A stretch of DNA of 64,000 nt, from positions 1-64,000 of the forward strand of contig WGMQ01000047.1 of NCBI GenBank assembly GCA_016125005.1. The letters are read 5' to 3'. Both the position numbers and the translations under genes were made by a program. The notes under the pieces were generated by a model. That model worked only from the letters and a program-made list of their open reading frames with translations, was not told where the DNA came from and did not search any database. Shown piece after piece: positions 1-64,000 of this stretch. Position 1 is the first letter of the stretch, and each line of letters opens with the position of its first letter. This DNA is from a bacterium (GTDB lineage: Bacteria; Sumerlaeota; Sumerlaeia; SLMS01).

Positions 1-76
1 TCAGGCGGAAAAGCCCAAGGCCGCACCCACCAAGGAGACCAAGTCTGGTGCCAAGAAGAAGAAAAAGAAGAGGTGA
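1..76 (+). CDS. C-terminal end of a CDS truncated by the window edge (Lys-rich tail ...TKETKSGAKKKKKKR*)
   Basis: Frame 2 reads QAEKPKAAPTKETKSGAKKKKKKR then TGA at 74-76; open to the window edge. Confidence 0.55.
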   Translation, partial: QAEKPKAAPTKETKSGAKKKKKKR

Positions 77-78
77 AG

Positions 79-129
79 GGCGGGTCCTGTGAAGATGAGT
101 TACCACGGAGACACAGAGACACGGAGAAC
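79..129 (+). repeat. Direct repeat, left copy, flanking the GxxExxY gene
   Basis: ggcgggtcctgtgaagatgagttaccacggagacacagagacacggagaac matches 568-618 with 3 mismatches in 51. Confidence 0.9.
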
Positions 130-206
130 AACAGGACGAGAGGTATCGTCTGCACGGTACCTTTCCTCTGTTTATCCATGCTCTGTATATCCGGCGGGAG
201 TTGCGC

Positions 207-581
207 ATGCTAATTCATGAAGCCATGACGCAGCAAATAATCGCCGCAGCCATAGAAGTGCATCGCGAGTTGGGACCCGGGCTGCTCGAGGGCCTTTATG
301 AGGAGTGTCTCTGCCACGAGCTGACCCTCGGCGGCTTGTCTTGGCGTCGGCAGGTCGCCCTGCCGGTCATGTACAAGCAGAAGCAGTTGCAGACGGAGTA
401 TCGGTTGGATTTGGTAGTTGAGGAAAAGGTGATCCTCGAACTCAAGGCCGTCGAAAAGCTACTCCCAATCCACCACGCGCAAATCATGACGTACCTGAAA
501 CTCACCGGCTTTAGGGTGGGATTGCTGATGAACTTCAATGTGCCGGTCATGAAGGACGGCATCGTCAGGCGGGTCCTGTGA
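207..581 (+). CDS. GxxExxY protein (PD-(D/E)XK nuclease-like superfamily)
   Basis: Contains GPGLLEGLYEECL, the hallmark GxxExxY signature, and RLDLVVEEKVILELKAVEKL; ~125 aa as expected for the family. Confidence 0.9.
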   Translation: MLIHEAMTQQIIAAAIEVHRELGPGLLEGLYEECLCHELTLGGLSWRRQVALPVMYKQKQLQTEYRLDLVVEEKVILELKAVEKLLPIHHAQIMTYLKLTGFRVGLLMNFNVPVMKDGIVRRVL

Positions 582-618
582 AGATGAGTCACCACGGAGG
601 CACGGAGACACGGAGAAC
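568..618 (+). repeat. Direct repeat, right copy, flanking the GxxExxY gene (includes the gene's last codons)
   Basis: 48/51 identity with 79-129. Confidence 0.9.
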
Positions 619-715
619 TAGATCGGTGGCCTCCAGTCGTGCCTGCATCACGACGACCTTGGACTTGAAGCCCTTCTCTCCATGCTTTTCCTCCGTGTCT
701 CCGTGCCTCCGTGGT
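591..715. repeat. Perfect 25-bp inverted repeat accaCGGAGGCACGGAGACACGGAG (591-615) / CTCCGTGTCTCCGTGCCTCCGTggt (691-715)
   Basis: Direct reading of both arms. Confidence 0.9.
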
Positions 716-795
716 AGCCCTTTTCTTTTCCTCGCCTCCCGCCCGTTGAACCCCATTCCCAAAGCCACCAACCCGCCCACGAAGGAGAACCTCCT

Positions 796-1611
796 GTGAC
801 AACGGCGATTGAAAAACTCAAGGCAGCACAGGCCCGCACCGGGAGCCTGCTTTCCGTTGGGCTCGAGCCCTGCGCCGAGTACCTTCCCGCCTCCATGACC
901 GCGGACCTCGGCAACTACGAGTCCTTCCTCCGCGACATCATCGAGGCGTCCGCGGAGCACGTCTGCGCCTTCAAGTTCAACCTGGCCCATTTCGAGGCGC
1001 TGGGCTGGGAGGGCATGGAGCTGCTGTACTGCGTTCGCGACATGATCCCCGACAATGTGCTCGTGATCGCCGATGCCAAGCGCGGCGACATTGGCTCCAC
1101 CGCCAAGCAATATGCCGAGGCGATTTTCGGCAAGCTCAAGGCCGACGCGGTGACGCTCAATCCTCTCATGGGACGAGACAGCGCCGCGCCGTTCCTCGAG
1201 TGGAAAGACAAGCTGAACATCTTCCTGGTACTGACCTCCAACCCGGGTGCCGCGGACTTCCTGCTGCCGAACGATCTATACAAGTCCATCGCCCACGCGG
1301 TGAAGGGATGGAACGAGCACGCGGGGAACTGCGCCTTCGTCACCGGCGCCACGCGCCCGGCGCAACTCGGCGAGCTGCGCGCCATCGCCCCGTCCATTCC
1401 GTTCCTGGTTCCGGGCCTCGGAGCCCAGGGGGGAGACCTGGCGGAGACCATTCGCCACGGCCGCATTACGGGCGACTTCTCCGGCCTGATCCTGCACGTC
1501 ACCCGCGGCATCCTTCCCGGACCGACCGAGACCGGCGATCCGGTGGAACTGATCCGCGCGAAGGTCCAGCAGTGGAATCGCGACATCGAGAAAGCGAGGA
1601 GCGCACGATGA
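796..1611 (+). CDS. pyrF: Orotidine 5'-phosphate decarboxylase (type 2)
   Basis: DAKRGDIGSTAKQYAEA motif, SVGLEP N-terminus, length 271 aa; overlaps pyrE by ATGA; GTG start. Confidence 0.95.
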   Translation: MTTAIEKLKAAQARTGSLLSVGLEPCAEYLPASMTADLGNYESFLRDIIEASAEHVCAFKFNLAHFEALGWEGMELLYCVRDMIPDNVLVIADAKRGDIGSTAKQYAEAIFGKLKADAVTLNPLMGRDSAAPFLEWKDKLNIFLVLTSNPGAADFLLPNDLYKSIAHAVKGWNEHAGNCAFVTGATRPAQLGELRAIAPSIPFLVPGLGAQGGDLAETIRHGRITGDFSGLILHVTRGILPGPTETGDPVELIRAKVQQWNRDIEKARSAR

Positions 1612-2195
1612 ACATCGAGGAACGGGTCGAGGAACTGTTGGAGGAAACCGGCGCGCTCAAGCGCGGCCATTTCCTGCTGAGCTCTGGCCTGCACAGCGAC
1701 CGTTATTGCCAGTGCGCCGCCCTTTTCGAGGAACCGGCCATGGCCGAGGAAGTGGCCCGCCTCATGGCGGACGCGCTCCCCGAGGACCTGACCGTCGACA
1801 CGGTGCTGAGCCCCGCCATCGGCGGCATCCTGTGGGGCTACGAACTGGCCCGCGCCCTCGGCGCCCGCAGCCTCTTCGCGGAACGCAAGCCGGGCGAGTT
1901 GTTTCAACTCCGCCGCGGATTCCACCTCAGCCGTGGCGAGCGCGTCCTGCTGGCCGAGGATGTGGTGACGACGGGTCGCAGCGTGCTGGAAGTCGTGCCG
2001 CTCATCGAGGCGGCGGGCGCGGAACTCGTCGGCTTCGCCAGCATCGCCGACCGCAGCGCCGGCAAGTTCACGCCGAGCCACCCGTTCTATTCGCTCATCA
2101 AGCTGAACTTCCAGACCTGGGCCCCCGCCGATTGTCCGCACTGCGCTGCAGGAACCGCGATCGACAAACCGGGCAGCCGCGTCGAGAAGGGGTGA
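1608..2195 (+). CDS. pyrE: Orotate phosphoribosyltransferase
   Basis: PRPP-binding motif VLLAEDVVTTGRSVLE; GHFLLSSGLHSDRY N-terminus; ATG at 1608 overlaps pyrF stop. Confidence 0.95.
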   Translation: MNIEERVEELLEETGALKRGHFLLSSGLHSDRYCQCAALFEEPAMAEEVARLMADALPEDLTVDTVLSPAIGGILWGYELARALGARSLFAERKPGELFQLRRGFHLSRGERVLLAEDVVTTGRSVLEVVPLIEAAGAELVGFASIADRSAGKFTPSHPFYSLIKLNFQTWAPADCPHCAAGTAIDKPGSRVEKG

Positions 2196-2196
2196 G

Positions 2197-2712
2197 TCAC
2201 CGCGTCAGGAAATACACCCCCGCGTAGAGCTTCGGATCGACCTGGATTCCGGCCACCATGCGGTCGTGGAGCCACTGGTCGAGTTCGTCGAGGCCCACTT
2301 CGTGAACGGTGATGTCTTCCGAATCGACGCCCCCTCCCGCGGCGACGCGGCGCAGTCCCGTCGCACAGACCAGGACGATGCGTTCGGTTCCCAGCCCCGG
2401 CGATAGGGGACCGCGGGCAACTTCTTCGATGCGGTCTGCCGTGTAGCCGGTTTCCTCCAGCAATTCGCGGCGGGCCGCCACCTGCCAGGATTCCTCCGAC
2501 AACTCGGGCGAATCGCCGACGAGCCCGGCGGGGAGCTCGATCACGCGCCCGCCGACGGGGGGACGCGTTTGCTCCACCAGCAGCAGGCGCCGGTCATCGG
2601 TCATGGCGGCAATCACCACGGCCCAGTGGCAGTTGGTGCGCTCGCAGTACTCCCACCCGCTCGGCTTGCGACGAAGACGCAGGAACCGTCCCTCGGCTAG
2701 AATCTCGTCCAT
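2197..2712 (-). CDS. NUDIX hydrolase (ADP-ribose pyrophosphatase-like)
   Basis: Nudix-box-like ELPAGLVGDSPELSEESWQVAARRELLEETGY. Confidence 0.9.
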   Translation of the reverse strand: MDEILAEGRFLRLRRKPSGWEYCERTNCHWAVVIAAMTDDRRLLLVEQTRPPVGGRVIELPAGLVGDSPELSEESWQVAARRELLEETGYTADRIEEVARGPLSPGLGTERIVLVCATGLRRVAAGGGVDSEDITVHEVGLDELDQWLHDRMVAGIQVDPKLYAGVYFLTR

Positions 2713-2799
2713 GATCGGTCACGCTCCATCATTTCGCGATTGCAGACTCGACACAATGGGGAGCTTCTAGCGGTGATATTCGCCGGGAGGCTATCGAAG

Positions 2800-3132
2800 A
2801 TGAGCAGCGAGCGTGCAGAGATTGCGGTCCTAAGGTTGGGAGGTCCTCGGCTGGCGTATACGGAATGCGACCAGATGAAGGAGATGTTCAATCAGTTGCT
2901 TCGCGCCGGTCAGGTGCGGATCGCTCTGGATTTCAGCGATGTGGAGTTCATGGACAGCACGATGATCGGGACCTTGGTCGCAAGTGTCCGGCGCGTGAAC
3001 TCCTTCGAGGGCCGTGTCGCGATCTGCAACCTCTCCGCGCCGCTCGAGCGACTCATCGCCATCCTCAAGCTGGAAGGCACCTTCCTCGTCTGCAAGTCGG
3101 TTGAGGAGGCGCGGGAGAAGCTCGGAGCCTGA
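2800..3132 (+). CDS. STAS-domain protein (anti-sigma factor antagonist)
   Basis: IALDFSDVEFMDSTMIGTLVASVRRV matches the STAS signature; ATG start chosen inside the longer ORF. Confidence 0.85.
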   Translation: MSSERAEIAVLRLGGPRLAYTECDQMKEMFNQLLRAGQVRIALDFSDVEFMDSTMIGTLVASVRRVNSFEGRVAICNLSAPLERLIAILKLEGTFLVCKSVEEAREKLGA

Positions 3133-3137
3133 GACAC

Positions 3138-3752
3138 TCAGGTCAGCGGAGGCTTCTGCGTCCGCCGCATTTCGATGTGCAGCGTCTCCATGAACTTCCC
3201 CTCGCGGTCCGGGACGTGCATCGCCGTCAGGATGCGATCCGGCGTGAGGAACCGAAACACCACCAGGCAGTCATGCCGCGTCTTGAACATGGGGTTGGAA
3301 TACTCCCCCCAGAGCCGGATTGAGCCATCCGTGTCGTACCACCCGCCCTCGGCCAGCAGCGTCCCGTTGTGGATCGACTCGATCATGGACAAGGTGTACT
3401 TGCCGATCACGTTGTCATAGCCGAGCTGATATTGTAGTTCCCAGTTGGTCAGCTCCGATTCAATCCGCCAGTTCATCTGGACGAAACGACCGTCGAAGAT
3501 CGTCTCACAGGCGACCTGCCCCTTGGCGTCAAAGTGCGGGCCGTAGCCGCAGGCGTCGAATCCGCCGTCGAGAGACCACCTACCCACAAACCCCAAGAGG
3601 CGCGCGTGCTCTGGCGACTTGGCGGAGATACGGTTGAATTGTCTCCAAAGCCGCCTCAGTTCTTCCGTGGGTAGATTGTCGTGGTCGCCAAAATCGGGGG
3701 TATCCGCCGGTTTCTCGTCGTCCGGAGGAATTGTCATCATTTGATCTCCCAA
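3138..3752 (-). CDS. DUF1579-like protein
   Basis: LLGFVGRWSLDGGFD...CETIFDGRFVQMNW...GYDNVIGKYTLSMIES pattern. Confidence 0.65.
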   Translation of the reverse strand: MGDQMMTIPPDDEKPADTPDFGDHDNLPTEELRRLWRQFNRISAKSPEHARLLGFVGRWSLDGGFDACGYGPHFDAKGQVACETIFDGRFVQMNWRIESELTNWELQYQLGYDNVIGKYTLSMIESIHNGTLLAEGGWYDTDGSIRLWGEYSNPMFKTRHDCLVVFRFLTPDRILTAMHVPDREGKFMETLHIEMRRTQKPPLT

Positions 3753-3904
3753 GTTATGCTATCGGAAGAGTCGAGCGGAACGGCGTGCTCAGGGCAACGC
3801 GAATGTTGCGAAAATCAAATCTGTAAGCCGAAAACGCTCCAAATCGGAGGCCGACACTTTATTCAATTTGTCTGTAATTGTTAATGCTTGCCACCGCCAC
3901 GCGA

Positions 3905-4828
3905 TCAGACAGGAAGGCACAGGTACGCCGCCCATTCGTCCATCTCGAATTCCTCGGCGACGCGGAAGCCCTGCGCGGTGACGCTGGCACGGACCGCCTC
4001 GCGCTCGCCCATCATGAAACCGGAAAGCACCAGGGGCTTGTCGATCTGGCGCAGCTTTCCAAGAAGCGGCGTGAACCGCTCGCTCAGCATGTTGCAGACG
4101 ATGAGGTCCGGCTCGGCGAAGCCGCGGGCCATGCCCTCCTCCATGCCTTCGAGCGGGCTCGGGCTCAGCACAAAGCAAACGCGATCGGAAACCCCGTTGA
4201 GGCCCGCGTTGAGGAGGAAGTTCTCCTCGCAAACCGGGTCGTACTCCACGCCGATGGCCTGGCTCATCCCCAGCATGATGGCGGCAAAAGCGAGAATCCC
4301 GGAGCCGGTGCCCACATCCAGCAGGCACTTCCCCGGTAGCCCCTGCTTCTCCAGAATCCGAAGACAAAGCCGCGTGGTTTCGTGGGAGCCGGTGCCGAAG
4401 GCCTGACCCGGGTCGATCTGCACCAAGAACGCGTCGGCGGGGGCGTCGGCGGGAAGCTGGTTCTCCCACGGCGGACCCACGTAGACACGGTCCCCAATGC
4501 GCGCAGTGCGGAAGAACTGACGCCAGGTCTTCCCCCAGTCCTCGTTCTCGATGGGGCTGGCGCTTAGCTTGTAGCAGCCGGCGGGAAGCAGGTCCGCGGC
4601 AAGTTCCTCGACACCCCGGAGAACCTGCTCAAGGGTGCCTTCCTCCGGCGCGAAGAACATCATCGCCGCCTTGGGAATCGGGAGGATCTCCTTCGGACTG
4701 AGGGAAAGGTCCTGCACTCCCTGGCAGTTCAATTGCAGGGAAACGAGCGCCACGAGATAGTCCCAGGAGTCCTGCGGGGGCTCGGAGGAAAACTCGATCA
4801 GAATGCCATGCCACGGTTCGTTTGTCAT
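3905..4828 (-). CDS. prmA: Ribosomal protein L11 methyltransferase
   Basis: IDPGQAFGTGSHETTRLCLRIL...LLDVGTGSGILAFAA...DLIVCNM; start MTNEPWHG at 4828. Confidence 0.92.
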   Translation of the reverse strand: MTNEPWHGILIEFSSEPPQDSWDYLVALVSLQLNCQGVQDLSLSPKEILPIPKAAMMFFAPEEGTLEQVLRGVEELAADLLPAGCYKLSASPIENEDWGKTWRQFFRTARIGDRVYVGPPWENQLPADAPADAFLVQIDPGQAFGTGSHETTRLCLRILEKQGLPGKCLLDVGTGSGILAFAAIMLGMSQAIGVEYDPVCEENFLLNAGLNGVSDRVCFVLSPSPLEGMEEGMARGFAEPDLIVCNMLSERFTPLLGKLRQIDKPLVLSGFMMGEREAVRASVTAQGFRVAEEFEMDEWAAYLCLPV

Positions 4829-5102
4829 GGGCGAATGATGCGAGGGGTGGCGCGTGGGGAGGCAACCGGAAAGGGCGGTGGAGGATTGCGGGATCGTGTT
4901 GGTCCTGAAATGACAGGCGCAAGAATCCGCCTTGACAGAGCCCCCCTTCTGCGTAGCTTTTGCGGCTCCGCCGGAGCGTGTCTCGTGGTGGCGACTGGCT
5001 CCCCGTCCAGAAGCCTGCCAAGAGGGCGCTCTCCCGGAAAACACGATGCCAGTGGTTGGTGGACCGGCAGCATCGTAAACCAAGAACGAGAACAAAGGTT
5101 TC

Positions 5103-5573
5103 ATGAGAGCACAAGACAGCACCCTCTCGAAGCCGTCGGAAATTCAGGAGAAGTGGTATATCGTGGACGCCGAGGGCCTCGTTGTGGGCCGCGTTGCCTC
5201 CCGTATTGCCAAGCTCCTCCGCGGCAAGACGCTCGCCAACTATAGCCCGCACCTTGACTTCAAGGTCCACGTCATCATCACCAACGCCGACAAGGTGGTC
5301 TTCACCGGCAACAAGCTGGAAGACAAGGTTTACGTGCACCACAGCCGTTTCCGCACCGGCCTCAAGTCGATCTCGGCCCGTCACCTCCTCGAGCAGAAGC
5401 CCGAGGAAGTGCTCCGCAAGGCCATCCACGGCATGCTGCCGAAGAACCGCCTCGGCCGCGTCCTCGACAAGCACGTGCGCATCTATCGCTCGGGCGCCTA
5501 CACGGGCCAGCACGACGCCCAGAAGCCGGAACAGCTTGTCGTCAAGACGCGCGTTCCCAAAGCCACCCTTTGA
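5103..5573 (+). CDS. rplM: 50S ribosomal protein L13
   Basis: KWYIVDAEGLVVGRVAS...LRGKTLANYSPHLD...GMLPKNRLGR. Confidence 0.97.
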   Translation: MRAQDSTLSKPSEIQEKWYIVDAEGLVVGRVASRIAKLLRGKTLANYSPHLDFKVHVIITNADKVVFTGNKLEDKVYVHHSRFRTGLKSISARHLLEQKPEEVLRKAIHGMLPKNRLGRVLDKHVRIYRSGAYTGQHDAQKPEQLVVKTRVPKATL

Positions 5574-5593
5574 CGACGGAGAGTTGACGACCC

Positions 5594-5995
5594 ATGGCTG
5601 AAAAGCTCGAACAGTATCTCGGCACCGGTCGACGCAAGTGCGCCGTCGCCCGTGTTTATCTTCGCCCCGGCAAGGGCAAGATGGTTGTGAATGGCAAGGA
5701 GTGGAAGTCCTACTTCGGCGACCGCCCCATGCTCGACCAGTACATGCGCTCCCCCCTCAAGGACACCGGCAACGTCACGAAGTTCGACATCGTCGTGAAC
5801 GTTCAGGGCGGTGGCCCCAACGGTCAGGCCGGCGCGATCCGTCACGGCATCGCCCGCGCCCTCCTGAAGGTCAGCGACTCCAATCGCATCGTCCTCAAGA
5901 AGGCCGGCTTCCTTACCCGCGATCCCCGCGTCAAGGAACGTCGCAAGTACGGCCTCCGCAAGGCCCGTCGCGCCTCGCAGTTCAGCAAGCGCTAA
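5594..5995 (+). CDS. rpsI: 30S ribosomal protein S9
   Basis: [19 protein letters not shown]...[19 protein letters not shown]...[25 protein letters not shown]. Confidence 0.98.
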
Positions 5996-6028
5996 TACCC
6001 AGCGCCTGCTTCAATGTGCCAACACCCA

Positions 6029-6066
6029 CGGGAGGCTCCTTCGCAGGAGCCTCCCGTTTCTTTTTC
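6029..6066 (+). terminator. Rho-independent terminator downstream of rpsI
   Basis: cgggaggctcct-tcgc-aggagcctcccg followed by tttcttttt. Confidence 0.9.
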
Positions 6067-6188
6067 GCCCGGAAAAGTTTTACCACGGGCAGGGCCATCC
6101 CCCCGCCGCATGAAAAGCCGTTTCCTTGACAGGCGATGGCTTTGATGGAACGGTCCACATGCCGCAGGCAGGACAGGTGGATTTTTCG

Positions 6189-7874
6189 ATGGAATTAACC
6201 AAGACTCCCATCCCCGTTGTCGAACCCACTGAGGAACTCTCGGTGCCACTGGCTCCGGCGGCTGCCCCCATGGCCATGCTGGACGCCTCCGCCGACGAGA
6301 TCTCAATCCTCCTCCGCCGAGTCGCCCTCCACACGTTCCAAAACGACGGGCTTTGCCGCGTCCTCGGTTATCTCGTGGCCATGCCGCGACGTACCCTGGA
6401 AGCTGTCTTCGACGAATCAGAGCTCGATCCCTCCGAATTGCCGTCCTTCCCCGTCCGCATCGACACCAGAGCGCGCCTCCTCGACGGGATTACAATCTTC
6501 GAACCGAAGCCGGGTCACCTCATTCCCCCAGCGGCTCCGCACGCGCCCGGACTTACCGATACGGTGGCGCTCCCTCTGCATTCCAAGGACGACCTGCTGG
6601 GGCTGGTGGTCTTTCAATCGAAGTCGCCCCGCCACTGGGACGAGTCTTGGGCCCGCCAGCTGGCCGAGCTTTTCGTTCGCGGTCTCCGGCGCCACGAAAT
6701 GGCGCGGCGACAGGAGACCGAGACCCACTTGATGGACACGCTGATGCGTCACCTGCCCGACGCGATCTACTTCAAGGATGCCCAGAGCCGCTTCATCCGC
6801 GCCAGCCGTCAGGTCGTGACACAGAACGGGTTCCTCAGTTTCTCCGAATTGCAGGGGAAGACGGACTTCGACCTCTTCACCCAGGAGCATGCGGCCCAGG
6901 CATTCCGCGACGAAGAAACGGTGATGAGGACTGGCACGCCGATTATCGCAAAAGAGGAAAAGGAAACCTGGCCTGATGGACACGTCACCTGGGTCCTGAC
7001 CACCAAGATGCCGTTCCGCGATCGGCACGGGCGTATCGTCGGCACCTTCGGCATGTCCCGCGATATCACGCAGCTTCGCCAGACGCAGGCTGCCCTTCTG
7101 GAAAGTCAGGAAATGCTCCGCCAGCGCTACCAGGCGATGGAGAACGATCTGGCCCAGGCGCGCATCATCCAGATGGCGCTGCTTCCCCAGACACCTCCCG
7201 AGTACAAGCAACTTCAGATTCGTTTCCGCTACGAGCCGCTGGATGCGGTGGGCGGAGACTTCTTCTCCTTCCGGCGCCTGCCTAGCGGAGGGCTGGCAGT
7301 GTTCCTTGGCGACCTGACAGGTCATGGCGTCTCCGCGGCGCTGTTCATGTCCCTCATCCGCTGCATGACCGAGCGGGTGTTCGAGACGGACGGGAGCAAA
7401 CCGGGGACCTACGTGAGCGCCCTCGATCAGGCACTGCTTGGCCAGATTCCCCACGGGTTCATCACCGCCATCTACTGCGTGCTGGAGCCCAACCCCGACG
7501 GCACCGTGAGCCTTTCCTGGTGCGGAGCGGGGCATCCGGATCCGATCATTTGGCGCAAGGCCACGGGCACCACGGAGCAACTCCCTGGTGGCGATGGAGC
7601 CATTGGCATTTTCGAAAGCTTCCCTCGCGAAGAGCGACGCATGACCTTGCTCCCGGGCGACCGGCTGTTCCTCTACACCGACGGCATTCCCGAAACGCTC
7701 ACGCCGGAGGGGAACATGCTGGGCTTCGAGAGCGTCGGCACTTGCATCGCCGACGCGCACCGTCCTGATCTGGAGATGACGCTGGATAACCTGCTGCGCC
7801 GGGTCCGGGAGTTCCGCGGCGACGCTCCCGCAGAGGACGACATCGCCCTGATCGGTATCGAGGTGAACGGCTGA
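6189..7874 (+). CDS. PAS-domain SpoIIE/PP2C-type serine phosphatase
   Basis: PAS segment PDAIYFKDAQSRFIRASRQ; SpoIIE core DAVGGDFFSFRRLPSGGLAVFLGDLTGHGVSAALFMSL and LFLYTDGIPETLTPEG; start uncertain (6126, 6159 or 6189). Confidence 0.9.
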   Translation: MELTKTPIPVVEPTEELSVPLAPAAAPMAMLDASADEISILLRRVALHTFQNDGLCRVLGYLVAMPRRTLEAVFDESELDPSELPSFPVRIDTRARLLDGITIFEPKPGHLIPPAAPHAPGLTDTVALPLHSKDDLLGLVVFQSKSPRHWDESWARQLAELFVRGLRRHEMARRQETETHLMDTLMRHLPDAIYFKDAQSRFIRASRQVVTQNGFLSFSELQGKTDFDLFTQEHAAQAFRDEETVMRTGTPIIAKEEKETWPDGHVTWVLTTKMPFRDRHGRIVGTFGMSRDITQLRQTQAALLESQEMLRQRYQAMENDLAQARIIQMALLPQTPPEYKQLQIRFRYEPLDAVGGDFFSFRRLPSGGLAVFLGDLTGHGVSAALFMSLIRCMTERVFETDGSKPGTYVSALDQALLGQIPHGFITAIYCVLEPNPDGTVSLSWCGAGHPDPIIWRKATGTTEQLPGGDGAIGIFESFPREERRMTLLPGDRLFLYTDGIPETLTPEGNMLGFESVGTCIADAHRPDLEMTLDNLLRRVREFRGDAPAEDDIALIGIEVNG

Positions 7875-7883
7875 GGGGGGCCC

Positions 7884-8912
7884 TTACGCCTCGGCCTTCT
7901 TCTCCGCCTTTGCCACCGGTTTGATGTCTGCGGTATCGACCGCTTCCGGCAGGAGGCGCCCGAACACGAGGCGTCCCGCGTTTGTCTGCATCAGACTCAC
8001 GATGGTGATCGGAACCGTGCGCCCGATCAGCGGACGCGCTTCGTCGACCACGACCATCGTTCCGTCGTCCAGGTAGCCAACGCCCTGACCGGCGTCCTTG
8101 CCTTCGCGCTGGATTGCCAGGACGAGCTGATCGCCGACGCTGAGCGTCGGGCGCAGCGCGGCGCTCAGTGTGTTCACGTTGAGGGCCTTCACCTGGTGGA
8201 GGCCAGCGACCTTGCCCAGGTTGTAGTCGTTCGTCAGGATGCTGGCGCCCAGTTCCTTCGCCAGCAGGATCAGCTTGTGATCGGCGCCGTGGACCTCGGG
8301 GTAGTCTTTCTCAAAAAGCTGGAACTGGACGACGTCCTTAAAGGCATCGAGGTTCTCCAAGCCCTTGCGGCCGCTGTGGCGCTTGGCTGCGTCGCGCGAG
8401 TCCGCGAGGGTCTGCAATTCGTCGAGCACAAAGGTCGGCACGATCGCGTTCCGCGCCAGAAAACCGAGCGCGTAGAGATCCTTCACACGCCCGTCGATGA
8501 TGGCCGAGGTGTCCAGAAGCACACTGTCCTCGCGGGGAGACGTGATAAAGAAGCGCAGCCGCGAGAGCGACACACGATCCGCGTTTCGCAGCGCCATCAC
8601 GACGCCGAAATACATGAACAGCAGGTTGAAGCCGGCCTTGGCCGCGTCCTGCCCGCCCAACATGTTCTCCGGAAAAGTGTCGCGGAAGAGGCGCGAGAAG
8701 GCCAGACCGAGGAAGGCCCCCACGGCGCTCAGCACGATCTTTTTGGCCGAGAGTACGCGCGTTGCGTACTCCAGCGTGACGATGAAGAGTGCCAGCAACA
8801 GGGCGATCAGTGAAAACTCGGGACCGCCTTGGCTACCTGCCTTTCCGACCCAGTATCCGCACAAGGTCAGAGTCAGGACGAACAAGACTCGGACAATCCA
8901 AATAGGTTGCAT
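7884..8912 (-). CDS. PIN/TRAM-domain membrane protein (YacL-like)
   Basis: N-terminal TM segments; LLDTSAIIDGRVKDLYALGFL; LTNDYNLGKVAGLHQVKALNVNTLSAALRP; TRAM-like C-terminus. Confidence 0.88.
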   Translation of the reverse strand: MQPIWIVRVLFVLTLTLCGYWVGKAGSQGGPEFSLIALLLALFIVTLEYATRVLSAKKIVLSAVGAFLGLAFSRLFRDTFPENMLGGQDAAKAGFNLLFMYFGVVMALRNADRVSLSRLRFFITSPREDSVLLDTSAIIDGRVKDLYALGFLARNAIVPTFVLDELQTLADSRDAAKRHSGRKGLENLDAFKDVVQFQLFEKDYPEVHGADHKLILLAKELGASILTNDYNLGKVAGLHQVKALNVNTLSAALRPTLSVGDQLVLAIQREGKDAGQGVGYLDDGTMVVVDEARPLIGRTVPITIVSLMQTNAGRLVFGRLLPEAVDTADIKPVAKAEKKAEA

Positions 8913-9032
8913 TAGCGGCGGAGAACCCTCCTTGGGTGCATTTAATCGACCTCATCCAGCCAGATGTCTCAACAACGATACGGGAAATTTTAGAGCGCTG
9001 CTTGCATTCTGCAACAGGACAGTCGAGGATGG

Positions 9033-10670
9033 TCAATTGTTTTCTTGTGTATCATTTTGTTTCCCATCGGGGAAACCCTCACCCAGATAGTACTCGCCGT
9101 CGAGAAGATGACGGGCCGCCCGCCGGACCTGCCAGTCGATCGCCTCGCTGTCACGCAACTCCTCAAGGAATGGGCGCATCCTGTCGCGGTGCGGATACAA
9201 CAGGCGATAGACTGTCGCGCCGTTGTTGGGAATGTCGTCATCGCGCAGGTTCTCCATCATCAGGTCAAGCAACGGCCCATTGTTGCCGGGGCTCCAGTCC
9301 TCGATCCACTCGTTCATCACCTCGGCAAGGCGGCTTGCCATGAGGAAGTCGCGGGATTGCACCGCGATTTCCAAGCCAGCCTCCATCAGTTCCGGCTCAG
9401 GCTCGATGTCGCTGGCGGCACCGGCGCGGAGGCTCCACGCGTCGTTGTACCACCACGACGACCGACTGTCGGTTGTCAGGTTGGCGATGATCATTTCCTG
9501 GGCGTCCATGGCGCGTTCGCGATCGCCTGCCTCGAGGAGGAACTCGGCCCGCGCCACTTGGTCGTCCCGCGTGCCGGCGGTCAGTTCCTTGCGAACCATG
9601 GAGAAGACCTGCTGACGCTGGCTATGGATGGCCCGCTGCCAGGTGGTCGGCTGGTAGCCTTCGTCCTCCGAATCATAGTTGTTCGAGAGCGCCTGCAGCA
9701 TCCTCCAGCGCGCGGGAGTCAAGTACTCGCCCGAGAGCGGCGCCAGAATCGCCCGGAAGCGCACGTCCGTCAGCAGGTGCATGTTATCGCCATCAAGGAG
9801 CGCCTGGAACACGTCATCCGCCAGGCGGGGGCCCAGCCCCGGCTTCGCGGCCATGATCGCCAGCGCGTCCGTATAGTCGGGCAGGTGCTCCAGCAGGACG
9901 GCGCGCGCCAGCGGGCGGATCATGTCGCGATAAAGGTAGAAGTCCGCATCATCAGGACTCGTCACGATGACGCAGGCGGCCACTTGGGCGAGGCGGATTC
10001 TTTGTGCTGGGGAGAAAGCAGCCAGCCGCTCGCCCAAGGCGTCGGCGTTCTCCTCGGTCACGGCACGATCCACTTCCTCCACCCAGCAATGACTAATGCC
10101 CGCCGCGTGGCAAAGGAGCAACTGGGCAAGACGCAGGCCCTCCTGATCGAGCGGGCCACGAACAGCGACCCTGTCCCATCGTTGCTCGATGGCAGGCAGG
10201 ATGCCGTCGGGCCAGCCATCCAACCCTGCGAGCAGGATCTCCGCCGCGCCAAACGCATTCCCTCGGACGTTATCGTCCAGGAACTGGTCGAGCAGATAGT
10301 CGAGCAGTTCCTCGCGGGTCATGCTTTCCGGCGCGTTCTCGGCGCAGAAGAGCAGCGGCTCCACCCCCCAACGATGCGGGGTCTCGCGCAGTTCCGCCGC
10401 GCGAGACCGCATCGCTGCGCGAAGCGACGGTTCCCTCAAGGGACCCAGCCCCGAGACCACACCGGCGAAGTTCGCCAGCAGAAGTGAGGACGAGGTCGGC
10501 GTATCCCCCACGAGGTTGCGGAGAGTGGCCGAGGTCGGCTCGTCGCCCGCGAAGGCGAAAGCGGCCTCGTACTTCTCCCGAACCTCAGGGAATTCCCAGT
10601 CAGAACGAGCGTGTGCGGGGGCAGCCATGGCCGCGGCAATCGCGGCCACCAACAGGAGCAGGAGGGGCAT
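9033..10670 (-). CDS. Secreted protein of unknown function (545 aa, signal peptide)
   Basis: N-terminus MPLLLLLVAAIAAAMAAPAHA; no family recognised. Confidence 0.7.
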   Translation of the reverse strand: MPLLLLLVAAIAAAMAAPAHARSDWEFPEVREKYEAAFAFAGDEPTSATLRNLVGDTPTSSSLLLANFAGVVSGLGPLREPSLRAAMRSRAAELRETPHRWGVEPLLFCAENAPESMTREELLDYLLDQFLDDNVRGNAFGAAEILLAGLDGWPDGILPAIEQRWDRVAVRGPLDQEGLRLAQLLLCHAAGISHCWVEEVDRAVTEENADALGERLAAFSPAQRIRLAQVAACVIVTSPDDADFYLYRDMIRPLARAVLLEHLPDYTDALAIMAAKPGLGPRLADDVFQALLDGDNMHLLTDVRFRAILAPLSGEYLTPARWRMLQALSNNYDSEDEGYQPTTWQRAIHSQRQQVFSMVRKELTAGTRDDQVARAEFLLEAGDRERAMDAQEMIIANLTTDSRSSWWYNDAWSLRAGAASDIEPEPELMEAGLEIAVQSRDFLMASRLAEVMNEWIEDWSPGNNGPLLDLMMENLRDDDIPNNGATVYRLLYPHRDRMRPFLEELRDSEAIDWQVRRAARHLLDGEYYLGEGFPDGKQNDTQENN

Positions 10671-10899
10671 GGAACTGACTCGGGATGTGGGTGGGTGCGC
10701 GCCGATGGAATCACGTCAAACGCGCTTCACGACCTGCCCACCAACCGACGAACAACGTCAAGTCCGAAGTGATCCTTCGAAAGCAACAAAGTCGCCTCAA
10801 CGGGAAGGCCGCGTTCGAGCGGGGGCGGTGGCATCCCTCTTGCCTTGCCGGGGGGAGGAACCGTAGGAACTCGCCCCAGCTTTCCCTGAAGGAGCCCCA

Positions 10900-12060
10900 A
10901 TGAGCATCGCCCGCCGCAAGACACGTCAGCTCAAGGTCCGTCACGTCCCGATCGGTGGGGACGCACCCATCTCGGTCCAGACGATGACCAAGACCGACAC
11001 GCGCAATGTGGACGCCACGTTGTCGCAATTGGGCGATCTTCAGAAGGCCGGTGTCGACATCGTGCGGCTCGCCTGCCCCGACATCAAAGCCGCAGAAGCC
11101 TTCGATCAGATCATGAAGGCCGCACCGGTCCCGATCATTGCAGACATCCATTTCGACTATCGCCTGGCGCTTCGCGTGCTCGAGGCGGGAGTCGATGGCA
11201 TCCGACTCAATCCCGGTAATCTGGCCCGCAAGGACATGCTTCCGGAGATCGTTGCCCGCTGCCGCGAGCGGAACGTCCCGATCCGCATCGGCGTCAACAA
11301 CGGCAGCCTGCGCATGGACCTGCGCCGCAAGGTCTTCGCGGGGGCCATGACCACCGAGGACGCGATGGTTGAGTCCGCCCTCGACGAAATCCGCGCCATT
11401 GAGGACCTGGGCTACGATCAGATCAAGCTCTCGCTCAAGGCCTCCGACGTGCTCACCACCGTGAAGGCCTACCGCGCCATGGCGGACAAGACCGACGTTC
11501 CCTTTCACGTCGGCCTGACGGAAGCTGGTACCGTCCGCGCCGGCACCATCAAGAGTGCCATGGCGATCGGCGCGCTCCTCATTGACGGACTTTGCGACAC
11601 GATCCGCGTCTCGCTCACCGGCGATTCCCGCGAGGAAGTGTACGTCGGCCAGAAGATGCTGGCGAACCTGGGGCTGCGCAATGCGGGCCCCAACCTGGTC
11701 AGCTGTCCGAGCTGTGGTCGAGTCGAGATTGCCCTGGAGAAGGCCGCGCTCGCCGTCGAGGAAAGACTCCGAACCGGCTACGCCAACGAGAACATTTCGG
11801 TCTCGGTCATGGGCTGTGCGGTGAACGGTCCGGGCGAAGGCCAGATTTCCGACTTCGGCATCGCCGGTGGTCGCGGCAAGGGCGCCATCTATCGCCTCGG
11901 CAAGGTGGTACGCGGTTGCCGCGAGGACGAGATGGTCGACGTTCTCTTTCAGGAAATCGACAAATGGATTGCGGCTGGCCGACCGCAGGAAGAGGTTGAT
12001 CCTGAGGTTCTCGAGTCGGTGCTCAATGCCAAGCCGATGAACGAGACCGCCAACGTCTAG
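10900..12060 (+). CDS. ispG: (E)-4-hydroxy-3-methylbut-2-enyl-diphosphate synthase
   Basis: RRKTRQLKVRHVPIGGDAPISVQTMTKTDT; SCPSCGR; GCAVNGPGEGQISDFGIAGG. Confidence 0.96.
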   Translation: MSIARRKTRQLKVRHVPIGGDAPISVQTMTKTDTRNVDATLSQLGDLQKAGVDIVRLACPDIKAAEAFDQIMKAAPVPIIADIHFDYRLALRVLEAGVDGIRLNPGNLARKDMLPEIVARCRERNVPIRIGVNNGSLRMDLRRKVFAGAMTTEDAMVESALDEIRAIEDLGYDQIKLSLKASDVLTTVKAYRAMADKTDVPFHVGLTEAGTVRAGTIKSAMAIGALLIDGLCDTIRVSLTGDSREEVYVGQKMLANLGLRNAGPNLVSCPSCGRVEIALEKAALAVEERLRTGYANENISVSVMGCAVNGPGEGQISDFGIAGGRGKGAIYRLGKVVRGCREDEMVDVLFQEIDKWIAAGRPQEEVDPEVLESVLNAKPMNETANV

Positions 12061-12082
12061 GATCACGCGGGGGAACTTTGCG

Positions 12083-12892
12083 ATGAGCACACTCGACAGC
12101 ACCTACCCACTCGCTGAGAAACAGATCGCTAGATATCAGCGCGACGGGCACATCGTGCTTCGCGAAGTTCTGCCCCGCGCCGAAGCGCTCGGTTGGCGCG
12201 CCCCCATCGAGACCGCTGTTGAAACTTGGCGCCGCGACCGCCGCCCGCTCGGCGAGCGCGAAACCACCTACGGTCGCGCCTTTGTACAGGTTACCAACCT
12301 TTGGAAGGTCGACGAGAAGGTTCGGCAATTCGCCCTGGCGCGCCGCTTCGGTCGCATCGCCGCCGAACTCATGGGCGTCGACGGCGTGCGCATGTACCAC
12401 GATCAGGCCCTTATCAAGGAGGCTGGCGGCGGGCACACCCCCTGGCATCAGGACCAATTCTATTGGCCCATCGCCAGCGACAAGACTATCACCATGTGGA
12501 TGCCGCTGGTGGATTGCCCCGGAGAAATGGGGCCGATGGTCTTCGCTTCGCGCCAGGACAAGCGCGGCTCCCGTGCCCAACTCGCCATCAGCGACAACTC
12601 CGCAGCCTACTTCACGAAGCTGGCTCGCGACGAGGCATGGGATCTCGCGACCTACGAGCTTCTTGCTGGCGACGCCACGTTCCATTCGGGGTGGGCGCCC
12701 CATCGTGCCACCGGCAACACGACCAAGGAAACCCGCGTGGTCATGACGATCATCTTCCACGCGGCCGATGCGAAAGTCTCCGAGATGCAGAACGAGTTCC
12801 AGCCCAAGGACCTCGAGGCTTTCTTCCCGGGACTCAAGCCCGGCGACGTTGCCGCCAGCCCCCTGAACCCTCTCGTTTGGTCCCGGTCCTGA
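12083..12892 (+). CDS. Phytanoyl-CoA dioxygenase (PhyH) family protein
   Basis: YHDQALIKEAGGGHTPWHQDQFYWP (HxD) ... FHSGWAPHRATGNTTKETRVVMT. Confidence 0.88.
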   Translation: MSTLDSTYPLAEKQIARYQRDGHIVLREVLPRAEALGWRAPIETAVETWRRDRRPLGERETTYGRAFVQVTNLWKVDEKVRQFALARRFGRIAAELMGVDGVRMYHDQALIKEAGGGHTPWHQDQFYWPIASDKTITMWMPLVDCPGEMGPMVFASRQDKRGSRAQLAISDNSAAYFTKLARDEAWDLATYELLAGDATFHSGWAPHRATGNTTKETRVVMTIIFHAADAKVSEMQNEFQPKDLEAFFPGLKPGDVAASPLNPLVWSRS

Positions 12893-12895
12893 TCC

Positions 12896-13558
12896 GTGGC
12901 CGGTCCCACCCCGATCATTAGCGAGCCGGTTGAGCTGTACCTCGCGCGATTGGCCGTGACCGACTGCGGCGTGCCGCCGGTTATCGAGGAACTCCACGCC
13001 GAGGCCAGTCGCCGCTGCTTCCCCATCGTCGGGCCAGAGGTCGGTCGCTTCTTCCGCCAGCTTGCCCTCCTGCGCCATCCGCGTCGGATCCTGGAACTTG
13101 GTAGCGGGTTCGGCTACTCGGCGCTGTGGTGGGCCCTTGGCGCGCCACAGGCAGAGATTCACCTCACAGATTGGAACCAGAACCTCCTCGACGAGGCGAT
13201 GCGCCATGCGGCGGCGCTCGGCGTGGCTCACCAGTTGCGCACCCACCAGGGGGACGCGCTGGTCATTGCCGAAGATTTGCCCGGGCCGTGGGACATCGTC
13301 TTTGCCGACCTGAACAAGGAACAATACCCCGAGGTGATCGACTTGGCGCGCAGGGCCCTTGCTGTCGGTGGGGTGCTCGTCTTCGACAACATCCTGTGGC
13401 ACGGTGAAGTCGCCGCGCCCGCCGCGGAGCAGCCTCCACCGGCCCGCGCGGTCGTCGAAGCCACGCGCCGTCTATACAACGATCCCGACTTCGCATGCAG
13501 CATCCTCCCCATTCGCGACGGCGTTCTGCTTGCTGTCAGGACCGGAGTTTCCCCTTGA
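12896..13558 (+). CDS. O-methyltransferase (class I SAM, COMT-like)
   Basis: [17 protein letters not shown]...[42 protein letters not shown] start. Confidence 0.88.
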
Positions 13559-13920
13559 GCGATCCCAAGCTGACACGACTGGCGGAAGAGCTGGGCGTCA
13601 CCACGGCCCGGCGCCACATTTTCCTCTGCTGCGACCAGACCAAGCCAAAGTGCTGTGGGCGTGAGGAGAGCCTTGAGGCCTGGGAATACCTGAAGCGTCG
13701 CCTCAAGCAACTCGGCCTGAGCGACAAGGGCGGCATCATGCGCACCAAGGCAAACTGCCTTCGCCTGTGCGAGCGGGGACCCGTCGCCGTTGTCTATCCC
13801 GAAGGTGTCTGGTACCATGACTGCCGCCCTGACGTGCTGGAGCGCATCATCCAGGAACACCTCATCGGCGGTCGGCCAGTGCAGGAATACCTGATCGTGG
13901 AACATCCACTGGAGCCGTGA
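13555..13920 (+). CDS. (2Fe-2S) ferredoxin, thioredoxin-like fold
   Basis: [15 protein letters not shown]...[30 protein letters not shown] cysteine pattern; TTG start overlapping the upstream stop. Confidence 0.82.
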
Positions 13921-14049
13921 GCCATCAGTCAGGGCGAACATCCCTGTGCCCGCGTCTTTCGCCCGGCACTTTCTTTTCGCCGTTGACCCTACACCATTGT
14001 CCTGCCAGTAAAACGGGGTTGCAACCACGCTCGCAGGGAGTTGGCATCA

Positions 14050-15357
14050 ATGCGTCCACGCTTGTCCTTCGTCCTGTTTTGTCTCCTGACTGCCTGGCTC
14101 ATGACGGGATGCGATCACTCCGAGCGCGAGCCCAAGCGCTCGCCCACGGCCACCCCCCCGGCGAACCCCAATGAACTTCGCATCTACATGGATCCGATCG
14201 GCAGGGCGGGGCTCCTGAACCGCATGATGGTGCAGGAGTTCTCCGAGCAGTTCGGAATCCCCGTGCAAATTATCAGCAACGTGGACGATGCCACCGACCG
14301 CCTTGACAAGATCACCCAGATCCTGGCGAGCCGCACGTCGGGCATCGACATCCTGATGATCGACTTCACCTGGGCGCCCATGCTTCACCAATACACCGAG
14401 GATCTGGCGCCGCGGCTGGGCCGGGAAAAGGACGAGTTCTTCCCTCAACTCATCCGCCAGAATACCGCTCAAGGGAAGCTGGTGGGCATCCCCATGTACG
14501 TCGACACGGGCATCCTCTACTACCGCGCCGACCTGATGGAAAAGTACGGCTACAGCGAGCCACCCGTCACTTGGGAAGAGATGGCCGCCATGGCAGCCCA
14601 TGTGCAGGAAGAGGAACGCAAGCGCGGCAACCTTGAGTTCTGGGGACTGGCTCTGGCTGCCAATGCGCAGGAGAACCTGACGTGTATGGCTCTCGAGTGG
14701 CAGGCCTCCGCGGGTGGTGGCACCATGGTGACGGACGGCGGGCGGGTGACGGTCAACAATCGCGGCACGGTCGAGGCTCTCACCATGGCGCGCGGCTGGA
14801 TTGGCAAGATCGCCCCCGAGCAGAGTCTCTCCATGGATAACGAAGCGGCCCGGCGCCAGTTCCAGGAGGGCAATGCGCTCTTCATGCGCGGCTGGAGTTA
14901 TGCCTGGGAGTTGCTGAACGACGACACGTCGGCGGTCCGTGGAAAGGTGAAGATCGCCCTTCTTCCCGGCGGCGTTGGCGGGCGTCGGTCCGTCCTCGGC
15001 GGCTGGCAGTTGGCCATTTCCGCCTCCAGTACCCGCAAGGATAACGCCTGGAAACTGGTCCAACACCTCACCTCGGCGAGGAGCCAACGTCTCCGGGCCA
15101 TGGAAGGAGGGTTCCCTCCCACACGCCCGAAGCTGTATGAGGACCCGAATCTCCAGCGCAAGCAGCCCCACCTGCCACTGATCGGCAGCGCGATCGGCAG
15201 CTCCGTCATGCGCCCCTCCCGCGGTGCTCGGAACCTCTACGGTCAGGTTTCCATGATCTACTTCACCGGTGTCTCCGACGTGCTCGCGGGCAGGAGCAAC
15301 CCGGAGGTCGGCCTGGACGTGATGGAGGCCAAGATGAAGCGAGCCTTGGAGCGCTGA
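14050..15357 (+). CDS. ABC transporter extracellular solute-binding lipoprotein (family 1)
   Basis: Lipobox LMTGC; GIPMYVDTGILYYRADLMEKYGYSEPPVTWEEM; ALFMRGWSYAWELLND. Confidence 0.9.
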   Translation: MRPRLSFVLFCLLTAWLMTGCDHSEREPKRSPTATPPANPNELRIYMDPIGRAGLLNRMMVQEFSEQFGIPVQIISNVDDATDRLDKITQILASRTSGIDILMIDFTWAPMLHQYTEDLAPRLGREKDEFFPQLIRQNTAQGKLVGIPMYVDTGILYYRADLMEKYGYSEPPVTWEEMAAMAAHVQEEERKRGNLEFWGLALAANAQENLTCMALEWQASAGGGTMVTDGGRVTVNNRGTVEALTMARGWIGKIAPEQSLSMDNEAARRQFQEGNALFMRGWSYAWELLNDDTSAVRGKVKIALLPGGVGGRRSVLGGWQLAISASSTRKDNAWKLVQHLTSARSQRLRAMEGGFPPTRPKLYEDPNLQRKQPHLPLIGSAIGSSVMRPSRGARNLYGQVSMIYFTGVSDVLAGRSNPEVGLDVMEAKMKRALER

Positions 15358-15437
15358 GTTTACCCTCGCGCACGATTCCCGCTTCCTCTCACTCTCGGCC
15401 ACTGGACTACTCGAAGGAAGGCATCGGGAACGGACGA

Positions 15438-16994
15438 ATGGACAAATGCGATCTGCTGGTGATCGGGATCGGAGCGGGTGGCGGGGCGTGTGCCCTTCGA
15501 GCCGCCGACTTGGGGATGCAGGTGATCGTCATCACCAGTTCCCTCCAATCCGACAAGGGATCGAATACCTCCTGGGCGCAAGGCGGCATCATCTACCGCA
15601 GCCCCGATGACTCGCCGGAGTTGCTCGCCAAGGACGTTCACGAGGCGGGCGTCGGCATCAGCAACCCCGCCGCCGTCGCGCTGCTAAGCACCCGCGGCCC
15701 GGATCTTGTCCGCGAACTCCTCATCGAGCGCTGCCAGGTTCCCTTCGATCGCACCAAGGACGGCGAGTTGGATTTCACCGAGGAGGCGGCGCACTCCCGC
15801 GCCCGCATCATCCACGTCGAGGACGCCACCGGTCGCTCCATCGCCCAGCATCTTGTCCGCGCCGTGAAGGACCACCCGAACATCACCGTGATCGAGCGCG
15901 CCGTTGCCGTGGACCTCATCATGCGCGGCCACCACACGGTCGATCCGCGCGACGTCTATCGCCGCCCGCGTTGTCTTGGCGCCTACATCCTCGAGCGCGA
16001 TCATGATCGGGTGCGCCCCATCATGGCGCGCGAGACCGTGCTGGCCACGGGAGGACTCGGCCAGATTTACCTGCACACCACCAACCCGCGTTCCGCCCGC
16101 GGAGACGGGCTGGCCATGGCCTATCGCGCCGGTGCCCGCGTCATCAATCTGGAGTACGTCCAGTTTCACCCGACGGCCCTGTATCATCGCCTCGCGCCCC
16201 GCTTCCTCCTGAGCGAGTCCCTGCGCGGCGAAGGCGCCCGGCTCGTGACCCGCGACGGCACTCCCTTCATGCAGAAGTATCACAAGCTCGGCGACCTGGC
16301 TCCCCGCGACGTCGTGGCCCGCGGCATCCAGGAGGAGATGATGGAGACTGGCGAGGACTGCATGTACCTCGACATCACCGACCACGACCCGGATTGGATT
16401 CGCGCCCGCTTCCCGCTGATCTATCAGACATGCAAGAGCTATGGCATCGACATCACGAAGGACCGCGTGCCCGTGGTGCCTGCCGCGCATTATGCCTGCG
16501 GCGGGGTGGCGGTGGACCTGGAGGGGCGCACGAACCTGACCGGCCTGCGGGCCGTCGGCGAGGTCAGCTGCACCGGGGTTCACGGCGCCAATCGACTCGC
16601 CTCCACGTCACTGCTCGAGGCCATCACCTGGGGCTATACGGCGGCAGAAGGCGCGGCACGCGACCTTCACGAAAACCCCATCCCGGACATCGAGACGGTC
16701 GAGCCCTGGCAGATGGAATCGGAGGAAGTCGACCCGACCCTCATCCAGCAGGACTGGGCGACCATCAAGATGACCATGTGGAACTACGTCGGCCTCGTGA
16801 GGACGCGCAAGCGGCTCAACCGGGCCCTGAAGATCCTGCGGGAATTGCAGTTCGAGATCGAGTCCTTCTATCGCCGCGCCAAGCCCACCGAGCAGGTCAT
16901 CGGCCTGCGAAACGGAGTGCAGACGGCGCTCGCCATCACGCACTCCGCCTATCGCAATCGTGTCAGTCGAGGCGGGCACTACCGCCTCGACTGA
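15438..16994 (+). CDS. nadB: L-aspartate oxidase
   Basis: FAD-binding GIGAGGGACALRAADLG; SNTSWAQGGI; EYVQFHPTALYH; GVHGANRLASTSLLEAITWG. Confidence 0.9.
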   Translation: MDKCDLLVIGIGAGGGACALRAADLGMQVIVITSSLQSDKGSNTSWAQGGIIYRSPDDSPELLAKDVHEAGVGISNPAAVALLSTRGPDLVRELLIERCQVPFDRTKDGELDFTEEAAHSRARIIHVEDATGRSIAQHLVRAVKDHPNITVIERAVAVDLIMRGHHTVDPRDVYRRPRCLGAYILERDHDRVRPIMARETVLATGGLGQIYLHTTNPRSARGDGLAMAYRAGARVINLEYVQFHPTALYHRLAPRFLLSESLRGEGARLVTRDGTPFMQKYHKLGDLAPRDVVARGIQEEMMETGEDCMYLDITDHDPDWIRARFPLIYQTCKSYGIDITKDRVPVVPAAHYACGGVAVDLEGRTNLTGLRAVGEVSCTGVHGANRLASTSLLEAITWGYTAAEGAARDLHENPIPDIETVEPWQMESEEVDPTLIQQDWATIKMTMWNYVGLVRTRKRLNRALKILRELQFEIESFYRRAKPTEQVIGLRNGVQTALAITHSAYRNRVSRGGHYRLD

Positions 16995-17000
16995 CAGAAG

Positions 17001-19373
17001 TCACTGCGGGAGACTCGCGGTCTCCATTTCCTTGATGGTTCCGTCGAGCAGGAACTCCATCACGGCACCCATGAGCGAGGCGCGTTGCTCCGCATCCTGC
17101 AGTGTCTCGAAGGGCACGCCGGACGCAACCACGCGCCCAGTCGTTGTCGAGGCCAGCATCGCGGTCGGGCCGCCCTCGCCGAACTGGAGAAGCGCCTTGG
17201 CGCCTTCGGCCGGCGTCAGCCCCGAGGCCACACGCACCGGATAGACCGCACCATCGTTACCCTTCTCGAAGCCCAGCGGTGGGAACTGGGTGAAGACCTT
17301 CGCTCCCACGACGGGGCGGATGTCCGCCGCGTCCGACAGGGCCTTGGAATCGGCCACGCCGAGCGTCGCGAGGAAGCCCTTTCCGTTCTCCGCTGAGGCG
17401 AGATCGTTGGCCCATTCGGTGCCGGAGACAAGCAGCGCGCCGTCACCGGACAGGTACTCACGAACGAGCGCCTGCTCGCCGGTGGAGAACGCCTCGGTGG
17501 CGCCCTTCTCCTGACCCAGCATCCACACCACGGCGGGATAGCCCTTCAGCGTGTCGCTGGTCAGGGCCTCGTTGCTGGTGGAGTTGAAGGCGATGCCACG
17601 GGCCGCCAGCGCACTGCCGTGCTGGATCGCGTAGTCATGACTGTTCATGCGATCCAGGAACCCGCGCTGCGCCCCGTCCTCTTGAACGAGATTCATCTCT
17701 CGATCGAGGCGGTCGAAGCCATTGACCAACAGCACCCGGCGCTCGCCCTCAAGCGGCGTGCGGACGGCCAGCGTTTCGGAGGGGAAGGACTCGCCGCCAG
17801 CGTTGCGCGCCGCCACGCGGTAGTAGCGCGTTTCGCCGGGAGCAGGCGCCGGGATCAGGACCGAGGTCTTCTCTGTCAGGCCACCGTTGTCGAAGCCCTT
17901 GCCGTTCGGCGAGGTCATGACGCGGTAGGAAGTGGCCGGATCGCCATCCTTGGCGGGCTGCCAGGTGAGCCGCACGCCATCGCCCTCGGCGATCGTGGCG
18001 AAGTGCGTCGGAACGCTCGGAAGCAGCGTCGTGGTGGTGAAGCCGTCCATGTTCTTCGTGTAGAACTCGACGACGCCCTCCATGGTGGAGCGGGCGATCA
18101 CGTCGCGGAACTGCGGGTGCAGGATGTAGGCGGCGTCCTCCGCGTTGTCATGGAAGCCATACTCGAACAGCGCCGCCGGCATGCGGTTGTTGTTGCGTGG
18201 ATTCGTCTCACCAAGCCAGCGCGTGATGCGACCATAGTCCGCCCAGGTGGCATCCCATTTCTGACGCACACCGGCCATGATGCGCTCATGGACGATGTTT
18301 TGAAGTTCGAGACCGGCGGGGAAACCGATGAAGTAGTCCTGACCTTCCCACGCATTGGGGCCATAGATGAAGCTGCTCAGCCCCCGCGCGCGCCCATTCG
18401 CCGCGTTGGTATGCCAGGCGATATAGATCGACTTGCCCAGTTCCCAGTCCTCGCACTCCCACTCGGCCCACATGGGCATGGCACTGACGCTGTTGAAGCC
18501 ACGCGTATCGGCCTCCGGTGAATAACCGGCGAAGAGGGCGTAGTACATGCCCGACTCCTCCCAGCGCGGTTTGCCGCTCGGGCGTCCGTCGGCCAGCGTG
18601 TCGCCCATGCCGCCGCCGAAACGAATCGCGTCGATGACAAAGGCACTCCCGGGCCCGTCTGTATGATTGTCGATGACCACCGAGCCCTTGGCCGCGTCCT
18701 TCCCCTTCTCGAACCAGTAGCGGCCCAGATAGGTCCAGGTGCCGCCGTCACGATTAAGGTCCTGAGTCCAGACCGTCGTGCCGCCCGTGTGATTGATGAC
18801 GAAGCGCGCATCGGTCGCCGTCGGGAGTCGACCTCCCTCCTTCGTGCGCGCCACGGTCGGAGCCGTCCGATACCACGCGTAAACCGCGTAGTAGCCATCC
18901 TCAGGAATCTTGGGGGTGAAAGTCGCCGATGCGGTGGCCTCGCCCGACGTGGACTCGGTCCAGATGCAGTCGTTCTGCCAGGTGTTTGGTCCGCGCCAGG
19001 TCTCCCACTTGCCCGTCAACTTCACGTCCTTGGAGGAACCCGCGTCGAGGATCACCATGTTGGTGTTCATGTCGCGCTCGCGCGTTGTATAGACACGGGC
19101 GCCCGCATTCCAGAGATAAGGAACGAGGAACTGGAGCACGGCCTCGGCGTTGCTGTGGTCCTCGATCAGGCCGTGACTGACGCCGCGCTGTGTGCCCCAG
19201 CGACCATTTGCATTCAGCATCCAGCCGTGGCCGGGACTGACAAAAACCGATGCGCCGGAAAGGGCGCCGGGAGGCTGCGGATCGGTGACAGGTTTCAACT
19301 CATCGAAGGCCGTTGCGGCGCTGGAAAGCGCCAGGACGGACGCCATGAAGGCAGAAAGGAAGGTCTTTGCCAT
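17001..19373 (-). CDS. Secreted N-acetylmuramoyl-L-alanine amidase-like protein with inserted golvesin-like domain and Fn3-like region
   Basis: Signal peptide MAKTFLSAFMASVLALSSAATA; VFVSPGHGWM; GLIEDHSNAEAV...GARVYTTRERD; golvesin-like GYYAVYAWYRTAPT...GSAFVIDAIRFGGGMG; IAWHTNAANG; LFEYGFHDNAEDA. Confidence 0.78.
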   Translation of the reverse strand: MAKTFLSAFMASVLALSSAATAFDELKPVTDPQPPGALSGASVFVSPGHGWMLNANGRWGTQRGVSHGLIEDHSNAEAVLQFLVPYLWNAGARVYTTRERDMNTNMVILDAGSSKDVKLTGKWETWRGPNTWQNDCIWTESTSGEATASATFTPKIPEDGYYAVYAWYRTAPTVARTKEGGRLPTATDARFVINHTGGTTVWTQDLNRDGGTWTYLGRYWFEKGKDAAKGSVVIDNHTDGPGSAFVIDAIRFGGGMGDTLADGRPSGKPRWEESGMYYALFAGYSPEADTRGFNSVSAMPMWAEWECEDWELGKSIYIAWHTNAANGRARGLSSFIYGPNAWEGQDYFIGFPAGLELQNIVHERIMAGVRQKWDATWADYGRITRWLGETNPRNNNRMPAALFEYGFHDNAEDAAYILHPQFRDVIARSTMEGVVEFYTKNMDGFTTTTLLPSVPTHFATIAEGDGVRLTWQPAKDGDPATSYRVMTSPNGKGFDNGGLTEKTSVLIPAPAPGETRYYRVAARNAGGESFPSETLAVRTPLEGERRVLLVNGFDRLDREMNLVQEDGAQRGFLDRMNSHDYAIQHGSALAARGIAFNSTSNEALTSDTLKGYPAVVWMLGQEKGATEAFSTGEQALVREYLSGDGALLVSGTEWANDLASAENGKGFLATLGVADSKALSDAADIRPVVGAKVFTQFPPLGFEKGNDGAVYPVRVASGLTPAEGAKALLQFGEGGPTAMLASTTTGRVVASGVPFETLQDAEQRASLMGAVMEFLLDGTIKEMETASLPQ

Positions 19374-19378
19374 TGGTG

Positions 19379-19711
19379 TCAGTCCTCGTACTTGAGATTG
19401 ATGGGCTGGAGCGGCATGGCAGGAACCGCATACGCCACGCGGCCCGCGTCCGTATAGACGACCGAGCGATAGCGCGCGCGCTGGACCTCGTACATGGCCT
19501 GGATCAGGCCCGTCTTGGTGTGGGACTGGTGGGTGGGCTCGCCAAGGATGGCCTCCACCTCGGCGCGGGTGGTGCCCACCTTGGGCACGTAGGCGGAACG
19601 ACTTTCCACCACCAACTCTGCTTCGCTCTTGGTCGGGGAGGGATGCGATCCCCCGCACCCCACCGCTCCGACAATCAGAATGAGCCACAAGGCTCGGCAA
19701 CCCCACATCAT
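19379..19711 (-). CDS. Small lipoprotein, SmpA/OmlA (BamE)-like
   Basis: Lipobox VGAVGC; VPKVGTTRAEVEAILGEPT. Confidence 0.65.
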   Translation of the reverse strand: MMWGCRALWLILIVGAVGCGGSHPSPTKSEAELVVESRSAYVPKVGTTRAEVEAILGEPTHQSHTKTGLIQAMYEVQRARYRSVVYTDAGRVAYAVPAMPLQPINLKYED

Positions 19712-19830
19712 TCCGGCGACTCCTCAGATAAACTGCCGACTACAAGAGAGGCTTGCAGGCGCCGTGCAAAGCAGAATTGACGGCGGGAGGGCAGTGGGGC
19801 AGCGAAACACCGCGAGAGCGCGCCACCCCG

Positions 19831-20197
19831 GATTGCACCGCCTTCGGGGTGCGTTCCAATCTGAAACCGCGACCCAAGGCGACACGCTCGGGCTAAGGGA
19901 TCATGCCCCGTTAGGCCGAACTGTGGTTGCGGAGTAGGGCAGCGTTGTTGGGCGCTCTCTCGTCTTTATCGCCGCGGGAGCGACCAGAGCCACCGGCGCC
20001 CCGACCTTCGTGCTTCCGGTGGCTGGAACGGCAGCCTTCCCCACCTACATCCACACGGCAGCCGACCCCGAGACCTATCCGCGACGTCACTGGCCCCAAT
20101 CGGGGCCAAATCTTCCAGCCCAGTGCAAGCGCCGAAAGGCGTGCCGCACTGGGTGGACGACGTGCGGAAAACGCACCGCAACGCGGTGCAATCCGCC
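19831..20197. repeat. Left ~367-bp direct repeat flanking the RAYT/IS200-like gene
   Basis: Near-identical long blocks with 20698-21073, e.g. ttccaatctgaaaccgcgacccaaggcgacacgctcgggctaagggatcatgccccgttaggc. Confidence 0.92.
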
Positions 20198-20202
20198 ACA
20201 AC

Positions 20203-20658
20203 TCAATCCCAGAGATACTGCTCATCATAGGCGAGTTCATATTTCCTCAGTATCCGAAGCAATTCTTCCCGAAAATCGACGGAGCGGTGATGCTCCTCCT
20301 GATTCTCAACATACCGGGTCAGGATCTCAACGTGTGTAGAACTGACAGAGAAGGACCCATATCCGGCCTGCCAGCGAAAATGTTCGAGGCCGGTGCCCTT
20401 GGTTTTCATCCACTTCGAAGATTCCACCTTCAGCTCACGCACCAACCGATCAATGGGCAGCGACTTGGAAACTCGACACACGACGTGAACGTGATCCACG
20501 TACCCGCCTACGATGACCGGTGGAGAGTGGAGATTCCTACACACGCCACCGAGGTAGCTGTGCAATTCAGCACGAATCGCTGGATCCACCAAGAAAGGCT
20601 CCCTCCCCTTTGTCGAGAAAACGATGTGTTGAATATTCTGAACCAATGACTGAGGCAT
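20203..20658 (-). CDS. REP-associated tyrosine (RAYT)/IS200-like Y1 transposase
   Basis: VGGYVDHVHVVCRVSKSL (HUH motif), WQAGYGSFSVSSTHVEILTRYVENQEEHH (catalytic Tyr region). Confidence 0.9.
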   Translation of the reverse strand: MPQSLVQNIQHIVFSTKGREPFLVDPAIRAELHSYLGGVCRNLHSPPVIVGGYVDHVHVVCRVSKSLPIDRLVRELKVESSKWMKTKGTGLEHFRWQAGYGSFSVSSTHVEILTRYVENQEEHHRSVDFREELLRILRKYELAYDEQYLWD

Positions 20659-20697
20659 GGATGACCCTCGGCATTCCATGAGATCGTGCTGGGGCAA

Positions 20698-21073
20698 GAT
20701 TGCACGGCCTTCGGGGCGCGTTCCAATCTGAAACCGCGACCCAAGGCGACACGCTCGGGCTAAGGGATCATGCCCCGTTAGGCTGAAAATGCCGAGCTGT
20801 GGTTGCGGAGGAGGGCATCGTTGTTGGGCGCTCTGTCATCTCAATCGCGGCGGTAGCGACCCCATCCACCGGCGCCCCGACCTTCGTGCTTCCGGTGGCT
20901 GGAACGGCTGCCTTCCCCACCTACATCCACACGGCAGCCGACCCCGAGACCTATCCGCGACGTCACTGGCCCCAATCGGGGCCAAATCTATCAGCCCAAT
21001 GCAAGCGCCGAAAGGCGCGCCGCACTGGGTGGATGAGGTGCGGCAACCGCACCGCAACGCGGTGCAATCCGCC
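20698..21073. repeat. Right ~376-bp direct repeat flanking the RAYT/IS200-like gene
   Basis: See left copy; ends in the shared caccgcaacgcggtgcaatccgcc. Confidence 0.92.
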
Positions 21074-21497
21074 GATGCCCGCCGAATCCTCTCGGGCGCA
21101 ACCCTGGGCTGAGGCGGCCATGCTCTGGTTTCATGGCTGATCGCACTCCTTCAGAGTGCAAACATAACAGAACCAGCTACCCAGGGTTGCGCGCTTGGGC
21201 GCTGACCCTGGGCTGAGGGATCGGACCCCCGTTGGGGGCAACCGGGTCGGGATCGATCCCCAGGACCGCGGTACAATCCGCCGACGCCGGCCAATCGCCT
21301 CCCGCGACTGAACTGTACCCCTTGACCGGCGGCGTGCGGGTCGCGATGCTCAATGTCGACAGAAAAAAGAAGGCGTTCTGAACTCTGCCCCCTTTTTCCT
21401 TGACCGGCGGGGGCCGGGTGCCGTTCCCTTCCCAGCCCTGCTAGGCGCATGTGCGCCACAGGGCAGGAATGTCTCCCAATCAGCAGCGAGGTTTTGA

Positions 21498-22440
<943 letters not shown>

Positions 22441-22485
22441 TCCGCCTCTTACCGGCGCGCTGAGACAAAGACATTCCCTGAAACA

Positions 22486-22520
22486 ACCCGCCTGCTCTTC
22501 GCAGGCGGGTGTTTCTGTTC
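22486..22520 (+). terminator. Terminator downstream of rpsG
   Basis: acccgcctgc-tcttc-gcaggcgggt followed by gtttctgttctc. Confidence 0.8.
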
Positions 22521-22530
22521 TCATTCGTGA

Positions 22531-23784
22531 CTACTGGGCGGCGCCGGACTCCATGATCGCCTTCAGCCGGGGCTGAATCTGCTTCCACCGCTCTCCCTGG
22601 GCGATGTCGACTCGCCCCAGTTCCTTTCCATCCGGCCCGAGCACCAGCAGCGATGGCACGCGGGCCACTGAGTACTGGCGTGCGACCGCAGAGCCGCGCA
22701 GTTGGTTCACGTCCACGCGTGTCAGCACAGCACTGTTCAGGTACTGGCGCGCCTCATCGCTGTTCTGGAAGACGTTATTGAACAGGTCCTGCGACGTCAC
22801 GTTCCCCGGCATGTAGAAGAGAGCCAGCGTCGGCTTCCCCGTCTGCCGTCCCTCTGCGAGGGCCTCGGGGATGTCCGCCCGCCACTGCACCCGGTCCACG
22901 CTTCCGGCTATCTCTTCTGCCGTCACCCACGGGGACTGGGGAACAGGCGTGGCCGGATCCATCGTCCACTGGATCGACAGGTTGTCCAGCAGGACCGAGT
23001 AGGGCTTGTCCACTGGTGCCGTCACCATGATGCCCGGCTGGATAAACGCCAGCGTGTTTTCCTGAATCGGTGAAAACGAAGTCAGCACCCCGTCGACGTA
23101 GCAGCTGATCCCCGTCTGCCCTTCGACGATGAACTGAAAGCGGTGCCAGCCGGAACGTTCGGGCCCGAGAGACGAAAGCTTGTCGTGCAGATAGATCTTC
23201 GGCGCCGCAGAGCCGTTCGTGTACGAGAAGAACGCTCGCTCGCCCCCGATACAACCAAACCGGTACAGGTTCCAGAACGATTGGTTCGGCTTCAGTTGAG
23301 TACGACCATCCGTTCCAACGGCAAGAACGGCAGCCGAATGCCCAATGTCGGCTTTCCCGGGCAGGTAGACGTCTGCCTGAAAGAGCGCGCGTCCGGTCGT
23401 GCCGAGGCGGGCACGTTCCAGCACCACCGGCACCGTAATGCAGAGGAACCGTTGCGTCGCGTTCGTCTGGAGTTGGAGCCCCATCGCCCCGCATTCCCGC
23501 TGCACCTCCGGCGTGGTCAGGTTGGGATCACCCAGGCTGGCGTAGGATACCACCCTGGTATTCGTCGCGTTGCTGTTGTGGAGCATGATGCTCCCGGCCG
23601 GGATACCCGACTCGAAGTTCTCCCAACTCTTTAGATTGAACTGTGCTGATGCCGTGTTGTGCGAAAGCAAGAGGGCAGCTGCAACGGCGAAGCCGCTGGA
23701 AAAATAACGGAGCAAGGTAGGCGCCTCCAAGGTGGATTCCTGAGGGCGTTCAGCTTCCGAACATCGTCCGGATCTGCAAGACAA
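22531..23784 (-). CDS. Secreted thioredoxin-like-domain protein with N-terminal LamG/concanavalin-like region
   Basis: Hydrophobic leader FAVAAALLLSHNTASAQ; C-terminal KPTLALFYMPGN...VTRVDVNQLRGSAVARQYSVARVPSLLVLGPDGKELGR; true start probably internal. Confidence 0.6.
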   Translation of the reverse strand: MSCRSGRCSEAERPQESTLEAPTLLRYFSSGFAVAAALLLSHNTASAQFNLKSWENFESGIPAGSIMLHNSNATNTRVVSYASLGDPNLTTPEVQRECGAMGLQLQTNATQRFLCITVPVVLERARLGTTGRALFQADVYLPGKADIGHSAAVLAVGTDGRTQLKPNQSFWNLYRFGCIGGERAFFSYTNGSAAPKIYLHDKLSSLGPERSGWHRFQFIVEGQTGISCYVDGVLTSFSPIQENTLAFIQPGIMVTAPVDKPYSVLLDNLSIQWTMDPATPVPQSPWVTAEEIAGSVDRVQWRADIPEALAEGRQTGKPTLALFYMPGNVTSQDLFNNVFQNSDEARQYLNSAVLTRVDVNQLRGSAVARQYSVARVPSLLVLGPDGKELGRVDIAQGERWKQIQPRLKAIMESGAAQ

Positions 23785-23816
23785 ATCCGATCTCGGAGGA
23801 TTGTTTTTGCAGGCTA

Positions 23817-25088
23817 TCAGCCTCTGATTTGTCCTTCACCGAAGACGATCCACTTGGGGGTCGTTAGCTCGACCAGCCCCATCGGCCCGCGGGCGTGCAG
23901 CTTGTCCGTCGAGATGCCGATTTCCGCCCCGAGACCGTATTCGCCGCCGTCGCTGAAACGCGTCGAGCAGTTGATGTGCACGCAGCTGGAGTCCACCATG
24001 CGGGTGAAGTTCATCGCGTTGTCGTGGTCGCGCGTCACGATCGTGTCGGTGTGGTGGCTGCCGTAGTGGTTGATGAACTCCACGGCCTCCTCGAAGGTGC
24101 GGACGACCTTCACCGCGATGATGAGGTCAAGGTACTCGGCGTACCAGTCGTCCTCGGTGGCGGCCTTCGCGCCGGATACGAGACGCTGGGTCCATTCGTC
24201 GCCACGGATCTCGACCTTCTTGTCCTGCAGCGCCGCGCAGACCTTCGGCAGAAACTCGTCCGCGATGTCCGCGTGGACCAGCAGTGTCTCGGCGGCGTTG
24301 CAGACACCGGTGCGCTGGGCCTTGGAGTTCACGGCGATCTTCACCGCCATGTCCTGGTCCGCGGAGGCGTCCACGAAGACCGAGCAATTGCCGTCGAGGT
24401 GCTTGATGACGGGGATCTCCGACTCGCGGCTGATGCGCTCGATGAGCGGCTTGCCGCCACGCGGGATGATGAGATCGACGAGACCCTTGAGCTTGAGCAG
24501 CTCGCCCACCGCTGCGCGGTCGGTGGTCGGGATGAACTGGATGGCTCCCTCGGGGAGACCGACGGAGGCGCTCGCCTCGTCCATGAGACGGGCGAGGATC
24601 GAATTGGAGTGAAAGGCCTCGCTGCCGCCGCGCAGGATCGTGGCGTTGCCGCTCTTGAGGCAGAGCGCCCCCGCGTCCGCCGTCACGTTCGGGCGCGATT
24701 CGTAGATGATGCCGATGACGCCGATGGGCGCGCGAACCTGGCCGATGCGGAGCCCATTGGGGCGCGTGCGGACGTTGAACATTTCGCCGACCGGGTCGGG
24801 GAGCGCGACAATCTCGCGCAGGGCCCCTGCCAGTGCGGCGATGCGCTTGGGGTCCAGCTTCAGGCGGTCGATGGCGGCAGCTGAAAGGCCGTTGGCTTGC
24901 GCCTTCTCCAGATCCTTGGCGTTCTCCGCCACGATCAGGTCTGTGTTCTCCAGGAAGGAAACGGCCATGGCCTCGATGGCGGCGTTCTTGGCCGCAGGCT
25001 TCAGGGCCGCCAGCTTCAGCGCCGCGCGCCGGGCCTTGCGTCCCATTTCCTGCATCATCTCCGCCAGCGAAAGCTCCATCGTGCTCAT
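23817..25088 (-). CDS. proA: Glutamate-5-semialdehyde dehydrogenase (gamma-glutamyl phosphate reductase)
   Basis: RAPIGVIGIIYESRPNVTADAGALCLKSGNATILRGGSEA; GLVDLIIPRGGKPLI; STRFSDGGEYGLGAEIGISTDKLHARGPMG. Confidence 0.96.
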   Translation of the reverse strand: MSTMELSLAEMMQEMGRKARRAALKLAALKPAAKNAAIEAMAVSFLENTDLIVAENAKDLEKAQANGLSAAAIDRLKLDPKRIAALAGALREIVALPDPVGEMFNVRTRPNGLRIGQVRAPIGVIGIIYESRPNVTADAGALCLKSGNATILRGGSEAFHSNSILARLMDEASASVGLPEGAIQFIPTTDRAAVGELLKLKGLVDLIIPRGGKPLIERISRESEIPVIKHLDGNCSVFVDASADQDMAVKIAVNSKAQRTGVCNAAETLLVHADIADEFLPKVCAALQDKKVEIRGDEWTQRLVSGAKAATEDDWYAEYLDLIIAVKVVRTFEEAVEFINHYGSHHTDTIVTRDHDNAMNFTRMVDSSCVHINCSTRFSDGGEYGLGAEIGISTDKLHARGPMGLVELTTPKWIVFGEGQIRG

Positions 25089-25216
25089 CGTCCAAAACTC
25101 CTGATATGCGGGGTGCATCATCGCCCCGTGGTTCGGAAAGGCTTGTGACCCGGGCCCTTCGCGTCAAAGAGAAGTTGTCTCTCCACTCCTCTGCGCGACC
25201 CAGCCAAGGACTTGCG

Positions 25217-26419
25217 ATGCCCCGATTCGAGTGGTCCCGTTCCGGCGAACCGAATCCGCCGCCCGTTGGAATCCCCGCGTTGGTGGAGCGATGGGGCAGC
25301 GACACCGCGGAGGCCCACCGCGTCATCCAGGGCGAAAACCTTGCCGTCTTGCAGGCTCTCCTTCCCGAGCTGGAAGGGCAGGTCAAGCTGGTCTGCATCG
25401 ACCCGCCCTTCTTCACCGGAAAGGCTTGGTCCATGAAGTTCCCTGGGCTGGAGACCGAGCGCCACGCCTTCACCGATTCGCGGTGGGGGAGCGTCGACGG
25501 CTTTCTGGATTTCCTGCACCGCCGGCTGGTGTTGCTTCACCGGCTCCTGGCCGAGGACGGCTCCCTGTTCCTTCATCTGGACTATCGCGTCGCGCACTAT
25601 GCGCGGCTGGTGATGGAGGAGGTGTTCGGTGCCGACCGGCTGCTGAACGAGATCGTCTGGAGCTATGCCTCCGGCGGCGGCTCCGGCGAGCGCTTTGGCC
25701 GGAAGCACGACACGATCCTCTGGTTCGCGAAGGGACCACGCCACACGTTCAACGCGGACGCAGTGCGGGTGCCCTATCGCGCGGCCATCGCGCCGAGCCG
25801 CCGCGACAGCTTTCACGAGGACGGCATGGTGGCGCCTGACGTCTGGGAAATCAGCCGTGGTCGCAACGGAGACGGAGCCACCGGGTATCCCACGGAAAAG
25901 CCCGCCGCGCTGGTGGAGCGGATGATCCTGGCGGCCAGCAACGAAGGAGACCTAGTGCTCGATGCCTTCGGCGGATCGGGGAGCCTTGCCGTGGCCGCTG
26001 CCTCGCTGGGGCGGCGGTGCATCTCGATCGACCAGAGTCCCCTCGCTATCCACTGCCACCGGCGCCAGCTTTCCACGATGGATGTGCCGTTCCGAATCGA
26101 GCTGTATCATGGGGATATCCAGTTGGGCAGCCAGACGGGCATCGATCTGAGGCCGGAGCAGGGGCTTCTTGGGACCCAGTTTACCCTCTGCGGGAATGTC
26201 GTTCCGGAATTGGACGGCTGGGCGCTGGAAGAAGTGGGCCCCAGAAGTGGGCCGCTAAAACCGCTCTGGCTTGTCTGGAGGGAAAAAAAAGATCGCCAGC
26301 CACGAATGACCAGCGATCCCATTTCCCTGACGGGCCGAAAGCCCTTTCTACGAATCAGTGCCTGGACGATTGACGGCACAATGTTTGAGAACCTTTACGA
26401 GCTACCGATGCGCGACTGA
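25217..26419 (+). CDS. DNA methyltransferase (N6-adenine/N4-cytosine, DPPF motif)
   Basis: VKLVCIDPPFFTGKAW motif IV-like; YPTEKPAALVERMILAASNEGDLVLDAFGGSGSLAVAAASLGRRCISID motifs X/I. Confidence 0.88.
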   Translation: MPRFEWSRSGEPNPPPVGIPALVERWGSDTAEAHRVIQGENLAVLQALLPELEGQVKLVCIDPPFFTGKAWSMKFPGLETERHAFTDSRWGSVDGFLDFLHRRLVLLHRLLAEDGSLFLHLDYRVAHYARLVMEEVFGADRLLNEIVWSYASGGGSGERFGRKHDTILWFAKGPRHTFNADAVRVPYRAAIAPSRRDSFHEDGMVAPDVWEISRGRNGDGATGYPTEKPAALVERMILAASNEGDLVLDAFGGSGSLAVAAASLGRRCISIDQSPLAIHCHRRQLSTMDVPFRIELYHGDIQLGSQTGIDLRPEQGLLGTQFTLCGNVVPELDGWALEEVGPRSGPLKPLWLVWREKKDRQPRMTSDPISLTGRKPFLRISAWTIDGTMFENLYELPMRD

Positions 26420-26442
26420 AAGTGGCCCGGTTTGGCCACTTT
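26419..26442. terminator. Inverted repeat / possible terminator after the methyltransferase
   Basis: aaagtggcc-cggttt-ggccacttt; weak T-tract. Confidence 0.5.
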
Positions 26443-26477
26443 GGAGGCGGTGGCACAAAAGAGCCATCGCCGACTGG

Positions 26478-26669
26478 TCAGTTATTGTCCCAGTTCTCCG
26501 GTCGGACGTCGTGCCCGTAGCCGCGCAATTCGACGAGGGCCTTGTTGCACTGTTCCTGGGTCTCCCTCAGGCGGCGATTCAGGTTGTCATCGGTTGCCAT
26601 CAGATCGAGGGATTCGATGGCGTTTTCAAGGGCCCGTTCGACCAGATCCTGAACGTTCTCGGTTTCCAT
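26478..26669 (-). CDS. Small acidic protein of unknown function (63 aa)
   Basis: METENVQDLVERALENAIESLDLMATDDNLNRRLRETQEQCNKALVELRGYGHDVRPENWDNN. Confidence 0.5.
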   Translation of the reverse strand: METENVQDLVERALENAIESLDLMATDDNLNRRLRETQEQCNKALVELRGYGHDVRPENWDNN

Positions 26670-26761
26670 GTTCTTCTCAATCCTCCGGCGGTCTTCCACT
26701 CTCTTGTTTGGTGACCGCCTCTACCAAGTATAGTGCAATCTTTGGGCCCGTCGCTGAAAAA

Positions 26762-27850
26762 TCATGCGTTGCCAAACGGTAGTGCCACGACGGTCGCCTC
26801 CCCACCCGTTGCGAGCGCCAACCGCTGCCCCGGTTCACGCACCTGCCACCGGACCATCGCAAGGCCAATCGCCCGGCCGAGCCGCGGCGAGAACGTCGCG
26901 GAGGTGAGGCGACCCGATTCGGCCCCGTCGCGCAGCAGCGGCTGCCCCGGCGCGGGCGGATCTTCGCCATCGAATGTCACGCCGACCAATTTGCGGGCCG
27001 GGTGTCCGAGATTCAGGATCTTGGCGATCGTTTCCTGACCGGGATAGCAGCCCTTGTTCGTGTGAATCGCACTGAAGAGATCGGCCTCCAGCGGGATTGA
27101 TTTCTCCGTCAGGTCGATGCCCCACCAGGCCACGCCCGCCTCCACCCTCAGGGTGTCGAAGGCGAGGAACCCCATGGCGCGTCCATCCAGCTTCGAGACG
27201 GCGGCGTCCAGCTTCGCAACAAACCCATGTAACTTGGCGACCGGTACGGCAACGACGATGGCACCGGGGAGGAACTCCGTCTCGAAGACTTGGACCGACT
27301 GTCCATCCATATTCCCCGCAGCGACCCGGCGCGGCTCGGCGGGCGCAGTCAGTCCAAGCGCCTCCACCGCCGCATTCCGGCGCGGTCCGAACAATGCCAC
27401 GAAGCCCCAGCCAGCGGAAGCGTCCACGAACTTTGCATCCTCGGAGAACACGTACTTGTCGGCCAGAAACTGAAGGTACTCACCGGTGACCGCAGGCGGA
27501 GCGATGAGCCAGGAAGTGCCCTCATCCACGCGATAGAGCTGGAGGTCCGCTTCCATACGGCCGTCGGCGTTGAGCTGGTTGGCGCGGAGTCCGTCCCCCA
27601 CCTCCATCGCCAGCGTGCGCTGGCTCAGGCGCCGGTTGAGATACTCGATGTGGTCCTTCCCTTCCGCGGTGACCAGGGTCATGTAGGACACGTCCATCCA
27701 TGCGACAGCGCCAGTGGCGGCGTTGTACTCGGCCTCGGGATCGCCGTAGTGTGCCGGAACGACCCACCCGGCCAGAGGGATGGATCGGGCGCCGCGGGCC
27801 GCGTGCAGGTCGGCAAGCGGCAGTGCGTTAAGGTTTTCTGTCGGCGTCAT
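26762..27850 (-). CDS. ygfZ: Folate-binding YgfZ/GcvT-like protein
   Basis: Signature NKGCYPGQE (K-G-C-[YF]-x-G-Q-E) and GcvT-fold sequence. Confidence 0.88.
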   Translation of the reverse strand: MTPTENLNALPLADLHAARGARSIPLAGWVVPAHYGDPEAEYNAATGAVAWMDVSYMTLVTAEGKDHIEYLNRRLSQRTLAMEVGDGLRANQLNADGRMEADLQLYRVDEGTSWLIAPPAVTGEYLQFLADKYVFSEDAKFVDASAGWGFVALFGPRRNAAVEALGLTAPAEPRRVAAGNMDGQSVQVFETEFLPGAIVVAVPVAKLHGFVAKLDAAVSKLDGRAMGFLAFDTLRVEAGVAWWGIDLTEKSIPLEADLFSAIHTNKGCYPGQETIAKILNLGHPARKLVGVTFDGEDPPAPGQPLLRDGAESGRLTSATFSPRLGRAIGLAMVRWQVREPGQRLALATGGEATVVALPFGNA

Positions 27851-28283
27851 CGTCGCTGATTTCCTCCTCGTTCTCTTCGCGGCTGCCATCGTCCCAGTCC
27901 ACGCCGGGCATCCGACTCCCCTGGCTGGGAGCGTGCACCAGGAAGAACACACAGAGCGTAGCGAAAAACGGGACGTACACGCAGCCAACCACCACCAATG
28001 CCCAGTACAGCGGGCCCGGGCGGGGGTCTTCCGCGCGCATCATCGGACCCACCGCCACGAACAGGGGGAGGTTGACGATGGCCAGCCCGGCGGCTTTGCT
28101 GGAGACGGCCTCCACCCGCTCCTCGGGAACGGGCTCCTTCGCGGCCTCTGCGGCGCGGACGTCCTGCGCCACGATGAACAGCTCTCGGCCGATCATGTGC
28201 GAGACGACCGTGGCCCCGATCCAAAGGATGAAGAACAGGCCGATCACCAGTTGATCGCGGAGACGAATCGCAGGAAACGGCAT
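27828..28283 (-). CDS. Small integral membrane protein of unknown function
   Basis: Three hydrophobic segments and an acidic C-terminus. Confidence 0.6.
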   Translation of the reverse strand: MPFPAIRLRDQLVIGLFFILWIGATVVSHMIGRELFIVAQDVRAAEAAKEPVPEERVEAVSSKAAGLAIVNLPLFVAVGPMMRAEDPRPGPLYWALVVVGCVYVPFFATLCVFFLVHAPSQGSRMPGVDWDDGSREENEEEISDDDADRKP

Positions 28284-28286
28284 CGG

Positions 28287-29027
28287 TCAGACCTTCAGCC
28301 GACCGCGAAGCGACCGTGCCTGGGAAAGGGCGCGGCGCTGAGCGGGGGAGCGGAGCGCCAACTGGTCATCCTTCGCCAATTCCAGCAAGTGATCAAGGGC
28401 GCTGATGGCCTCGGCATTCCGACCGGCTTTGGATAGAAGCTCCGCCAGCATGAGCACCACCGAGGGGATCTGCTGGCGCGAGGAGCATCGACCGAGAATC
28501 TCAACGGCCCGCTCGCTGTTCCCCGCCTCGGCGGCGAGGTGCGCGGCGAGAATCGCCGCCTCTCCGTTCGCGTAGGTGGGGTCGATGTCCACCACGAACT
28601 CCGCGTGGGGGAGTGCTGCCGCTCGCTTGCCCGAGGCCACCAGGGCCCGTGCTGCCAGGAACTGCACCCGTCGGTCCTCGTCATTGAGCTTCATGGCCTC
28701 GTCGAGCTCGACCAGACATTCGCGGTAGTGCCCTTCGGAGAAGAGCAATTCCGCCAGTTCCAAACGCCGATCGAACGTGCCGTTTTCCCGGCAGAGCAGC
28801 GCCAGCTCACGAATGCGAGCGCGGTGGCGGATCCGCAGAAACTGACGGTCCACCAATCCGCCACTGGCGCGATTGGCAACGTAGAGGGGGAGAGCCACAG
28901 GTGGGAGGAACAGAATCCCGACGAGCCATGCATAAGGTTCCCCGCGGGCAAGAACGCTGCACAGCGCCCAGGTCCACGTGCAGACCAGCACCAGAATGGT
29001 AATCGGTTCGAGTACGATCAGCAGCAC
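28287..29027 (-). CDS. Membrane-anchored TPR-type protein
   Basis: N-terminal TM segments then tandem helical repeats (ELAELLFSEGHYRECLVELDEAMKLNDEDRR...); GTG start chosen downstream of the secG terminator. Confidence 0.65.
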   Translation of the reverse strand: MLLIVLEPITILVLVCTWTWALCSVLARGEPYAWLVGILFLPPVALPLYVANRASGGLVDRQFLRIRHRARIRELALLCRENGTFDRRLELAELLFSEGHYRECLVELDEAMKLNDEDRRVQFLAARALVASGKRAAALPHAEFVVDIDPTYANGEAAILAAHLAAEAGNSERAVEILGRCSSRQQIPSVVLMLAELLSKAGRNAEAISALDHLLELAKDDQLALRSPAQRRALSQARSLRGRLKV

Positions 29028-29051
29028 GCGGTTGGCGATCCTCCAGGATTG

Positions 29052-29089
29052 GAAAAGCAAATCCCCGGCCGTTTTCGGCGGCCGGGGAT
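29052..29089 (-). terminator. secG terminator
   Basis: atccccggcc...ggccggggat hairpin; T-rich run on the minus strand. Confidence 0.75.
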
Positions 29090-29115
29090 CATGAGTGCAA
29101 GCGCGGTTGCGGGTA

Positions 29116-29517
29116 TCAGTTCGAGGTGTTGCCGGTGCTCGCAGGGGCTGCATCACCGGCGGGTGCCGCGGTGCCAGCAGCGGGAGCCGTGGCGCCGGGC
29201 GTCGTGGCGGCGGCGGGCGTTCCCGCGCCCAGGTCAAGCGCAGCACCTTCGTTGCTGAGCTTGTTGCCGAGCAACGTCAGGGCGACGGCGATGATGAAGA
29301 AGGCTCCGGCAAGCCAAGCCGTGGTATTGAAGAGAGTCTTCTGCGCACCACCGGCACCGAAGGTGTCGGTCAGCGCACCGGGAGCCTGAGCGGCTGTTTC
29401 CGATCCTGCAAGCCCGCCGGACTTTCCCTCTTGCATGAGCACGACAAGGATCAGCACGAGGCAAACGCCCACGTAGACGATGGCAAGCAGGGTGATGAGA
29501 AGGCTGAGAAAGGTCAT
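29116..29517 (-). CDS. secG: Preprotein translocase subunit SecG
   Basis: VLILVVLMQEGKSGGLAG...FGAGGAQKTLFNTTAWLAGAFFIIAVALTLL; Ala/Pro/Thr-rich tail. Confidence 0.92.
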   Translation of the reverse strand: MTFLSLLITLLAIVYVGVCLVLILVVLMQEGKSGGLAGSETAAQAPGALTDTFGAGGAQKTLFNTTAWLAGAFFIIAVALTLLGNKLSNEGAALDLGAGTPAAATTPGATAPAAGTAAPAGDAAPASTGNTSN

Positions 29518-29858
29518 TGGCTGCTTCTGACTGAAAAATAGATCCCGGCCCAAACCGGGGGCGAAGGGTCGGGAGCGGTGCCGCTCGCTGTCAAGGAAAA
29601 CGAACACCTCCGGGGTTTGCGCCGAAGTGGTGCGGGATTCCTGCCGTGTTGATTGTAATCGAGCGGGGACTGTTTTCGGTGCAATTACAATCCGCATTCG
29701 AAAAATGCAAAGAGTACGCGAATGATTTCGACGCCTATTTTCACGTTGACGTGTCTTCACGCCAGCAAACCAAATGGCAACGCAATAACCGGCAACTCTC
29801 ACTCGGGGGATTCCCTGAGGTGCGGCACAAAGAGACCCACAATCAGAAGGAGCAAGAC

Positions 29859-32267
29859 ATGAGGAAGCATCATCACTTTGCATCGGCGGTGGCGATTGCA
29901 GCGCTCCTCCCGATGTCCCTGTCCGCGGCCTACGTGCCGGGATCCCTGGTGGCCCACTGGCCGATGGACGAGACCGATACCAACGTGAAGACGTTGGAGG
30001 ACACATCCGGGAATAACAACACCGGCATCTTCACCGAAGGACCCGCGGTCCTTGGGTTCCAGACGGGAAGCGGGGGAAACTTCACCACGACCGGTCCGAC
30101 GATCAATTCCGTGACGAAGAACGCTTTCGAGTTCGATGGGAACGACGACCTGTTGATCGTCCCCGACTCAGCGGCGTTCGATTCGGCGGCCACCCAGGGT
30201 TCGATCTCCTTCTGGATCAATACCGACCTCGACGCGCGCATGTCGATCCTGCGCGGTCGCAACACGGCGGATGACAACTACACCGGTCCGGCCCTCGAAA
30301 AGACAGGCAGCTCCGGCTCTGCCGCCTACCGGGTGTTCTTCAACCCGAACGTGGCGGAGGCAGCCTACTTCATGGCCGAGGCTCTCCCCACGAACAACGT
30401 CTGGCAGCACTACGTTTTCGTGTGGGATTACAGCGCCAGCGACTCGGGCAACGCGGCGAACCCCAACCGCGTGAAGTGCTATGTGAACGGTGTACTGACC
30501 ACGAATCGCACCAGCTCCGGCGGCAGCGGTGACTCTGGCTTCACGACTCCTCCCACCTGGGGCGAACTGATCTTCGGTGGGCGCTACTCCCTGACCGATG
30601 CAAGCGCCGGCACCTACCGCGCCTTTGACGGTGAGATGGGCGAGATTGCGATCTACAACACCGCACTCGACGCGACAGCCGCGGCCAACCTCTACAACAA
30701 TGGTGTGAACCCGGGTGCCTCAGACCTGATCGGCTACTGGGATTTCTCGGAGGGATCCGGCGCCACCGTCGCTGACGATTCGACCAACGACAACACCATG
30801 CAGGTTGCCAACTGGGAACCGACCCTCCCCGTCGCCACTGTGGGCAACGGGCCGACCTTTGCCGCCGCAAATTCGACGAACAAGCCCAGCTACATCAGCC
30901 AGGCCCTCGAGTTCGACGGCACCAGCGACGCCATCCGCGTTCCTGACAGTACCAGCCTCGACTTCAACAAGGGTCAGGGCTCGATCGTGTTCTGGGCCTA
31001 CTTCGATTCGAATGCGCGCACCAACATCATCGGCGACACGTCGGGCGGCATCATTGGCCAGATCAGCAGCTCGCTGCGCATGGCCTTCAAGGCGGCCAAT
31101 AGCTCCGATTTCCTCCAGACCACTGCGGCGGGCACCACCGTTCCTGCCGGCGAGTGGGTCCACTACGCCTACGTCTTCGACCAGTCCCAGTCGGCAGGTA
31201 CCACTGCCGCTCCGAACCGCGTGAAGATCTATCGCAACGGCGTGGCCCTCGCCAACGGAACCACGAACCTCGACACCACGTTTACGACGATCGGCACCAC
31301 CGCTGACTGGATCATCGGGCGTAAGGAAAACATCACCGATGTGACGAACGCGCGCTGGCTGAATGGACAGTTGGCCGATATGGCCATCTTCAGCGCTCCG
31401 CTTTCCGCTTCGGATATCGCGGACATCGTCGCCAACGGCGTGACGGCCTTCCTGCCGACCCCTGAGTCACCCACCGTCACGACCAACGCTGGCTTGACGC
31501 TCGGCCGCGCGGCCACGGCCCAGATCACGTCTGCCGCACTCGCGGCGACCGACTCGCTCGAAGGTGCCTCCAGCCTCACCTACACGGTGACCACGGCTCC
31601 GACCCGCGGCGTGCTCTCCTCCAATACCTTCACCCAGGCCGACATCAACGGTGGCACGGTGACCTACACCAGCACCGGCACCGCTGGCGCGGACTCCTTC
31701 GAGTTCTCCCTCTCCGATGGAACGGCCGCGGCTCCCGTGACCGGCACCTTCGCCATCACCGTCACGCCCAGCGTCGACACCGATCGCGACGGAATCCCGG
31801 ACGCCGTGGAAACCACGATCGGCACCCAGGCCAACAACAAGGACTCCGACAACGACACGATCGAGGACGGCGTTGAGCGTGCCATTGGCACGAACCCCAA
31901 CTCCGACACCGACCCGATTGTCGGCAACCGCACTGACACCGACGGCGACGGCATCCCGGATGCCTACGACTCGGCTCCCTCCAACGCCGACAGCGACTCC
32001 GACGGCTACCGCGATGGTTATGAGTACGCCTACAACGGCACCACCACGCTGGCGGGCACGCCTCCCCTTGGTGATGCCAACGGCGATACGCTCAAGAACG
32101 CTGCGGACGCCACGCTGATCCTCGAGGCCTTCCTCGAAGTCTCGACGCTGGCCGTCGACGACGAGCAGGTCGACATCAACCGCGACGGCATCGTGGATAA
32201 CGTGGATGCGGTGCTGCTCTATCAGTGGGCACTGACGAACATCTCCGCGATCCCCTTCCCGAAGTAA
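29859..32267 (+). CDS. Secreted protein with two LamG-like domains, cadherin-like segment, TSP3 calcium repeats and C-terminal dockerin-like module
   Basis: Signal peptide; LVAHWPMDET...; DTDRDGIPDAVE, DTDGDGIPDAYD repeats; GDANGDTLKNAADATLILEAF and DINRDGIVDNVDAVLLYQW. Confidence 0.85.
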   Translation: MRKHHHFASAVAIAALLPMSLSAAYVPGSLVAHWPMDETDTNVKTLEDTSGNNNTGIFTEGPAVLGFQTGSGGNFTTTGPTINSVTKNAFEFDGNDDLLIVPDSAAFDSAATQGSISFWINTDLDARMSILRGRNTADDNYTGPALEKTGSSGSAAYRVFFNPNVAEAAYFMAEALPTNNVWQHYVFVWDYSASDSGNAANPNRVKCYVNGVLTTNRTSSGGSGDSGFTTPPTWGELIFGGRYSLTDASAGTYRAFDGEMGEIAIYNTALDATAAANLYNNGVNPGASDLIGYWDFSEGSGATVADDSTNDNTMQVANWEPTLPVATVGNGPTFAAANSTNKPSYISQALEFDGTSDAIRVPDSTSLDFNKGQGSIVFWAYFDSNARTNIIGDTSGGIIGQISSSLRMAFKAANSSDFLQTTAAGTTVPAGEWVHYAYVFDQSQSAGTTAAPNRVKIYRNGVALANGTTNLDTTFTTIGTTADWIIGRKENITDVTNARWLNGQLADMAIFSAPLSASDIADIVANGVTAFLPTPESPTVTTNAGLTLGRAATAQITSAALAATDSLEGASSLTYTVTTAPTRGVLSSNTFTQADINGGTVTYTSTGTAGADSFEFSLSDGTAAAPVTGTFAITVTPSVDTDRDGIPDAVETTIGTQANNKDSDNDTIEDGVERAIGTNPNSDTDPIVGNRTDTDGDGIPDAYDSAPSNADSDSDGYRDGYEYAYNGTTTLAGTPPLGDANGDTLKNAADATLILEAFLEVSTLAVDDEQVDINRDGIVDNVDAVLLYQWALTNISAIPFPK

Positions 32268-32295
32268 CGGGAAAGCGATCCATGAAGTCACATCG

Positions 32296-32325
32296 CGACG
32301 GGGGCAGGGAAACCTGCCCCCGTCG
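32296..32325. terminator. Strong hairpin between convergent genes
   Basis: cgacgggggcagg-gaaa-cctgcccccgtcg. Confidence 0.6.
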
Positions 32326-32329
32326 TGCG

Positions 32330-33217
32330 TTACCGGCCCAGAGTTTTGGCGAGTAGGCGGCCGACGGCGTCCCTGGCGACCATGCGCCCCAGGCGGAGCA
32401 GCCGTGGCCATTTGGGGGGCACTGTATAGACACCGTAGCCCGGCCAGATAAATCGGAAGTGATGAGACTGGTTCACTTCCCGCTCCGCCTCCTCCCACGT
32501 GCGGCAGCCGGGGAGCAATGTGCCAGGCTCCAGATCGCGCAGATGGCAATGCAGCACGCGCGACATGGTCCGGATGAGGCAGGGTTGAGCCAGCGGCGTG
32601 TTCCACTCCTCGCCGATGATGAGTTCCCGCGCATCCGACTTATAGACAGCGTTGCGGAACGGAGGCTGGTCACGCTGGCGATCCGCGGTCGTGGCCTGAT
32701 CAATCGGGTGTCCGTTGCGCTTGAGGAACGAGGCGGCGTATCCGGCACGCCAAGCCTCCAGAAGTTGCATCATCACGGGAGTGCGGCGATAGGCGAAGAG
32801 CCCCATGCTGCGCTCGGGGAAGATGTCCGGCGCATCCGCCGAGTTGCGGCTGTTGGGATCGCGGAAGTTCCGATAGCTGTCGCGCTCCGGCGCCAGCTTG
32901 CAGGCGTAGTCATAACGATCGAGGCAGTCGAAGAGTTCGTCCAGCCGTCCCATCACCCAAAGGTCGCTGTCCAAGCCCAGGGTTCGCTCGAAAGGTGTCT
33001 CAAGCCACGCGACGATTCGGTTGTAGTTCCGCGCGGCGCGACGTTCAGCCGGGATGATGACGATCTCGGCTGGGAAGTCGGATTCGACTTCCACATCAGT
33101 GTGGACGACGACAGGGAGTTCAGGGTGGTGCCTGCGCAGGCTCCTGAGCAGTTCGCGCGTTTCGCGAAGCGACTCCGCACCGGCGGCAGTGATGATGATT
33201 CCGCGCTCGCGCGTCAT
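32330..33217 (-). CDS. Glycosyltransferase-like protein (GT-A fold, DSD motif)
   Basis: GIIITAAGAESLRETRELLRSLRRHHPELPVVVHTD...TLGLDSDLWVMGRLDELFDCLDRYD. Confidence 0.6.
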   Translation of the reverse strand: MTRERGIIITAAGAESLRETRELLRSLRRHHPELPVVVHTDVEVESDFPAEIVIIPAERRAARNYNRIVAWLETPFERTLGLDSDLWVMGRLDELFDCLDRYDYACKLAPERDSYRNFRDPNSRNSADAPDIFPERSMGLFAYRRTPVMMQLLEAWRAGYAASFLKRNGHPIDQATTADRQRDQPPFRNAVYKSDARELIIGEEWNTPLAQPCLIRTMSRVLHCHLRDLEPGTLLPGCRTWEEAEREVNQSHHFRFIWPGYGVYTVPPKWPRLLRLGRMVARDAVGRLLAKTLGR

Positions 33218-34194
33218 TCGATCTCTCCGGCCTGACGGCGTCGGTCAAGGCGACGCACCACGGCGTACAGCATGGCAAGGGTCGGCGTGTCGACTCCCGC
33301 GGCGCGGGCTCGCCGCAGCGGCTCGCCCAGAATCGCCTCCACCTCCAGCGGTCGACCGGCCTCGTAGTCCAGCTGCATGGAGCTGCGATAGGCGCCGATG
33401 GTCTCCGTTGCGTCGAACATGCGCTGGATGAAGCTCTCCGGCACGGGGGCGCCACAGGCATTGGCGGCGGCGCGAACTTCCATCATCAGGCGGTGCGCGA
33501 CGGCGCGCAGCTCCGGGTCCCTCATGACGGCTTCCGCGTGGGCGTGACCAGCCCCAACGCCAAGCCCATTGAACGGCACATTCCACATGAGCTTCTCCCA
33601 GCGGATCAGGCCGATGGAATCGCTCACCTCGCAGGGGAAATCCGCGTCGATGAAGAGTTGCGCGAGCTGATGGGTGCGTTCCGTGGCGGGGCCGGTCAAC
33701 TCGGCCAGGCGGATGCGCCCGTGGTCGGTGTGGCGGATCAGGCCCGGCTCGGGGCGGGTGCTGCAAAGGAATGCGACCGCACCCAAGACCCGCTCGCGTG
33801 CCGGTACTCCAGGATGGAGGGTCTCCAGCGCGGCAGCGATCGCGTCCTCGTTGCCGAGCCCGTTCTGCAGCGTCAGCACGACCGTCGACTCGTGACAGGT
33901 GTGTCTCAGAAGTTCCGGAAAGGCGCCGTTCTCGGTGGCCTTCATGCCTACAAGGACCAGGTCGCAGGGACCTAGCGATTGCGCGTCTGTACAGACAGGC
34001 ACCCGCAGGTCAAAGTCCCCCTGCCAGGAACGGATGCGATAGCCGTGCTCGCGCACCGCGTCGTAGTCGGAGCGGGCCAGAAGATGAACGTTGCTGCCGG
34101 CGCGGGCCATCCGGACGCCGTAGAGGGCGCCCAGGGCTCCGGCGCCGATCACGCCGATCCGGCCGCGAAACTTCCCGCTGCTTGTGGTACTCAT
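33214..34194 (-). CDS. panE: 2-dehydropantoate 2-reductase (ketopantoate reductase family)
   Basis: RIGVIGAGALGALYGVRMARAGSNVHLLAR; VVLTLQNGLGNED; LMWNVPFNGLG. Confidence 0.88.
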   Translation of the reverse strand: MSTTSSGKFRGRIGVIGAGALGALYGVRMARAGSNVHLLARSDYDAVREHGYRIRSWQGDFDLRVPVCTDAQSLGPCDLVLVGMKATENGAFPELLRHTCHESTVVLTLQNGLGNEDAIAAALETLHPGVPARERVLGAVAFLCSTRPEPGLIRHTDHGRIRLAELTGPATERTHQLAQLFIDADFPCEVSDSIGLIRWEKLMWNVPFNGLGVGAGHAHAEAVMRDPELRAVAHRLMMEVRAAANACGAPVPESFIQRMFDATETIGAYRSSMQLDYEAGRPLEVEAILGEPLRRARAAGVDTPTLAMLYAVVRRLDRRRQAGEIE

Positions 34195-34204
34195 GGGTCG
34201 TTGC

Positions 34205-36631
34205 TTACCTGTCTTCGGTGATGGGCCGCGGCCTTAGCGAGCCTTCCGGCAGCCAGCGCTTCAGGGAGTTGACGAGATCGCTGTCGGAGAGCGGCTTGGT
34301 GAGGAAGTCATTCATGCCCGCCTCCAGACATTTCTCGCGGTCGCCCTCCATGGCGTTTGCCGTCAGGGCGATGATCGGTGCCGTTCCCTTGCTCGAGGGC
34401 AACGCCCGAATGGCTCGCGTCGCGTCGTAGCCGTCCATCTCCGGCATCTGGCAGTCCATCAGGATCACGTCGTACTTGGCGCGGCTGACCTTTTCCACCG
34501 CCTCGACACCGTGCGAGGCCACGTCCACCTCGCAACCGAGGCGGGATAGCATCGTCTTGGCGACTCGCTGGTTGATCATGTTGTCCTCTGCCAGAAGGAG
34601 TCGGGGAGGGCTGCCATCGGGCATGACAAGGCGATGGGCGGTCAGCTTCGCAACGATGGTGCTGGGGGCGGCCGGCTCGGGAACCAGCGCGAGCGGTAGC
34701 GTGAACCAGAAAGTGGAACCGCGCCCCGGCTCGCTTTCGACCCCGATGGTCCCACCCATCAGTTCCACAAGCTTGCGGCAGATCGCGAGCCCGAGCCCCG
34801 TTCCGCCGTGGCGACGTGTCGATGTTGAATCCAGCTGGCCGAACGCCAGGAAAAGGCGGTGCCGCTGTCCCTCTGGAATACCAGGCCCCGTGTCCTTGAT
34901 CCGGAATGTATAGACAAAGCGATCTTCCCCGTCGGCCTTGCCGTCCACGCTTAGGCGAACCTCCCCCCGGTCGGTGAACTTGAGCGCGTTACCGATCAGG
35001 TTCAGGAGGATCTGGCGGAGACGGCGGTTGTCGCCTTCTACATGGCGGGGGAGCCGATCAGGGAAGTGGAGCTTGAGTTCGAGGTACTTGCAGGTGGCGC
35101 GGGAACTCAGAAGGCGAATGACTTCCTCGCAGACGAGGGAAAGTTCGAATGGCTCGTTCCGCACTTCCATCTTGCCCGCTTCGACCTTTGAAAGATCGAG
35201 GATGTCATTGATGAGCGATAGGAGAGCCTCAGCCGACTGAACGACGGTACGGGCCTGGTCGGACTGTTCCTCCGACAAGGGCGAATCGACCAGCAGGTTT
35301 GCCATGCCGATGATGCCGTTGAGCGGCGTCCGAATTTCGTGGCTGACCGTGGCAAGGAACTCACTCTTGGCGCGTGTCGCTGCCTCCGCCGCATCACGGG
35401 CAGCGATCAGGTCGGCCTCGTGTTGCTTGCGATCGGTGACATCGCGGGTGGTGATGGCGAGGCCGTCGCCCACGGCCACGACCTGATGCTTGAGCCACGC
35501 GCCGCGCAGCCCGGGAGCATCAGTCTGGTATTCCTCCTCCAGCGGGATGCGCGTTTCGACCACGCGGACGAAGCGGTGAAGATAATCTCCGGCGAGGATC
35601 ATGGAAAAAATCGGCGAGAATCGCTGCCCGATCAGGTCGGCGCGCTCGCGCGACAGCATGGCAGCACCGCGGTTGTTCGATTCGACGAACTCGAAGTCCT
35701 CGATGATCCCGTCGGAACTGCGGACCGCGCGCAGCAGGTAGAAGGAATCGAGGCCACCCTCCGCTGCCGCGCGGAATCGGGCTTCGCTCTCCTGAAGTGC
35801 CTTGGTCGAACGGCGCTGTTCGGAAAGATCCCGGACGACAGCGATGATCTCCTCGCGGCCATTGGCCGCCACGGTCGTCAGCGTCACCTCGCTGTAGAGC
35901 TGAGTGTCGTTGCCGCGACGGAACACCCAGTCGAAGCGGTGCAGCCCCTTCAGCTCTGCAAGCGCGATCATCTGCTGGAACTTCGGCCCCGATGGGCGTC
36001 CATCCGGCTGGATGACCGGAGAGATCGTACCGACCTCCACATTCAGGAGGGCCGATTTCCCATCCACGCCAAGGACCCGCATCGTGGCCATGTTGCAGTC
36101 GAGGATGCGGCCTTCGTACAGCATGATGATCGGGTCGCCCAGCGAATCGAACAAGCGGCGAAAGCGCTGCTCGGCCTCGACGCGGCTGGTGATGTCGAGC
36201 TGGGTGCCTGCCATGCGGATCGGCGCCCCGGAAGGATCCTTCTCGACGACCGAACCGCGATCCAGGATCCAGCGATAGGTGCCATCGGCGCCGCGCAGGC
36301 GATACTCGCTCTCGTAGGTGGTGGTTTTCCCCTCCAGGTGTTGCTGGAGTTGCTGGAATACCATCTCGCGATCATCGGGGTGAAGGAGCTCGGCCCAGGA
36401 CTCGTGTCCCATTCCGCGGCTGCGCTCGGGGAAGCCCAGCATCCGCAGCCATCCCTCGTTCACCCACCCCTTGTTGTCACGAATATTCCAGTCCCAGGCG
36501 CCCAGACCCGTCGCGTTCAGGGCAGCCCAACACGCGGAGAGAATCGGTGCCGGTGGCAGACGATCACCCGTCCCCCCCGTCTGCTCCGTTTCCCCGGGAA
36601 TGCTGGCCGGGAGTTGACCGCCTTCCTCCAT
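34205..36631 (-). CDS. Hybrid sensor histidine kinase (multiple PAS, HisKA, HATPase, receiver)
   Basis: [92 protein letters not shown]. Confidence 0.95.
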
Positions 36632-36657
36632 GCTTGATCCCGCTCCTGCCAAATGGC

Positions 36658-37737
36658 CTACCCTATCGGTATACCGAACAGGCGGACTCGGAACCAACCC
36701 TTTTCGCTTCCCCAGCCAAACATTGTCCAGAGCGGGCCGTGGCGGGACTTGAGCAGTTTCCCCGTCTTTTCGTCGCGCTTGTTGTAGTCATTCCAGAGCA
36801 GCCCGAAGAGCAGGATGCGGGCGTTGACCCGGGTGAACCGGGCGGGCTTGGCTCCGTCGCCCATCGTCTCGGTCACCTTGCGCCAACCCATATAGCCCGC
36901 CATGCCGAATAACGGGCCATGACCCGATATCTCGAAACTCTTCCGTTTTCCCGGGCTCACGGGGTTCTTGTCGCGGAGATCGAAGCTAGACCACAATGTG
37001 GGCCCGAGAACTCCGCCAAGCAGCAGGGGAGTTGTCAGGCGCACGAGTGAGTAGGTGCTGTCGCGGTAGTGGGGCTTCACCGTCTCAAGCCGGAGGTTAG
37101 CAGGACCAAGGGTGTGGAGCGAAAGAAAGCCGCTGATTCGGGTGTTGTTGTTGTGCTCCGGCTTTTCGCCGCGGATATCTGCGGGAATGTGGAGATGAGT
37201 GAACAGGAGAGGGAATCCGCCGATGCGGGCAATCTTCCCTTCCTGGTAGCCTTTCGATCGGATGCCTGTCGAGAAGGGATTCCACCAGATGCTCAGGGCC
37301 CGGATCGGTTCTGCCTTTTCCCGGCCGTAGGTACTCATGCGGTAGTTGAAGATGAATGGGAGCGAGGGAAGGAGTCCGGGAACGGATAGGTCGTGCCAGC
37401 GGAGCGACAGGATGCTCAACTCATCCTGCCCGGTCCGCTTCGACTTCTTTACGTCCGCCACCTTCACGAACAGGTTAAAGGGAATTGGCACTCCCCACAT
37501 CTTGACCAGGTCGGTATCATCGTCTGCGCCCTGATCCGAAGCATGGCTCGACTTCTTCTCTTTGTTCGAGGTCCGGGGGCTCGCGTCGTAGGCGGGCCAA
37601 AACTCCGGGGGGAGCGCTTCGCCGTGGCGGGGCAACTCTACCGCCTCGTAGAGCGAAGTCCGGTCGTTGACGCTGCATCCAACCAGCATGCCCAGCACCA
37701 ACGCCATCAGCGCCCAAAGCCAAACCGTCCCCTTCAT
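36658..37737 (-). CDS. Lipoprotein of unknown function, paralogue of the adjacent upstream gene
   Basis: Lipobox GMLVGC; PRHGEALPPEFW; C-terminus GPLWTMFGWGSEKGWFRVRLFGIPIG. Confidence 0.75.
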   Translation of the reverse strand: MKGTVWLWALMALVLGMLVGCSVNDRTSLYEAVELPRHGEALPPEFWPAYDASPRTSNKEKKSSHASDQGADDDTDLVKMWGVPIPFNLFVKVADVKKSKRTGQDELSILSLRWHDLSVPGLLPSLPFIFNYRMSTYGREKAEPIRALSIWWNPFSTGIRSKGYQEGKIARIGGFPLLFTHLHIPADIRGEKPEHNNNTRISGFLSLHTLGPANLRLETVKPHYRDSTYSLVRLTTPLLLGGVLGPTLWSSFDLRDKNPVSPGKRKSFEISGHGPLFGMAGYMGWRKVTETMGDGAKPARFTRVNARILLFGLLWNDYNKRDEKTGKLLKSRHGPLWTMFGWGSEKGWFRVRLFGIPIG

Positions 37738-37749
37738 CTCACACCCTCC

Positions 37750-38769
37750 TTACCCGATTGGAATGAATAGTACCCTCACCTTGAATCGATCGCCGGAATG
37801 GCCCCAGCCGAACATCGACCAAAGCGGGCCGCTGCGGTCGCGAACGCGGGCGCCGGTCTCGGCGTCGCGCTTGGTGTAGTGATGCCAGAGGAGCCCGCCG
37901 AGCACATGAACGTTGTGGCGACCCGTTTTCCCGCCTCCGGCGGAGGCCGGTTCAACGCGGTCTTCGAAATACCCCAGAACCCCGGCCAACGGTCCGTGAC
38001 CGATCAAACGCCGCTTGCCGCCATGCTGCGGGTCGGTCAGTCGGACACTATAATCCGTCCAGAGCATCGCGCCCAGTCCGCCACCGAGCGCCACGGGAAG
38101 AGCCACATAGCCACGGCTGCTGCGCGTCGTCGGGTCGTCTGCCACCTTGGTGTCGGCGCCGAACGTCGCCCAGGCGGGCCCAAGCGTCCACAGCGTCGTC
38201 GTGCCGTGGAGCCGCTTGGACGTACCGGCCTTGCTGTCATTGCGGGCGATCTTTAGGTCCGCGAAAAGGAGCGGAAGTCCCTGCGCCCGGATCTGGTAGC
38301 GCTCGTCCACCTTTCCGATGGCGCGGTCCTCGAAGACAAAAGGCGAGTAGGTGATGGCGCGGAACCCGATGGGACGATCCGTGCCCCGTTCGTATTGATA
38401 GAGGCGCCACTTGATGCGGTAGGGGAGAGTGGTCATCAGCATCGGCGACGCGATGTCATTCCACACGAAGCTGGTTGCCTGCGCCTTCTCCAGCGGCGCC
38501 GCTGCGTCCTTGGGTCGATCGACCTCGAACAGGTAGGCACTGGCGTTGAAGGGGAGCGGCCAGTTGAAAGCCTCGGCGACGCTCAGCGTTTGGTCCGATT
38601 TGGCCTCACGGGCCTCCTGCATTCCGACCCAAATGTCCTCCGAGAGCGGCTTGCCATGTCGGGGAGAGTCCTCTTTCTTGAAGTACTCCGACCGCCGGGT
38701 GAAAGAACAACTCGACAGTACCGCGACCGCGATGAGGAGCAAGATTGGTAACTTTAGCAGGGGACCCAT
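37750..38769 (-). CDS. Lipoprotein of unknown function, paralogue of the adjacent downstream gene
   Basis: Lipobox AVLSSC; PRHGKPLSEDIW; C-terminus GPLWSMFGWGHSGDRFKVRVLFIPIG. Confidence 0.75.
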   Translation of the reverse strand: MGPLLKLPILLLIAVAVLSSCSFTRRSEYFKKEDSPRHGKPLSEDIWVGMQEAREAKSDQTLSVAEAFNWPLPFNASAYLFEVDRPKDAAAPLEKAQATSFVWNDIASPMLMTTLPYRIKWRLYQYERGTDRPIGFRAITYSPFVFEDRAIGKVDERYQIRAQGLPLLFADLKIARNDSKAGTSKRLHGTTTLWTLGPAWATFGADTKVADDPTTRSSRGYVALPVALGGGLGAMLWTDYSVRLTDPQHGGKRRLIGHGPLAGVLGYFEDRVEPASAGGGKTGRHNVHVLGGLLWHHYTKRDAETGARVRDRSGPLWSMFGWGHSGDRFKVRVLFIPIG

Positions 38770-38830
38770 GAGTCAATCCTTTGGCGGAATGAAAAACTAA
38801 ATTGCTCTGTGCGTCAAATGAAACGTTTGG

Positions 38831-38874
38831 AAAATATAATCCGGGGCGGCACGCTGATGATCGCGCCGCCCCGG
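38831..38874 (-). terminator. Terminator of the TM2-domain gene
   Basis: ccggggcggc...gccgccccgg hairpin then T-rich attatatttt on the minus strand. Confidence 0.7.
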
Positions 38875-38902
38875 ACGGTTGCCAAGCACTTCGGCGCGGG
38901 AA

Positions 38903-39139
38903 TCAGAACCAGGCCTTGCCGCCGCGCACGTAGATTTCCTCGAACTCCTCATCGCTCTTGGTCAGGTAGATGATCCCTTCGACCAGACCGATGAGCCCGC
39001 CGAGGCCAAAAAAGCAGGAGAGCACGATGCGGATGATTCCGCCCGTCACGTCACCCAGAATGAAGCGGTGGATGCCAAGGCCTCCAAAGAGGATGCCGAG
39101 AATGCCGCAGAGGACTCGATTGCTGGAACCTGATGCCAT
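38903..39139 (-). CDS. TM2-domain membrane protein
   Basis: VLCGILGILFGGLGIHRFILGDVTGGIIRIVLSCFFGLGGLIGLVEGIIYL. Confidence 0.9.
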   Translation of the reverse strand: MASGSSNRVLCGILGILFGGLGIHRFILGDVTGGIIRIVLSCFFGLGGLIGLVEGIIYLTKSDEEFEEIYVRGGKAWF

Positions 39140-39189
39140 GAAACTCGCTCCTGATGTGGGGGATTGGGTGGGGAAGCGAAGATTCCCGG

Positions 39190-40944
39190 TTACGCTTTGC
39201 CGCGGACAACTTCCTCGATGATGCGCCTGACGCGCGGTTCCGATTCGAGACGCTCCAGCGCGGCCTGGAGGTTGAACTTGCCGGTGGCCAGCAGGATGGC
39301 CAGCGCCACGACTCGCTTGCGGGCCATGGCGCGGGAAATGATGACCTGCATCCCCACCGTGTCCATTGCCGCGTCGGTGGCGGGCTTCTCGCGGAAGATC
39401 GCCTCGTGCAGCGCCCGGCGCGCCGTCAGCGTGTCCGCTCCCGAAAGCTGCATGATCAACCCGACCGCACGATCATACAGCTTGGAGTTGGAAATCTTCA
39501 AGTCGATCATCACATTTGTGAAGACCTTGCCAGCCATGACGTGGGCGCCGGTGGTGATCGCGTTGAGGCAGAGCTTGAGAGCCAACTCGGCCTCGTTCGA
39601 GGTGCCGCGCGTGAAGCCCAGGTACGGCACGTCGATGGGGCAGAAGTGGCGGATGGTCTCGGGGATGGTGCCGGGGCGGGGCTTTTCCGTCGAGACGTAG
39701 AGCAAGGCGGTCGTGGCCTTGCCAGCGGCGGCGGCCTCCAGCATCTTGCGAGTGTTCTCGCCGAGGGTCTGGAGCGCGATGCCAATCACCAGGTCGCCCT
39801 TTTGGATGTCCGGCAGGACGGTCTGCTCGAAGGCCTCGTGGTCGATTTCGTAGGCCTTGCCGCGGGCCTTCATCTTGGCTGGGTCGTAGCCGAGGAACTC
39901 CCAACCTTCGCGGATGAAACCACGAACGTCGAAAGGGTCGGCGCCGTAGGTCGGCGGACATTCAGAGGCGTCGATGATACCCAGCAACCCGGCGATGCCG
40001 CGCCCCAGGTAGATGATGCGGCCACCGGAACGAAGGGCCGTCCCGGCGAGCCGAACCAGCTCCGCCAGCCCAGCCACGTTCGAGTAGGCGGCATTGACCG
40101 TCTCCTGGTAGTGGCGGATGCGCTCGATGATGCTGGCGCGCACCGGAAGCAGGTTGTCTTCCGAAAGCTTGGCAGCCCCTTCGAGGGACTGGTACTCGAT
40201 GATCTCAAGGGCGATGGTGAAGACGATCTCGATGACGATCTTGGTCATCGAACCGCCCTTCATGCGGGTCGAACCTGTGACGGGCTCGGGGCCGTAAACC
40301 GGGTTCAGCAGCGTGAAGCGGTCCGATTCGAGCGCCTGGGTGATGACCTGGCGCACCGTCTTGTCCCAGCCCTCGATGGGCTTGTCACGGGCCAATTCCG
40401 GAGGATTAAAGCCGACCACGACCGTATCAAACGCGGGGTTACCGCCAAGGAACTCAAGCTGGGCAGCGACGTAGGGCGCGGACACACCAGCGGTGATGCC
40501 CAGATAGAGGCCCTTCTTGAGGTCAGGCTTCAGCTCTGCCTTCAGGTCGCGGAGCGCGGCGGCTGCACTGTCCTCTGCCGCCTCCTGAGCCTGGATCAGG
40601 GCGGCCTCGCCACCGGCGATCAGGGGGCGGAAGATTTCGGGAAGGCGGCGCTCGCGCAGGATGCGGTTGAACTCAAGGCAATGGAGGTGAGCGAAGCGGC
40701 CGCTAGTCCCGGCGCCAGCGAGGAAGACTCGGTTATCCGGGTCCTTGAGCAGGCGGGCCATGCGCCACGCCACAAGGGCCAGCTTCTCGATGATTTCCTC
40801 GTCCATCAGGGAGGGGTAAACATCGAAGCCGGAGAACATCTGGGCGTCGGATTGACGGAGCATTCTTACCATGCCGACGGGATCGGCAATATCCAGCCCG
40901 AGGGTCAGCGGATTGGGGCTTTCGGTGATGGAACGTGTAAGCAT
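39190..40944 (-). CDS. Two-SIS-domain sugar phosphate-binding protein, GCKR/MurQ-like
   Basis: RVFLAGAGTSGRFAHL (SIS1); GSTRMKGGSMTKI; RIIYLGRGIAGLLGIIDASECPPTYGADPFDVRGFI (SIS2); start MLTRSITESPNP. Confidence 0.82.
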   Translation of the reverse strand: MLTRSITESPNPLTLGLDIADPVGMVRMLRQSDAQMFSGFDVYPSLMDEEIIEKLALVAWRMARLLKDPDNRVFLAGAGTSGRFAHLHCLEFNRILRERRLPEIFRPLIAGGEAALIQAQEAAEDSAAAALRDLKAELKPDLKKGLYLGITAGVSAPYVAAQLEFLGGNPAFDTVVVGFNPPELARDKPIEGWDKTVRQVITQALESDRFTLLNPVYGPEPVTGSTRMKGGSMTKIVIEIVFTIALEIIEYQSLEGAAKLSEDNLLPVRASIIERIRHYQETVNAAYSNVAGLAELVRLAGTALRSGGRIIYLGRGIAGLLGIIDASECPPTYGADPFDVRGFIREGWEFLGYDPAKMKARGKAYEIDHEAFEQTVLPDIQKGDLVIGIALQTLGENTRKMLEAAAAGKATTALLYVSTEKPRPGTIPETIRHFCPIDVPYLGFTRGTSNEAELALKLCLNAITTGAHVMAGKVFTNVMIDLKISNSKLYDRAVGLIMQLSGADTLTARRALHEAIFREKPATDAAMDTVGMQVIISRAMARKRVVALAILLATGKFNLQAALERLESEPRVRRIIEEVVRGKA

Positions 40945-41046
40945 TGGGTTATTCCAACGGTTAGGGCCCAAGACGGGCCGGATGGCAATGCAGGGGGGCG
41001 GTGCCTGATTTAGCCCGCGGGGTCGGGCTGACGAGGCTTGGCAGGG

Positions 41047-41094
41047 CAAAAGAACAGCGCCTTTTTCGCGACCACAAGGGGCGAAAAAGGCGCT
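41047..41094 (-). terminator. Terminator of the alpha (rpoA) operon
   Basis: agcgcctttttcgc...gcgaaaaaggcgct followed on the minus strand by gttcttttgcc. Confidence 0.8.
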
Positions 41095-41141
41095 GGGTGC
41101 AAGCGGGGAATCACTGCCGGAGGGCAGGGTCTCCGTGAAGC

Positions 41142-41576
41142 TTAGGCGTTGGCCGTGGCTTCTGCCTCGCTGGAGGCGGCGGGAGCGGCTGCAACGGGAC
41201 GATCGATCATCTCGATGTAGGCCATCTCGACGCCGTCGCCCATGCGGCGGCGGGTGTGGAGGATGCGGGTGTAGCCGCCGGGGCGGTTGGCGTAGCGCTT
41301 GGCCAGGTCTTCAAAGATGCGGTGGACCGCTTCCTTGTCCTGGAGGATGGCGAACGCCTGGCGGCGGTGGTGAAGGGTACCCTTCTTGCCGAGAGTGATG
41401 AGCTTCTCGACATACGGGCGCAGGGTCTTGGCCTTGGTGGCAACCGTCTCGATGCGCTCGAGGTAGGCGCCGCTGGCGTCCTGCTGAAGGATGAGGCCGC
41501 GGGTCAGGTTCCGGAGGGTGGCCGTCCGGTGACCGATTTCGCGGTTCATTTTGGAATGGTGCTTACGATGTCTCAC
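41142..41576 (-). CDS. rplQ: 50S ribosomal protein L17
   Basis: [48 protein letters not shown]. Confidence 0.97.
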
Positions 41577-41613
41577 GGGTCGTCAGCTCGGGAATGGAAT
41601 GGGCAGGAGACGA

Positions 41614-42636
41614 TTACTTGTCGTCGCCGGCAGGGATGGGGAGTCCGGACTCGTCGAGGCGCATGTTGAAGGAGAGGTTCATCTCCTTCAGGATGGCCTT
41701 GATTTCGGAGAGCGACTTGCGGCCGAAGTTGCGATACTTCAGCATTTCGCTTTCCGACTTCTGGACGAGGTCGCGGATGGTCTTGATGCTGGCAGCTTCC
41801 AGGCAGTTGTAGGAGCGGACGGACAGTTCCAGCTCTTCGATCGAACGATCGAGGAGGCGCTGGATGTCGCTGTCGCCGACGATGGCAGAGCCTTCGCCTT
41901 CGGTGCCGCTAACCGCCGAGGCCTGCTGGTCCTCAGCACGGATGAACAGGTCGAGGTGGTCGCGCAGGATCTTGGCCGCGTAGGAGACTGCTTCCTCCGG
42001 GCGGACAGAACCGTTGGTGATCACTTCGAGGGTCAGACGGTCATAGTCCGTCCGCTGTCCAACGCGCGCGTCAGAGACCTTGTAGGAAACCTGGCGAACG
42101 GGGGAGAACACCGCATCGATCGGGATGATGCCGATGTCGTCCTCGTCCTCCATGGTGCCATAGACAGCGGGCTGATAGCCGCGGCCCTGGGCCACCAGGA
42201 CTTCCATCTCCAGCTTGCCACTGGCACTGATGGTGGCGATGGGCTGGTCGGGGTTAAGGATGGTGACGTGGTCGGGGAGTTCAAAGTCGCCGGCGCGAAG
42301 AACGCCAGGACCTTCCTTCGACACGTAGATCGTCGCCTTACCGTGAACGCCCTCCATCTTGAAGACAACCTGCTTCAGATTGAGGATAACGTCGTTCACG
42401 TCTTCCACGGCGCCCGGCAGTCCACTGAACTCGTGGCGAATCCCCTCGAAACGCACGCTGGTCGCCGCAGCCCCCTGGATGGAGGACAGCAGGACGCGAC
42501 GCAGCGAATTGCCGATCGTATTACCGAAACCCCGCTCGAACGGCTCTGCGGTGAAACGGCCATACGTGTCGGACAGCGTCAGGGAATCGGCCTGAAGGCG
42601 AGTCGGACGAATAAGCGGTTTGAGTTCCAGGTCCAT
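41614..42636 (-). CDS. rpoA: DNA-directed RNA polymerase subunit alpha
   Basis: [34 protein letters not shown]-terminal domain [26 protein letters not shown]...[14 protein letters not shown]. Confidence 0.98.
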
Positions 42637-42702
42637 CTTGCAGGAAGACTCCTTGGTCCAGTCTGGATAGGTCGTGGGTGGAAGGTTCCCGATACAGGCG
42701 AC

Positions 42703-43335
42703 TTATCGCGAGTAAAGTTCGATGATGTACTGCTCTTTGACAGGAATATCGTCGAGGTCTTCGCGGGACGGGAGCTGGAGGAAACGAGCCGTGAGGGTTT
42801 CCTGGTTGAACTCGATGAACGGCTTGCGGCCGCCGCGACGCTCCAGGAGCGCGAGCGATTCGGCAACGAGCTTGAGGTTCTTCGCCTTCTCGTTCAGCGT
42901 GATCGAGTCGCCGGGCTTCACGCGGTAGGAAGGAATGTTGACCTTCTTGCCGTTGACCAGAACGTGGCCGTGGCCGACGAGCTGGCGAGCTTGGGCGCGC
43001 GTCGACGCAAAGCCGGCGCGGAACACGATGTTGTCAAGACGGGACTCCAGAAGCTGGAGCAGGACGGTACCGGTCACGCCCTTGTAGCGCGTGGCGGTGG
43101 CGTAGTAGCGACGGAACTGACGCTCAAGAACGCCGTAGATGATCTTGGCAGTCTGCTTCTCACGAAGCTGGATGCCGTAGGTGCTGAGCTTCACACGAGC
43201 CTGGCCATGCTGGCCGGGAGGGAAGTTACGCTTCTCAAGGGCGGACTTGCCGTTGACGGAGCGCTCCCCCTTGAGCTGAAGGTTCTTGCCCAGACGACGT
43301 TCCAGGCGGCAAACGGGGCCTCTATAACGAGCCAC
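42703..43335 (-). CDS. rpsD: 30S ribosomal protein S4
   Basis: [66 protein letters not shown]. Confidence 0.98.
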
Positions 43336-43358
43336 TGTGGTGATCCTCCTCGATCAGG

Positions 43359-43766
43359 TCAGACGCGGCGCCGCTTCGGAGGGCGGCAACCGTTGTGGGG
43401 GAGTGGGGTGACGTCCTTGATCAGGTTCACCTTGAGACCGGCGCCCTGCAGCGAGCGAACAGCGCTCTCGCGACCGGGGCCGGGCCCCTTGACGTAGACG
43501 TCGACAGTCGTCACGCCGTGATCCATCGCGCCCTTGGCAGCCTTGTCGGCAGCCTGGCCAGCGGCGAACGGCGTGGACTTGCGGGAACCGGTGAAACCGG
43601 CGTTACCCGCGGAGGACCAGCTCAACGTGTTGCCGGACTTGTCGGCAAACGTGACGATTGTGTTGTTGAAGGTCGCGTGGATATGCACGACGGCATAAGC
43701 GACGTTCTTGCGGACTTTCTTCTTAACCGGCGCTTTGGAAGCGGCGGCTGCGGCTTTCTTGGCCAT
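43359..43766 (-). CDS. rpsK: 30S ribosomal protein S11
   Basis: [43 protein letters not shown]...[18 protein letters not shown]. Confidence 0.98.
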
Positions 43767-43803
43767 GGTTCAGTGGGTCTCCTTGGTCATCGGGTCCGGG
43801 CGA

Positions 43804-44175
43804 TTACTTCGACTTCTTCGCGCCGACGGTCTTGCGAGCACCCTTGCGAGTGCGCGCATTGGTGCGCGTGCGCTGACCGTGCATCGGCAGGCCGCGACGA
43901 TGACGGACGCCGCGATAGCAGCCGATGTCCATCAGGCGCTTGATGTTCTGGCCGATTTCGCGGCGCAGGTCGCCTTCCACCTTGTACTTGGTGGCGATGA
44001 TCCCGGAAATCTTGACGATGTCGTCTTCCGTCAGGTTCTTGGTCCGGACGTCAAACGAGACACCAGCCTCCTTCAGGATCGCCCGGGAGGCGGTGACGCC
44101 GATGCCGTAGATGTACGGCAGGGCAAACTCAATGCGCTTTTCGCGCGGTAGGTCGATACCAGCAATACGTGCCAT
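43804..44175 (-). CDS. rpsM: 30S ribosomal protein S13
   Basis: [54 protein letters not shown]. Confidence 0.98.
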
Positions 44176-44187
44176 CGGGTGATCTCC

Positions 44188-44301
44188 TTATCCTTGGCGC
44201 TGCTTGTGGCGGGTGTTCTCACAAATCACGCGAAGCACGCCTTTACGGCGGATGACTCGGCATTTGGGGCAAATCTTCTTCACAGAAGCGCGAACTTTCA
44301 T
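44188..44301 (-). CDS. rpmJ: 50S ribosomal protein L36
   Basis: Own translation: [37 protein letters not shown], a 37-aa C-C-C-H zinc-ribbon L36; below the supplied ORF track's length cut-off. Confidence 0.95.
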
Positions 44302-44391
44302 GGCGCTTTAACCTTCCTTGAGGAACGCATCGGCGAAAATGCGTTTGTCGGGGAAATGGGTGGGCTTATCCGCCGCGGAGGAGCCCTACGA

Positions 44392-44613
44392 TCAAGTCTT
44401 GTTGCGGTAAGTGATGCGGCCCTTGGTCAGATCATAGGGAGAAATCTCGACCGTGACCTTGTCTCCGGGAAGAATACGAATGTTGTGCATGCGCATCTTG
44501 CCCGAAATATGGGTCATGATCTCCATGCCGTTCTGGAGGTTCACCCGGAATGTCGCATTCGGGAGCTTCTCCACCACGACGCCTTCTACCTCGATACCTT
44601 TTTCCTTGGACAT
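44392..44613 (-). CDS. infA: Translation initiation factor IF-1
   Basis: [72 protein letters not shown]. Confidence 0.97.
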
Positions 44614-44788
44614 AATCCTTCTATCGCAACGAGATGGGCTTACCCGCGCCGCATGAGGGGTGCGGCTCGGGTCGAGCCAGAGACGGTCACCGGCACGCCT
44701 CCCGCCTGTCAAGGCGTTTCAGCGTCCGGTTCCGAATTCTTACGTCAAACAGGCAGGATCACAACCTTCCCGCCTTTGGTGCCGTCTG

Positions 44789-45673
44789 TCAAGTGCCGCT
44801 TTGGACCGCAGGTGCGCTTGCAGCCTCGATGATCGACGAAATCTCCGCGTCCACCAACTCCATCAGGCGGCGGGTCAGGGCACCCGGAGTCCCCGAACCA
44901 ATTGCCATGTCGTCGGCCTTGACGACCGGCAGCACGTTGATTGTGGTCGAGGTCAGGAACGCCTCGTCCGCCTGCATCATGAAGTCCACCGAGTAGGTTT
45001 CCTCGCGGACGTCGATGCCCGCGGCGCGGGCCAGTTCGAGGACCATCGCGCGCTTGCAGCCGCCGAGGATGCGCCCGTTGGCCGGGTGCGTGTAAACGAC
45101 ACCGTTCTTCACCACCCAGAAGTTCGCCACGGCGCCTTCCGTCACGATGTTCTCTTCGTTGAAGAGGATCGCCTCGAAGCCACCGCGCTCGGTGGCGTAC
45201 TGCTTGGCGATGCAGTTGGGGAGGAGTGAGGTCGACTTGATCCAGCGGCGTGCCCAGCGCTCGTCGAGGTGTGTGTAGACCTTCACACCCTTCTCGTGCA
45301 GCTCGGGCGGATACTTGGCCAGGTTGCGGGCGAACCAGAATTCGTTGGGCTTGGGCGTGGCCGGGAACTGATGGGCGCGGCGTGACTCGCCGCGGGAAAG
45401 CTGGCCGTAGAGCGAGATGCGGTCGCTACCGGAGCGCGCGATAAGTTCCATGAGGACTTCGCGGCGCTGGTCGCGGGTGTAGGGGAGGGGGAGACGAAGG
45501 CCGGCGGCGCTCCGCTCCCAGCGTTCCAGGTGCTCTTCCAGAAGAATCGGCACACCCTGATAGGCGGCGATCACCTCATAGATACCCTCGCCGAAAAGGA
45601 GGGCGCGATCTTCCAATCCAACGTGGCCCTCGGAGAGGGGTTTGAACTCACCGTTGATCCAGACTGTTTCCAT
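44789..45673 (-). CDS. Class IV aminotransferase (D-amino-acid/branched-chain aminotransferase)
   Basis: METVWINGEFKPLSEGHVGLEDRALLFGEGIYEVI; ERGGFEAILFNEENIVTEGAVANFWVVKNGVVYTHPANGRILGGCKRA. Confidence 0.88.
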   Translation of the reverse strand: METVWINGEFKPLSEGHVGLEDRALLFGEGIYEVIAAYQGVPILLEEHLERWERSAAGLRLPLPYTRDQRREVLMELIARSGSDRISLYGQLSRGESRRAHQFPATPKPNEFWFARNLAKYPPELHEKGVKVYTHLDERWARRWIKSTSLLPNCIAKQYATERGGFEAILFNEENIVTEGAVANFWVVKNGVVYTHPANGRILGGCKRAMVLELARAAGIDVREETYSVDFMMQADEAFLTSTTINVLPVVKADDMAIGSGTPGALTRRLMELVDAEISSIIEAASAPAVQSGT

Positions 45674-45790
45674 GACGCACCGCCTTTCGCTGCGAACCTT
45701 CAAAAATTCTGCGAACCTCTCCCGCACAACTGCAACGGAAGATTCTGGTTTATTTTGCTGTGGAGAATTTTGGAGCGGCAGGGGGCTCCG

Positions 45791-47155
45791 TTACTCAATG
45801 AACCACCCTTCGGTTCTGTAGTCGGGTGCCAGTGCGGGGAAGTTCAGGAATGGGATCACCGCACGGGCGAGGCCGCCGCCGACCTCGAGATAGTCGTCGG
45901 AGGTCACGTACTCGAGATCGTACCAGCGGCGCGAGAAATGGCCCTCGTGCGTGATCGCCATGACGGCGCCGTTCCAGTTATCGTAGAAGTAGGATTCGAC
46001 GAAGATGCAGTCGGCCAGGTTGCTCGTCTGGGGATTGCGGTTGTCGAAGGTGGCGCTGTTGGCTCGCAGGTCCTCGATGTAATCCTTCTGGTACTGGGTG
46101 TAGGCGGCGGTGACGCCGTTTGAGCCGGGCTGGTGGTTGAAGAAGAAGGAGTCGCGCCACGTGGAGCCCTGGGTGGAGTGGAGGTTAAGGGCGATCTTGA
46201 GCGGCTGTGGCTCGGCCATCCAGCGGTCGACCTGGGCCTTGATCGCGGCGGCCTCCGGCTCGGTCGGCTGGACGCCCGAGGTTCCTGGCGGACAATACAT
46301 GCGCTCCAGGTCGTTACCCGTCGTGGTCCAGCGGGTCATCCCCATGTAGATGCCGTCCGCATTGACCTGTGGCACGATATGGAAAATGCCGTACTGGCGG
46401 AGGCGCAGACCCGTGGGGGAGTTCTCGGTGATTTGCTGAAGGGCCCCCAGCATGCTGTGGGTCGACGTGACCTCACCGGCATGGGCGCGGGTGTGGATCC
46501 AGACGCGCTGCTTGTTCTCGATGGGGAAGCGCTTGTCCTCGATGGTGATCATGTGGAGGTCGCGACCCTGGGTGCTCTGGCCGATGACCTCGATCGTCGC
46601 ATCGCTGCGCCTGTCGATGATGGCATGGACCGCATCGAGGGTTTCCTGATAGCCGTATGGATGGAAGAAGGCCACCTCTGCCACGGTGGAGTCGGCGGGA
46701 ATGGCGAGGATGATCTGCGACGTGGTCGGAGCTTGGGTGCTGCTCATCTGAGTCCAGGGGCCGCTATCGAAGCGATACCACGGGCGGGGGCTCTGGGTGT
46801 GATCGATGTTGATCGTGACGGTCCTTCCCGCGCCGCCGGTCATGCGGAAGCGAAACCAGTAGCGGGCGCTGCTGATCGTGCCGGGCTCGTTATAGGTGAC
46901 CGCCGAAAAGGTATTGGCGTTCGCTCCGGCCGAGACGCTGACGAGACTTCCGTTGTCGTAATCGGAATCGAAGGTGATCCCGGAAACGGTGGTGGTAATC
47001 TTCTGAGGAGCCGCCGCGATCTGCTTGCGGATCTCCTCCGGCGAGAGCTTGGTGGTGGTGGATGGCTCTTCGAAGTAGAAATCGTCGGCCTTGGCGACCG
47101 AGCCTCCAAGCAACAGACCCACCAGTCCATAGTTGACCAAATCAATCAAGCGCAC
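45791..47155 (-). CDS. Secreted M14-family zinc carboxypeptidase
   Basis: GQSTQGRDLHMITI; RVWIHTRAHAGEVTSTHSMLG (HxxE); IALNLHSTQG; VMAITHEGHF; GTG start. Confidence 0.85.
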   Translation of the reverse strand: MRLIDLVNYGLVGLLLGGSVAKADDFYFEEPSTTTKLSPEEIRKQIAAAPQKITTTVSGITFDSDYDNGSLVSVSAGANANTFSAVTYNEPGTISSARYWFRFRMTGGAGRTVTINIDHTQSPRPWYRFDSGPWTQMSSTQAPTTSQIILAIPADSTVAEVAFFHPYGYQETLDAVHAIIDRRSDATIEVIGQSTQGRDLHMITIEDKRFPIENKQRVWIHTRAHAGEVTSTHSMLGALQQITENSPTGLRLRQYGIFHIVPQVNADGIYMGMTRWTTTGNDLERMYCPPGTSGVQPTEPEAAAIKAQVDRWMAEPQPLKIALNLHSTQGSTWRDSFFFNHQPGSNGVTAAYTQYQKDYIEDLRANSATFDNRNPQTSNLADCIFVESYFYDNWNGAVMAITHEGHFSRRWYDLEYVTSDDYLEVGGGLARAVIPFLNFPALAPDYRTEGWFIE

Positions 47156-47280
47156 GGTAGCATCCCCCTTTTCTGAAGCGAAATGCCTACGCGCGGAGGG
47201 TGATGGTGTCCAGTCTGGTTTTATGCATTGCCGGTGCCACGAAGGATGGCAGTGGGGAGCTGTGGGCAACACAGCAAGAC

Positions 47281-47312
47281 GCCCCCGCGTTCACCAAGGA
47301 ACGTGGGGGCGG
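47281..47312 (-). terminator. Hairpin downstream of serC
   Basis: gcccccgcgttc...gaacgtgggggc. Confidence 0.6.
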
Positions 47313-47339
47313 GACTTTGCATCATGGGGCGAGGGACGA

Positions 47340-48428
47340 TCAGCCGTTCTTCGCCTCGAACTCCTTCATGAAGGAAACCAGACCCGTGACGCCTTCCTTC
47401 GGCATGGCGTTGTAGATGCTGGCGCGGAGGCCGCCGACGCTGCGGTGGCCCTTCAGGCCGTCGAAGCCCGCGGCGGTGGCTTCCTTGATGAGCTTTTCCT
47501 CGAGTTCCTCGCTCGGCAGACGGAAGACGACGTTCATCAGCGAGCGGTCTTCCTTGGCCACAGGGGTCTTCCAGAAGTCGCTGCTGTCGAGGCAGTCGTA
47601 GAGCACCTTGGCCTTGGCTTCGTTGTGTGCCGCCATGCCAGCGAGGCCGCCGTTACGCTTGATCCAAGCGAAGACGCGGCTGACGACGTAGATGCTGAAG
47701 GTCGGGCAGGTGTTGTAGCACGACTCGTTCTTGATCTGCTCACCGTACTGGAAGAGCTGGGGAATGTCCTTGGCACCCTGCTCGGCCAGGTCCTTGCGGA
47801 TGACGACGAGGGTCACGCCCGCGGGACCGAGGTTCTTCTGCGCGCCAGCGTAGATGATGCCGTACTTCGAGACGTCGATGGGCTTGGAGCAGATGTCCGA
47901 GCTGGCGTCGACCACGAGCGGGGAGAGCGCGCCGGTGGGCTCGCCACGGAACTGGGTTCCGAAGATCGTGTTGTTCGACGTGAAGTGCGTGAACTTGGAC
48001 CCGGCGGTGAACTTGTGGGTCTTCGGGATGAAGGTGTGGTTCTCGGCCTTGCTGGTTGAGGCGATGTTGACGGTGCCGTAACGCTTGGCTTCCTTGATGG
48101 CCTTCTCGCTCCACACGCCGGTTTCCAGGTAGTCGGCGGTGCCGCCCTGGAGGAGGTTCATGGGAACCTGGATGAACTGCTGGCTGGCGCCGCCCTGGAG
48201 GAACAGCACGGCGTAGTCGCTGGAGATGCCCATGACTTCGCGTGCGAGGGCTTCTGCCTCGGCCAGCACCGCCACGAACGGCTTGCCGCGGTGGGAGTGC
48301 TCCATCACGCCGATGCCAGTCTTGCCGAGCGAGAAGAGCGCCTCGGAGGTCTCCTGGAGAACCTCGAGGGGAAGTACCGCCGGGCCGGCGCTGAAGTTGA
48401 ACTTACGCGGAACCTGAAGGGTCGTCAT
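47340..48428 (-). CDS. serC: Phosphoserine aminotransferase
   Basis: FNFSAGPAVLPLEVLQE; GTVNIASTSKA; DASSDICSKPIDVSKYGIIYAGAQKNLGPAGVTLVVI. Confidence 0.95.
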   Translation of the reverse strand: MTTLQVPRKFNFSAGPAVLPLEVLQETSEALFSLGKTGIGVMEHSHRGKPFVAVLAEAEALAREVMGISSDYAVLFLQGGASQQFIQVPMNLLQGGTADYLETGVWSEKAIKEAKRYGTVNIASTSKAENHTFIPKTHKFTAGSKFTHFTSNNTIFGTQFRGEPTGALSPLVVDASSDICSKPIDVSKYGIIYAGAQKNLGPAGVTLVVIRKDLAEQGAKDIPQLFQYGEQIKNESCYNTCPTFSIYVVSRVFAWIKRNGGLAGMAAHNEAKAKVLYDCLDSSDFWKTPVAKEDRSLMNVVFRLPSEELEEKLIKEATAAGFDGLKGHRSVGGLRASIYNAMPKEGVTGLVSFMKEFEAKNG

Positions 48429-48758
48429 GGAACCACCTTACACCAAGTGGGAAATGGGGACGGGCAGGTCTGAGGACCCGGGCCGCCCGAAAGTGCTGGA
48501 GAGAGAACACCTCCCATCCGGGAGGCGTCAACGGCTGTTGGATGTGGCGTGACTTGGATCAGTGCTGTCCCCTAGTCACAATCGTCGCGTGATCGGTAGG
48601 GTCCATGACCAACGGCCTGCACATTCCCGTTGCCATCCGCACGCTTCTTGCTTCCCACTCAGAGCGTCTGACGCAGGGCCGCTCCTCCCGGGGCGGCCCT
48701 CGCCGTTTCAAGACCACTGGCGCAGCCAGCACCTTGGCAAGAAAGTCGATGAACATCA

Positions 48759-50240
48759 ATGGCACCGAAAAAGCCTAACCAGATCCAGCCGATGAACCTC
48801 AAGCCGCTGATCAAGCAGCTGGAGAAGGAGAAGGAACTCGAACCCGAGGTGATCAAGAGCGCCGTCGAGTCGGCGATCCTGAGCGCCGCGCAGAAGCGCG
48901 CCAAGTCCTTCACCGATGCGCGACCCAACCTGGACCTGCAGACCGGCGAGCTTCGCATGTATGTGAAGAAGAAGGTCGTGGTGCACGTTGCCGACGAGAA
49001 GCACGAGATCGACATTCTCTCCGCCAAGGCCCAGAACTCGTCCTACATGCTCGGCATGGAAGTCGACGTCGAGATCGACCCCGAGGAGTTCGGCCGCATC
49101 GCCGCCCAGTCGGTCCGTCAGGGCATCCTCCAGCGTCTCCGCGACGCGGAGCGCGACCGCATTTACAATCACTTCAAGGACAAGGTTGGCGAGGTGGTCA
49201 CGGCCATCATGCAGCGCTACGAGCGTCACGACGCCATCGTTTCTCTCGGCAAGATCGAGTGCCTGATCCCGAAGCAGGAAGTGCCGATGGGCGTCCGCTA
49301 TCGTTACGGTGATCGCGTGCGCTGCCTGATCGTGGACGTGCGCCGCGCCCCCAAGGGTCCGCAGGTGATCCTCTCCCGCACCCGCTCCGAACTGGTGAAG
49401 CAGCTCTTCAAGGTCGAAGTGCCGGAAATCAACGACGGCGTGGTGCGCATTGTGGAAATCGCCCGCGAGCCGGGTGTCCGCACCAAGATCGCCGTCCAGT
49501 CGATGGACGCGAACGTGGATCCGGTCGGCGCCTGCGTCGGCATGAAGGGTTCGCGCGTGCAGATGATCGTGCGTGAGCTGGACAACGAGAAGGTCGACAT
49601 CGTGCCGTGGTCGCCGATCCCGGAGAACTTCATCACGTCGGCCCTCAATCCGGCCCAGATCGTTAACATCCGCCTCTCGCCCGTCGAGAAGCGCGCCGAG
49701 GTTGTGGTCGAGCGCGAGTCCCTCAGCAAGGCCATCGGCAAGCGCGGGCAAAACGCCAAGCTGGCCGCCAAGCTGACCGGCTGGAAGATCGACATCAGCG
49801 AGCAGGAAGAGGCCGAGACGCTGGCGCGGCTCGACGCCATCAACCAGCGCTACCTCGAGGACTTCCTCTCGCAGATCCAGGGCGTGCCGGAAATCGTCCG
49901 CGCGGCGCTGGCTCGCAGCAAGGACTACAACTCGGTCGAGAAGCTGGCCCAGATGGAACCGCGCGACCTGCTGAACTTCACCAACGACAGCATCGAGCAG
50001 GCCGAGAAGATCATCGAAGGCGCGCAGGAGTACCTGGAAGGCGTGCGCGAGATGAGCGGCTCCTCCTCCGATGTGGAGCTCCCCGCCGACCAGGCAGAGT
50101 TCCTCCGCGGCGCCGAGGACCTGGCCAATCGTCTCAGCCGCTCGTTCTCCGCCGCGCCGGAAGACCTGCCGACGCCCGAGGATGCTCCTCTTCCCACCGA
50201 CGAGGAATTGGCCGCACTCGAGCGCAACGACAAGGCTTGA
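48759..50240 (+). CDS. nusA: Transcription termination/antitermination factor NusA
   Basis: GPQVILSRTRSELVKQLFKVEVPEINDGVVRIVEIAREPGVRTKIAVQS...DPVGACVGMKGSRVQMIVRELDNEKVDIVPWS; KH domains. Confidence 0.96.
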   Translation: MAPKKPNQIQPMNLKPLIKQLEKEKELEPEVIKSAVESAILSAAQKRAKSFTDARPNLDLQTGELRMYVKKKVVVHVADEKHEIDILSAKAQNSSYMLGMEVDVEIDPEEFGRIAAQSVRQGILQRLRDAERDRIYNHFKDKVGEVVTAIMQRYERHDAIVSLGKIECLIPKQEVPMGVRYRYGDRVRCLIVDVRRAPKGPQVILSRTRSELVKQLFKVEVPEINDGVVRIVEIAREPGVRTKIAVQSMDANVDPVGACVGMKGSRVQMIVRELDNEKVDIVPWSPIPENFITSALNPAQIVNIRLSPVEKRAEVVVERESLSKAIGKRGQNAKLAAKLTGWKIDISEQEEAETLARLDAINQRYLEDFLSQIQGVPEIVRAALARSKDYNSVEKLAQMEPRDLLNFTNDSIEQAEKIIEGAQEYLEGVREMSGSSSDVELPADQAEFLRGAEDLANRLSRSFSAAPEDLPTPEDAPLPTDEELAALERNDKA

Positions 50241-50260
50241 TACCACGCGAACAGTCGTTC

Positions 50261-50298
50261 AGCCTCCGGGTAAGCCAACCCGGAGGCTTTTCTTTTTC
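50261..50298 (+). terminator. nusA terminator
   Basis: agcctccgggt-aagcca-acccggaggct followed by tttcttttt. Confidence 0.9.
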
Positions 50299-50300
50299 GC

Positions 50301-52058
50301 ATGATTCGATTCATTTCCATCGCCCTAGTCGCTGTTCTCCTCTCCGCCTGCGCGGTTGCTCCCCCCGATATCCAACCCCTACCTGAGTCAGCCATGCCTA
50401 TGGTCGTTGCCCAAGCAAATGGACCAGCGCAGGTCCCGGTTGCCTTATCCCCCAATGGCCGTCTGCTCCTGACCACGGACGACCAACATGCCGGACTTTA
50501 CCTGACCAGCACGGTTACGCAGTCAACCCGGGTCATCACCCGCAGCCGCAACGCGGGCTACTACCCAACTTTCAGCAGCGATGGCTCGCGGGTGGGATAC
50601 AAAATCTTCCGGCCCAACGCCGACGGCGAGTACGAGCAGGCCGCGATGGTCTACGACATCGAGCAGGACCGTAGCTATCAACTCGGCCCATGGAGCACCA
50701 TCGCAAGTACCCCCGCGTTCTCGCCCGATGGCAGTGTCGCCGTCATGCTTGACGGTCGACTTCACGTGACCTCTGCACTACTGGACACACTCCGGGTGCT
50801 GCCGCTTGCACCGGTTCAGGAAAATCCCCCCAATTTGCTGGCCTACGATCCACAGGGAGAACTGATCCTCGTCGTGCGCGAGGGCTCCCAGGCCCTTCTC
50901 CTGTCCGCCCAAACCGGAGAACTGATCGCTGAACCGGTTCTGGCCGCGCCGCTGCCGATCTGGGGACCGGTCTTTGCCCCGGATGGACGCCGCATTGCCT
51001 TCTCCACGATCAACGGGAAGTTGCTCATTTGGGATCGGAGCGACGCCCAATGGCTGGGACCCATCGACGGGGAGACCCCGGCCTGGCTTGACTCTTCTGC
51101 GCTACACCTCGTGGCGGAGGAGGGAAATGTTCGACGAGTCGATGTGAGTGGACCCAAGCTCATCGTCACGGATTCGCGCCGCGTGGGCGAGCGCTGGTGG
51201 GCGACAAGCCCCGGCATCGTTGCTTCCCAAATGGGTGAACGCCTGGTCATCCAGGAGAGTGGCTCCAGCGACCGCGTCATCACCGAGCTCACCTGGATCC
51301 GGTCCGACGACCCCGAGCCCACCGCCCCGACCCGCTGGCCGGAGAACATGAAGGACGACGGCTTCGGTACCCGGCATACGTTGGTGGAGACCGACGGCCT
51401 GGTCAAGATGACGGGCGTCCCCTACATCCATCAGGTCTACGACGTCCCCGATTGGTTCGATGGTCACTGGGCCTGCAACGCCGTCGTGGCCATCACTTGC
51501 CTGGCGTACTGGGATGCATTGCAGCCCAATCCCATCACGGTCAGTCGCCCCGAACCGCGTCCCAGCAACTTCGCGACGTATATCTGCGAGCGCTACACCC
51601 GCGGCTCCACATCCTTCGATGTGGCATCCCCCGATCCGAAGGGACGCGACGCCTGGGGTGCCTATGGCTATATTGTGCGGGAAAACTGGAAGGACACCAA
51701 GAACCACATTGCCGACTATATGGAGGTCCACGGCGTCGCATCCGGTGTGGACTGGAGCCCCAGCATGGCGAAGTTGCGGTCGGAAATCGCGGCCCAGCAC
51801 CCCACGATCATCCTCCAGTCGCTGACGCTGGCTGGTCACTATGTGGTGGGAATCGGTTACCTGAAGGGGAAAGATACCGTCATCTCGAACGATCCCTACG
51901 GCGACAAGAACACGCGCCTCTATCCCCACATCGACGGTCGGGGAGCGCGCTACGACATGCCCGGTTCCAACAACGGGTATCAGAACTTCCGTGTGGTCCA
52001 TTGCCTGATCTACTCGCGCGGCCCGAAGGAGTCGACCGGGCTGCCCGCGGGTCATTGA
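50301..52058 (+). CDS. Lipoprotein with TolB-like beta-propeller and C-terminal C39-type peptidase-like domain
   Basis: Lipobox LLSAC; SPDG...repeats; VPYIHQVYDVPDWFDGHWACNAVVAITCLAYWD; HYVVGIGYLKGKDTVISNDPYGDKN. Confidence 0.75.
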   Translation: MIRFISIALVAVLLSACAVAPPDIQPLPESAMPMVVAQANGPAQVPVALSPNGRLLLTTDDQHAGLYLTSTVTQSTRVITRSRNAGYYPTFSSDGSRVGYKIFRPNADGEYEQAAMVYDIEQDRSYQLGPWSTIASTPAFSPDGSVAVMLDGRLHVTSALLDTLRVLPLAPVQENPPNLLAYDPQGELILVVREGSQALLLSAQTGELIAEPVLAAPLPIWGPVFAPDGRRIAFSTINGKLLIWDRSDAQWLGPIDGETPAWLDSSALHLVAEEGNVRRVDVSGPKLIVTDSRRVGERWWATSPGIVASQMGERLVIQESGSSDRVITELTWIRSDDPEPTAPTRWPENMKDDGFGTRHTLVETDGLVKMTGVPYIHQVYDVPDWFDGHWACNAVVAITCLAYWDALQPNPITVSRPEPRPSNFATYICERYTRGSTSFDVASPDPKGRDAWGAYGYIVRENWKDTKNHIADYMEVHGVASGVDWSPSMAKLRSEIAAQHPTIILQSLTLAGHYVVGIGYLKGKDTVISNDPYGDKNTRLYPHIDGRGARYDMPGSNNGYQNFRVVHCLIYSRGPKESTGLPAGH

Positions 52059-52061
52059 CGC

Positions 52062-52088
52062 AAAAAGGGGGAGCCTTGCGGCTCCCCC
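52062..52088 (-). terminator. glyA terminator
   Basis: gggggagcc-ttgc-ggctccccc; on the minus strand followed by ttttt. Confidence 0.85.
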
Positions 52089-52113
52089 CAATCACATCCG
52101 CTCGAAGGCAGAA

Positions 52114-53382
52114 TCAGGCGAGATCTTCCGCACGCAGCGGCCAGTTGCCGGTCATTTCATCGACCTGGGCGCGGACCCTCTTCTGCACGGCCTCGTCGGT
52201 CGGGTCCTTCACCACTTCAGCAACCCAGTTGGCGATGGTGCGCATCTCGGCTTCCTTCATGCCGCGGGTGGTCAGCGCCGGCGTGCCGATGCGAATGCCG
52301 GAGGTGACCCATTCCTTGCGCGTGTCGTAGGGGATGGCGTTCTTGTTCACCGTGATGCCCGCGTGCTCAAGCGCGTTGGCGGCGTCCTTGCCGGTCACGT
52401 TGTAGCTCGTCAGGTCGACCAGCACGAGGTGCGTGTCGGTGCCGCCGGAAACGAGACGCAGGCCCTTCTCGACCAGGACCTCACCGAGGGCCTTGGCATT
52501 GGCGATGACCTGCTGGGAATAGGCGGCGAAGGAGGGACGAAGCGCCTCGCCGTAGGCCACTGCCTTTGCAGCAATGATGTGGACGAGCGGCCCGCCCTGA
52601 AGGCCCGGGAAGACGGCCTTGTCGAGCTTCGGTCCCCACTCGGCGTCGCCGAGCAACATGCCGGAACGCGGTCCGCGCAGCGTCTTGTGCGTGGTGCTGG
52701 ACACAATGTGGCTGAAGGGGACGGGCGAGGGAATCGCCTTGCCGGCAACCAGACCCGCAAAGTGAGCCATGTCCGTGAGGAACACGGCGCCGATCTCGTC
52801 GGCGATCTCGCGGAACTTCGCGAAGTCGATGAGGCGCGGGTACGCGGAGCCGCCCGTGATGATCATGCGGGGCTTGTGCTCGCGGGCGAGGCGGACGACC
52901 TCGTCGTAGTCGATCTGCTCGGTGCCCTGCGCGACGCCGTAGTTCACGATCTTAAAGAACTGGCCCGCCATGTTCACGCGGTGGCCGTGGGAGAGGTGGC
53001 CGCCGTGCGCCAGCGAAAGGGAAAGCACCGTATCGCCGGGCTGGAGCGCCGCAAAGAAGACGGCCTGGTTGGCGGTGGAGCCGCTGTGGGGCTGCACGTT
53101 GGCGTGGACCGCCCCGAAGAGCTGCTTGGCGCGCTCGATGGCCAGGGTCTCGACCTTGTCGCTCGGCTCGCAACCGTTGTAGTAGCGCTTACCCGGGTAA
53201 CCTTCCGCGTACTTGTTAGTGAAAACGGTGCCTGCGGCTTCCATGACGGCGCGGCTGGCGAAGTTTTCGGAGGCAATCATCTCCAGCGTGCGAAGCTGGC
53301 GGCGCTCCTCCTCCTGCACGGCCTCGAAGACCGCGGGATCGTGGGACTGGAGGATGCTGAGGGTGTCTGGGGTAACGCTCAC
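52114..53382 (-). CDS. glyA: Serine hydroxymethyltransferase
   Basis: [65 protein letters not shown] start chosen. Confidence 0.97.
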
Positions 53383-53625
53383 CGAGGGTGACTCCTTGTG
53401 TGTGAAGGGACGACTGACTGGCCGGGGCTTGCCCGACGGTGACAGAAACGTTAAACCGTGGCCGACCCCCCGGTCAACACGGGACCGGGCAACATCCGAC
53501 CGCCATTGAGCTTTTTCCGGCCCGTCCGATGACTCCTTGACCTTTGGTTGGCGCTCCACTAACCTTCCTTCAGTTTGTTGAGGGCAAAGGGGCCGCCTTG
53601 CGACCCCCTCGGAGGATAAGCACGC

Positions 53626-55536
53626 ATGAGTTTCCTACGCGGATTGATCGGGAAGAAAGAACCGGAGAAGGAAGTTGCCAAGACCGAGGCGGCCGCCAAG
53701 GTCGACAGCACCTCCTCCGAGAGGGTGAATCCGATCGCGGGCCAGGACGGCGCGGCCGCCGTCAAGAGCCGCAAGCCCAAGGTCCCGACCGCCGAGCAGA
53801 AGGCCCACTTCGAGAAGGTCCAGCGCCAGGCGAAGCAGCAGCGCATCGGACGCGCGCTCATCGACCAGGGGCTCGTCAACGACGACATCATCAACTCCGC
53901 CCTGCGCAACTCCAGCGAGGCGGGCACCACGATCCAGAAGAGCTTGGTCCAGCAGGGCTTCGTCAACGAATCCGACGTGCTCGACGCGCTGGCCACCTCC
54001 TTCGGCCTGGAACGCGTCAACCTGCAGGACGTGCAGGTGACCGACGAACTGATCGCGACCATCGACAAGAAGATCGCCGAGAAGTATCGCATCTTCCCCG
54101 TCAGCGCCACCCGCGACGAGGTAGCCGTCGCCATCGCCGACCCGATGAACATTGAGGTCATGGACGACCTCCAGCGTATCCTGGGGCGCCGCGTCCGCGC
54201 GCTCGTTTGCTCCGAGGACGAGATCGACCGCTTCTTCAAGCGCTTCTACGACAAGAACGAGATCATCGGCATCTACGAGAACATGACCTCGGACATGGCG
54301 GAAGCCGAGCGCGCCAAGCGCGAAGCGGAGCAGGAAGTCGACATCACGGAAGAGGACGCCGACGCGCCGCCCGTTGTGAAGTTCGTCGACCTGATCTTCC
54401 GTCAGGCCGTTCACGAGCGCGCCTCCGATATTCACATCGAGCCGAACCGCTCGGGCGTGACGATCCGCTTCCGCATCGACGGCGTGTGCCAGGAAATGCC
54501 CTCTCCGCCGAAGAAGTGGCAGAACGCCATCGTCTCCCGCCTCAAGGTGCTCTCCGGCATGGACCTCGCCGAGAAGCGCATCCCGCAGGACGGTCGTATC
54601 AAGCTCTCCATGCCGGACCGCAAACTCGACCTTCGCGTCTCGCTCCTCCCGTCGATCTACGGCGAGTCCATCGTCATGCGTATTCTCGACCAGAGCAACG
54701 TGCTCCTCGGTCTTGAGGACGTGGGCTTCCTCCCGGACAACATTACGCTCTTCAACAGCCTGATCCGCACACCGACCGGCGTTATCCTCATGACCGGCCC
54801 GACGGGTTCCGGCAAGACGACGACCCTGTACTCGGCGCTCTCCACACTCAACACGCCGGAAGTCAAGATTGTGACGATCGAGAACCCGGTGGAATACATG
54901 ATGGACGGCATTAACCAGGTGCAGGTGAACGAGGAAGTGGGGCTGGACTTCAAGCTCGGTCTCCGCTCGATCCTGCGTCAGTCGCCCGACGTGCTTCTCG
55001 TCGGTGAAATGCGCGACCTTGAAACGGCCGAGATCGGTATTCGTGCGGCGCTCACCGGTCACTTGGTCTTCTCGACGTTGCACACCAACGACGCTCCTTC
55101 CGCCCCTGGCCGCCTTATCGACATGGGTGTGAAGCCGTTCCTCGTGGCCAGTTCGCTGCAGGCCGTCGTCGCCCAGCGACTCCTGCGTCGCCTGTGCGCG
55201 GGCTGCAAGAAGCGCATCGTCCTGAGCGAGGAGGAACTGATCGAGGTCGGCGCCAAGCCCGAGGACATCGAGGCGCGCGAGTCCCTCGGTACCCTTGGTC
55301 CCGTTGGCTGTGATCGTTGCAGCGGCTCGGGCTACAAGGGGCGCACCGCCATCCACGAAATCCTGGTCGTCGACACCCGCATCCGTCAGATGATCATCAA
55401 GGGCGAGTCTGGCTTCCGCATCAAGAAGGTCGCCATCCGCAACGGCATGCGCTCGCTGCGCATGGACGGCTGGCAAAAGGTAAAGCTCGGCCAGACCAGC
55501 ATCAACGAGGTGCTGCGCATCACGCAGGCGGATTGA
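53626..55536 (+). CDS. pilB: Type II/IV pilus assembly ATPase (PilB/GspE)
   Basis: [70 protein letters not shown]; CxxC...CxxC zinc motif. Confidence 0.95.
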
Positions 55537-55547
55537 TAGCTAGTCTC

Positions 55548-55581
55548 TTGACAGGGCAGAGGTCCCCACCTAGGGTGGGGA
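55548..55581 (+). promoter_or_regulatory. Putative autoregulated toxin-antitoxin promoter: TTGACA-N17-TAGGGT with palindromic operator TCCCCACC-TAG-GGTGGGGA (55563-55581)
   Basis: Direct reading; 18 bp upstream of the toxin ATG at 55599. Confidence 0.55.
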
Positions 55582-55598
55582 AATGAAGGGCATTACGG

Positions 55599-55976
55599 AT
55601 GAAATGGAAGTTCGTTGAAGTACCTCCCTTCACCACGAATCGAGAGCGTTGCTTCAGTAGCGACGAGGATTTTCGACGGTTCCAGCTAGACCTGATGATC
55701 AACCCCCTGCGCGGCAACGTAATCCCGGGTGCATCGCCGCTGAGGAAGGCGAGATGGGGCGATGAAGGGAGTGCTCGAGGAAGAAGCGGTGGGTGTCGAG
55801 TAATATACCTTCGCGTACCCGAGGCGGCCACAATCTTTCTGATTCATGTCTATCCCAAGACTCGCCGAGAGAACATCACACCAGAAGACGGGAAGATACT
55901 TGCAAGACTGGCCCGAGAGTTGAAGGCGGAAGCAATTGCCGCCTTCGGGGAGCCAGGACAGGAGCAGGACGAATGA
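55599..55976 (+). CDS. RelE/HigB-family toxin
   Basis: PLRKARWGDEGSARGRSGGCRVIYLRVPEAATIFLIHVYPKTRRENITPEDGKILARLA, typical RelE-like core. Confidence 0.85.
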   Translation: MKWKFVEVPPFTTNRERCFSSDEDFRRFQLDLMINPLRGNVIPGASPLRKARWGDEGSARGRSGGCRVIYLRVPEAATIFLIHVYPKTRRENITPEDGKILARLARELKAEAIAAFGEPGQEQDE

Positions 55977-56392
55977 GTCGCACAAAGCCAGGCCAAGCGC
56001 GAGAAAAAGAGCCAGCAGGGGCGTTGGCGCGTGAAATCGCCCACGGCCTTCGGGCTGCCCTCGAAGTGACGCGGGGAGAGTCGGCTGCGGCGCGCATCAC
56101 CCATCTGGAGCTTCCAGAGCCTGCCCCCGAGTATGGTAACTCTGACGTGCAGCGCGAGCGTCATCGGATGGGTCTGAGCCAAAGTGCCTTTGCGAGAATC
56201 ATGAATATCTCCAGCAAGACGGTTGAAGCCTGGGAGGCGGGGACGAAGAAACCAGGGCCTCCGTCGCGGCGTCTCTTGCAGATTCTGAGCGACGTGGAAA
56301 CCCTCAAGATCGTTGCCCGGCAGGCGGGCTTCGATCTCATCCCGGCGGCCAAACGAGAACCGCAGCCTGCTCGCGCCGGTTCCAAGAAGTAG
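55973..56392 (+). CDS. HigA-like XRE-family antitoxin (helix-turn-helix)
   Basis: RERHRMGLSQSAFARIMNISSKTVEAWEAGTKKPGPPSRRLLQIL; ATGA overlap with the toxin. Confidence 0.85.
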   Translation: MSRTKPGQAREKEPAGALAREIAHGLRAALEVTRGESAAARITHLELPEPAPEYGNSDVQRERHRMGLSQSAFARIMNISSKTVEAWEAGTKKPGPPSRRLLQILSDVETLKIVARQAGFDLIPAAKREPQPARAGSKK

Positions 56393-58678
56393 TTATCTGA
56401 CTCGCCTTCTGTTGCCCAAGACAAACCCCGCCAGCCCAAATCCCAGCGCCGTCAGGAACAAACCTGCGCGGTAGCTGAACGGGCGATAGAGCAGCAGCCA
56501 GCCCGGTCCCGATTCGGTGCTCACCTGACGCGACGCGGGTCCGGGAAGCACGCCGTGAACCGCTGAGATGAACTCGATCGGTGCCGTCGAGCCATCGCCC
56601 GATTCCACGACCCAGCCACGATACCATCCGAGTGCGATCAGTCCTTCGCGCATCGAGGTTCCCGGCGGGCTGTCTATACGGATGCTGTTCACGGTCGGGA
56701 GTGTCGTCGTCAGCCGCGGTGCGGCAAGCCACTGCGGCCGATCCAGCTGCCCGAAGGAGACCTGCTCGGTGGCATAGCCGGTGAGCGGCTCGCCGCCGCG
56801 CCAGAAGGGGCCGTCGATGCGGCTGAAGTCGATGTCGCCGGTGCCCTCGCGGAAGAACGCGGCCCCCTTTGCCAGCGGATTGCGGAAGGCGGGCGCCCCG
56901 GGGAGCGACGCCGCCTCGTCTGGCGGGAACGCGTTCGGGTCCACGGGCAATTCGGCGAAGATGTGCGACACGCCGAGCAGCGCCAGCAGCTCCGCGTCGG
57001 GCTGGAACTGACGGAAGTTGCGGTTGAAGGCGTGCTGGAAATCCTTGAAGCGGGCCGTCGGCACCAGCCCCTCCTCGTAGCCATCCACCATCGGGACGCG
57101 GGCCATCACGTTGAGATGCGGCTGAAGGGACGCGGCGCGCCAGGTGATCGGATTGCCCCGTCCAAAGGTCGTCTCCAGATGGCGTTCGCGCACCAGCGAA
57201 TCGTCGTCAGAAAGCGTGAGGCGCGTTCCCCGGTCGTCGAGCGAGGCCTCTGGCCGCGTCACCGTGTTCAGAACCAGAAGCGGCTCCTCCACCTCGGCCG
57301 GGTAGTTAAACTTCTCCTTCCGTGCGGGGAGCCAGAGTGCTGTATAGACAACCAGACCCACCGCCACGGCGACATGAATCCGCCGCGATGCCGCGCGTGA
57401 CAACAACCAGTCGAAACCGAAGGCCGCCATCGTGACCAACGCGAACGAGCCCAGCAGGATGATGCGGGCGGGAACGCGAAAGCCCTGCGCAGGCGGGAGG
57501 ATGCCAAGGAAAAGCTCGTGCAGCGAGTAGCCGGGCTGGGGGAATTCGGTGAAGTCGAGCGCCAGGATGCGCCGCGGGTCCGTGTTTCCGCCGAGCGCCA
57601 GCGCCGCGAAGAGAACGTATAGACAGGCCAGCCCCAGGGCCGCGCGGCGACGCCGTGTGTCAGCAAATGCGAGAAGAGCCAGCACCAAGACCGGGACACC
57701 GACATGGACGCCGTACTCCCCGAAGGCCCGCCGGTTCCATCCTGGATTACCCGCCTCGTCGAGCACAGGATTGCCGTCCGCATCCTTGAGGAAATAGCCG
57801 TCGCGAAAGCTCCCCTCGCGATGCGGGATCAAGTGCGTCAGGAGCACGTCCGGCGGCATGCTGAACGAGATCGCATAGAGCGGGTCGCGGAACTGGCGCC
57901 GCGAGTCCTTGTTCAGCTCCAGCGTCGGCAGCAACTGCACCGCGACGAGCAATCCCGTGAGCACACCCGCCAGCGCCACGCCACTGGCTGTCCTCAGCAA
58001 CCAGGCACGGTCGCGACGATGCTTCGCCAGCGCGTATAGACCAAGCAACGCCATCAGCAAATGGCCATAGAAGGCCTCCTGTGGATGCCCCGTGAGGAAC
58101 TGCAACGCCGAGCAACCCGCGTAGGAGAGCGCAAAGGCCCGTATAGACAAGCGCCTCAGCAGGAACAGCCAGCCGAGCGCCGTCAGCAGCGGTATATACG
58201 AAGCTGCCGCCACCTGGTTGATGTGTTCCTGATGCCCCCAGAACCACGCCACGCAAGGGAAGACTCCGCCCAGCACAACCGATGGCCACCGCGTGCATCC
58301 CAGTGCCACGCGCAGCCAAACCCACGTCCCCACCGCGGCCAGCGAAAGGTGCAGCAGGTTGCCGATGTTCATTGCCATGTGCGGAGGCAGGAACCCGTAA
58401 AGCAGCCAGTCGGGTGGATACAGGACCGCGTGCTGGAGCGAGGCTAGCAACGGTGCTCCCATGAACGACCAGGGATTCCAAAGCGGCACGACGCCGCGGT
58501 GGAAGATCGACTCGGTGAGGAGGAACTTCACGGGCCAGAAAAGATTCGCCGCGTCGCCGCCCGACTGCATGGCATCGAGCCTCAGCAGTGGCGCATAAAA
58601 CACCACCGCCAGCAACGCGCAGGCGACAGCTTCAAAGCGGCGGATCGGCTCCGCATGGGACGGGGAAATGGCTTCCAC
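56393..58678 (-). CDS. YfhO-type multi-pass membrane protein
   Basis: GGDAANLFWPVKFLLTESIFHRGVVPLWNPWSFMGAPLLASLQHAVLYPPDWLLY; multiple TM segments; GTG start chosen. Confidence 0.8.
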   Translation of the reverse strand: MEAISPSHAEPIRRFEAVACALLAVVFYAPLLRLDAMQSGGDAANLFWPVKFLLTESIFHRGVVPLWNPWSFMGAPLLASLQHAVLYPPDWLLYGFLPPHMAMNIGNLLHLSLAAVGTWVWLRVALGCTRWPSVVLGGVFPCVAWFWGHQEHINQVAAASYIPLLTALGWLFLLRRLSIRAFALSYAGCSALQFLTGHPQEAFYGHLLMALLGLYALAKHRRDRAWLLRTASGVALAGVLTGLLVAVQLLPTLELNKDSRRQFRDPLYAISFSMPPDVLLTHLIPHREGSFRDGYFLKDADGNPVLDEAGNPGWNRRAFGEYGVHVGVPVLVLALLAFADTRRRRAALGLACLYVLFAALALGGNTDPRRILALDFTEFPQPGYSLHELFLGILPPAQGFRVPARIILLGSFALVTMAAFGFDWLLSRAASRRIHVAVAVGLVVYTALWLPARKEKFNYPAEVEEPLLVLNTVTRPEASLDDRGTRLTLSDDDSLVRERHLETTFGRGNPITWRAASLQPHLNVMARVPMVDGYEEGLVPTARFKDFQHAFNRNFRQFQPDAELLALLGVSHIFAELPVDPNAFPPDEAASLPGAPAFRNPLAKGAAFFREGTGDIDFSRIDGPFWRGGEPLTGYATEQVSFGQLDRPQWLAAPRLTTTLPTVNSIRIDSPPGTSMREGLIALGWYRGWVVESGDGSTAPIEFISAVHGVLPGPASRQVSTESGPGWLLLYRPFSYRAGLFLTALGFGLAGFVLGNRRRVR

Positions 58679-58807
58679 AGTGGCCTCCAACGCGAATCCA
58701 CCCCGAAGTGTAGCCGCGGCGCAATGGCAGGGCGCACGATTCGCATGGAAGTTACAGCCGAATCTATGCTGCACTCCCTTCGGCGGCTGTGCGGAGGACC
58801 GTCGAGC

Positions 58808-59422
58808 ATGAGAGAACTGACAGTGCGGGCCTTCACCCTCATCGAGCTACTACTTGTAGTCGCCATCATTGCGATCCTGGCCGCGATTGCTGTTCCCAAC
58901 TTTCTGGAGGCCCGCACGCGTGCTGCAGTGGCCCGCAGTCAGGCGGACATGCGCACGATGGCGACGGCGCTCGAGGCGTACTGGGTGGACTGGGCCTGGG
59001 CGCCGTACCACGGCGAGGTACTGGCAAGCGGGGTCGTCAACAGCCCCGCCAAAGCCGCCGGAATTGGCACCGTCGAGTTCGCCCCCGGCTACCCCATCAC
59101 CACGCCGGTAGCCTACCTGACAGCCATTCCTCGCGATCCCCTGCTAAAGCCCGGTGGGCCAGACGATCTCCGCGTCTATGGCTACATCCAGAGCCGACTC
59201 ATGAAGAACATCCTGTTGGGGCGCGGCCTCACGGACTCCGCCAATGCCATCGAGCCGACCTACGGCGGCTGGCGTCTATACGCCGCAGGCCCCGATGGCG
59301 ACAAGGGACCGGACGCCAAGACCAATGTCCTCTACGATCCCACCAACGGAACGCTAAGCGACGGCGATCTGGTTCGCACCCAGAAGCAACCGGTCCTTAC
59401 GACGCCCCGGGACGAACAGTAG
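58808..59422 (+). CDS. Type IV pilin-like / type II secretion pseudopilin (GspG-like)
   Basis: Prepilin signature RAFTLIELLLVVAIIAILAAIAVPNFLEARTRAAVARSQADMRTM. Confidence 0.9.
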   Translation: MRELTVRAFTLIELLLVVAIIAILAAIAVPNFLEARTRAAVARSQADMRTMATALEAYWVDWAWAPYHGEVLASGVVNSPAKAAGIGTVEFAPGYPITTPVAYLTAIPRDPLLKPGGPDDLRVYGYIQSRLMKNILLGRGLTDSANAIEPTYGGWRLYAAGPDGDKGPDAKTNVLYDPTNGTLSDGDLVRTQKQPVLTTPRDEQ

Positions 59423-59486
59423 TCCGCCGCCGCGGGGGAGCGCGGCGGCGGTTGCACAGGAGAGAGGATTGAGGATGAAGCCTTGG

Positions 59487-60269
59487 TTACTTCTCGATCA
59501 CGGTCGCCTGAAGACGCCCTGAGCCAGAGCCCGCACCCTGGTTGATTCGGGGGATGGTGATGGTCACGTCGTCCCCTTCGCGCTTCGTCACGGCCTTCGC
59601 GACGTCCGCGTCGCTCGGAAGCGAAACCGCGTTGCTGAAGCTGCTCACGCTTTCCGATCGCGAGACATTTCCAGAGGGGTCTCGGTTTTCGGTGGTGCGC
59701 CGCTGCTGGCCGGAAAGCGTCACCGAGTCAGAGTTGATTTGGACCTCGAGCTTCCCCTTCTCGACACCGGGGACCGACGCCTTGATAATGTAGCTGTCAG
59801 GTGTCTCGCTCATCGTGACCGACGGGCCGCTTCCGCCCACAACGCCGAAGGAGAATCCGGCTCCCGGCCCCATGTTCTGAAGCATCCGGTTCTGCAGGGC
59901 GCGCATCTGGCTGATTCCCGAGATCGGATCCCAGGCATTGCTGAAGAACGGGTCGTTTCGGAAGAATGAATCGAACGGATCACTGCCCGCCGAGGCACCG
60001 GCGCTGGCGTTGCCGTTCGGGTCGTTGTAGATGACAGATGCCGCGTCGGCATCACGGAGCGCCGTGCGAAGTTCTTCCATTGCCTTGCGGACTTCCGGGT
60101 CGCGGCGGAGTTCGGCGGAGCGAAGAATTTCCTCTGCCTTCTGGAGCGTGCGTGCGGCTTCTTCAGGACTGGTGGCGGGCGACTGCTCTCCGGCTCGAAC
60201 ACCGATGCTGATGATCGTGGCCATCGCGAGACCCACCACCACGGCAATCGACTTCTTGTGAATGGTCAT
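59487..60269 (-). CDS. Hsp20/alpha-crystallin-domain protein with N-terminal signal peptide
   Basis: MTIHKKSIAVVVGLAMATIISIGVRAGEQ; alpha-crystallin core YIIKASVPGVEKGKLEVQINSDSVTLSGQQR...FSNAVSLPSDADVAKAVTKREGDDVTITIPR. Confidence 0.82.
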   Translation of the reverse strand: MTIHKKSIAVVVGLAMATIISIGVRAGEQSPATSPEEAARTLQKAEEILRSAELRRDPEVRKAMEELRTALRDADAASVIYNDPNGNASAGASAGSDPFDSFFRNDPFFSNAWDPISGISQMRALQNRMLQNMGPGAGFSFGVVGGSGPSVTMSETPDSYIIKASVPGVEKGKLEVQINSDSVTLSGQQRRTTENRDPSGNVSRSESVSSFSNAVSLPSDADVAKAVTKREGDDVTITIPRINQGAGSGSGRLQATVIEK

Positions 60270-60355
60270 GGTGGCAACCTCTCGTTGGAACTCGGGGGTG
60301 TTCCTGCTGCCCCCGAGTATCAGAGACCCGGGCAATCGGCATGATGGTTTGGTCG

Positions 60356-61375
60356 TCACGCGACGCCGAAGAAGTCGACCCCCTCGCGATAACCCCGCTC
60401 GGCCAGCAACCCGCGGATGCGACCGCGCGCCCCGTCGCTCCCCGCGGCAGCGAGCTGAATCGGCGACGAATCGCCGGCCGGTTGGATCGCATCGATGCCC
60501 AACACTGGCACGCCGCCGATGCGCGACCCAATGCGCCGAGGATGCACGTCGATGAAGGCATGAATCGTCACGCCCTCCGACGCGAGCAACCGCGCCAATG
60601 CCTTCCCCGTGGGACCTCCGCCGGAGAGCACCACGCCTCTCTCCCGCACGGCCGGGAGCCGTGCCAGGTGATGCGCCTTGCAGGCGAGGAATTGCTCCAG
60701 CGAGTAGCGCCCATCGGTTCGCGAAAGACGTCCCGGCGAATCGCGCCATTCCAGCAGCGTTTCCTCCACCTTGCCGATGCGCCAGCCACCTGCTAGCACC
60801 CGCAACCACAGGTCGTGGTCCTCCGCCCACGGCATGTCGCGATAGCCGCCGAGGTCGCGCAACGCCTCGCGGCGCATCATGACACTCGGGTGCGCCACCG
60901 GGCTTTCAATGAACCGCGCCGCGGCGATTTCCTCCGGGGTCACCACCGAGTTCAGCCACTCCACATAGCGCCGCATCCCCGCGTTGTCCGGCACTTCTCC
61001 GAAGAGACGGACCAGACACGATACCACGGCGAGTGTCGGGTCCGCCTCCAGCATCGCAAGCTGCCGAGCAAGTCGCTCCGGCGCGCAGCGATCATCCGCA
61101 TCCATGCGCGCTAGGAACGACGCCGAGGCCCATTCCACGCCCTTGTTCAGCGCATAGACAATGCCGTGACCCACAGATTCACGCAGCACGCGCACGCGAC
61201 TGTTGCGCGCTGTATAGACAGCCACTGTGGCGCTGGTGTCGTCCGTCGATCCATCGTCCACCACGATGATTTCGATGTCGCGAAGAGTCTGCGCCAGCAG
61301 CGAATCCAGCGCTTCTGCGATGGTCGCCGCGCCGTCCCGAACTGGCAGGATGACACTGACTAGCGGAGCCCCCAC
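60356..61375 (-). CDS. Glycosyltransferase family 2
   Basis: VSVILPVRDGAATIAEALDSLLAQTLRDIEIIVVDDGSTDDT; ARMDADDRCAPERLARQ. Confidence 0.95.
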   Translation of the reverse strand: MGAPLVSVILPVRDGAATIAEALDSLLAQTLRDIEIIVVDDGSTDDTSATVAVYTARNSRVRVLRESVGHGIVYALNKGVEWASASFLARMDADDRCAPERLARQLAMLEADPTLAVVSCLVRLFGEVPDNAGMRRYVEWLNSVVTPEEIAAARFIESPVAHPSVMMRREALRDLGGYRDMPWAEDHDLWLRVLAGGWRIGKVEETLLEWRDSPGRLSRTDGRYSLEQFLACKAHHLARLPAVRERGVVLSGGGPTGKALARLLASEGVTIHAFIDVHPRRIGSRIGGVPVLGIDAIQPAGDSSPIQLAAAGSDGARGRIRGLLAERGYREGVDFFGVA

Positions 61376-61377
61376 GG

Positions 61378-62202
61378 TCAGTGACGCGCGCCGTTGCGGA
61401 GCGCCTCCGCATGGATGGGCGCCGCGTCAAATCCCCACTGTCCCGTCGGGTCGTAGATGGCGATGAACTCCTTGAGTTGCTCAAGGGTCAGCCCCGACTT
61501 GAGCAGCGACTCGGTCAATTGCAGCAACGCCCGCAGCCGCGCCGGTCGCTTCACTGGTTCGCCCACTCGCGATCCATCCAGGTCGATCAGCGCCCAGGCC
61601 GACAGGTCCTCCCACACGCCAACGCGCGTCTGATCGAAGTAGACGTGATCGCTCCGATAGTCGGCGTGATAGATGTCCAGATCGTGGAGACGCCGCGTGA
61701 ACGCCGCCAGGCTCTTCCACTCGCGATCGTAGCGTTTGTGCTCCTTGAAGAACGCCTTCGCCTCGCGCCACGACGGCTCCAGCGCCCGGGTCGCGAGGAA
61801 CACCGCGGCGCACCCCACCGAAGGATCGAATGCCTCGCCATAGAAGAGCGGCTTCGGCACCCAGACACCCGCCGCCCCGATGGCCCGCGCCAGGTTCCAT
61901 TCGCGCCACTCCTTGCTCGGCCGCACAAGCGCCTGCAATCGGTCGACGAATGAACGGCGCAGGCTGCGCTTGAAGTAGATTCGCTCGTCGCGCCCTCCCA
62001 CCGCCACCGTCATTCCCACCACGGTCCGCGCGCTCGAAACCTTCGCCACATGCCAGTCGGGAAAATCCTGCGGCGTGCGTCGGAGCTGCTTCCACGGCAA
62101 CGCCAGCGGGTCCAGCGACTCATAGCCCGGCTCCACCACGCGCACGCGGTACGGACCTTCAGAGCTCTTGGATGGTCGAGGATTCGGGACGGAAGAGGGC
62201 AC
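61378..62202 (-). CDS. Lipopolysaccharide kinase (Kdo/WaaP-like) family protein
   Basis: RIYFKRSLRR...KEWREWNLARAIGAAGVWVPKPLFYGEA...LHDLDIYHADYRSDHVYFD...ALIDLDGSRV; GTG start chosen. Confidence 0.8.
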   Translation of the reverse strand: MPSSVPNPRPSKSSEGPYRVRVVEPGYESLDPLALPWKQLRRTPQDFPDWHVAKVSSARTVVGMTVAVGGRDERIYFKRSLRRSFVDRLQALVRPSKEWREWNLARAIGAAGVWVPKPLFYGEAFDPSVGCAAVFLATRALEPSWREAKAFFKEHKRYDREWKSLAAFTRRLHDLDIYHADYRSDHVYFDQTRVGVWEDLSAWALIDLDGSRVGEPVKRPARLRALLQLTESLLKSGLTLEQLKEFIAIYDPTGQWGFDAAPIHAEALRNGARH

Positions 62203-62285
62203 TTTCAAGACACACCGCGCTGGGATCGACGTCGACCAAGCAGAGCAGGGCGAGCACGCGCAATGGAAACCGGGATGCCGAGGCG

Positions 62286-63410
62286 CTATTCGATCAACCC
62301 GGCCTGCCTCAGCAGCACCACGATCACATCGTCGCAGGCACCGGGGGCTTGCTTGTTCGCGCGGTTGGTCACCGCGAGCGCCCCCACTCCCTTCTCCGGC
62401 GCGATCCACACGACCGCGTACCACATGGTGTTGCTCCCCGTCGCGGTCAGGACGCGCCCGCCCCACGGGCGCTCCGCCACCAGCCATCCGAAGGCCTCAT
62501 GGGTCCCAGGGACCGGCGTCTGCAACTTCATGATGCTGGCGGCCGACAGTCCCAGGCGCGGCTCCGCCTCGCGTCGCAGATGGACAGCGACGAACTTTCC
62601 CCAGTCCTCCAGCGAGCAATGTACGGTTCCCGCCGGTGCGATCGCGGGAGGGTTGTCGAGGAAGACAGGCACCGGACTCCATAGCCGCTCCGAGTGCCCC
62701 CACGGCTGTGTGACAGCGTCTGCTGCTCCCGGCGGACCGAACCCGGCGGTCGTCATCCCAAGTGGCTCGAACAGCTTCTTCCGCATCAGCTCCTCCCACT
62801 CGATGCCCGTGGCGCGTTCCGCCATGATGCCCGCAATCGCGAAGCCCGCGTTGGAGTAGACACTCTTCGTCCCGGGAGTCGCCGCCGGAGGCACCGCCAA
62901 CACCCCCGCAAAAAGCTTCTCGCGCTGGGCCTTCGGACTCATCTCGTGGGCCGTCCGCATCAGCTCGGCCCACAGCACCGGCGGCACGTCCCCAACAATC
63001 CCGCCGCGGTGGGTCAGCAACTGCTCCAACGTGACGTCCCGATAGACCGGCAGGATGCCATCTGCCATCTCGGGAAAGCTCTCCCCGATCGTCTGCTCGA
63101 ACCTGAGCTTCCCCTCCTCCACGAGGATGGCGATCACGGTGGCGGTCATGGCCTTGGTGCATGACCCGATATGGACGGAATCGCCGGGAAGCGCCACGTC
63201 CGGTGCCCCCTGCTTCCGCTGACCTGTCATCCCGACCGCCACCACTTCCGGCCCCTTGAGAAGCGCGCCGCCCAGGGCGATCATTCCGCGCCCTTTCCGG
63301 ATCGTTTCCAGCCGCTCCTCGAGTGCGCCGTCGCGCACAGGTGCCGCCGCCCCTAGGGACGTACACAACGCCACGAGGAGCGTCAGGAATAGAAAGCGTG
63401 AGCGAAGCAT
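62286..63410 (-). CDS. Serine hydrolase (beta-lactamase/class C-like)
   Basis: Signal peptide; VHIGSCTKAMTATVIAILVEEG (SxxK); VYSNAGFAIAG (YxN); C-terminal GACDDVIVVLLRQAGLIE. Confidence 0.9.
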   Translation of the reverse strand: MLRSRFLFLTLLVALCTSLGAAAPVRDGALEERLETIRKGRGMIALGGALLKGPEVVAVGMTGQRKQGAPDVALPGDSVHIGSCTKAMTATVIAILVEEGKLRFEQTIGESFPEMADGILPVYRDVTLEQLLTHRGGIVGDVPPVLWAELMRTAHEMSPKAQREKLFAGVLAVPPAATPGTKSVYSNAGFAIAGIMAERATGIEWEELMRKKLFEPLGMTTAGFGPPGAADAVTQPWGHSERLWSPVPVFLDNPPAIAPAGTVHCSLEDWGKFVAVHLRREAEPRLGLSAASIMKLQTPVPGTHEAFGWLVAERPWGGRVLTATGSNTMWYAVVWIAPEKGVGALAVTNRANKQAPGACDDVIVVLLRQAGLIE

Positions 63411-63725
63411 GGGGAAGTCCTCCGTTGAATCCGTGCGCCGACGGCTCGATTGTCGCAGACTCTATCGCCGTGCTTCTGTTTCATTCAGGCCGACGACGAA
63501 AATCCACTGAGACTTGTCGCCCCGCCCTGACCAATCTTGCGGAGGTTGCGGAATCGCCAGCCCCTGCTTCCTCCACACCCGAGTCGGCCGTGGCAAAGGA
63601 ACTGGCCAGCATCCGGGCGGCAGATCTGGAGAACTCAGGAATGCAGGATTCGGAGTTCGCCTCGATCCGCGCCGAGTTTGGAGACGGTGAGTGGTGAAAG
63701 AACGGAGGGATGGGCGCCCTCCGCA

Positions 63726-64000
63726 TCAAGTCGTCCGGCGAGAACACGGCTGAATCAGGTACCGAACTGAAGACTCGAACGGCGGGCTCTTTCTTGAGGC
63801 ATGAAGACCGTAACACTTGTCCGCCAGAAAGAGAGCCCCCAAGGTCGAATGGACCCCCTCAAGAAGACCTCTGGCATGAATGGCAAGAAAGCCACCCCGA
63901 TCACCTCGCCGCCCGACGAGCACCACGATCGCATCGTCGCAGGCACGGGGGCGTCTTCTTGTCGTCCCGTAGACGACAACTTCCTCATTCCGATCGGGTC
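63726..64000 (-). pseudogene. Possible degenerate serine-hydrolase fragment at the window edge
   Basis: 27/28-nt match of 63919-63946 to the serine hydrolase 3' end (62314-62341); encodes RACDDAIVVLVGRR but with an apparent 1-nt deletion. Confidence 0.3.

Follow-up and report, generated by a model that had tools for sequence, protein, structure and literature searches.

A dispersed 10-bp word as a candidate DNA-uptake tag in a family within an uncultivated phylum of bacteria

A 10-bp DNA word, YGTCTATACR, recurs far above chance in the genomes of a single family within a bacterial phylum that is uncultivated, where it is probably a DNA-uptake self-recognition tag maintained by transformation. 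The first-pass annotation had put uptake forward as a testable guess; judged from sequence comparison it is the best-fitting explanation, and we offer it as a proposal. The window (the whole 64,000-nucleotide stretch analysed) contains 12 exact copies of the core octamer GTCTATAC, against 0.12 expected from dinucleotide shuffles (at most 1 copy in any of 100 shuffles) and 0.16 under a second-order Markov model, making it the strongest outlier among the window's 8-mers. All 12 copies reported earlier are present, although one coordinate was off by 10 (34908, not 34918). As had also been reported, every copy falls within an open reading frame, and 11 of the 12 read in the direction of the gene, the exception being 56672. 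The copies and their relevant neighbours are as follows.

13470..13477, plus strand: GTCTATAC, sense, in an O-methyltransferase-like gene (12896-13558)
19087..19094, minus strand: GTCTATAC, sense, in an amidase/golvesin-domain gene (17001-19706)
19452..19459, minus strand: GTCTATAC, sense, in the upstream part of the open frame 17001-19706, whose start codon is uncertain
24833-26419: PF01555 methyltransferase
32424..32431, minus strand: GTCTATAC, sense, in gene 32330-33217
34908..34915, minus strand: GTCTATAC, sense, in a histidine kinase gene (34205-36697)
53626..55536, plus strand: PilB-type pilus assembly ATPase, given as context only
56672..56679, plus strand: GTCTATAC, antisense, in a membrane-protein gene (56393-58774)
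57342..57349, minus strand: GTCTATAC, sense, in gene 56393-58774
57617..57624, minus strand: GTCTATAC, sense, in gene 56393-58774
58034..58041, minus strand: octamer departing from the consensus at one flank, sense, in gene 56393-58774
58141..58148, minus strand: GTCTATAC, sense, in gene 56393-58774
58823..59422, plus strand: type IV pilin-like protein, whose close orthologs are confined to three further genomes rich in the motif
59274..59281, plus strand: GTCTATAC, sense, in the pilin gene 58823-59422, at an Arg-Leu-Tyr site present in G004 too
61212..61219, minus strand: GTCTATAC, sense, in a glycosyltransferase gene (60356-61375)

The over-representation first noticed in the window is stronger than was claimed. 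The 4.69-Mb genome holds 1,078 copies of GTCTATAC (576 + 502), compared with 22 of a reversed control word. The excess over a codon-aware background also extends beyond the window, with 248 genic copies seen in 1.126 Mb where synonymous codon shuffling predicts approximately 18. The actual unit is the 10-mer, which is present in 902 copies genome-wide versus 7 with both flanks wrong, and lies approximately 300-fold above chance in the analysed part of the genome. This bears out the flank extension suggested earlier (YGTATAGACR, on the other strand), and in the window the Y...R flanks are found at 11 of the 12 copies, all but 58034. Near-matches, previously taken as a decaying or degenerate population, are real but amount to more than decay, forming a graded halo with specific tolerated changes (A for G at position 1 and A for C at position 3). 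GTCTATAC differs from its own reverse complement, and the 10-mer is near-palindromic without being a full palindrome; GTATATAC, its palindromic version, occurs far less often. The literature searched gave no description of YGTCTATACR, in agreement with the earlier impression that the motif is undescribed.

The motif acts at the DNA level. Every allowed reading frame and both strands are used, far above the codon-shuffled expectation, and orientation tracks the gene rather than the contig strand: in the six large contigs, 52 copies in plus-strand genes are forward and 20 reverse, and in minus-strand genes 10 are forward and 67 reverse. Approximately 80% of genic copies are sense, and antisense copies number 27 and 23 where codon shuffling predicts 0.5 and 0.2 (an approximately 50-100-fold excess). 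Because an in-frame TAG shuts one of the three frames in reverse orientation, and because realisation of the motif is lowest where the frame requires rare codons, the gene-direction bias needs no RNA function. The commonest encoded form, Val-Tyr-Thr, is the top over-represented tripeptide of the sampled proteome, with 115 of its 121 copies encoded by the motif, which shows clearly how proteins can be shaped by a force acting on DNA. Genic copies show no bias towards gene termini.

The sense majority and the prominence of Val-Tyr-Thr could speak for an RNA-level signal, a conserved peptide or the remnant of an inserted repeat, but we consider such readings very improbable. All five open coding contexts are occupied, antisense copies are in large excess, one antisense frame is shut by TAG, both flanks count when every frame is pooled, and ortholog alignments show sites gained and lost by substitution and not by insertion (at few aligned sites). 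All three were rejected on these grounds, and the earlier argument that a conserved peptide could not explain the copies is upheld. Another kind of signal named in the first-pass annotation, a Chi recombination signal or KOPS chromosome-segregation polarity signal, would agree with the mostly genic placement of the motif and with its density, which is close to that of Chi in E. coli. This reading is contradicted by motif orientation, which within single contigs (contigs, not a closed genome) is set by the gene and not by the strand. Confinement to one family also speaks against it, leaving a Chi- or KOPS-like role scarcely credible.

Strong enrichment is limited to the window's family, in six of seven genomes, with counts near background elsewhere in a 40-genome sample of the phylum. 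The six motif-bearing members are graded, from approximately 70 to 250 copies per Mb, and the motif-less member (G003) has 7 per Mb. The motif persists family-wide, with very different counts among relatives and with sites that turn over by substitution. As deep branching within the family is not separated in the ComEC tree, loss in G003 and gain after its split are indistinguishable. Zero copies occur on eight contigs of foreign composition, although these contigs may have contaminated the bin and need not be acquired DNA. A search for other dialects, in limited samples of G003, G007, G008, G012 and G020, turned up no dispersed word comparable to the motif. One candidate in G012, GATTACGA, was rejected as mostly tandem hexamer arrays, and an excess of GTCTATCT in G002 was set aside because it looks like Val-Tyr-Leu codons plus the near-match halo. 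Separately, long gaps of contig C18 in which rRNA was suspected gave no Rfam match, and are therefore probably missed genes.

Outside genes there is no enrichment of the motif except as inverted pairs, which are located at gene 3′ ends directly past stop codons. Inverted pairs after stop codons are known for DNA uptake sequences (DUS) (PMC2397512). Among uptake sequences, closely spaced pairs of this kind are frequent but not a requirement. CTAT/ATAG boxes are paired at exactly 8 bp in 54 cases versus approximately 7 expected, and G000 contains 11 triple arrays, several between convergent genes. These arrays, the near-palindromic 10-mer and the clustering of copies in the genome could point to a DNA-binding protein with a regulatory or chromosome-organising role, recruited by the 10-mer and its 8-bp-phased arrays to structure the chromosome or to act where genes end, with sites kept by selection and not by transformation. 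We hold this to be unlikely, since most copies are single and within genes, rare-codon frames included, counts differ greatly among relatives, arrays are clear only in G000, and no candidate protein was found. It is also conceivable, though again doubtful, that the word is an undescribed genome-wide DNA signal without known counterpart: a 10-bp site, bound singly in genes and, at gene ends, in 8-bp-phased arrays that are direct or inverted, and maintained through selection or drive.

A further explanation, that a HIP1-like iterated sequence is kept via a DNA methyltransferase or methylation-linked repair, appears improbable. HIP sequences display similarly extreme iteration within genes, alongside orphan methyltransferases (PMC4390886), and the window itself contains a PF01555 methyltransferase. 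However, the group to which this enzyme belongs is common to the motif-less sister family, no group of PF01555, the one methyltransferase family compared, tracks the motif, the motif is no full palindrome, and HIP1 reaches 1000-2000 copies per Mb (PMC4390886) versus at most approximately 250.

For the uptake explanation, we infer that DNA is taken up through a receptor and that biased recombination drives the spread of the tag. A natural-transformation receptor at the surface or in the periplasm, for which part of the type IV pilus is the most plausible candidate, would prefer double-stranded DNA bearing the 10-mer. Tagged fragments would be taken up and recombined more often, tag-creating mutations would spread through biased recombination, and the tag would build up where coding cost is low. 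Core competence genes are present: ComEC, ComM and PilM were found in 12 of 12 genomes of the order. G003 alone lacks DprA and a double-HHH ComEA-like protein, and since it is 80% complete, gaps in its assembly may account for both. Type IV pilus genes occur as well. Against an uptake tag, the motif-less sister family carries competence genes equally, and the motif is mostly genic, unlike Neisseria DUS, most of which are intergenic (PMC2397512). The pilB and pilin-like genes noted earlier in the window are both there, but the pilin is at most a weak lead as motif receptor. It co-occurs with high motif counts only; its C domain is acidic and it has no close ortholog in G001 or G005, both motif carriers, and these two points also weigh against an uptake tag. 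Pilins shared by G000, G004, G002 and G006 and missing from G003 are, with the ComEA-like protein, candidates for binding the 10-mer. Comparison of 1.5-kb flanks revealed no shared neighbours of the pilin. GspH/FimT minor pilins do not track the motif, and among the candidates compared no ComP-like or other receptor was identified.

Uptake-sequence systems are described in the literature searched for two proteobacterial families (Neisseria and Haemophilus relatives). Why and how often self-recognition evolves is a long-standing question, and the motif, if an uptake tag, would add a third case that arose independently, this time in a phylum that is uncultivated. Six graded carriers and one motif-less member would permit a comparative test of which competence component changed at motif appearance, and the same comparison would show the consequences of motif loss. 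The tag may also sort native from foreign contigs in the family's metagenome bins.

Several known systems resemble the motif in part. RecBCD/AddAB Chi sites share an eight-base core word, a similar density and a mostly genic location, whereas the motif has no strand polarity along contigs and its orientation follows genes. Cyanobacterial HIP1 is likewise extremely iterated within genes, but it is palindromic, rich in GC and tied to methyltransferases (PMC4390886), whereas no methyltransferase of PF01555, the one enzyme family compared, tracks the motif. Pasteurellaceae uptake signal sequences (USS) also occur within genes in both orientations with one favoured (PMC2346458), although their sequence is unrelated and genic motif copies are without bias to gene termini. 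Neisseriaceae DUS, which are read by the minor pilin ComP, are unrelated in sequence and phylum to the motif, which is mostly genic and for which no ComP-like receptor was identified. The likeness nevertheless covers a 10-12-bp word in hundreds to thousands of copies, restriction to a family, an invariant 3-nt core, a stop codon that shuts one reading frame, inverted pairs at gene ends and absence from foreign DNA (PMC3630211, PMC2397512).

The 12 window copies of the octamer GTATAGAC/GTCTATAC reported in the first-pass annotation are all present, with one coordinate amended from 34918 to 34908. Dinucleotide shuffles yield 0.12 expected copies per window (maximum 1), and a second-order Markov test places the octamer as the strongest outlier among the window's 8-mers. 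The excess is genome-wide, as that annotation had left to be checked: the assembly in which the window forms the opening 64 kb of contig C35 (G000; 4.69 Mb, 112 contigs, 88.5% complete) holds 1,078 copies (576 forward, 502 reverse) versus 22 for the reversed word. Logos of 273 copies show Y at -1 in 95% and R directly after in 93%, and across the assembly YGTCTATACR (reverse YGTATAGACR) occurs 902 times versus 7 for RGTCTATACY, whose reversed control occurs 5 times. The true unit is this 10-mer, not the octamer.

Eight of the 32 sampled G000 contigs (C17, C19, C23, C24, C27, C31, C36 and C37; 151 kb) have zero copies and fewer near-matches, and by tetranucleotide composition they make up 8 of the 9 strongest outliers. 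In our reading, several genes on them resemble ordinary genes for transport and oxidoreductases from another bacterium. These contigs are probably bin contaminants, despite a reported contamination of 1.35%, or possibly acquired DNA. Since foreign contigs lack copies, native density is ~1 per 3.6 kb. Over 975 kb of native contigs, 242 copies of the 10-mer compare with 0.8 expected under a second-order Markov model, a 301-fold excess. Words that differ by one base within the TAT core (positions 4-6) are at about background and A is tolerated at positions 1 (48-fold) and 3 (31-fold), a graded specificity such as a DNA-binding protein would impose.

Gene context was taken from 1.126 Mb called with our own approximate gene caller. 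Of the octamer copies there, 198 are in sense orientation and 50 in antisense; a further 22 lie outside any called gene, and 3 at edges. When codons are shuffled synonymously, 17 copies are expected in the sense Val-Tyr-Thr frame and fewer than one in each other frame, versus observed sense counts of 115 (Val-Tyr-Thr), 66 and 17, and antisense counts of 27 and 23; the remaining antisense frame includes TAG. With all open frames and the antisense strand above expectation, the earlier claim that a peptide cannot explain the motif holds, and the motif acts at the level of DNA rather than RNA or peptide. The share of synonymously possible peptide sites that is realised reaches 95% for Val-Tyr-Thr (the top over-represented tripeptide of the sampled proteome; 121 versus 34, z 14.7). 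It is 32% and 7% for the two remaining sense frames and 11-14% for the antisense ones, versus 0-5% for shuffled control words. Realisation is lower in frames requiring CTA, ATA or AGA, from which we infer a codon cost. Copies are clustered (CV 1.43 versus 1.02), approximately flat in position along genes and denser in multi-membrane-span proteins (4.0 versus 2.3 per 10 kb). Chi and KOPS readings are contradicted because motif orientation tracks gene direction within single contigs.

Octamer copies in the seven genomes of the window's family
G000: 1,078
G004: 969
G006: 930
G002: 477
G005: 274
G001: 247
G003: 26 (control 39)

Background or near-background counts are seen in all five genomes of the sister family, as in the remainder of a phylum sample of 40 genomes. 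ComEC of G000 and G003 is only ~37-44% identical to that of other family genera, so the motif survived deep divergence within the family. Aligned orthologs show sites gained or lost through substitution without indels (TGTCTATACA versus TGTGCATCCA in a G006/G002 pair; GGTATAGACA versus GGAATCGACT in a G004/G000 pair), while CGTCTATACG is retained in a G002/G006 pair and the Arg-Leu-Tyr site of the pilin is shared by G000 and G004. A different repeat family occurs in G012, from another family of the class (L223-L225), with dispersed tandem (GATTAC)n-(GAGCAC)n hexamer arrays and heptamer-type tandem repeats.

Fifteen copies were sampled in G001, a weaker motif genome: 9 in sense frame 0, 1 in another sense frame and 5 intergenic. 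Among the intergenic ones are two perfect inverted pairs GTATAGACGTCTATAC, located 13 and 27 bp past gene ends. An inverted pair TGTATAGACATCTATACA also lies near a ComEA-like gene (L254, locus position 1731), with a partly altered copy at the matching position in G005 (L253, 1731). In G000, CTAT/ATAG boxes are paired at exactly 8 bp 54 times versus ~7 expected, with 11 triple arrays and none on foreign contigs. The arrays below are direct or inverted and mostly between genes, several exactly between convergent genes; some provide a TAG stop codon.

C8:37310 (L002), 8-bp CTAT/ATAG array
C15:113605 (L103), 8-bp CTAT/ATAG array
C15:168032 (L106), 8-bp CTAT/ATAG array
C16:13009 (L107), 8-bp CTAT/ATAG array
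C22:28058 (L148), 8-bp CTAT/ATAG array
C28:9050 (L119), 8-bp CTAT/ATAG array

Such arrays may be compound binding sites for the motif's reader. The variant ATCTATAC (78 copies in G000 native contigs, e.g. window 1274; ~22-fold enriched) keeps R at +8, with no effect of the Y rule at -1; as several copies are located in 8-bp arrays, it may be the unit of these arrays and not a degraded copy of the motif.

We predict, with somewhat better than even confidence, that the motif is an uptake or self-recognition tag, a single known mechanism that would account for the restriction to one lineage, the specificity, the turnover of sites, the lack of copies in foreign DNA, the use of permissive positions and the inverted pairs. 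That it is instead a chromosome-binding signal seems unlikely, and a modification signal resembling HIP1 of cyanobacteria more doubtful still. ComEC, ComM and PilM are present in 12/12 genomes of the order, and high-scoring DprA and ComEA-like proteins with HHH domains in all but G003, the only motif-less family member, whose HHH hit is Tex-like by its sequence. The link between competence genes and motif is only suggestive, because the completeness of G003 is 80% and the motif-less sister family carries these genes too. The window encodes a PilB-type ATPase and a pilin with an acidic C domain. Close orthologs of this pilin (C-domain identity 61-67%) are confined to the other genomes richest in the motif, G004, G006 and G002; best hits elsewhere have 25-35%. 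From one gene tested and seven genomes, it is a lead as candidate receptor, and may simply be a structural pilin. One GspG/PilA-like pilin has 33-64 matches in each of the 12 order genomes, a large expansion of paralogs. A PF01555 DNA methyltransferase (window 24833-26419, +) has relatives in the motif-less sister family.

The three papers containing either octamer in the searched open-licence literature were mouse, rat or cattle studies without a bacterial-motif link, and none described either in bacteria; an earlier description elsewhere is possible. The abstract of PMC7811141 names only Pasteurellaceae and Neisseriaceae for uptake sequences. Most DNA uptake sequences (DUS) of Neisseria are intergenic, whereas the G000 motif, apart from pairs, shows no intergenic enrichment (1.7 by a loose definition or 0.4 by a strict one with small samples, versus 2.9 per 10 kb genic). 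Close inverted repeats are also frequent among DUS (PMC2397512). In its graded specificity, too, the G000 motif resembles DUS, whose dialects have an essential CTG core in common (PMC3630211).
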